Positions 1 to 29,150 of a stretch of DNA of 29,150 nucleotides are shown here, in pieces; positions within the stretch are counted from its first letter, which is position 1; each line of letters starts with the position of its first letter. The notes under the pieces were generated by a model. That model was not told the origin of the DNA, searched no databases, and saw only the letters and a list, made by a program, of their open reading frames with translations. Source of the DNA: a virus; the IMG/VR virus record IMGVR_UViG_3300027833_000176, positions 1-29,150 of that record; one strand, written 5' to 3'. Both the position numbers and the translations under genes were made by a program.

Positions 1-38
1 GAAATTTCTAATAGTCTTTTGTATGATTTTTTGATCAT
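1..38 (-). CDS. start of an unidentified gene, cut by the window edge
   Basis: An ATG at 38-36 overlaps the TGA stop of the primase gene (37-35) as ATGA, the same coupling used elsewhere in this operon. The visible 12 codons read MIKKSYKRLLEI and stay open to the window edge. The fragment is too short to name. Its overlap with the primase implies co-translation and suggests the operon continues to the left. Confidence 0.5.
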   Translation of the reverse strand, partial: MIKKSYKRLLEI

Positions 39-964
39 ATAGCTAATTTTTGTTCCATTAAATCGTAGTAGGTTAATGGTAACGTTGTTTGTATAAGTTT
101 AGTGAAATTTTCGAAACCCATTTCACTCGGATCCTTATCTTGCAAATCTACAAGATAGACTTCTTTACCTTCTGCCATTAATCTTTCACAGAATTTTAAA
201 GCTTGTTTAATTGCATCCCTATCTAATGCAATGTAAATTTTATCTACTACAGATGTAACTATCTTTTTCATTAAGCTACTCTGTATATTTTTCCCTAATA
301 GTGGGATTGCGTTTCTTTTTATAGCAATGGCATCGAATAACCCTTCACATAAAATTACTGGTACATTCCAATTAATTAAATGTTCATTAGGTATTACGTC
401 TCTACTTGCTGAGGGGTTTCTATATTTAATATATGGTTCTTTTTCAAATGAACGAGCAGTAAAGTAGTTTAAACCACCATTTGCATCATACGTTGGGATT
501 ATAATCATATTTTTGTATAAACCTGTTTTACAATAACCTATGTTGTACTTGAGAATATCGTATTTACTCACGTGTCTATTTTTTAGGTACGCAGTAGCGT
601 GTCTAGCCATTATATCGCTATTATCAACGCCTTCTAGGCCAATATATTCATCTGGTAATACAACAGTAGATACAACTTGTGTCTCCTTAATTGATTTAGA
701 TGATTTAACTAAACTACCTAATTCTACAAACTTATCTGCAGCAGCCTTAACTTGTCTAAATAAGTTATATATTGTAGTACCCCTAGCATCACATGCCCAA
801 CAATGCCATTGATTTTTACCTTCACGGTTTTCCGTTAAATTAACCTCTAATTTGGGTTTGTGGTGGTTACATAAGGGACAATGATAAGCATAGTTGTTTC
901 GGGCAGTTGCCTTCCCCGAACCTAATACAGAATTTACTAATGTAACTAATAACTGGTTTACCAT
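35..964 (-). CDS. 61: DNA primase, T4 gp61-like (CHC2 zinc finger plus TOPRIM)
   Basis: Probable replicative primase that makes RNA primers for lagging-strand synthesis. It would normally act with a gp41-type helicase, which is not in this window. Visible features of the 309-residue product are a zinc-binding pair near the N-terminus, C29-P-L-C32 and H54-C55-W-A-C58, as in CHC2 primase fingers. A TOPRIM domain follows, with the catalytic glutamate in CEGLFDA (E207), the DxD motif in LDRDA (D248, D250) and a further acidic KDPSE motif around 277-281. T4 gp61 is 342 residues, so the length fits. It is the last complete gene of the operon, 18 bases after the GIY-YIG gene. The family call is firm; assignment to gp61 rather than another phage DnaG-type primase rests on length and on the T4-like neighbours. 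Confidence 0.85.
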   Translation of the reverse strand: MVNQLLVTLVNSVLGSGKATARNNYAYHCPLCNHHKPKLEVNLTENREGKNQWHCWACDARGTTIYNLFRQVKAAADKFVELGSLVKSSKSIKETQVVSTVVLPDEYIGLEGVDNSDIMARHATAYLKNRHVSKYDILKYNIGYCKTGLYKNMIIIPTYDANGGLNYFTARSFEKEPYIKYRNPSASRDVIPNEHLINWNVPVILCEGLFDAIAIKRNAIPLLGKNIQSSLMKKIVTSVVDKIYIALDRDAIKQALKFCERLMAEGKEVYLVDLQDKDPSEMGFENFTKLIQTTLPLTYYDLMEQKLAI

Positions 965-982
965 AAATGGTAATATACGACT

Positions 983-1465
983 TTATTTTCGCTCAACCAC
1001 AAGATCTTCAAATGCTATATCAGCTAAATCTTTAGTAAAGAATTTACCTAGAATATTATCATTAAAAAATTCATCTGGTTTTTCTAATACTTGATACAAC
1101 ATTTGATATTTAATTTCAAAATAGGTAAGTTGTTTTTTTGTTTGTACACATTTTAATATAGTGCGTTCAAATTCATCTTTTTTCCCTTCAACTAATAATT
1201 TTTTTATATCAGTTTGAGAACCATAATAGGTCATCCAATCTGATTCCTTAACTACTAATTTATATGAAGGTCTTCTACCAACCACCCCAGTTAGAGCTGC
1301 TAGTTCTTTTTTACCCAATTTTTTCTTTTGATTATGAAATAATACTTTCTTCCCAATATACGATTTACCCGTAGGTTTATGTGTTGTCATGTAAACGAAA
1401 CCGAATGTGTTTTCTGGGAATTGAGTAATATCTCCTATTTCATGTTGCTTATAGGTCCAACTCAT
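983..1465 (-). CDS. GIY-YIG family endonuclease (putative)
   Basis: Probable DNA endonuclease of the GIY-YIG superfamily, 160 residues. Near the N-terminus GFVY (22-25) stands in for GIY, followed after ten residues by SYIGKK (35-40), the YIG motif. A second block DWMTYYGSQ (76-84) matches the YYGS motif seen in many phage members. E117 in LTYFEIKYQ is the likely metal-binding glutamate. The usual catalytic arginine after YIG is not obvious; the segment there is lysine-rich, and R64/R65 are possible substitutes. No DNA-binding domain such as NUMOD is visible. It sits between the fibre genes and the primase and has its own motif-containing leader. It could be a free-standing homing nuclease or a phage DNA-processing enzyme; the sequence does not decide between these. 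Confidence 0.7.
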   Translation of the reverse strand: MSWTYKQHEIGDITQFPENTFGFVYMTTHKPTGKSYIGKKVLFHNQKKKLGKKELAALTGVVGRRPSYKLVVKESDWMTYYGSQTDIKKLLVEGKKDEFERTILKCVQTKKQLTYFEIKYQMLYQVLEKPDEFFNDNILGKFFTKDLADIAFEDLVVERK

Positions 1466-1500
1466 AATTTTATCTTTAAATGTATATAACTAATTTGTGG

Positions 1501-1510
1501 TTATAAATAT
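1501..1510. promoter_or_regulatory. inverted T4-late-promoter-like motif before the GIY-YIG gene
   Basis: The plus strand reads TTATAAATAT, so the coding strand reads ATATTTATAA, 35 bases upstream of the nuclease ATG. It is one of seven exact TATAAATA octamers in the window, all intergenic. Promoter function and orientation are inferred. This copy lies farther from its gene than most of the others (11 to 17 bases). Confidence 0.45.
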
Positions 1511-1522
1511 TAATTTAATATT
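1506..1522. repeat. AT-only inverted repeat in the longest intergenic gap
   Basis: AATATTAA, one central T, then TTAATATT form a perfect 8-base inverted repeat that overlaps the late-promoter-like motif. It lies between the 132-residue fibre-associated gene and the nuclease gene. With no GC pairs and a one-base centre it is a poor candidate for an intrinsic terminator. It may be a protein-binding dyad or simply a product of AT-rich composition. Confidence 0.3.
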
Positions 1523-1546
1523 ACTAACAACCTACATATATAACTT

Positions 1547-1945
1547 TTAACAGAATGTAATATTCCCTACTTCTCCTGCTGCTAATCCTCTACCACCTAT
1601 AGTTAATAATACAGTGGCAGTACCACTTACAAAATGGGCAGGGTAAACACCAGTGGATGCAGTTGTGGTTAAGGAAGAATTAGTGTATACTATATCTCCT
1701 ACTGAGGGAATTTGAATTGAGCCTTGGTGATAATATGGAATTGTACAATTTGAGCCACAACTTGACAATAAAGGATTAACATAAAATGTTTGTAAGTTAC
1801 TAAAACCATAAAAGTCAGTTATTGCATCAGGGGCTGCAAACCCAGCAGTGTCACTAAAAGTACCCAAAGATTGGTTTGTAGCAGAGGCCCCTAGTTCTAC
1901 TCTAATATCATTTATACTTAGTGGTCCGGTTGTCGGTAAAGCCAT
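1547..1945 (-). CDS. small fibre-associated virion protein (LPTTGPL-type)
   Basis: Unnamed 132-residue protein. The N-terminus (ALPTTGPLSINDIRVELG) and the segment DTAGFAAPDAITDFYGFS (about 32-49) are of a kind I recall from fibre or adhesin-tip proteins of marine phages; that recall cannot be checked here. The C-terminal two thirds is rich in Thr, Ser, Gly and Val and looks like beta structure, with three cysteines around 62-67 and at the last residue. Its ATG shares one base with the stop of the giant fibre gene (TAATG), so the two are translationally coupled. That supports a role at the fibre tip or in fibre assembly. It has no signal peptide, as expected for a virion protein. Confidence 0.6.
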   Translation of the reverse strand: MALPTTGPLSINDIRVELGASATNQSLGTFSDTAGFAAPDAITDFYGFSNLQTFYVNPLLSSCGSNCTIPYYHQGSIQIPSVGDIVYTNSSLTTTASTGVYPAHFVSGTATVLLTIGGRGLAAGEVGNITFC

Positions 1946-4900
1946 TATATTTTTCTTTTAAGTTCGTCTATTTGTTTCTGTTGATCTTTTATTGCTTCAA
2001 TTAGTAATGGAATTATCTTTTCGTAATTAACTGCCTTATACCCACTGTCTCTAGTTGTAACAGCTTCTGGTAATATTGATTCTATTTCTTGGGCAATTAC
2101 TCCTACATCATGTCCTTTGTTTCCATGTATATTTTTAACTCCTACAATATCTAATTCTTTCCAGTCAAAGTTTACACCATTAATTCTTTCTACTTTATCT
2201 ATAGCATGCTCAATTGGTTTAATGTTACATTTTAGCCTCCTATCAGAAGTAGAAAATGCTACAACATCATTTGTTGCATCAATTCTACCTGCGGTTGCGT
2301 TAAGTGTAGCAGTACCACCAACTTGTAAGTGAGTATTAATTGTAGCATTATTCATATATGTAGTACACGATGTGGTAGTTGTTAAATTAACCCCAACTAT
2401 AAAACTACTATGTGTATTAACTAAGTTATTATTACCACCTAAAATACCACTATATTTTGTGTTACAATTACTACAACCACCATTAATTACATTACACAAT
2501 CCCCCACCTATAAAACCCCAACATCCATTACTTATAGAATGATTTTGACCCCCACCAATAACAGACCATCCATTTGATCCTATAGTATTATTAGTACCAC
2601 CACCTATAAATTGACCTGTACCTAAACTAATGGAATGGGTTTCACCACCTACTATAGTGGAACTTTTAGCGATTGTAATACTATTATTACACCCACTTAC
2701 TATAGCATTATAACCAGTGGTGGATAAGGAAGTATCAATACAGTTATTCCTCCCAGATCCTATAAAACTATATACATCTGAAGAGGTGTTTTCAAATCCT
2801 CCTCCAATATGACCATAAGATTTTTCAATAAGGTTTTGACGTCCACCACCTATACCAGAAGAATTAGCTCCGTTTCGGATTTTATTAAGATAACCACCCG
2901 CTATAACTGCCCTAGTAGTATTTTTTATGCAAGAATCTCCACCACCTAATATTGAAGAATCATAAGTTGTTGATAAATGATTATTAGTTCCTCCTCCTAC
3001 AAAATTACCAAAACAGTTACCTTGTGAAGCATCAATTTGGTTTGATTTCCCACCTACAATAACGTTATATGAACCAGATACAAGAAGGTTATTTATCCCA
3101 CCTACTATGACTGGGGCAATAGACCCATATGCCGCACTACTACTACCTCCCCCTACAAATCCAAGGGATGTATCTACTGTTTTATTGTTATACCCACCTA
3201 CAACAGTATTGTAACCTTCTTTGGAATCCGCAGCACTTGAAGTAAAGTTATAGACACCATTACTAACTCCACCTCCTACAAATGAAGATGATGCTCCACC
3301 TTGAATGGTGTTAACACAACCTCCTACTATAGAAGAGTTAGGTGAGGTACTAATACCTCCTTTAAAGAAACCACCCCCTATAAATGAATATTGAGAGTCA
3401 GTAATGTTGCTACATTCTCCACCTACTATAACAGATGCATTACTGTTTGTTATTTTATTACAACAACCACCACCTATTTTAGAATTAACAATAGATCCCG
3501 TAATTGTATTACATCGACCACCAGATATAGTATTTGAATGGTTACTAGAATCTGTTTTTATCAAATTAGAATTACCACCACTTATAGTGTTGTTATAACC
3601 TGAACCAGCAGTATGTGATCCTGTTATAGAGTTTGATGATCCTCCGGCTATTACATGATTTGCAAAATTATTTCCTCTAATAGTACCGAATTGTCCACCA
3701 CCTATAGTATTATGTTCTTCGGCATCAATTGTGTTATTTTTACCACCACCTATGGTGTTTAAGTAACTATTAACACCATCAATTGAACTTGAAATACAGT
3801 TGTTACATCCACCTAATATGGCATTACAACCCCTATTTGATAAGATACAGTTACCCATACCTCCACCTATAACTTCCATTCCTTCAATTGTACCACCTAC
3901 AATATTAGTATTACAAACACAGTTTCCTGTTCCACCCCCAATAAAAGAACCACTAGAATTACCTAGTATTGAATTTGATCTACCACCCCCAATAGTATTA
4001 TCCTTACCCGTTGATGTTATAGTATGGGATTCACCAAACAAATAATTTCTGTTACTTAAGTCAATACATTGAATTGTTGTATTTGCATTTTTTGTTTCTA
4101 TATAATGATCAACAAATAATCTTCTAGTAGTTGCACTAACACTGGAACCATAAGCACGAATGTCTACATTACCATCTGAGTTATTTAAATCTCCTATTAT
4201 TAGATTAGCACTATTACTTTTAATACCACTATTACCCTCAAACCTTAACTCACAAGTTGTAGGGTTAAATGTTAAATCAGTTTTTGCACAGGCCGAAACG
4301 GTTGATGTACCATTTGCGGTTAATATTCTATTAGTATCAGGGGTAATAATAGCATTGAACCCAGAACCTGATGAACCGCTAGAACCGCTTGAACCCGAAG
4401 AACCCCCTGAACCGTTTGAACCTGATGAACCTGATGAACCTGAAGAACCTGATGAACCACTAGAGCCACTAGAGCCTGATGAACCACCTGAACCATTAGA
4501 ACCTGAACTACCTGATGAACCACTAGAGCCGGATGAACCACCTGAACCACTAGAACCACTAGAACCTGAACTACCTGAAGAACCTCCTGAACCGTTTGAA
4601 CCTGATGAACCTGATGAACCACTTGAGCCACTTGAACCACTAGAGCCGTTTGAACCACTTGAACCTGATGAACCACTAGAACCTGAACTACCAGATGAAC
4701 CTGATGAACCACCTGAACCACTTGAGCCACTAGAACCACTAGAGCCTGAACTACCTGATGATCCGCTAGAACCTGAAGAGCCTGAACTACCTGATGATCC
4801 GCTAGAACCTGAAGAGCCTGAAGAACCACCTGAACCACTTTCTCCTGATACTGAAAAACTTAAAAATACTGAATCTGTAGAATTAAAAGGTTGAGTATCT

Positions 4901-7410
4901 GATGTTCCTTCTTCTGATAGAGTAAAGGTATAATATGTTGAACCTACTGCAAAAACGATATTAGTAATTTTATATAAAGCAAAGGATGTTGAATCCGCAG
5001 TACGTGCTACTTGAACATATCCTTTTGTATCATTATCTACATTTGTTAGTGAATCATAAAATTCTGATAGATCATCTCCATTGATATCCTTTTCATCAAT
5101 ATAGGCAGCTGTTGCTAGATCAAGATTTATACTATTAAATCTTAAACTTCCATCCCCATCAGAACCGGCTGTAATAGGAGAATTATTATATTCATATTCG
5201 AATGTAATAGCACCGTTTGCTCCTCTTATACCACTTGAACCAGATGAACCACTTGAACCTGAAGAGCCACTTGAACCACTTGAACCGCTTGAACCTGAAG
5301 AACCTGAAGAACCGCCTGAACCACTGGAACCACTAGAGCCTGATGATCCTGAAGAACCACTAGAGCCTGATGATCCTGAAGAACCACTAGAGCCTGATGA
5401 TCCTGAAGAACCATCTCCACCTGAAGCACCATCTAAATTAATATCCCAAGATGTATATGTACCACTTCCTACTGTCCTTGTAGGTGTTCCAAAACATAAT
5501 ACTCCTGTTGCAGAAACGTATGTAAGTACTTCACATTCTTGGAAGTTAGTAGCATCATAGGCTACAACAATGGATTGTGCTGTTGTATATGCTAATCCTG
5601 TATCTACATCTAAACAACCTTGGTTACCTAATATAAAAGAATCTGTTGATGTTGTAGCATATTTATCTCCATCTTCTCCTGATGAGCCACTTGAGCCTGA
5701 AGAGCCGCTTGAACCTGAAGAACCACCTGAGCCACTTGAACCACTAGAGCCTGAAGAGCCACTTGAACCACTTGAACCACTTGAACCTGATGAACCAGAT
5801 GAACCATTTGAACCGTTAGAGCCACTAGAGCCTGAAGAGCCGGATGAACCACCTGAACCGCTTGAACCACTAGAACCGGATGAACCACCTGAACCACTTG
5901 ATCCACTAGACCCCGAAGAACCACCTGAACCACTGGAACCGCTTGAACCGCTTGAACCACTTGAACCTGATGAACCAGAAGAACCACCTGAACCTGAAGA
6001 ACCAGAAGAACCACCTGAACCGTTAGAACCTGAACTACCTGATGAACCTCCTGAACCGCTTGAACCACTAGAACCGCTTGAACCTCCTGAACCGCTTGAA
6101 CCAGATGAACCACCTGAGCCGCTAGAACCTGAAGAGCCGGATGAGCCACTAGAACCTGAAGAGCCAGAAGAACCTCCTGAACCACTTGAACCTGATGAGC
6201 CTCCTGAACCACTTGAACCCGATGAACCACCTGAACCACTTGATCCGGATGAACCCGAAGAGCCTGATGAACCACTAGAACCTGAAGAGCCTGATGAACC
6301 ACCTGAACCACTAGAACCTGAAGAACCAGAAGAACCAGAAGAGCCACTTGAACCCGAAGAGCCTGATGAGCCAGAAGAACCACCTGAACCTGAAGAGCCT
6401 GATGATCCACTAGAACCATCACCTCCTGAGGCACCTGCTAAATTTACACACCAAGTACCTGAACCACCTGATGTTCCTGTTGAAGTAATAACTGTTAATA
6501 CAATTGCCCCTGTTGCTGAGGTGTATGAATCTACAGTACATTCTAAGAAGTTTGTAGCATTTAAGGATAATAATATTGTTTGTGCTGCAGTATACGCTAA
6601 ACCTGTTCCTATAGTTAAGTTAAGAGTAGCACCTAGGGTTTGAGGTAAACTTATATTTTGGGTAGTACAATTAGCATATATATCACCCCCCTCACCATCT
6701 GCACCTGAACTACCTGAAGAGCCTGAAGAGCCACTTGAACCAGAAGAACCGGATGAACCAGAAGAGCCACTTGAACCACTTGAACCTGAAGAGCCTGATG
6801 AACCACCTGAACCACTGGAACCGCTTGAGCCTGAAGAGCCACCTGAACCTGAAGAGCCAGAAGAGCCACTTGAACCTGATGAACCTCCTGAACCGCTTGA
6901 ACCACTAGAACCGGATGAACCACCTGAACCACTTGATCCTGATGAACCAGAAGAACCACCTGAACCTGAAGAGCCTGATGAACCTGAAGAGCCTGATGAA
7001 CCTGATGAACCCCCTTCTCCTGAAGAGCCAGAAGAGCCACTTGAACCAGAAGAACCAGAAGAACCATCTGAACCTGAAGAGCCTGAACTACCTGATGAGC
7101 CACCTGAGCCTGAAGAGCCTGAAGAACCACCTGAACCAGAAGAGCCACTTGAACCAGAAGAACCTGCGGCACTTATAGTAGTTTTAAAAACTTGACCTGT
7201 AGTGTTATTATATGATAAATAATGTGTTTGTGTGGTTGATAGTAACTTACTAGGGTCAATATACATTGAACCTGTTAAAGTTGAAGAACCTGATATTGTT
7301 ATATCATAGGCATCTTCTCCTGTAAAAGCATCAACAGATTGAGAGACATGCCATGATTGGATTATCTCACCTTGTTGTATTTCTGATTGGTATTTAAATT
7401 GTTCAGCCAT
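1945..7410 (-). CDS. giant collagen-like tail fibre with C-terminal S74 chaperone
   Basis: An 1821-residue fibre that probably contacts the host surface. Residues 1-82 form an N-terminal region with the IQSWHVSQSVDAFTGEDAYD segment, likely the attachment end. Four Gly-Ser-Ser/Gly-Ser-Gly collagen-like blocks follow, at about 83-242, 327-582, 661-730 and 854-1018. They are separated by three globular inserts; the first two are paralogous and the third begins IRGANGAITFEYEYN. Residues about 1137-1675 form a beta-roll with recurring GGG-x-x-N-x-I units and unusually many cysteines. Residues 1723-1821 are an S74 intramolecular chaperone starting at the S1722-D1723 cleavage-type site. A collagen-like triple helix and beta-roll imply a trimer, with the chaperone directing folding and then cleaving itself off. 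The gene follows a 30-base leader holding the late-promoter-like motif and is coupled to the downstream small gene. The N- and C-terminal assignments are strong; receptor specificity cannot be read. Confidence 0.92.
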   Translation of the reverse strand: MAEQFKYQSEIQQGEIIQSWHVSQSVDAFTGEDAYDITISGSSTLTGSMYIDPSKLLSTTQTHYLSYNNTTGQVFKTTISAAGSSGSSGSSGSGGSSGSSGSGGSSGSSGSSGSDGSSGSSGSSGSSGSSGEGGSSGSSGSSGSSGSSGSGGSSGSSGSSGSGGSSGSSGSSGSGGSSGSSGSSGSSGSGGSSGSSGSSGSGGSSGSSGSSGSSGSSGSSGSSGSSGSSGSSGSSGADGEGGDIYANCTTQNISLPQTLGATLNLTIGTGLAYTAAQTILLSLNATNFLECTVDSYTSATGAIVLTVITSTGTSGGSGTWCVNLAGASGGDGSSGSSGSSGSGGSSGSSGSSGSSGSSGSSGSSGSSGSGGSSGSSGSSGSSGSSGSSGSSGSGGSSGSSGSGGSSGSSGSGGSSGSSGSSGSSGSSGSSGSGGSSGSSGSGGSSGSSGSSGSGGSSGSSGSNGSGGSSGSSGSGGSSGSSGSSGSSGSSGSSGSGGSSGSSGSSGSGGSSGSSGSSGSGGSSGSSGSSGSNGSNGSSGSSGSSGSSGSSGSSGSSGSSGSGGSSGSSGSSGSSGSSGEDGDKYATTSTDSFILGNQGCLDVDTGLAYTTAQSIVVAYDATNFQECEVLTYVSATGVLCFGTPTRTVGSGTYTSWDINLDGASGGDGSSGSSGSSGSSGSSGSSGSSGSSGSSGSSGSGGSSGSSGSSGSSGSSGSSGSSGSSGSSGIRGANGAITFEYEYNNSPITAGSDGDGSLRFNSINLDLATAAYIDEKDINGDDLSEFYDSLTNVDNDTKGYVQVARTADSTSFALYKITNIVFAVGSTYYTFTLSEEGTSDTQPFNSTDSVFLSFSVSGESGSGGSSGSSGSSGSSGSSGSSGSSGSSGSSGSSGSSGSSGSGGSSGSSGSSGSSGSSGSSGSNGSSGSSGSSGSSGSSGSNGSGGSSGSSGSSGSSGSGGSSGSSGSSGSSGSNGSGGSSGSSGSSGSSGSSGSSGSSGSNGSGGSSGSSGSSGSSGSGFNAIITPDTNRILTANGTSTVSACAKTDLTFNPTTCELRFEGNSGIKSNSANLIIGDLNNSDGNVDIRAYGSSVSATTRRLFVDHYIETKNANTTIQCIDLSNRNYLFGESHTITSTGKDNTIGGGRSNSILGNSSGSFIGGGTGNCVCNTNIVGGTIEGMEVIGGGMGNCILSNRGCNAILGGCNNCISSSIDGVNSYLNTIGGGKNNTIDAEEHNTIGGGQFGTIRGNNFANHVIAGGSSNSITGSHTAGSGYNNTISGGNSNLIKTDSSNHSNTISGGRCNTITGSIVNSKIGGGCCNKITNSNASVIVGGECSNITDSQYSFIGGGFFKGGISTSPNSSIVGGCVNTIQGGASSSFVGGGVSNGVYNFTSSAADSKEGYNTVVGGYNNKTVDTSLGFVGGGSSSAAYGSIAPVIVGGINNLLVSGSYNVIVGGKSNQIDASQGNCFGNFVGGGTNNHLSTTYDSSILGGGDSCIKNTTRAVIAGGYLNKIRNGANSSGIGGGRQNLIEKSYGHIGGGFENTSSDVYSFIGSGRNNCIDTSLSTTGYNAIVSGCNNSITIAKSSTIVGGETHSISLGTGQFIGGGTNNTIGSNGWSVIGGGQNHSISNGCWGFIGGGLCNVINGGCSNCNTKYSGILGGNNNLVNTHSSFIVGVNLTTTTSCTTYMNNATINTHLQVGGTATLNATAGRIDATNDVVAFSTSDRRLKCNIKPIEHAIDKVERINGVNFDWKELDIVGVKNIHGNKGHDVGVIAQEIESILPEAVTTRDSGYKAVNYEKIIPLLIEAIKDQQKQIDELKRKI
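1948..2244 (-). other. S74 (endosialidase-type) intramolecular chaperone domain
   Basis: The last 99 residues of the giant fibre. They start DRRLKCNI after a serine, matching the Ser-Asp autocleavage junction of peptidase family S74. Further hallmarks are GVNFDWKE, HDVGVIAQEIESILPEAV, YKAVNYEKIIPLLIEAIK and a final helical DQQKQIDELKRKI. In characterised members the domain trimerises the fibre and is then released by cleavage at this serine. Here the serine codon lies at 2245-2247. Confidence 0.93.
2390..3999 (-). repeat. degenerate GGG-x-x-N-x-I beta-roll repeats in the fibre
   Basis: About 540 residues (roughly 1137-1675) built of recurring short units of the form (I/V)xGGGxxNxI, for example NTIGGGRSNSI, SFIGGGTGNCV and NAILGGCNNCI. 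Spacing varies from about 13 to 30 residues. The pattern resembles the head repeats of YadA-like trimeric adhesins, in which each unit forms two strands of a left-handed roll. Cysteines often occupy the asparagine positions. The DNA is diverged, so this is an old repeat rather than a recent expansion. Confidence 0.75.
4357..4850 (-). repeat. collagen-like Gly-Ser-Ser block 4
   Basis: About 165 residues of GSS triplets with interspersed GSG and GSN units, between globular insert 3 and the region before the beta-roll. It contains an exact 36-base tandem duplication at 4745-4816. Its reverse reading gives long Pro-Glu open frames on the plus strand that are artefacts. Confidence 0.9.
4745..4816 (-). 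repeat. exact 36-base tandem duplication in collagen block 4
   Basis: Two perfect copies, 4745-4780 and 4781-4816, of a 36-base unit encoding 12 residues, so the duplication preserves the frame. Neighbouring triplets use different serine codons and are not identical. An exact copy this long therefore points to recent slippage or unequal recombination that lengthened the fibre shaft. Confidence 0.9.
5222..5430 (-). repeat. collagen-like Gly-Ser-Ser block 3
   Basis: The shortest collagen-like block, about 70 residues, joining the second and third globular inserts. More than a third of it is the 27-base tandem run at 5327-5412. Confidence 0.9.
5327..5412 (-). repeat. exact 27-base tandem run (about 3.2 copies) in block 3
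   Basis: The unit, 5341-5367, is repeated exactly at 5368-5394. It continues as a partial copy to 5412, and 14 identical bases precede it from 5327. Each unit encodes nine residues (three GSS triplets), so copy-number change stays in frame. It looks like a recent slippage product. Confidence 0.9.
5667..6432 (-). repeat. collagen-like Gly-Ser-Ser block 2
   Basis: The longest block, about 255 residues of GSS/GSG triplets with a few GSN units, between the two paralogous globular inserts. Serine codons are mixed (TCN and AGY), so the DNA is less repetitive than the protein. Confidence 0.9.
6685..7164 (-). repeat. collagen-like Gly-Ser-Ser block 1
   Basis: About 160 residues of GSS and GSG triplets starting at G83, directly after the N-terminal attachment region. 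It ends at GADGEGGDIYAN, where the first globular insert begins. Confidence 0.9.
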
Positions 7411-7427
7411 GAATAAAAATGGGTTTA

Positions 7428-7437
7428 TTATAAATAT
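7428..7437. promoter_or_regulatory. inverted T4-late-promoter-like motif before the giant fibre gene
   Basis: TTATAAATAT on the plus strand, so the coding strand reads ATATTTATAA, 17 bases before the fibre ATG. The extended coding-strand form ATATTTATAATAAA is also found before the gene at 23951. This leader separates the fibre from the structural genes upstream, so the fibre may have its own transcript. Confidence 0.5.
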
Positions 7438-7440
7438 AAC

Positions 7441-8547
7441 TTACCTATCAATATTCACCAAAATAGTTGTATCAGTTGTTTGGGAAGACTGAAGAGGTTG
7501 GGCTAGTTTACCTATTGCTAATAATTGGAAATCTTCATCATATAAACCTACTGTAGTAATATAGGGAGAAAAATAAGATCCTGTAATTGTATTTAAACGT
7601 ACACCTGAAGATGCAGTATTTTCCCAATTTATGCTACCACTTGGGAAGACTGTTGGGATTTGACTACCTGTAATAGAACTTGGATTTAATGTATAATTAA
7701 ATTCATTTTCATTTACTGTTGCTTTATATTGGGTTTCATATATAGTATATGAACTTGAAAAAGACATAGTGACATTATTATTTAATATCCAAGCATCTAT
7801 AAATTCTTCAGTATCAACAAAAGGAGAAATAACTCCACCATATACACTAGTACCATAAATAGCATTACCATAAAAATCAGTTTCATCACCACCACTACCA
7901 TTTATTGCTCCCGATAAGTGGGAATCAAAAATTGTTACTATACCATGTTCATATATTATATTACCCGCCATGTAATTGTAGGTAGCGTTACTAGCTGTTG
8001 TTTTATATAATAGTCTACCTTCTCCATCATCTTTAATAGAACCCGTAGGTCCTTCTAATAAGAAAGAATCAGGTTGAATATAATCACCCCATAATTTTGA
8101 TGGTATAGAGATTACACCAATGGGGACTGAAGCGGTAGTTGGAGAGGGTGTTGGAAAACCTCTACTAGGCCATAAACTAGTAGAAGGATAATCATAATAA
8201 TTAGTATTTTGTACTTGACCAAATAATCTATCTCCTTCAGGATTAGCTCCTAAAGCAACACTTGCGGTAATAGCAGGTTGAGAAAAACCACCACTACCTG
8301 ATATATAATTTTTGTAGTATAACTGTTGTATTGAGTCATATACTAAAACTTGTGGTACGGTATATGCAGGAATTGCGCCTGTCATAACACTACCAGATAA
8401 TAAATAATCACCATTTCGGCCTAAAAACCTATTTATTTCAACGTTAGATTGGGTTAAAGCTAACCCACCTTTGAAATAGAAAGATTTATTTACCTCAAAC
8501 GGAGATATTATTAAGTCCTGTGCATTTAATTGTTTGTAAGCGCTCAT
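7441..8547 (-). CDS. virion structural protein, tandem paralogue A
   Basis: Unnamed 368-residue protein, likely part of the baseplate periphery or fibre attachment. It is a paralogue of its upstream neighbour (8553-9611). Both start with a short K-R/Q-L-(D/N) segment and share a C-terminal domain. Here that domain contains NEFNYTLNPSSITGS and then TTVGLYDEDFQLLAIGKLAQPLQ, ending in a strand-like VNIDR. The middle is Ser/Gly/Tyr-rich with no recognisable catalytic motif and no signal peptide or membrane segment. A five-base gap separates the pair, and a 30-base leader follows before the giant fibre. The position supports a structural role; the specific function is not known. Confidence 0.7.
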   Translation of the reverse strand: MSAYKQLNAQDLIISPFEVNKSFYFKGGLALTQSNVEINRFLGRNGDYLLSGSVMTGAIPAYTVPQVLVYDSIQQLYYKNYISGSGGFSQPAITASVALGANPEGDRLFGQVQNTNYYDYPSTSLWPSRGFPTPSPTTASVPIGVISIPSKLWGDYIQPDSFLLEGPTGSIKDDGEGRLLYKTTASNATYNYMAGNIIYEHGIVTIFDSHLSGAINGSGGDETDFYGNAIYGTSVYGGVISPFVDTEEFIDAWILNNNVTMSFSSSYTIYETQYKATVNENEFNYTLNPSSITGSQIPTVFPSGSINWENTASSGVRLNTITGSYFSPYITTVGLYDEDFQLLAIGKLAQPLQSSQTTDTTILVNIDR

Positions 8548-8552
8548 TCATT

Positions 8553-9611
8553 TTAGAAATCTAATTTAACTCTAACAAGAGCTTCTTTTGTAAAATCTTT
8601 TTGTATAGGTCTTGATAATTTAGCTACAGCTAATAAATCATTACTATCGTTATATAAACCAACTGTTGTTGGGAAGGTTTGTGGATTATTGATAAAATAT
8701 GGGAATATAACTTCACCAGTTGATCCTGATATAAATGATGGATTTTCTGTGTAATTAAATTCACTATTTCTTGCTCTAATAAAAACATAATCTGATGTTA
8801 ATGTTTCTTGAGAATTTAATTCAAATATATTATCAACTCCTGAAAGGCCTACTGATCCAGATATAACATCATATAACTTAGTTGGATTATCCCCAAAGTT
8901 ATCACTTCCAGAATTTGTTTGTAAATTTATACCACCACCAGTTGCAGTATTATTATTTAAAGCTGTTGAATTTAGTAAAATAGTAGAGATATCTGGTAAT
9001 ACTAAACCATAAGAACCACTACCTGCAGTAAACCCACTACCACCATCATAAGATCTACCATCTGATCCTGATATTAGTTGGTAAGCTCTCATTGTACCAT
9101 AAAAAGTTGGTAAAGTTACTTCATTTGAATTATCAGTTAAATGGATTGCAGTATAGTTACTATTATTACTTTTTAAAGCTAAATTTAAAGAACCAGGTAA
9201 TAAAGATTGTTTATATCTTGCTCTTTCAATACTAATAACATAAAAATCATTATCTGCACTACCCGTATATGTTGGACCCCAAGTAAATGCCGCATTTTCA
9301 TCTTCTAATATTAATGTCCTATATTGACCATAAATGGTTGTAGTTGGAGATACAAAAGGTACTGCAGAGTCAAAATTAACACCTCCACCACCATTTTTAT
9401 TGGCATAAGCAATTTGAAATTGAATTGCGGCTGATAAGGAGTTAGATGCTGTTTGGTATACGCTTAAATAATATGGACCTGATGTTCCTTCTTTTTGTGT
9501 TGAAGATGTAAAGTAAGTGTTCAAAGAAGGAGAGTTATTACTCCATACTGTTGAAGTTACCGAATCGGAACTTACTATAAAATCTTCAGGATCTAATCTT
9601 TTAAATGCCAT
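8553..9611 (-). CDS. virion structural protein, tandem paralogue B
   Basis: Unnamed 352-residue protein, paralogous to the 368-residue protein downstream. The matching C-terminal blocks are NSEFNYTENPSFISGS and TTVGLYNDSNDLLAVAKLSRPIQ, ending VRVKLDF. The N-terminus MAFKRLDPEDFIVSSDSV matches the neighbour's opening MSAYKQLNAQDLIISPFEV in pattern. The central region is diverged and low in charge, as in many tail and fibre proteins. It starts three bases after the 224-residue gene. The two paralogues may form a heteromeric ring or occupy two equivalent sites, but this is speculation from the duplication. Confidence 0.7.
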   Translation of the reverse strand: MAFKRLDPEDFIVSSDSVTSTVWSNNSPSLNTYFTSSTQKEGTSGPYYLSVYQTASNSLSAAIQFQIAYANKNGGGGVNFDSAVPFVSPTTTIYGQYRTLILEDENAAFTWGPTYTGSADNDFYVISIERARYKQSLLPGSLNLALKSNNSNYTAIHLTDNSNEVTLPTFYGTMRAYQLISGSDGRSYDGGSGFTAGSGSYGLVLPDISTILLNSTALNNNTATGGGINLQTNSGSDNFGDNPTKLYDVISGSVGLSGVDNIFELNSQETLTSDYVFIRARNSEFNYTENPSFISGSTGEVIFPYFINNPQTFPTTVGLYNDSNDLLAVAKLSRPIQKDFTKEALVRVKLDF

Positions 9612-9614
9612 ATC

Positions 9615-10289
9615 TTATGTTGTTGTTAAGGATTGTTGAGTTATTGTTACTGGAATTGTTATTCTTGCACCACTATCTAATCCTGTTACTGTTAGTGTTG
9701 TTCTTAATTGAGTATTTGTTCCAAATAGAGTATTAACGGTTGTTGAGGTTAAGTTAAACTGTGTACCTATAATTGTTTTAGTTACATTTGTACCCAGTGT
9801 TTGAGTAGCAGTGGCATTTGCTGTTGATGCTGCTTCTGTTTGGATACCTTGTCCGGTAAATGTATTCATTAACCTAACATCACCAATTGTTGCACTATAT
9901 CCTGATGTTTCGAACACTTGTTCGTTTCCTAGATAATTTAATGTTTGTGGTGTTACAGCTAATTGAGCTCCTTGTTTCAAAGTAATAGCGGCAAAACCTA
10001 AATCTAATACTGGTAACTTAGCTGTACCTCTAGGTAAAGTAGTTAATTTGTATTTCATTATTTGCAACTCACTTGGAAATGCTTCTAATAAAGGCATATT
10101 ATCAATTGCCTCTCCATAATAAGCTGAACCTGAAGGGTGATTTGGATTGTATAATGTATAATCAATTTCATCATCTCCCAATGCAAATTGTGTAATTTGA
10201 AATGAAGCATCATTTCTAGCTAACAATTCTCTACCTTTGGTTGTTAAGATAGCATCAACTGTTATTACTGCGTTATTTAAATATCCCAT
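9615..10289 (-). CDS. virion structural protein, probable fibre or baseplate connector
   Basis: Unnamed 224-residue protein. The first half contains LTTKGRELLARNDASFQIT and ALGDDEIDYTLYNPNHPSG (about 37-55). I recall this pattern from uncharacterised structural genes of related phages, without a named function. The second half (about 135-224) is Thr-rich and beta-like. It opens a four-gene run (224, 352, 368 residues, then the giant fibre) after the 49-base gap that follows the 3074-residue giant. Its leader has two copies of the late-promoter-like motif, consistent with strong late expression. Confidence 0.65.
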   Translation of the reverse strand: MGYLNNAVITVDAILTTKGRELLARNDASFQITQFALGDDEIDYTLYNPNHPSGSAYYGEAIDNMPLLEAFPSELQIMKYKLTTLPRGTAKLPVLDLGFAAITLKQGAQLAVTPQTLNYLGNEQVFETSGYSATIGDVRLMNTFTGQGIQTEAASTANATATQTLGTNVTKTIIGTQFNLTSTTVNTLFGTNTQLRTTLTVTGLDSGARITIPVTITQQSLTTT

Positions 10290-10300
10290 GTTGTGTTTTT

Positions 10301-10310
10301 ATATAAATAT
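10301..10310. promoter_or_regulatory. proximal copy of the inverted late-promoter-like motif before the 224-residue gene
   Basis: The plus strand reads ATATAAATAT and contains an exact TATAAATA. It ends 11 bases before the ATG at 10289. It is one of two copies in this 49-base gap. Confidence 0.45.
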
Positions 10311-10319
10311 TGTTATATG

Positions 10320-10329
10320 TTATAAATAT
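10320..10329. promoter_or_regulatory. distal copy of the inverted late-promoter-like motif before the 224-residue gene
   Basis: TTATAAATAT on the plus strand, 30 bases before the ATG and 19 bases from the proximal copy, measured start to start. Both copies face the same way and lie just beyond the end of the 3074-residue gene. Confidence 0.45.
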
Positions 10330-10338
10330 GTATTCTTT

Positions 10339-13300
10339 TTAAGATTCTATTACTCCTTTTGAAATTAAATCATTTACTATCATAGATGCACTTTCTGTTA
10401 AATATTCTGTTGGAAAATCCGGGAATAAAATACCAGGTGTTGATAATGCTTCTACCTCACTTATTGATGCTGTATATAGCCCTTCTCCATCTCCTGATGG
10501 AAAACTTCCTGCTGCAGTAGAACTAGTTAATGCAAATGATCCCGTTGATTTAATACCTTTAGAAATACTTCCACTCGATAATATACCATAAGGGAATGGC
10601 GTATCCAAGTAAAGTGATTGAGGAGTTGTAATTGTTCTTCTTACTAGGAAGAAATCTTTATTTATTGAAGGATCTACAGCTCTATCTAATTTAAGTTTTA
10701 CCTTAGCACTAGTAATTGGGGTTCCTGATGATGATATACTTCCACTAACATTTTCAGATGGGGCAAATACATCTAAAATAGTATATGTAAAAGATTCATT
10801 ATTACCAAACCTTATTTCATCTCCCTCTAAAAATTCTATAGGATTTTGAATTTTATCAAAATCCGTTGTTTTTGGTTCTACATTTCCAGGAAAGTATTCT
10901 GAAAATCCTGGTTCGTAAGGCAAATCACCCTGGTAAAACCCAGTACCATATGCTTCATTAAAGTTTGAAGATGACATTTCTATAATAGAGAGATCAGTAG
11001 ATAGATCTGTTGCTGATCCTGAGAATGTCCAGAAGGGGGCTGCTGCTTTATTTGCTTCCTCTAATTTATAGTCTAAAGCACCCATTCCTTTTATCATCAT
11101 AGGGGTATAAGCTCCTTCATAAGCTGTGGGGAAGAAATAACCTTGTTGAAATCCTCCTCGGGCATCTTTAAAGAAACCTTCCATTTTCCAACTTATTTGA
11201 TCTCCTACTTTTATATCAACATTTCCGGAATTGGCTTTAAATATCCATTCTAAGGCTTGAACTCCTGATCCATTTCTAGGTGCTCTTTCTCTCATTAAAC
11301 CTAGATCAAATAAAGTTTCAAACATTTCCCAATCAACGGTAGCATGGATTCCCCCTCCTGGTATTGGTACTCTTGTGTATGACCATCTATTAAAACCAGC
11401 TAGGTAAAAATTGGTATCTCTATGTCTAATTGTTTGTGTAGTAGGTAAGTTTGTATAAGTAAACCAACCATAATTATCTACATCTTTTAGTAAATAAACT
11501 TGTCCTGTTTCTGTGTATACTTTACAATCAATACCTTCAAGATTAAATGGAGATTGTGTATCTTCATTAGATCCTGTAAACATTTTAAATGTCAAATCTA
11601 ATTCATCTCTAACTCCATTTGTTTCACTTACATAAGTTGTTACAATGGAATGTTGTACTGATACAATTTGTTGGTTATTTAAGGCATCTCCATTAGAACC
11701 ACCCCAAGTACCTTGAGGGTAACTTGCAGATCCTGTTAAACTAGTTACTGAATAAGGTGATGTTGCCCCTGCGGGAGAAGTATTAGATTCTGCTGTGTCT
11801 AAATAATAACTTACTCTTTGTAGTTGTGCAGTAGTATCGATTGATGCCGTACCTGCTACTGAAAACTGTGCAAAATCTATATCATTTTCATCATCATTAT
11901 CGTATCTTGAAATGTAACCTGATCCAGATAATGGAATTGATGGGCTATAGTTATTACCACTATTTTGTGAGTAACATATAGGTGTTACATATTCCATTAT
12001 ACGACTTATAGCAGAAGGAGTTGAGAGAGGAGTATATCTATTTTTTCCATCTTTAATTGCTAATCTACCAACTGTTGTATTTGGGAAAACTTGTCTAAAA
12101 GTATCGACACTAAGTTGATCATTTAATGAAGGAGGTAAGGCATTACCTTGTTCATCAATTAAATAGCTTATATTAACCTGAGTTAGTGAGTTAATGTTTG
12201 GATAAGGATCTGATATATCATTAAAATACCCAAAATAGGCATCTCTTAATTCTACTGTTGGGTTTTTACCATATGTTCCTGTATCACCTACATTCCACAC
12301 ATTTAATTGTGCACTAGTAGATTTTACACCATTATACCTTGGATTAATTGAACTTAAGGCAGTATAATTTGAATCGGGTACTGCAGCTTTTACTGCTATA
12401 TTTTCTAATATTTGTTCTTGGTTTACGGGAATTATAGAACCTGATTGGTTATTATAATCAACATCCATTATAAAGTTACTTTGTCTTTGTAATATAAAGT
12501 TATTTAATAAAGGTTGACAATCCAAAGCTAAGTTAAATGGTAAAACACCAGCATAGTAAGTTGGGACTATAAAATCTACATCTTGTGCCTGTCTAAAATT
12601 ATTATAAGCACGAGGATCGGTAGTAGGGGACCAAGCTGATGCTCCTGGGAATATGCTTGCTGAAAATTCTGTTATTACTAACCCTGAACCTAAATATCCT
12701 GCTTTATCTACTTCCATTGAAAGCCTGTAGATCTCATTAGCACTAAAGTTCCCATTATATGTTCCTAAAACGGTTGCTGAACCAACACTTGTTTCTGTTA
12801 GACTAGTAGTATCCCATGGTAAGGATAATACCTCTGTACCTGGGAATATAACTGTTGAGGATAATGAATCAGCTCTTCTAAGTATAACTGAACTATTATT
12901 AATATTATAAGTAGGGGCAGATCCTCCAGATCCTGTTGAAGTTATTTCTATTAGATCTTCTACTTCTCCAGAAGTAGAGCTAATAAATGCTACTTGTTGT
13001 TGAATTATCTGGCTACCTCCAATTTGTGCATTTTTAAAATCTTTAAACTCATATTCAATGTAGTACATATCACCAGGATTGGCATATGTAGACATTGTAG
13101 TTGCTGAAAGGTCAGTATCTTCACTGACTAATACTGGGAAGTTATCTGTAAATTGTATTGTTGATCCTGAATATATTGAACCTGAGTATCCACCATTAGG
13201 CCAAACGGAGGAAGTAATAATATAATCATAATCTCCACTACTATCTGATCCTGTTCTTTTTAAATAAGCATTAACAACACATTGAGCATAATAATCAGTT

Positions 13301-16300
13301 GTAGCTACTCCTTCAACCACATTTGTATCTCCATCTTGGAACCCATCAGTTGGGGAATTAAAATCCCCAGTTGCAAACGTAACGGGTCCGTTTACAGGAT
13401 ATGCTAAATTCACTCCACCTCCACCTCCAGTTTCATCGTAGTATATTCTTACTGCAAAGTCCTCTAAGGTAAATTCATATTCAAAATCTTCTGTTTCATT
13501 ATTTTTTATTTGAAAGAAAAGTCTAGAACTGTAATTGTCAGCGGGCTGACCACCTGATGGTAATCCAGTTCCATTCAATAGATAACCATATAATCCACTA
13601 AATTGTATTAATTCACCATTCCATTCAGCCAACCCCGTAGGATCTGCAGCAACAGTATCAAGTACACTGATTACTCTTGGAGAAGAAAAACCAGGACCTC
13701 CTTCACCACTAGGGTACCATCTCTCTTCGCATAATTGAACATTAAATGATTTATTTACTTCACTACCATTATCAAACGATTGAACAGTACAAGATAAGGT
13801 AAAATCTATATTATTAAACTGTGCAAGGGCTGTACCTGCATCCCACAGTGATCTTGCAACACTATTTTGTCCACTCCATCTTATGAATATAGACCCATCA
13901 TAAGTTTGCCCCATATTTGGAACACCTGTAACAATTAATGCTGTTTGATTTAAAAATGTAGGAGTAAATGTAGCTATATCAGAAAAATCAAGATCAAAAG
14001 AGGAGTTTGTAACATTATTTGGTACTGCACTACCTGTAAATGGTACAAAGGCAGATGCCCCACCTCCACCTAAAGTTGGTGGTGTTCCTGCTAATTTAAG
14101 TTTCGCAAAAGACCACTCCATTGAATTAGTAGTTGCTACTTTTATTTTAGGATGACCACCATAAATACCCATATTAGTTCCTGATCCTGAATTACCAGGA
14201 AGTTGGGTATTCCAGTTATTACCATTATATAAAACTTGACCTAACCCTGATACCTCTCTAGGGGCGGGTCTGAAAAAATTGGATGGATTGGTTATATTGA
14301 TTACAGATGTTGTTGCTGTTTTTGGTGGAGAAGATGGTTGTCTATTTCCACTCTGTAGTGCACCATTTCTCCCCCCACTTGGACTTAATGAAATATAAAC
14401 AACAAAATAATCTTGGACTCCTAGGGAAGTTTCGACCAGATTTGAAAATTTATAATACTTACCAACTGTAAGAGCATTGAAATTAGTGGTTAACAATTCA
14501 TCACTAAAAAGCTCTTCGAGAAAGGTACTATAAAAGAAACTAGTAGAACTATAATATGCAATGGGGTCAGCACTAGTAAGATCAGGTGCTCCTGCTGCCA
14601 ATAATGCACTAGCATATCCAGCACTTTCTGCTGCAACATAAAATCCTCTTGTAGAAGTTGCTCTTAAAGCAAAATTCTGGTCTACTAAAGTTGCTAAACC
14701 TGAATATTCTGTTCCTTTATGATATATTCCCGTATCAGTAATTATACCTTGTACATCTGTATTTAAAGATGCACTATATTTAAAGGATGCTTCTATATGC
14801 CAGGGAATATTAGGTGTATAAGGTATGGTATAAGCTCCTTTTAAAGGTTGATTTTGCTCAATTATCCTTTTTGTAGTAAAAGTTTGGGAACCTGGGTTGA
14901 AAAACCCTAGGGCATCATCTGTAGCAGAATCAAAATTATTATAATAAAAAACATTTTGTTCCTGTGTAGGAACTGTAGAATTTAAAAATACACCTTGTTG
15001 TACAGTATCAAGACTTTCAGAGTCTGTTAAAGAGGTTACCCAATCTGTTTTAGCTCTTAAACTCCAGTTCATTGAACCTCCACTATCTGAGCTTGTAATT
15101 GGGTAATAAATAGTGGTGCCAGCACCTTCTTGAATTGCTTGGTAAATATTATTTCCTTCTGTTTGGGATACTTGTAATATAATATGGTCAGCATATATTG
15201 TTCTACCAGTTATAATATATTCAGTTGCATTTGCCCCATAAGGTAAAATGGCATCAGGGAATAAAACTCTTAAATTATCAAAATCATCTAAATAATTAAT
15301 TACTTCTACACCTGAAGCATCAACAGCATTTAATTTTATTGCTTGTACTTGTTGTATACCATTAAGAGGGACATTTGTTCTTGATGATGCTATCCAAGCA
15401 TATCCCGGTGGTGGGACATTTGATTGATCATTAAAGTCTCCTTCTTGTACAACGGCTTCAAACCCAGTATTTGTTGTAGTAGCTAACCCAAAGAATAAAG
15501 GTTTATATACTACAGGTGTATCGTTGGCATTTAAATATGGATCACAACCAGGATTTAAAGACTGTGTTGCTACTATTATCATAGAACCACTAAATATACC
15601 ATCATAAAATTCTGATTGGTTATCTTTAGGGAATTTTCTAGGGCCTAAATATGATCCACTAATAAATTGTGAGCTACTTTGATTAAAATTTGTTGTATTT
15701 AATATTGACCCATCATTCCCATCTTGCCAACTTTGTGTTACACCAAATCTATTGTATGGAATAGTTACTGGAGAAGTAAAGGTAATTTCATTACCTGTTA
15801 ATTCAAAAGTAAGACTATTACCAATTCCCCCTCCTTGACCAAAATCAGTACCAAATATAGTAAATGTGTTACCTATACTAAAGTTATCAGCAGGGGAAGT
15901 ATCTGTTTCAACATTAATTTCTGCTATATTTCCACCATTAATTTTTATCTGTACTATAATATTGGCATTAATTGGGTAAGCACCACCCGAATTAACATTA
16001 ACAGTAATATTATTAAAATTACCATTAGTTAAGGGGGAGATGAGTGTATTAGAGGTTATAGCAGGTATTAAATCTGCACCTGTATAATTAATACCACCAA
16101 CTTTACCTAATAATTGACCATATCTTTGTCCTGGTTGTTGAGGGTAGGTTTGTAAACCATTAAATCTTTCAAATGAACCACCAGTTCCACCACTAAATTT
16201 ATATATAGAAGAGCCTTCTGTTGAATATTGAGGGAAATCTGTTGAACCTGAGCTGTAATCTTTTGGTAAGTTTACTACTAAACCTTCATAGTCATGTAAT

Positions 16301-19300
16301 GATGATGTAACTTGAGCGGGTCTTTGTCTATTTCTTTCTAATATGTGTTGTTTTACAACTACGCCAGAAGATAAACTGGTTCGGGCAGGTGTAAAATCTT
16401 TAATCATTTTAAATAATGAATTATCAAAGAATTTGATTAACCTAACAAAATCAACTACATCATAGTTATCCATATATTTTTCAAAATATGCGTTTCTTAA
16501 TCTATCTAGATCAGGATATGTATATAATGATGAAGAAACAAATCTTGGATCTCCAATAAATTCCCCCAGATTAAAATACCCTAATTGAGCATTTATGTCG
16601 TCATTAATTTGATTTGATGGAGAAAATGCTACCTCTAAATAATTAATGTTTGGGGTTATACTTTGACTTGTAAAAGAAGTTTGTTGCATCGATTCCATTG
16701 GTGAAATCGTTTGGGTATCATTACCAACACTTGAAATTTCAGGTACTGAAGCTGTTGGGTTTGGAAAACCATAAGGGGCTTCAGATAATATTACCTTTTC
16801 TGTTTGTATTTTATCTGTTATTCTATTTTTTATACCTGCTGGTACTTGATCTTGATATATAAATTCTTTATTTTCTACATATAGTGTTGATTTATTAGTT
16901 TTAGGAGTAGTAAAATAATCACTAGTACCATTACTGAATGATTGTGTAATTTGTACTGCTGATCCTGTTACTCTAGGGTGAATAGATGTTGGTGCTATAT
17001 TAGTAGGTATACCAAGAAAGGTACTGTCTTTACTTAATTGACTACCTAAGGCAGCTCTAAAAAACTGTTGGTTTGGTGTTGAATTAATACCATTTCCTTC
17101 GTTGGAATATGGATTAACAGTATAATCATAAAAATTACTTTGGCTAATTTCATTTACATAGTATCTTAGTTCTTGGAATAATCCAGAAAAAGGAGTATAT
17201 GTAGTACCGTCCGCAAATACAATGTCTTCATTTTTATTTAAATATCCTGTAGTAGCTTGATAGTAAAAAGAATCATCAAAACCTCCAACACTACTAGATT
17301 CATTAAACCCTATCTTACCATCTATTTTATTAGCGGCATATAAACTAGCAGTGGGGTTAGAACCATTAACATTCATTTGAACCGACCACCAATCTCCATT
17401 AAAGAAAGGTAAATATACACTAGCACTTAAATTAGGATCACCACCTCGAGCAGGTATCCATTTTAATGTACCATAAGTATCATATGGGGAGGGTATTGAT
17501 CCTGAATAAGAACCACTTACTAAACCTAAACCTGTATATTCTAATACTAAATTACCACCTTCATCATTTGTTGAAAATATAGATTGGGAATATCTAATAT
17601 TACTACTAGCTACATTATTTGTAGGTAAAGGAATTTCAGATGGTTTAAATCTTAATTGTATAGTTCGAGCTTTATTAGTACCATTTTGAACGGGGAATAA
17701 GGGGTTTGCTTCTAAAGAAGATGATACAAAATTTGTAGCATTAACTCCAGTATCAAATGCATAATTAAATACATTTTGTTTTAAATCGTAATCTTGGGAC
17801 TCGTTTCTATCTTTACCCCCAAATTCACTAATTCGCAAAATAGTATCTGGGATTCCATAAGAGGTAATTAATGCCCTTAAACCCGCTATTGTACCTTTAG
17901 TTTTAAGTAAATACGGAATATTATGGTATATTCGTTTATATATGCTCTTATTAACATCGTCTAATGGGACTATATCATTCGACGCTGATATTTTAGTATC
18001 CACGTACTCATACCCAGTAGGTGTTGCAACTGCACCACCAATTGAACCCGTCATATATGGAAATGGAAATGCACTTCCTGAAGGTGTTAATCCTAAAAAT
18101 GCTGTAAATAAATCATCAGTGTTAAAATTATTAGAATATAATTTAACTGCAAAGTCTTTAATAGCATCTGATACTAGATCTTTTGAAATACCATAATCTA
18201 ATCTATTATCGGCATCAAATTTATTAGTTACATCTTTTGTATAAACCCAAACATTATCATAATATTGACCAACCATATCAACAAATAGTTCATAATTTCT
18301 ATTTGCAGGGTCATCTCTTAAATATTCTGGTATAGAGTTATACAACCAGTCTCTATTATTATCATCATAATTAGAAGCGGTGGCAGCTGATGATGTTATC
18401 CAATTTTGTACTTCTGTACTACCTGTTGGATATAATACAAAAGGAGGTTGGGTATTAGATTTGGGATAAGAAGTTGATGAACCACTATTAAAATATAGAA
18501 AGTATTCATACCCATCAAAGTTCTTAATTATGGTATCTATAGTACCTGTTAATGAAGCAACACTTGAACTATATGCCGGGGTATAAGTAGTATCTGTTGC
18601 TATTTGATCTAAAAAAGTATTGATTTGATTACTAGCAGATTGTATTAAATCAACTTTATAGTAAAAATTCTCTAAACGTGTTTTAGCAGAACTAAAATTT
18701 ACAAAATTAGAAAACTTTTCATAATCAATATTTATGTTAATTTCTTTTTCGTTTAATAAACTTTGTATTTGATTAATTGAACTTGTTAAATCAGAATTAA
18801 CTAAAGTATTATATGAAAATTGTTCTCCAGGTGATGCTGTTTCTCCTATGACATTTAAATTATAATTTGGACCAGCAATGTATGTAAAATCATCTTCTAC
18901 AAAAGGTTCAAATGGAAAATCAACCTTATATGCTTGTGGTGAAGAAAGTAATTCGACTACCCATAATTCAGATTTATTACTAAATTCTAAAGGTAAAGGC
19001 TCATAAAGTTTAATTAATATTGTAGGATCAATTCCTTCTTCAGTTTCTAATTTTATATTATTAGCAATAACTGTTTGGTTTTGACCAAAGTTAAGATAAA
19101 AATCAACAAAATAAGTTGATGTTTCTCTATACTGGATGAAATCATTAACAGATGAAATTATATCATTATTTTCAATAGTATTACTATCTAATCTAATTTC
19201 AGTTCTATCAGATGATATATTTGAAATAAAATATTTTTCATCAATTGAAGATGCTGCTCTTTTTCTATAAAAAGAATAAGATATATTATACTCTCCTATA

Positions 19301-19563
19301 TCAAAACCTAAAGATTCTAAATTAGAACTTGGATTTAATAATACATCACCTTCTCTTACATTATAATCAAGTAATGGAACAGTTTGGCTTGGGTATATTA
19401 AATCTTTATTTTGATCATAAACATAATATTCAATATAATCCGTAGAAGCAGAAAACACAGTATCTAATTCAGATTGAACAATTAAGTTTTCATCAGAATT
19501 AGAATATGTTTGATACTCAAAAGTATCTGGGATTATTGGTGTTATTGTTGGTTCTAGTGTCAT
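10339..19563 (-). CDS. giant baseplate/fibre protein with gp7/P2 gpI-like N-terminal part
   Basis: A 3074-residue virion protein, very large compared with T4 gp7 (about 1030 residues). Residues about 405-480 (WLYNSIPEYLRDDPANRNYE) and 545-580 (NIPYLLKTKGTIAGLRALI) resemble the Tail_P2_I/gp7 family, where KGT marks the conserved core. Its place two genes after gp6 supports a wedge role. Residues about 630-775 look LamG/concanavalin-like (GDWWSVQMNVNG). Around 1030-1085 is FDNSLFKMIKDFTPARTSLS and IVLKQH-like VVVKQHILERNRQRP. The remaining roughly 1950 residues are beta-rich, including a possible carbohydrate-binding sandwich at about 1860-2060 and an AAVPDSNYTALSSINPRYNGVKST-type block (about 2370-2420). 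No frameshift is visible. It is probably a fusion of wedge and peripheral fibre functions; the fusion is inferred. Confidence 0.75.
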   Translation of the reverse strand: MTLEPTITPIIPDTFEYQTYSNSDENLIVQSELDTVFSASTDYIEYYVYDQNKDLIYPSQTVPLLDYNVREGDVLLNPSSNLESLGFDIGEYNISYSFYRKRAASSIDEKYFISNISSDRTEIRLDSNTIENNDIISSVNDFIQYRETSTYFVDFYLNFGQNQTVIANNIKLETEEGIDPTILIKLYEPLPLEFSNKSELWVVELLSSPQAYKVDFPFEPFVEDDFTYIAGPNYNLNVIGETASPGEQFSYNTLVNSDLTSSINQIQSLLNEKEININIDYEKFSNFVNFSSAKTRLENFYYKVDLIQSASNQINTFLDQIATDTTYTPAYSSSVASLTGTIDTIIKNFDGYEYFLYFNSGSSTSYPKSNTQPPFVLYPTGSTEVQNWITSSAATASNYDDNNRDWLYNSIPEYLRDDPANRNYELFVDMVGQYYDNVWVYTKDVTNKFDADNRLDYGISKDLVSDAIKDFAVKLYSNNFNTDDLFTAFLGLTPSGSAFPFPYMTGSIGGAVATPTGYEYVDTKISASNDIVPLDDVNKSIYKRIYHNIPYLLKTKGTIAGLRALITSYGIPDTILRISEFGGKDRNESQDYDLKQNVFNYAFDTGVNATNFVSSSLEANPLFPVQNGTNKARTIQLRFKPSEIPLPTNNVASSNIRYSQSIFSTNDEGGNLVLEYTGLGLVSGSYSGSIPSPYDTYGTLKWIPARGGDPNLSASVYLPFFNGDWWSVQMNVNGSNPTASLYAANKIDGKIGFNESSSVGGFDDSFYYQATTGYLNKNEDIVFADGTTYTPFSGLFQELRYYVNEISQSNFYDYTVNPYSNEGNGINSTPNQQFFRAALGSQLSKDSTFLGIPTNIAPTSIHPRVTGSAVQITQSFSNGTSDYFTTPKTNKSTLYVENKEFIYQDQVPAGIKNRITDKIQTEKVILSEAPYGFPNPTASVPEISSVGNDTQTISPMESMQQTSFTSQSITPNINYLEVAFSPSNQINDDINAQLGYFNLGEFIGDPRFVSSSLYTYPDLDRLRNAYFEKYMDNYDVVDFVRLIKFFDNSLFKMIKDFTPARTSLSSGVVVKQHILERNRQRPAQVTSSLHDYEGLVVNLPKDYSSGSTDFPQYSTEGSSIYKFSGGTGGSFERFNGLQTYPQQPGQRYGQLLGKVGGINYTGADLIPAITSNTLISPLTNGNFNNITVNVNSGGAYPINANIIVQIKINGGNIAEINVETDTSPADNFSIGNTFTIFGTDFGQGGGIGNSLTFELTGNEITFTSPVTIPYNRFGVTQSWQDGNDGSILNTTNFNQSSSQFISGSYLGPRKFPKDNQSEFYDGIFSGSMIIVATQSLNPGCDPYLNANDTPVVYKPLFFGLATTTNTGFEAVVQEGDFNDQSNVPPPGYAWIASSRTNVPLNGIQQVQAIKLNAVDASGVEVINYLDDFDNLRVLFPDAILPYGANATEYIITGRTIYADHIILQVSQTEGNNIYQAIQEGAGTTIYYPITSSDSGGSMNWSLRAKTDWVTSLTDSESLDTVQQGVFLNSTVPTQEQNVFYYNNFDSATDDALGFFNPGSQTFTTKRIIEQNQPLKGAYTIPYTPNIPWHIEASFKYSASLNTDVQGIITDTGIYHKGTEYSGLATLVDQNFALRATSTRGFYVAAESAGYASALLAAGAPDLTSADPIAYYSSTSFFYSTFLEELFSDELLTTNFNALTVGKYYKFSNLVETSLGVQDYFVVYISLSPSGGRNGALQSGNRQPSSPPKTATTSVINITNPSNFFRPAPREVSGLGQVLYNGNNWNTQLPGNSGSGTNMGIYGGHPKIKVATTNSMEWSFAKLKLAGTPPTLGGGGASAFVPFTGSAVPNNVTNSSFDLDFSDIATFTPTFLNQTALIVTGVPNMGQTYDGSIFIRWSGQNSVARSLWDAGTALAQFNNIDFTLSCTVQSFDNGSEVNKSFNVQLCEERWYPSGEGGPGFSSPRVISVLDTVAADPTGLAEWNGELIQFSGLYGYLLNGTGLPSGGQPADNYSSRLFFQIKNNETEDFEYEFTLEDFAVRIYYDETGGGGGVNLAYPVNGPVTFATGDFNSPTDGFQDGDTNVVEGVATTDYYAQCVVNAYLKRTGSDSSGDYDYIITSSVWPNGGYSGSIYSGSTIQFTDNFPVLVSEDTDLSATTMSTYANPGDMYYIEYEFKDFKNAQIGGSQIIQQQVAFISSTSGEVEDLIEITSTGSGGSAPTYNINNSSVILRRADSLSSTVIFPGTEVLSLPWDTTSLTETSVGSATVLGTYNGNFSANEIYRLSMEVDKAGYLGSGLVITEFSASIFPGASAWSPTTDPRAYNNFRQAQDVDFIVPTYYAGVLPFNLALDCQPLLNNFILQRQSNFIMDVDYNNQSGSIIPVNQEQILENIAVKAAVPDSNYTALSSINPRYNGVKSTSAQLNVWNVGDTGTYGKNPTVELRDAYFGYFNDISDPYPNINSLTQVNISYLIDEQGNALPPSLNDQLSVDTFRQVFPNTTVGRLAIKDGKNRYTPLSTPSAISRIMEYVTPICYSQNSGNNYSPSIPLSGSGYISRYDNDDENDIDFAQFSVAGTASIDTTAQLQRVSYYLDTAESNTSPAGATSPYSVTSLTGSASYPQGTWGGSNGDALNNQQIVSVQHSIVTTYVSETNGVRDELDLTFKMFTGSNEDTQSPFNLEGIDCKVYTETGQVYLLKDVDNYGWFTYTNLPTTQTIRHRDTNFYLAGFNRWSYTRVPIPGGGIHATVDWEMFETLFDLGLMRERAPRNGSGVQALEWIFKANSGNVDIKVGDQISWKMEGFFKDARGGFQQGYFFPTAYEGAYTPMMIKGMGALDYKLEEANKAAAPFWTFSGSATDLSTDLSIIEMSSSNFNEAYGTGFYQGDLPYEPGFSEYFPGNVEPKTTDFDKIQNPIEFLEGDEIRFGNNESFTYTILDVFAPSENVSGSISSSGTPITSAKVKLKLDRAVDPSINKDFFLVRRTITTPQSLYLDTPFPYGILSSGSISKGIKSTGSFALTSSTAAGSFPSGDGEGLYTASISEVEALSTPGILFPDFPTEYLTESASMIVNDLISKGVIES

Positions 19564-19582
19564 AGATTTTTACTCTTATTTT

Positions 19583-19592
19583 TTCTAAATAC
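19583..19592. promoter_or_regulatory. degenerate late-promoter-like motif before the 3074-residue gene
   Basis: TTCTAAATAC on the plus strand matches TTATAAATAT at eight of ten positions and lies 19 bases before the ATG at 19563. It fills part of the 29-base gap after the coiled-coil gene. It is weaker evidence than the exact copies but falls at the expected place. Confidence 0.25.
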
Positions 19593-20090
19593 TTAATAAT
19601 TACTTGATGTTCCTGTATTAGACCCACCAGTTGATGTTTGTGTATTTTCTGATAATGTTGTATTTGAATTTACTACTTGTGCATTTGCTTCTTGTACTTG
19701 CATAGTAGCCTTTCTCATCATAGCATTACTCTCTTCATCATCTGATTGGGCAACTTGTACTGTTATCAAATCCATTTGGGCTTTAAGTAAATTTTCTCTT
19801 AGTTGAGCTATTTCGGCTTGTAATGCTTGTACTTCAGCACTTATACTATCAAAATTAATATATTCACCACTAGTTTTAGCTAAATATTGATGTGAATTAG
19901 TTTCACCTAGTGCTTGTATATCATAAAAAAGAGAATTGTATAATCCAAAGAATTCTTCAACAGTTGGTTGAACTTGTAGATCTTCAGTAATAGTAGTGCT
20001 ACCCAATTCATCAAAACTAGTATTTATGGTTTTAATATATTGAGCTTTATTAAATGTCTCTTTCCTAAGATCTAATCTTTCTTCTGCCAT
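19593..20090 (-). CDS. small coiled-coil virion protein
   Basis: Unnamed 165-residue protein. Residues about 83-115 (SAEVQALQAEIAQLRENLL and following) show heptad-like spacing of Leu/Ile/Val and Ala typical of a coiled coil. A second Gln/Ala-rich helix runs to about 140, then a Ser/Thr/Asn/Gly tail. The N-terminal half includes EEFFGLYNSLFYDIQALG. Its ATG shares one base with the stop of the 390-residue gene (TAATG), so the two are co-translated between gp6 and the giant wedge-like protein. A linker or trimerisation role in the wedge or fibre network is plausible but not shown. Confidence 0.6.
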   Translation of the reverse strand: MAEERLDLRKETFNKAQYIKTINTSFDELGSTTITEDLQVQPTVEEFFGLYNSLFYDIQALGETNSHQYLAKTSGEYINFDSISAEVQALQAEIAQLRENLLKAQMDLITVQVAQSDDEESNAMMRKATMQVQEANAQVVNSNTTLSENTQTSTGGSNTGTSSNY

Positions 20091-21262
20091 TATCCATTAA
20101 CTATTTTAAAATAGTAATTATCATCCTTAATTAATGTACTTCCACTAATTGTGGTTTGTATTAAAATTTTATAATATCTTTCTGGTTGTAAACCAGTCAT
20201 ATACACATCAAAATAATTGCCTACAGAATCACAACTAATTTTAGTGTAATCACTATCAAATTGAACTACAAACTCATTAGTATCTAAATCTTTAATAGCC
20301 CACAAGGAATTATCGGGTAGATAATGGTTTATTGTGTCTATTGATTGAGTTTGAAATATTCTTACAGGATAGTCGGGTCTACAATTTAGTCTAAACCTAT
20401 TAATACTTTCACTATAAAACACCCCGGGGTTATTATCTAAAGCTACAAAAATATCTGCTGTTGCTAAGGGAGGGAGTGAACCTGTTTCAAAACTAGAATC
20501 ATCCCATTGGATTTCTAGTACTGGTGGGTAAATAGTATTTGTATCAACTGAATAGAATTGCATTATAGGTTGAATTGCATCTGCTGAATTAAATTCTATA
20601 GTATCTTCCCATTTTACTATAAAACCATTATTTTGTATGTCTGTAAATCCTCCAATATTATTAGAACTTGAGTACCAAACATTTACTATATCTGAAACAT
20701 CAGCTTTTAAATCTTTATCTGATCTTAATTTAAAGGATTGGGTAACTTCAATGTTAGGGTTATTTGGGTCTGTTGAACCTGTAAACCAAGTTCCACCACC
20801 TGGTGTACCTGTTTGCCAAGATGCGGTAACAAAAGTTGAAAATGCAGGAGTATCTGTATCCCAATATTTTGCTCCTGAAGCAACGGATCCTGAAAAGTTC
20901 TGAGCTTTCCAACTAACTCCATTTGTAGTAAAAGGTGAATCCAAATACGTACCACTACCATTATTCCAAGAACCAGAAACAGGATATATTTCCATTTCAG
21001 TATCAAATATAACACCTTGAGCATTAGCTACATATGCTTTTAAAGTACTTGAAAAAGGAACACCATTTCCAACTGTATTTTGTATAATACCATTAATTTG
21101 ATTTTGATCAAATTCTATTAGATATCTAAATACTTGTGGGACTGGGTTTATGTTAACGTTTAGATTACCTACTTCAATAATAGCATCTATCCCCGTATTC
21201 ATAAAGGGATAAAAGGCATACATTGATGCGTCTTGTAAGGGAAATAATTTATATACTGCCAT
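20090..21262 (-). CDS. virion protein with DNRLRE/CBM96-like beta-sandwich (putative)
   Basis: A 390-residue protein between gp6 and the coiled-coil gene, probably part of the baseplate. The first two thirds resembles the DNRLRE/CBM96 pattern. A long strand-rich opening is followed by MEIYPVSGSWNNGSGTYLDS (about 91-110), then GVSWKAQNFSG, a DVSDIVNVWYSSS helix-strand segment and a closing NNGFIVKWED strand. In characterised proteins this fold is an all-beta scaffold or a glycan-binding module. The last 120 residues form another beta-rich domain. There is no enzyme motif, signal peptide or membrane span. By gene order it could be a functional counterpart of T4 gp8, but no sequence similarity to gp8 is evident by eye. 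Confidence 0.6.
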   Translation of the reverse strand: MAVYKLFPLQDASMYAFYPFMNTGIDAIIEVGNLNVNINPVPQVFRYLIEFDQNQINGIIQNTVGNGVPFSSTLKAYVANAQGVIFDTEMEIYPVSGSWNNGSGTYLDSPFTTNGVSWKAQNFSGSVASGAKYWDTDTPAFSTFVTASWQTGTPGGGTWFTGSTDPNNPNIEVTQSFKLRSDKDLKADVSDIVNVWYSSSNNIGGFTDIQNNGFIVKWEDTIEFNSADAIQPIMQFYSVDTNTIYPPVLEIQWDDSSFETGSLPPLATADIFVALDNNPGVFYSESINRFRLNCRPDYPVRIFQTQSIDTINHYLPDNSLWAIKDLDTNEFVVQFDSDYTKISCDSVGNYFDVYMTGLQPERYYKILIQTTISGSTLIKDDNYYFKIVNG

Positions 21263-21272
21263 GTTTTATTTT

Positions 21273-23144
21273 TTAATATCCTCCGTAACCAAAGGTTCCT
21301 GTACCTAAAGATACTATTCTTCCTTTTATATCATCATTAGGAAATTTAACTTCAAATATGCTAGGGTCTAATGAAGGATAAATTACTCCTCCTTGTGTAG
21401 CTCCTGGAATACTATATGCATACTCTGAATAACCATTAGTAGTTCCTGCTTTGTTTATAATTTGTATGTTAGAAACTGTTTGAACACCTGGTATTGCATC
21501 TAATATTAATGTTATTTCTCTTAATACAATGGGTTGATTTATTTGCCATCTACGCGTTAGAAAATAACCTTGTACTTCTCCTATACACTTAGTTAATATT
21601 TCATTATTATTATAGTTAGGAAGAGTTATAATATCAAACTCACAACCAATATTAACTATAAAAGCATCTTTTATATTTACCGAGTCACCTATCATCCTAT
21701 ATTGATTAATATAAGTTTTTAGGTTGTTTTTTAAGGCATCTGAGGATTTAGTTAGATTACCATTAAGATCTTGGGTTAAAACATATAAATCTAAAATAGT
21801 GTCTGGATTTTTTACTGATGCCTTAGTTGTAAATGCTTTTGATATTACACCATACTTAGGAGGCATACTTAAAGCTCTAATTAGATAATCATCAGCTGTA
21901 ACGTTTCTTTGTTGTGTATTAAAATTAGATAGTGAATTTTGTCTAATTTCTTCTATTGTATCTCCACCTCCCCCACCACTAGCGGCTGAAGGGTTATTTG
22001 TTGCTAATGAATTAAAAACAAAATTGGATGTTGGAGTATTATTATTTCCAATGTTTAAAAACTTAACAGCTGAAGAGTCTATGGTGTTTAAAGTATTAGC
22101 ATCTATGTTAGAAGAAACACCTCCACCAGTTAAATATCTTACAGTTAAAGTAGTATTTGAAGGAGCGGTACCATAAGTATTTGTAAATACAAAGTTTGTT
22201 GGTGAATAAGCTGTAGTGAGTTTATTTTGTCCAAAAGGTAAACCTAGACCTACATTATCTGGGTTTGGTACAATTTCCTCATCATTTTGAAGTGGTTTCC
22301 CGGATCCAAATTGTATTTGTAAAGTATTTTCATTTAAAAATCTAGTAACAAATCTTCTATTTACTGATTTTGTTTTTAAAATATAAGGGGTGTCTGTATC
22401 TGTATAATTATTAGGGTCATTTACATTAGTATTTTTTATACTATCATAAATTAAATCTTGTGCTAAATAATCTACTTCATAATATTGATTACCATCGGAA
22501 TCTATAATATCAATTATATTAGATATATTTGATACATTAAGTTCTAAAGTTGGATATTCAATATAATTACCTAAAGTAAAACTAGTAGAAACTATAGTAC
22601 CTGAAACTGCTTTTCTGGTCTTTTTTAGTAAATAATAAGTTGGTTCTCCTAAGGATATTTGTGATATTGTTACTAATGTAGGATCTATTGAAGAAGATAC
22701 TGAAAAATTAATTGCTTCTTGTATATTAAATCTATCACCACTTCTAGAAGAAACTAAGGTATCTTGAGGTACTTCTAAAGCATAATTAAAATCTGGGACT
22801 GTTTGAGAACCGACAACTTTAGATGGGATTTGTTGAAAAACATCTACATCAACAATAGCTAAACCTGTTACTTTAGGTTTATAACTAAACATGTAAGCCA
22901 GATCATATAAATTATCGAACTGTCTAGCATACTGTAAATATGTTTCTTGTATTTGGTTATCTAAATAGAAAGATAATACATCCGAAACATATGATGCTTG
23001 TTCTATAAACATCATTCCAGGTGAAGCAGGACTAAAATCCGTATAAGTATTAGGGAAATAAGTTTGAGAAAAATTAATAAGTTGGGCTCTAATATCATTA
23101 AAGTCCTTATTAATATATGTTATGTTTTGATTTTGTACTGCCAT
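21273..23144 (-). CDS. 6: baseplate wedge protein gp6 (baseplate J-like)
   Basis: Core wedge component. In T4, two gp6 chains pair with gp7 and link wedges into the inner baseplate ring. The 623-residue length is close to T4 gp6 (660). The N-terminus has INFSQTYFPNTYTDFSPASP and MMFIEQASYVSDVLSFYLDN, the conserved opening of contractile-tail baseplate J/gp6 proteins. The central J-like core contains GDTIEEIRQNSLSNFNTQQR and VTADDYLIRAL at about 393-425, preceded by a glycine run (AASGGGGGD). It follows gp25 with a one-base TAATG overlap, the classic gp25-gp6 order. Family assignment is strong. Confidence 0.93.
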   Translation of the reverse strand: MAVQNQNITYINKDFNDIRAQLINFSQTYFPNTYTDFSPASPGMMFIEQASYVSDVLSFYLDNQIQETYLQYARQFDNLYDLAYMFSYKPKVTGLAIVDVDVFQQIPSKVVGSQTVPDFNYALEVPQDTLVSSRSGDRFNIQEAINFSVSSSIDPTLVTISQISLGEPTYYLLKKTRKAVSGTIVSTSFTLGNYIEYPTLELNVSNISNIIDIIDSDGNQYYEVDYLAQDLIYDSIKNTNVNDPNNYTDTDTPYILKTKSVNRRFVTRFLNENTLQIQFGSGKPLQNDEEIVPNPDNVGLGLPFGQNKLTTAYSPTNFVFTNTYGTAPSNTTLTVRYLTGGGVSSNIDANTLNTIDSSAVKFLNIGNNNTPTSNFVFNSLATNNPSAASGGGGGDTIEEIRQNSLSNFNTQQRNVTADDYLIRALSMPPKYGVISKAFTTKASVKNPDTILDLYVLTQDLNGNLTKSSDALKNNLKTYINQYRMIGDSVNIKDAFIVNIGCEFDIITLPNYNNNEILTKCIGEVQGYFLTRRWQINQPIVLREITLILDAIPGVQTVSNIQIINKAGTTNGYSEYAYSIPGATQGGVIYPSLDPSIFEVKFPNDDIKGRIVSLGTGTFGYGGY

Positions 23145-23551
23145 TAGTTAAAATTTAATTCTAAAGTATCATTTATCCCGGTATTTGGTATACTGTAGTT
23201 TATGTTTACTTGTATTGTATTTGAGTTTATGCTTTGTAAAACTTCTACAGAATCAAGAGAAATTTCTGGGAAATTTGTTTTGATTTTTTCTTGTAGATCT
23301 TCTTGTATAAACTCAAGATTACCATTTGATATTTGAGAAAATATATAAACCCTTAAACCAGCACCAAACTGAGGGTTTTGTATTATTTCACCAGGATTTG
23401 TTAGTAAATAATTAATTAAATTATTTTTTATAGCATCTTTAGTTTGATAATTAGGAGTAAAGGCAGTGGGACCACTAAACGGTAAATCAACACCGATACC
23501 GACACTAGGTCGTAAATCATTAGGGTATATTTGTCTTGCTCCAAATGCCAT
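23144..23551 (-). CDS. 25: baseplate wedge protein gp25 (GPW/gp25 family)
   Basis: A 135-residue baseplate protein, matching T4 gp25 (132). The GPW/gp25 signature is clear: TKDAIKNNLINYLLTNPGEI leads to NPGEIIQNPQFGAGL (52-66), with E55 in the conserved position and the P-x-F-G-x-G-L turn. The rest alternates helix (EFIQEDLQEKIKTNF) and strands, ending NDTLELNFN. In contractile tails this protein sits between the wedge core and the first sheath ring and helps start sheath assembly. It lies four bases after the 131-residue gene and is coupled to gp6. Confidence 0.93.
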   Translation of the reverse strand: MAFGARQIYPNDLRPSVGIGVDLPFSGPTAFTPNYQTKDAIKNNLINYLLTNPGEIIQNPQFGAGLRVYIFSQISNGNLEFIQEDLQEKIKTNFPEISLDSVEVLQSINSNTIQVNINYSIPNTGINDTLELNFN

Positions 23552-23555
23552 TTAT

Positions 23556-23951
23556 TTAAACTTTACCTGTCATTAATCCCATTATTTGATCCATACTTAC
23601 ATTCCCATTTGGTAAACTGCCATTAGGTGATGTTGTATCCCCACCTCCCATTTGTAATGGAATATCTGCGGTTGTGGCTGATAATGTTCCGTTTGCTCCG
23701 GGCATCATTCCTCCTAATACACTTTGGATATTTTCTTTCATTGCCATTCTTTTATCTTCAGGCATTTTTTGTTGTGCTACAGGATTCATTGGACCTGGTG
23801 TTCCTATATTTGTATTAGGTACACCCATACTATTTTCGTAGACTACAGATTTAGGAGCACGTACAGCTTCAATAAGGATGTCTTTCATCTCCTCTTGTAT
23901 AGCCTCCTTTACGGCCTCTTTTACAATCGTTTTTAATTGACTTAATTTCAT
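23556..23951 (-). CDS. short helical protein with Gly/Pro/Met-rich tail
   Basis: Unnamed 131-residue protein. Residues 1-31 (MKLSQLKTIVKEAVKEAIQE and following) form a strongly amphipathic helix with alternating Lys/Glu and hydrophobic positions. The rest is low-complexity and probably disordered, rich in Gly, Pro, Met, Asn and Ser, with a final helix-like DQIMGLMTGKV. It lies just before gp25 and has its own leader with an exact late-promoter-like motif. A small assembly factor, scaffold or peptide-tagged virion protein are possibilities. No family is recognised with confidence. Confidence 0.6.
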   Translation of the reverse strand: MKLSQLKTIVKEAVKEAIQEEMKDILIEAVRAPKSVVYENSMGVPNTNIGTPGPMNPVAQQKMPEDKRMAMKENIQSVLGGMMPGANGTLSATTADIPLQMGGGDTTSPNGSLPNGNVSMDQIMGLMTGKV

Positions 23952-23965
23952 GTTATATTGATTTA

Positions 23966-23975
23966 TTATAAATAT
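23966..23975. promoter_or_regulatory. inverted T4-late-promoter-like motif before the 131-residue/gp25/gp6 genes
   Basis: TTATAAATAT on the plus strand; the coding strand reads ATATTTATAATAAA, 14 bases before the ATG at 23951. It lies in a 28-base gap and could start a transcript covering gp25 and gp6. The 14-base extended form is identical to the one before the giant fibre. Confidence 0.5.
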
Positions 23976-23979
23976 TAAA

Positions 23980-25644
23980 CTAGAATGCTTTTAAATCGTT
24001 TTGTTGTATATAAAATACAAGTTCATCGATTAATATTTGGTCTGATGCACTAAATGAAGGTTCACCCTTTAATTGAACCACACCCCGAGTATTTTTAGCA
24101 ATAGCATACCTTCTTTTTAAACTACCTACAGGATTCTTATCATCTGTTACTACGGCCATAATAAAACCATTAATATTTTTTACAATAGGATTACCATCTT
24201 CTTCTTGTTCTTGGGATAAATCTAGTAATTCTTGATTAATAACAGTTAATTCTACTTGTGTAACTCCATTTTCTTGAGCACATTCTTGCATTAATTTATC
24301 CAAACCCTTTAATAAAATTATTACAGTAGCTGCGGCCGCAATTAGAAATACTAATGCAACCAAAGTTGCTTTACTTAATTCATCAGAACTTTTTTCTAGT
24401 TCTTTTAATTGTAAGGTAAGAGTTCTTAATTTAGCTGTAGTAGAATAAGGTTGGGCAAATATTAAACCTCCAAAATCTTTTAAAGGTGGTGTACCTATAG
24501 CTTGAGGTAAGGGAATTGCATCCAAAGATATACTAACACCTTTTAATGTTGCAGATAATGTTTTAAAGGCAATAGCTAATGCTGTACTTGCTACTATTTT
24601 AGCAAATATTTGATTAAGTTGCCTTACTAATCTATTTCTTTTTCTAATAAGTTCTTCTAATTCCTCAGGAGTAGGGCATGTTTTTCTATTAGATTGTGAT
24701 AATTTTGAAATACCAAAAGCTATTAATATTCCTACAGCCATAGGAATAGTTTTAGTTTTAATAATACCTACTAGTAAGTCGATTGCAATTTTTGAAGCTG
24801 AAATGACTAGCAATTCAGGATTCATGGCTATTGCTTTTACTAATTTTTGGGCTTCATCAACTGTATCATTATATTCTTTAGATATATTTTTGGCTGCTTT
24901 ATCAAGATTAATTAAACTTGAAGCTTGGAGGTTGGATTTAATAGTTTGATCTCCATTAATTATAGGGACACTAGAAGGTACAAACCCCGATTTAGTATAT
25001 AATAACCCTAATTTAAGGGGGGTTTTTTGGTTTTTAGGAATTATAGGAAGTTTTAATTTAATTTTAAAACTACCTTGTTTATCTGTTATTATATTTTGAT
25101 TGGGTATAGGAGTATAAGCCTCAACATTAAAATTAAAATTGGGCATTGGTGTAACTAATTCTATTGGTACATTGGTGGGGTTTTCTAATGCGGTACTAAC
25201 TTCAACTCCACCCATACTAACCCCAAGTTCTACTTTAACCCCTTGTAATACATTACCCGTTATTTTATCAAATATTCTACCCGTAATTTCAAATTCTTCT
25301 ATAGTGGGTATTTCGCTTTTTAATTTAGCTTTTAAACGAATTATTTCTTTTTTAGCCTTATCAATTAAACTCTTTTTAGTGTTTTTAACAGATTCTTTTT
25401 TATCATTTATTCTTTCTTTAGCAGTTTTAGTTTTATCTATTTTATTAGATTCACTTACAGCTACAGTAACGGCTGTTGCTGATGCTGCAGTTGCTAAAGT
25501 GGTTAAATCAATATTAAATTTACTAGATAAAGAAGATATTCTATTTGTTATTTCCTTAATATTTATTTTATCCCCTAATAATTTTTTACCTTTATCTGAT
25601 AATAATTCTTTTGTAGCTAAGGCAAGTAGTGCTTTTTCTGTCAT
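23980..25644 (-). CDS. membrane-segment-containing tail protein with carboxypeptidase-regulatory-like domain
   Basis: Unnamed 554-residue protein, one base after the gp5-like gene. Residues 1-66 are helical and Ala-rich, followed by a Lys-rich charged helix (67-110). Residues about 118-240 look like a carboxypeptidase-regulatory-type Ig fold: EITGRIFDKITGNVLQGVKV, a TDKQGSFKIKLKLP strand pair and a SGFVPS turn. Three hydrophobic segments follow, at about 278-313, 349-366 and 425-446, the last being a convincing membrane span (LVALVFLIAAAATVIILLKG). The C-terminus has acidic helix and a YAIAKNTRGVVQLKG-type strand region. Hydrophobic segments next to the spike gene suggest a protein stored in the tail or hub that contacts the host membrane, or a short tape-measure-like role. 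Both ideas are inference; no known T4 gene is recognised. Confidence 0.6.
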   Translation of the reverse strand: MTEKALLALATKELLSDKGKKLLGDKINIKEITNRISSLSSKFNIDLTTLATAASATAVTVAVSESNKIDKTKTAKERINDKKESVKNTKKSLIDKAKKEIIRLKAKLKSEIPTIEEFEITGRIFDKITGNVLQGVKVELGVSMGGVEVSTALENPTNVPIELVTPMPNFNFNVEAYTPIPNQNIITDKQGSFKIKLKLPIIPKNQKTPLKLGLLYTKSGFVPSSVPIINGDQTIKSNLQASSLINLDKAAKNISKEYNDTVDEAQKLVKAIAMNPELLVISASKIAIDLLVGIIKTKTIPMAVGILIAFGISKLSQSNRKTCPTPEELEELIRKRNRLVRQLNQIFAKIVASTALAIAFKTLSATLKGVSISLDAIPLPQAIGTPPLKDFGGLIFAQPYSTTAKLRTLTLQLKELEKSSDELSKATLVALVFLIAAAATVIILLKGLDKLMQECAQENGVTQVELTVINQELLDLSQEQEEDGNPIVKNINGFIMAVVTDDKNPVGSLKRRYAIAKNTRGVVQLKGEPSFSASDQILIDELVFYIQQNDLKAF

Positions 25645-25645
25645 T

Positions 25646-26902
25646 TTAGATAGATTTTACAATTTTAGAAGTATAGCTATCAAGATTATCTAACATTAAA
25701 TTTATAGTAGTTGTAACCGAACCTGCTGCTCCCCCACTTATATATAATTTAGGTTCTCCTGTAAGTAATTGGCATAAGTTTCTTATTTTTTTTAGAAGAT
25801 CTTGATAGTCTTCTATAAAATTATCGCCCAATATAATAGATTGATTAGCATTAGCATCCCCTAACCTTACATTTCCCCTACCTGATTGTAGAGTTATATC
25901 TCCTTCTTGGGAGTATAAACCCATAGATTGGACTGATGTTAAAGATATGGTTTTATTAGAATTTAATATAATACTATCGGCTTTAGTATTAAATACTAAA
26001 CGATCAGAACTAATCATTACTTGACTACCATTATAGGCCGTAACCACTTCGGGAGGGGATTTTAATGCTGGAAAAGAAGTTATTTTTGTTTCTAAAGGTA
26101 TTGTTTGATTAGAAGTTAAATATATGGAACTTAAATCCTTATTTATATTTTCAACTACTGGTATCCAACCTTCACCACTTGATTCAGGGGATTGACCATT
26201 TCTAATTATTGTAATAGGATCCCCATTTTCTCCATTTGATGACCAGTTATTACTATCTACTTTTACTGTACTACCAAATCTTATAGAGTTACCCCATCTA
26301 CCCTCTAATATAATATCACCTGCATATGATAAAAGAGGATGTATATTACTCCTTTCGGCAAAAGTTCCACCTACTATTGGAGAATTAAAATCATAATCAA
26401 CTTCTTCATTTGTAGATTTTGAAGTTTGCCCATCAGACATTTCCGAGTATGATTTATTTTGAGTTGGTTGAGTTTGTGATTTTTTTAATAAGTTAGGATA
26501 ACCATTCATATGTTGATTATTCCAAAGAGAAATTGAATTTAAATAATAATATCTTTTAGTATTATTATTACTACCAATATTTGAATCAGGTAATGAAAAA
26601 AGTAATACTAATTCATTTACTAAGGGATAGTTTTTTAAATAAGGTAATAAGGGTAGTGCAATATTATTAGTACTAGAATCTAAATTAGCACCACCAACAG
26701 GTTCAAAATAAATAGTACCTACGGCATTCCAACCACCTAATTCAAAAAAATTAGGGTAATTACTATCAAGAATAATGTCTGTTACCCTAGCAGATATTAT
26801 GCTTTGGGTAAGTATTTCTATTTGATTCTTTAAATTAGAATCAGGTGTACTACTAACATTTAGTTGCTGGTTTATACTAGCAAAACCATATTTATTTGCC
26901 AT
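25646..26902 (-). CDS. gp5-like baseplate central spike without lysozyme domain
   Basis: A 418-residue protein that probably forms the membrane-puncturing spike. Residues about 35-135 resemble the OB-fold at the start of T4 gp5 (LPLLPYLKNYPLVNELVLLF, then YYYLNSISLWNNQ). The segment YAGDIILEGRWGNSIRFGS (193-211) and the strand run SDRLVFNTKADSIILNSN through ITLQSGRGNVRLGD (about 285-345) fit a triple-stranded beta-helix like the gp5 C-terminal needle. No T4-lysozyme catalytic motif is visible between the two, and the protein is shorter than gp5 (575). The ATG lies inside the end of the preceding gene (11-base overlap), with a GAGGA eight bases upstream that also encodes that gene's acidic tail. 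The spike assignment is fairly strong by domain order and location. Confidence 0.75.
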   Translation of the reverse strand: MANKYGFASINQQLNVSSTPDSNLKNQIEILTQSIISARVTDIILDSNYPNFFELGGWNAVGTIYFEPVGGANLDSSTNNIALPLLPYLKNYPLVNELVLLFSLPDSNIGSNNNTKRYYYLNSISLWNNQHMNGYPNLLKKSQTQPTQNKSYSEMSDGQTSKSTNEEVDYDFNSPIVGGTFAERSNIHPLLSYAGDIILEGRWGNSIRFGSTVKVDSNNWSSNGENGDPITIIRNGQSPESSGEGWIPVVENINKDLSSIYLTSNQTIPLETKITSFPALKSPPEVVTAYNGSQVMISSDRLVFNTKADSIILNSNKTISLTSVQSMGLYSQEGDITLQSGRGNVRLGDANANQSIILGDNFIEDYQDLLKKIRNLCQLLTGEPKLYISGGAAGSVTTTINLMLDNLDSYTSKIVKSI

Positions 26903-27248
26903 CTTTTTTCTCCTCGAAGTTTTCGTTAAGTTTATCTAACTCTTCCATTAGTTGATTCTTTTCTTCTTCCGTTATACCTAGGGCATCTTCGCTAGAACTA
27001 TTATTAAGCGCACGCTGTACTATAGTAGCCATTTTAATTAATTGTTCATCGTTACGAACGCCAATATCCATATATTCTTTAATGAGTGGTACAATTAAAG
27101 TTGCATCACCAATATCATTAATTAAAGGTTTAAGTTCAGATATTAAACCTGATATTTGTTTTTCTTTCTTTTTTTGATTGTTGTATATTTCTTCTAAGAT
27201 ATTAGAGAATTTTTTCTTCCCAAATACAACACTGTCTAATGATCCCAT
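26892..27248 (-). CDS. conserved small phage protein upstream of the spike gene
   Basis: Unnamed 118-residue, mostly helical protein. It starts MGSLDSVVFGKKKFSNILEE, followed by a Lys/Glu-rich helix, LISELKPLINDIGDATLIVP, and a second helical part ending in a charged tail (EELDKLNENFEEKKDGK). I recall similar small genes beside gp55 in T4-like marine phages, but with no named function. It is 37 bases downstream of the sigma factor and overlaps the spike gene by 11 bases. The leader carries two late-promoter-like octamers, so it may open the baseplate transcript. Confidence 0.65.
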   Translation of the reverse strand: MGSLDSVVFGKKKFSNILEEIYNNQKKKEKQISGLISELKPLINDIGDATLIVPLIKEYMDIGVRNDEQLIKMATIVQRALNNSSSEDALGITEEEKNQLMEELDKLNENFEEKKDGK

Positions 27249-27260
27249 AATATAATTTTG

Positions 27261-27281
27261 TTATAAATATGAATATAAATA
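27261..27281. promoter_or_regulatory. two adjacent inverted late-promoter-like octamers after the sigma factor gene
   Basis: Two exact plus-strand TATAAATA copies, at 27262-27269 and 27274-27281, fill most of the 37-base gap between the gp55-like gene and the 118-residue gene. The proximal copy, read as ATATTTATAA on the coding strand, is 12 bases before the ATG at 27248. This is the densest cluster of the motif in the window. Confidence 0.5.
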
Positions 27282-27285
27282 GGAT

Positions 27286-27996
27286 TTAAAATCTGGCGTA
27301 ACCATTTTCTAAAAAGAAAATATATTGTTGTTTAAATATATCGTATAGCTTATCAGCGATCTTAGTTATTTTAGGGGTTTTTACATCAACCATTTCTCGG
27401 ATGTATATATAAAGTGCTTTTTTATTAAATACCTCTAATGTTTCCCTTTTACGAAACAATTCTAAAATAGCATCGGCTATTTGGGCATCATTTTTTTTAG
27501 GGAATAATTCATAAATATTTTCTGATACATGATCTACAAATATATCCACATATTTATCTAAATCACTTTTGATTATTTCATCTCCTTGACTATAAGTGTG
27601 AGTAGAATTTTCACCTGTAAGGACATCAACATCTACTTTTTTAACTTTCTTATTATAGTTTTTTGTATTATATAATATTAACCAACGTTTAACTATAGTA
27701 CCAAAATAAGAATAGGCCTTTGCCCCCCTACCTGGATCAAATAGGTGGATTTTTGATAATAAGAATGTAATTATCTCATGCTGTAAGTGCTCTAGATTTT
27801 CTACATCAGTATGGTAGAATTTAAAGGTGTGAATTATATTCTGTGTAAGCTTAAAAAACGCGAAATGTATTTCACGTTCATATATTTTGGATCTTTCTTT
27901 AGAGCATTTTGTATTATTATATAACACTATGGCATCCTCAGTATCTTGGGTAAAATAATTTTTACTCTTTTTTCTTCTTTTTCTTACTTCGGCCAT
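27286..27996 (-). CDS. 55: late-transcription sigma factor, gp55-like
   Basis: A 236-residue RNA polymerase sigma factor of the T4 gp55 type, which directs host polymerase to late promoters. Visible signs are the conserved opening YFTQDTEDAIVLYNN (14-28) and a sigma region-2-like core around 70-105, including LFDPGRGAKAYSYFGTIVKR. In sigma-70 proteins the matching segment contacts the polymerase clamp and the -10 DNA. The C-terminal part is helical and lacks an obvious region 4, as in gp55. Its ATG shares one base with the stop of the small membrane-protein gene. T4 gp55 needs the sliding clamp gp45 and co-activator gp33; neither is in this window. Confidence 0.88.
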   Translation of the reverse strand: MAEVRKRRKKSKNYFTQDTEDAIVLYNNTKCSKERSKIYEREIHFAFFKLTQNIIHTFKFYHTDVENLEHLQHEIITFLLSKIHLFDPGRGAKAYSYFGTIVKRWLILYNTKNYNKKVKKVDVDVLTGENSTHTYSQGDEIIKSDLDKYVDIFVDHVSENIYELFPKKNDAQIADAILELFRKRETLEVFNKKALYIYIREMVDVKTPKITKIADKLYDIFKQQYIFFLENGYARF

Positions 27997-28274
27997 TAGT
28001 CGTTGTCTTTTTTAAATTGGGATAAATCGTTTTGGATTATTTTAATCTCATTAAAAAACCACCCTATTTCGTCATCACTTTTAAATGCTCCTTTTTGGTC
28101 AATTTCTTTTAATTTTTGATTTGAAAAGGTAATATGTTCATCTATTTTATCAATAAATTTTTTATGGGACATCATTATGTCTTCTGCCTTTTCATTCTTG
28201 CGTAAAAGGTTAAAGGTCGTATATCCGAAGATAACGACCAAAATTCCTAATATAATTGTAAAAGTTAATATCAT
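27996..28274 (-). CDS. small single-pass membrane protein with coiled-coil tail
   Basis: Unnamed 92-residue protein. Residues 2-22 (ILTFTIILGILVVIFGYTT) form one N-terminal membrane helix, followed by Lys/Arg (26-29) as the likely cytoplasmic side. A long charged helix follows, with the conserved-looking segment GAFKSDDEIGWFFNEIK. It has no lipobox or proline-rich spanin features. It overlaps the HD gene stop as ATGA and the sigma gene start as TAATG, so translation of the three is tied together. The function is unknown. Confidence 0.65.
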   Translation of the reverse strand: MILTFTIILGILVVIFGYTTFNLLRKNEKAEDIMMSHKKFIDKIDEHITFSNQKLKEIDQKGAFKSDDEIGWFFNEIKIIQNDLSQFKKDND

Positions 28275-29044
28275 AAACTATCTAACATATTCTTTAATCC
28301 TGGACTTGATACACTATTTAATGCCTTAGTCTTTGATGATTTTATGTTTCCACTCAATGTATAATTTTTCTTTGGTGTAGCCACGCTATTCTTAGAGAAC
28401 TTTGGTAACCATTCAATTTCAAATTCAATACGCGCCGCCATCATATCAGCTTGGTGCAAAATAAATGGAAGAGAGGTGCGAGGTTTTTGTTCTGGCATAA
28501 ATGCTTTTAAATATTTCTCATTTGCTGAGTCATATAAACCATCATGTGTTTGAATAGCAACCATTTCATTAAAGGTATATTTAATATCATGCTGTTGTAA
28601 CAAAAATAAACCACGATCTGGAACAGATGAGAAGGGTAATGCTTTATTAAACATATAATCTTCACCTAATTTATCACGTCTCCAATTATCTGTCTGAGGT
28701 ACATATGCTTCTTCAGTATCAGAACCCATTTTACCTAGGTCATGGTTGATCGCCGAAAATACCAATTCTTCCTGGGTAAATGTCGTCATATTACAACCAA
28801 ATCCCTCCCATACAGCGGACATGGACAATGCTGCTTTTACAACTCTATTAACGTGATCTACATACCCACCTGGGAATGCTGAATGGTATTCTTTCTTATG
28901 AGCTGCTGGCATTAATATAATACGGTCCTCATATTTACTATAAAAATCAAGTAAACGTTGTTTACGATCTCCAGTAATAAATGTTTCAATGTTAGTGTTG
29001 AATTCGATCCAATTTGATTGGAGTTGTTCTGCTGATAATTTCAT
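28271..29044 (-). CDS. HD-domain phosphohydrolase
   Basis: A 257-residue protein with the HD metal-binding pattern. H64 is in FPGGYVDHVNRVVKAAL, H101-D102 in INHDLGK, H167-D168 in QTHDGLYD, and a final H197...D200 in LHQADMMAARIE. HD enzymes hydrolyse phosphate esters in nucleotides, cyclic nucleotides or RNA. The FPGGYxDH opening is reminiscent of YhaM-type nucleases, but no OB-fold precedes it, so the substrate is open. Possible roles are nucleotide metabolism or removal of a signalling nucleotide in the host. It starts five bases after the preceding gene and is coupled (ATGA) to the small membrane protein. Confidence 0.82.
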   Translation of the reverse strand: MKLSAEQLQSNWIEFNTNIETFITGDRKQRLLDFYSKYEDRIILMPAAHKKEYHSAFPGGYVDHVNRVVKAALSMSAVWEGFGCNMTTFTQEELVFSAINHDLGKMGSDTEEAYVPQTDNWRRDKLGEDYMFNKALPFSSVPDRGLFLLQQHDIKYTFNEMVAIQTHDGLYDSANEKYLKAFMPEQKPRTSLPFILHQADMMAARIEFEIEWLPKFSKNSVATPKKNYTLSGNIKSSKTKALNSVSSPGLKNMLDSL

Positions 29045-29049
29045 AACTT

Positions 29050-29150
29050 TTATTTTAAATTTTTAATTAATTCGTCTGCTGTTTCTTTATCTTCTATAAA
29101 TTTAGCCCATTTTCCATCGGGGCAAGAAGATATTAAGGATCGTGTTTTAC
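29050..29150 (-). CDS. C-terminal end of an unidentified gene, cut by the window edge
   Basis: An open frame enters at the right edge and stops at 29052-29050 (TAA), five bases before the HD gene ATG. The 32 visible residues end CPDGKWAKFIEDKETADELI and NLK. The frame, spacing and lack of stops support a real coding end, but the fragment is too short to name. Confidence 0.55.
   Translation of the reverse strand, partial: KTRSLISSCPDGKWAKFIEDKETADELIKNLK

Follow-up and report, generated by a model that had tools for sequence, protein, structure and literature searches.

The window, as we call the whole stretch of 29,150 nucleotides analysed here, is a fragment of an IMG/VR virus record (IMGVR_UViG_3300027833_000176), and its main genes are all located on the minus strand. 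Read along this strand, the gene 27286-27996 encodes a 236 aa protein with a predicted sigma region 2, remotely gp55-like, which we propose as the reader of the motif described below. It is followed, after a 37-nt gap, by an operon comprising 26892-27248, 25646-26902 and 23980-25644. The gene 23556-23951 then opens a baseplate operon that extends to 10339. Downstream of this operon are 9615-10289, the gene 1945-7410, identified as a tail fibre gene by PHROGs, 983-1465 and a primase gene, 35-964. The tail fibre protein is 1,821 aa long and contains long collagen-like GSSGSS runs; the GC content of its gene is locally raised, 41% against about 30-35% elsewhere.

The gaps between the genes amount to 295 bases, 1.0% of the gene-covered span. 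According to the original prediction, the T4 late promoter octamer TATAAATA occurs seven times on the plus strand, always within roughly 300 intergenic bases. We found all seven copies exactly where it had placed them (starts 1502, 7429, 10302, 10321, 23967, 27262 and 27274), and 7/7 are in gaps. An eighth copy, which had been overlooked, lies on the minus strand within the gene 25646-26902 (26140-26147). On the coding strand the gaps carry TATTTATA seven times and the T4-type octamer TATAAATA not once. Because all genes of the window are encoded on the minus strand, the functional form would be TATTTATA(A) in coding orientation, and it mostly reads ATATTTATAA.

The seven copies form five putative promoter regions, all directed along the minus strand and two of them with tandem copies. 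In brief, the first region (27262-27281) has copies at 27269-27262 and 27281-27274, both within the 37 nt that separate the sigma gene from 26892-27248. The second (23967-23974) precedes the baseplate operon, and the third (10302-10328), with copies at 10309-10302 and 10328-10321, lies ahead of 9615-10289. The fourth (7429-7436) precedes the tail fibre gene and the fifth (1502-1509) precedes 983-1465. Between the octamer and the ATG there are 13, 15, 12, 18 and 36 bases, respectively; the spacings given previously, 11-17 at four genes and 35 at a fifth, were each one base off. A different motif, GTATATTACCAT, is found ahead of the primase gene (965-982, minus strand) and probably belongs to a non-late promoter class.

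With 85% AT in the gaps, the octamers might be thought to result from base composition alone. The total for both strands of the window, 8 copies against 9.3 expected from dinucleotide shuffles of the whole window, is indeed not above chance, since the sequence is so AT-rich. Placement tells otherwise: 20,000 per-gap shuffles that kept the dinucleotides gave at most 4 copies in the gaps, where 7 are observed, and all seven gap copies share one orientation. The octamer is also conserved among orthologues with diverged flanks, and this orthologue test, given below, refutes composition as the explanation; we regard it as having next to no chance of being right.

Among isolates, the closest are Immutovirus phages of Flavobacterium (vB_FspM_immuto, NC_055915; hereafter immuto), with 46% identity in the baseplate protein and 45% in the sigma. 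Further relatives are Microcystis phage Mel-JY01 and an uncultured jumbo phage. Judging from these relatives, the host of the window phage is probably a member of the Bacteroidota. Mel-JY01 (PP395634) has the cyanobacterium Microcystis elabens as its recorded host, and it groups with phages of the Flavobacterium type, with 38% for the sigma and 45% for the baseplate protein. TATATTTG, a sequence compatible with the Bacteroidota -7 box TAnnTTTG, is enriched in its gaps. The phage may in truth infect a Bacteroidota bacterium present in the Microcystis culture.

We ranked all 8-mers by their enrichment in gaps in immuto and in non-redundant IMG/VR relatives, with the T4 late region as a positive control. 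In the 160-kb genome of immuto, TATTTATA ranks first of all 8-mers; 26 of its 30 copies are intergenic, the gaps being 6.2% of the genome. It also ranks first in 108 non-redundant IMG/VR relatives, with 251/373 copies in gaps against 30/230 for its reverse complement TATAAATA. When scored per coding strand, TATTTATA is intergenic in 244/361 cases in the window clade (107 non-redundant related contigs; reverse complement 32/231) and in 118/163 cases in the immuto clade, and in these two clades it comes second, behind only the overlapping ATATTTAT or CTATTTAT. In a third clade it is still enriched (20/28) and takes rank 10, below a TTCGTATATT motif, which counts against our main reading. In the relatives, it is the coding-strand form that is enriched.

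The same script, run on the T4 late region, returned TATAAATA in coding orientation, indicating that the ranking picks the correct strand. This control bears on the claim, made in the original prediction, that a T4 late octamer stands inverted relative to the genes, so that a T4-type TATAAATA promoter might fire antisense. The plus strand is indeed identical to the T4 octamer. What the relatives conserve ahead of the same orthologous genes is the coding-strand TATTTATA, however, and where genes of theirs are encoded on the other strand, the motif turns with them in most cases (6 in their own coding orientation against 3). The claim of inversion was therefore not upheld, and we give antisense firing a negligible probability. 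The motif looks inverted only because of its letters: both TATTTATA and TATAAATA have the form TAT..ATA, with TT and AA, respectively, in the centre, and because the ends are palindromic, a change from AA to TT resembles a flip of the strand.

Orthologues of the window genes were located, and the 60 nt ahead of each start codon were read in non-redundant upstream regions. TATTTATA was found upstream of 57/78 orthologues of 26892-27248, 17/18 of 23556-23951, 29/38 of 9615-10289, where several aligned relatives have both copies, and 19/22 of the tail fibre gene. That is, the four main operon heads carry it in 73-94% of orthologues, and almost no other genes do. The fifth site of the window is a weaker case and poorly conserved, the motif being present upstream of only 6/41 orthologues of 983-1465. 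It was seen upstream of 2/22 orthologues of 7441-8547 and 8/93 of 20090-21262, and we did not find it upstream of orthologues of the sigma gene (0/62), the gp6-like gene, 10339-19563, the primase gene or the intra-operon structural gene 21273-23144 (0/70). In 32/36 relatives the first TATTTATA begins 5-26 nt past the sigma coding match.

A degenerate copy was previously noted as preceding another gene. It does exist (19583-19592, minus strand; coding strand TATTTAGA), but none of 40 non-redundant orthologues of 10339-19563 has TATTTATA upstream; we rejected it as a functional site, and it is probably non-functional. The upstream regions of primase orthologues contain TATATTAC in 9/29 cases and TATTTATA in none. 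TTCGTATA/TCGTATAT is a second gap-enriched motif found clade-wide. In the third clade, TTTTTCGTATATTT is a second gap motif of clade-wide occurrence, and 29/29 copies of TTCGTATA are in gaps; a related form is located at 965-982 of the window, ahead of the primase gene.

The position of the octamer, mostly 10-20 nt from the ATG, would also suit a signal that acts within the mRNA close to the start codon, in the leader or in translation, the more so as Bacteroidota mRNAs lack Shine-Dalgarno sites and have their initiation tuned by upstream bases (PMC6847099). The known determinants of this tuning are, however, single bases such as A-3 and not an octamer. The spacing varies from 1 to more than 30 nt, and genes within the operons do without the motif, as the lack of any copy ahead of 21273-23144 orthologues illustrates. 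We find a leader signal very improbable, and the leader, RNA and antisense options of the original prediction are all disfavoured. Its further option, a gp55-like factor reading a diverged -10 element, is favoured by our results, and its view of the octamers as a specific intergenic signal linked to a gp55-like factor held up.

Immuto has two classes of putative promoters. Its TATTTATA sites lie mainly ahead of the terminase, portal-like gp20, sheath, tube and other structural genes. Together with the baseplate and tail fibre operons of the window, this places the motif ahead of late structural operons. Some of the copies in immuto are found ahead of non-structural genes (positions 1337, 10515, 25038, 59991 and others), which counts against our main reading. 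A second motif, TATATTTAG, is concentrated ahead of a block of small genes at 66-77 kb, and TTG is located exactly 23 nt upstream in 18/18 of these early-type sites. Many of the small genes in this block are preceded by a near-identical unit, TTG followed by TATATTTAGGTATCAATAATTAAA at a fixed distance, forming an early-type promoter family. When compared with the 18 early-type sites, the immuto late sites showed no fixed upstream TTG or -33 box; the late motif is a single -10-like element without a conserved -35. T4 late promoters likewise consist of one -10-like element and lack a -35 (PMC2988020).

The published Bacteroidota promoter consensus is TTTG / TAnnTTTG (PMC6847099). The early-type sites of immuto, with TTG 23 nt upstream of TATATTTAG, resemble such sigma-A promoters, and the host's own sigma would be their reader. 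One could therefore take TATTTATA for a host housekeeping promoter used by the host sigma, namely the -7 box TAnnTTTG minus its last G, read as TATATTTA. The TA that this requires before the octamer is present at 55/235 sites of the window clade, 27/131 of the immuto clade and 15/21 of the third clade. In the two best-sampled clades, however, most copies are preceded by CA, AA, AC or TC; the G at -5 is missing; and the late sites lack the fixed TTG box, so that TAnnTTTG with an upstream TTG box does not describe them. Host polymerase is likely to be used at both kinds of promoter, and the late motif differs in having neither the upstream box nor the terminal G. A host promoter is the least improbable of the alternatives, and we still consider it unlikely.

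The gene 27286-27996 encodes the candidate reader of the late motif, a protein that could not be assigned to any family with confidence. Sigma70_r2 was matched, at E up to 0.1, by 24/50 family members (best 0.0011). A structure model built from 50 relatives has a mean pLDDT of 77, and its residues 10-115 match many sigma region 2 structures (Z 8-10, rmsd 2.5-3 A, about 90-100 residues), so that the protein is predicted to adopt a sigma region 2 fold. With Foldseek alone, the model gave nothing below E 0.001, and T4 gp55 (7d7c) was absent among the matches listed. The relation to gp55 appears remote. Profile comparison (hhalign) gave a modest and unstable match, 61% probability in one attempt and 20% in another, with an alignment that spans the N-terminal YVNN/YFTQ stretch through FD...Y97. 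Searches with PHROG 234, PHROG 254 and the sequences of solved structures did not link the sigma firmly to gp55, to gp33 or to any structure; the gp55 PHROG 234 reached E 0.008 at best, in one genome, which is not convincing. No contigs were retrieved with the sigma of Mel-JY01 as query.

T4 gp55 takes up three bases of its promoter in pockets: A-12, which is stacked on Y97, A-9 (N13, H95) and A-8 (T99) (PMC7892883). The equivalent of Y97 is invariant in our family (50/50), while position 95 is Y/F and position 99 is G/Q/S. This residue pattern is consistent with a shifted motif centre and is no proof of it, as position 95 deviates in cyanophage gp55 as well, where it is also F. For the same reason we do not attribute the altered centre to the change from H95 to Y/F. 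The C-terminal domain (residues about 142-236), modelled alone, has SigA region 4 among its best matches (Z 5-5.6), level with unrelated helical folds. The sigma C-termini read YARF/YAKF in the window clade and ...SIQ in immuto; that the immuto clade lost a clamp-binding C-terminal tail of the sigma is only suggested by these sequences.

What we computed directly is the motif with its orientation, the conservation from gene to gene, the confinement to operon heads and the predicted region 2 fold of the sigma; from these we infer promoter function, transcript starts, recognition by the 27286-27996 sigma and late timing. We consider it very likely that TATTTATA is a -10-type, gp55-type late promoter element of a large T4-related clade, whose nearest isolates infect Flavobacterium, and that it is read by the phage sigma encoded at 27286-27996. 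In brief, the -10 element would have changed from TATAAATA to TATTTATA. Relative to T4 (T-13 A-12 T-11 A-10 A-9 A-8 T-7 A-6), -10 and -9 would become T, giving TT for AA, and the flipped bases A-12 and A-8 would be kept. The phage sigma, with its gp55-like region 2, would load on the RNA polymerase of the host and melt the promoter at TATTTATA. With T4 numbering, in which TATAAATA spans -13 to -6, transcription would start about 6 nt beyond the octamer and leave short leaders of roughly 7-31 nt. For the window we predict leaders of about 13 nt for the gene starting at 7410, 7 or 26 nt at 10289, 10 nt at 23951, 8 or 20 nt at 27248 and 31 nt at 1465. Such short leaders without Shine-Dalgarno sites would suit Bacteroidota. 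As the sigma gene immediately precedes the first late promoter and has no late motif of its own, the sigma would be made earlier and would then switch on the five late units.

The proposed system resembles T4 late transcription in its single -10-type octamer without a -35 box, the AT-rich stretch downstream, the position before late structural operons and a phage-encoded sigma with region 2. It differs in the centre of the octamer and in a sigma that is only remotely related to gp55 and has a larger C-terminal domain. It also differs in that gp33 was found in no relative examined; six relatives gave no match at E up to 1, gp33 being short and fast-evolving. Variant late promoters are known from T4-family phages, among them the Aeh1 octamer with a/gC at -13/-12 (cited in PMC2988020). 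These are likewise cases of lineage-specific octamer drift, with other positions changed and other hosts. In its working mode the element is like the late promoters of T4, yet it lacks their defining octamer, and we regard TATTTATA as a variant of the T4 late promoter that is previously undescribed in the papers searched. In the open-access literature we found no paper on TATTTATA as a phage late promoter, or on any late promoter of these phages.

Immuto shares with the window phage the motif and the order of sigma gene and late promoter, and its sites more often begin CTATTTATA. The replication genes differ. A window-clade genome (G003) encodes both a clamp and a clamp loader (5e-10 and 5e-72) and a family B polymerase, in a region that lies outside the window, and Mel-JY01 encodes a loader and a family B polymerase. 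A family A polymerase is encoded by immuto and by two other large genomes in its clade, and we detected no family B polymerase, gp45 clamp, gp44 loader, bacterial clamp or gp33 in these three, although diverged proteins could escape such matching. The sigma is encoded by all these genomes. We tentatively speculate, as a possibility we rate below even, that the immuto clade has a late system without a phage sliding clamp or gp33, associated with a family A replisome, in which the role of gp33, holding the polymerase flap, falls to a C-terminal domain of the sigma that is possibly region 4-like. If so, the replication clamp, which drives late transcription in T4, would no longer be coupled to it.

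The finding provides a sequence-based late-promoter map, paired with the likely sigma, for common aquatic Bacteroidota phages represented by hundreds of contigs. It also suggests that the centre of the T4 late element can change while two of the bases flipped by gp55, A-12 and A-8, stay. The T4 rule of clamp-driven late transcription may be tested by comparing sister clades, some with a detectable clamp and some without.
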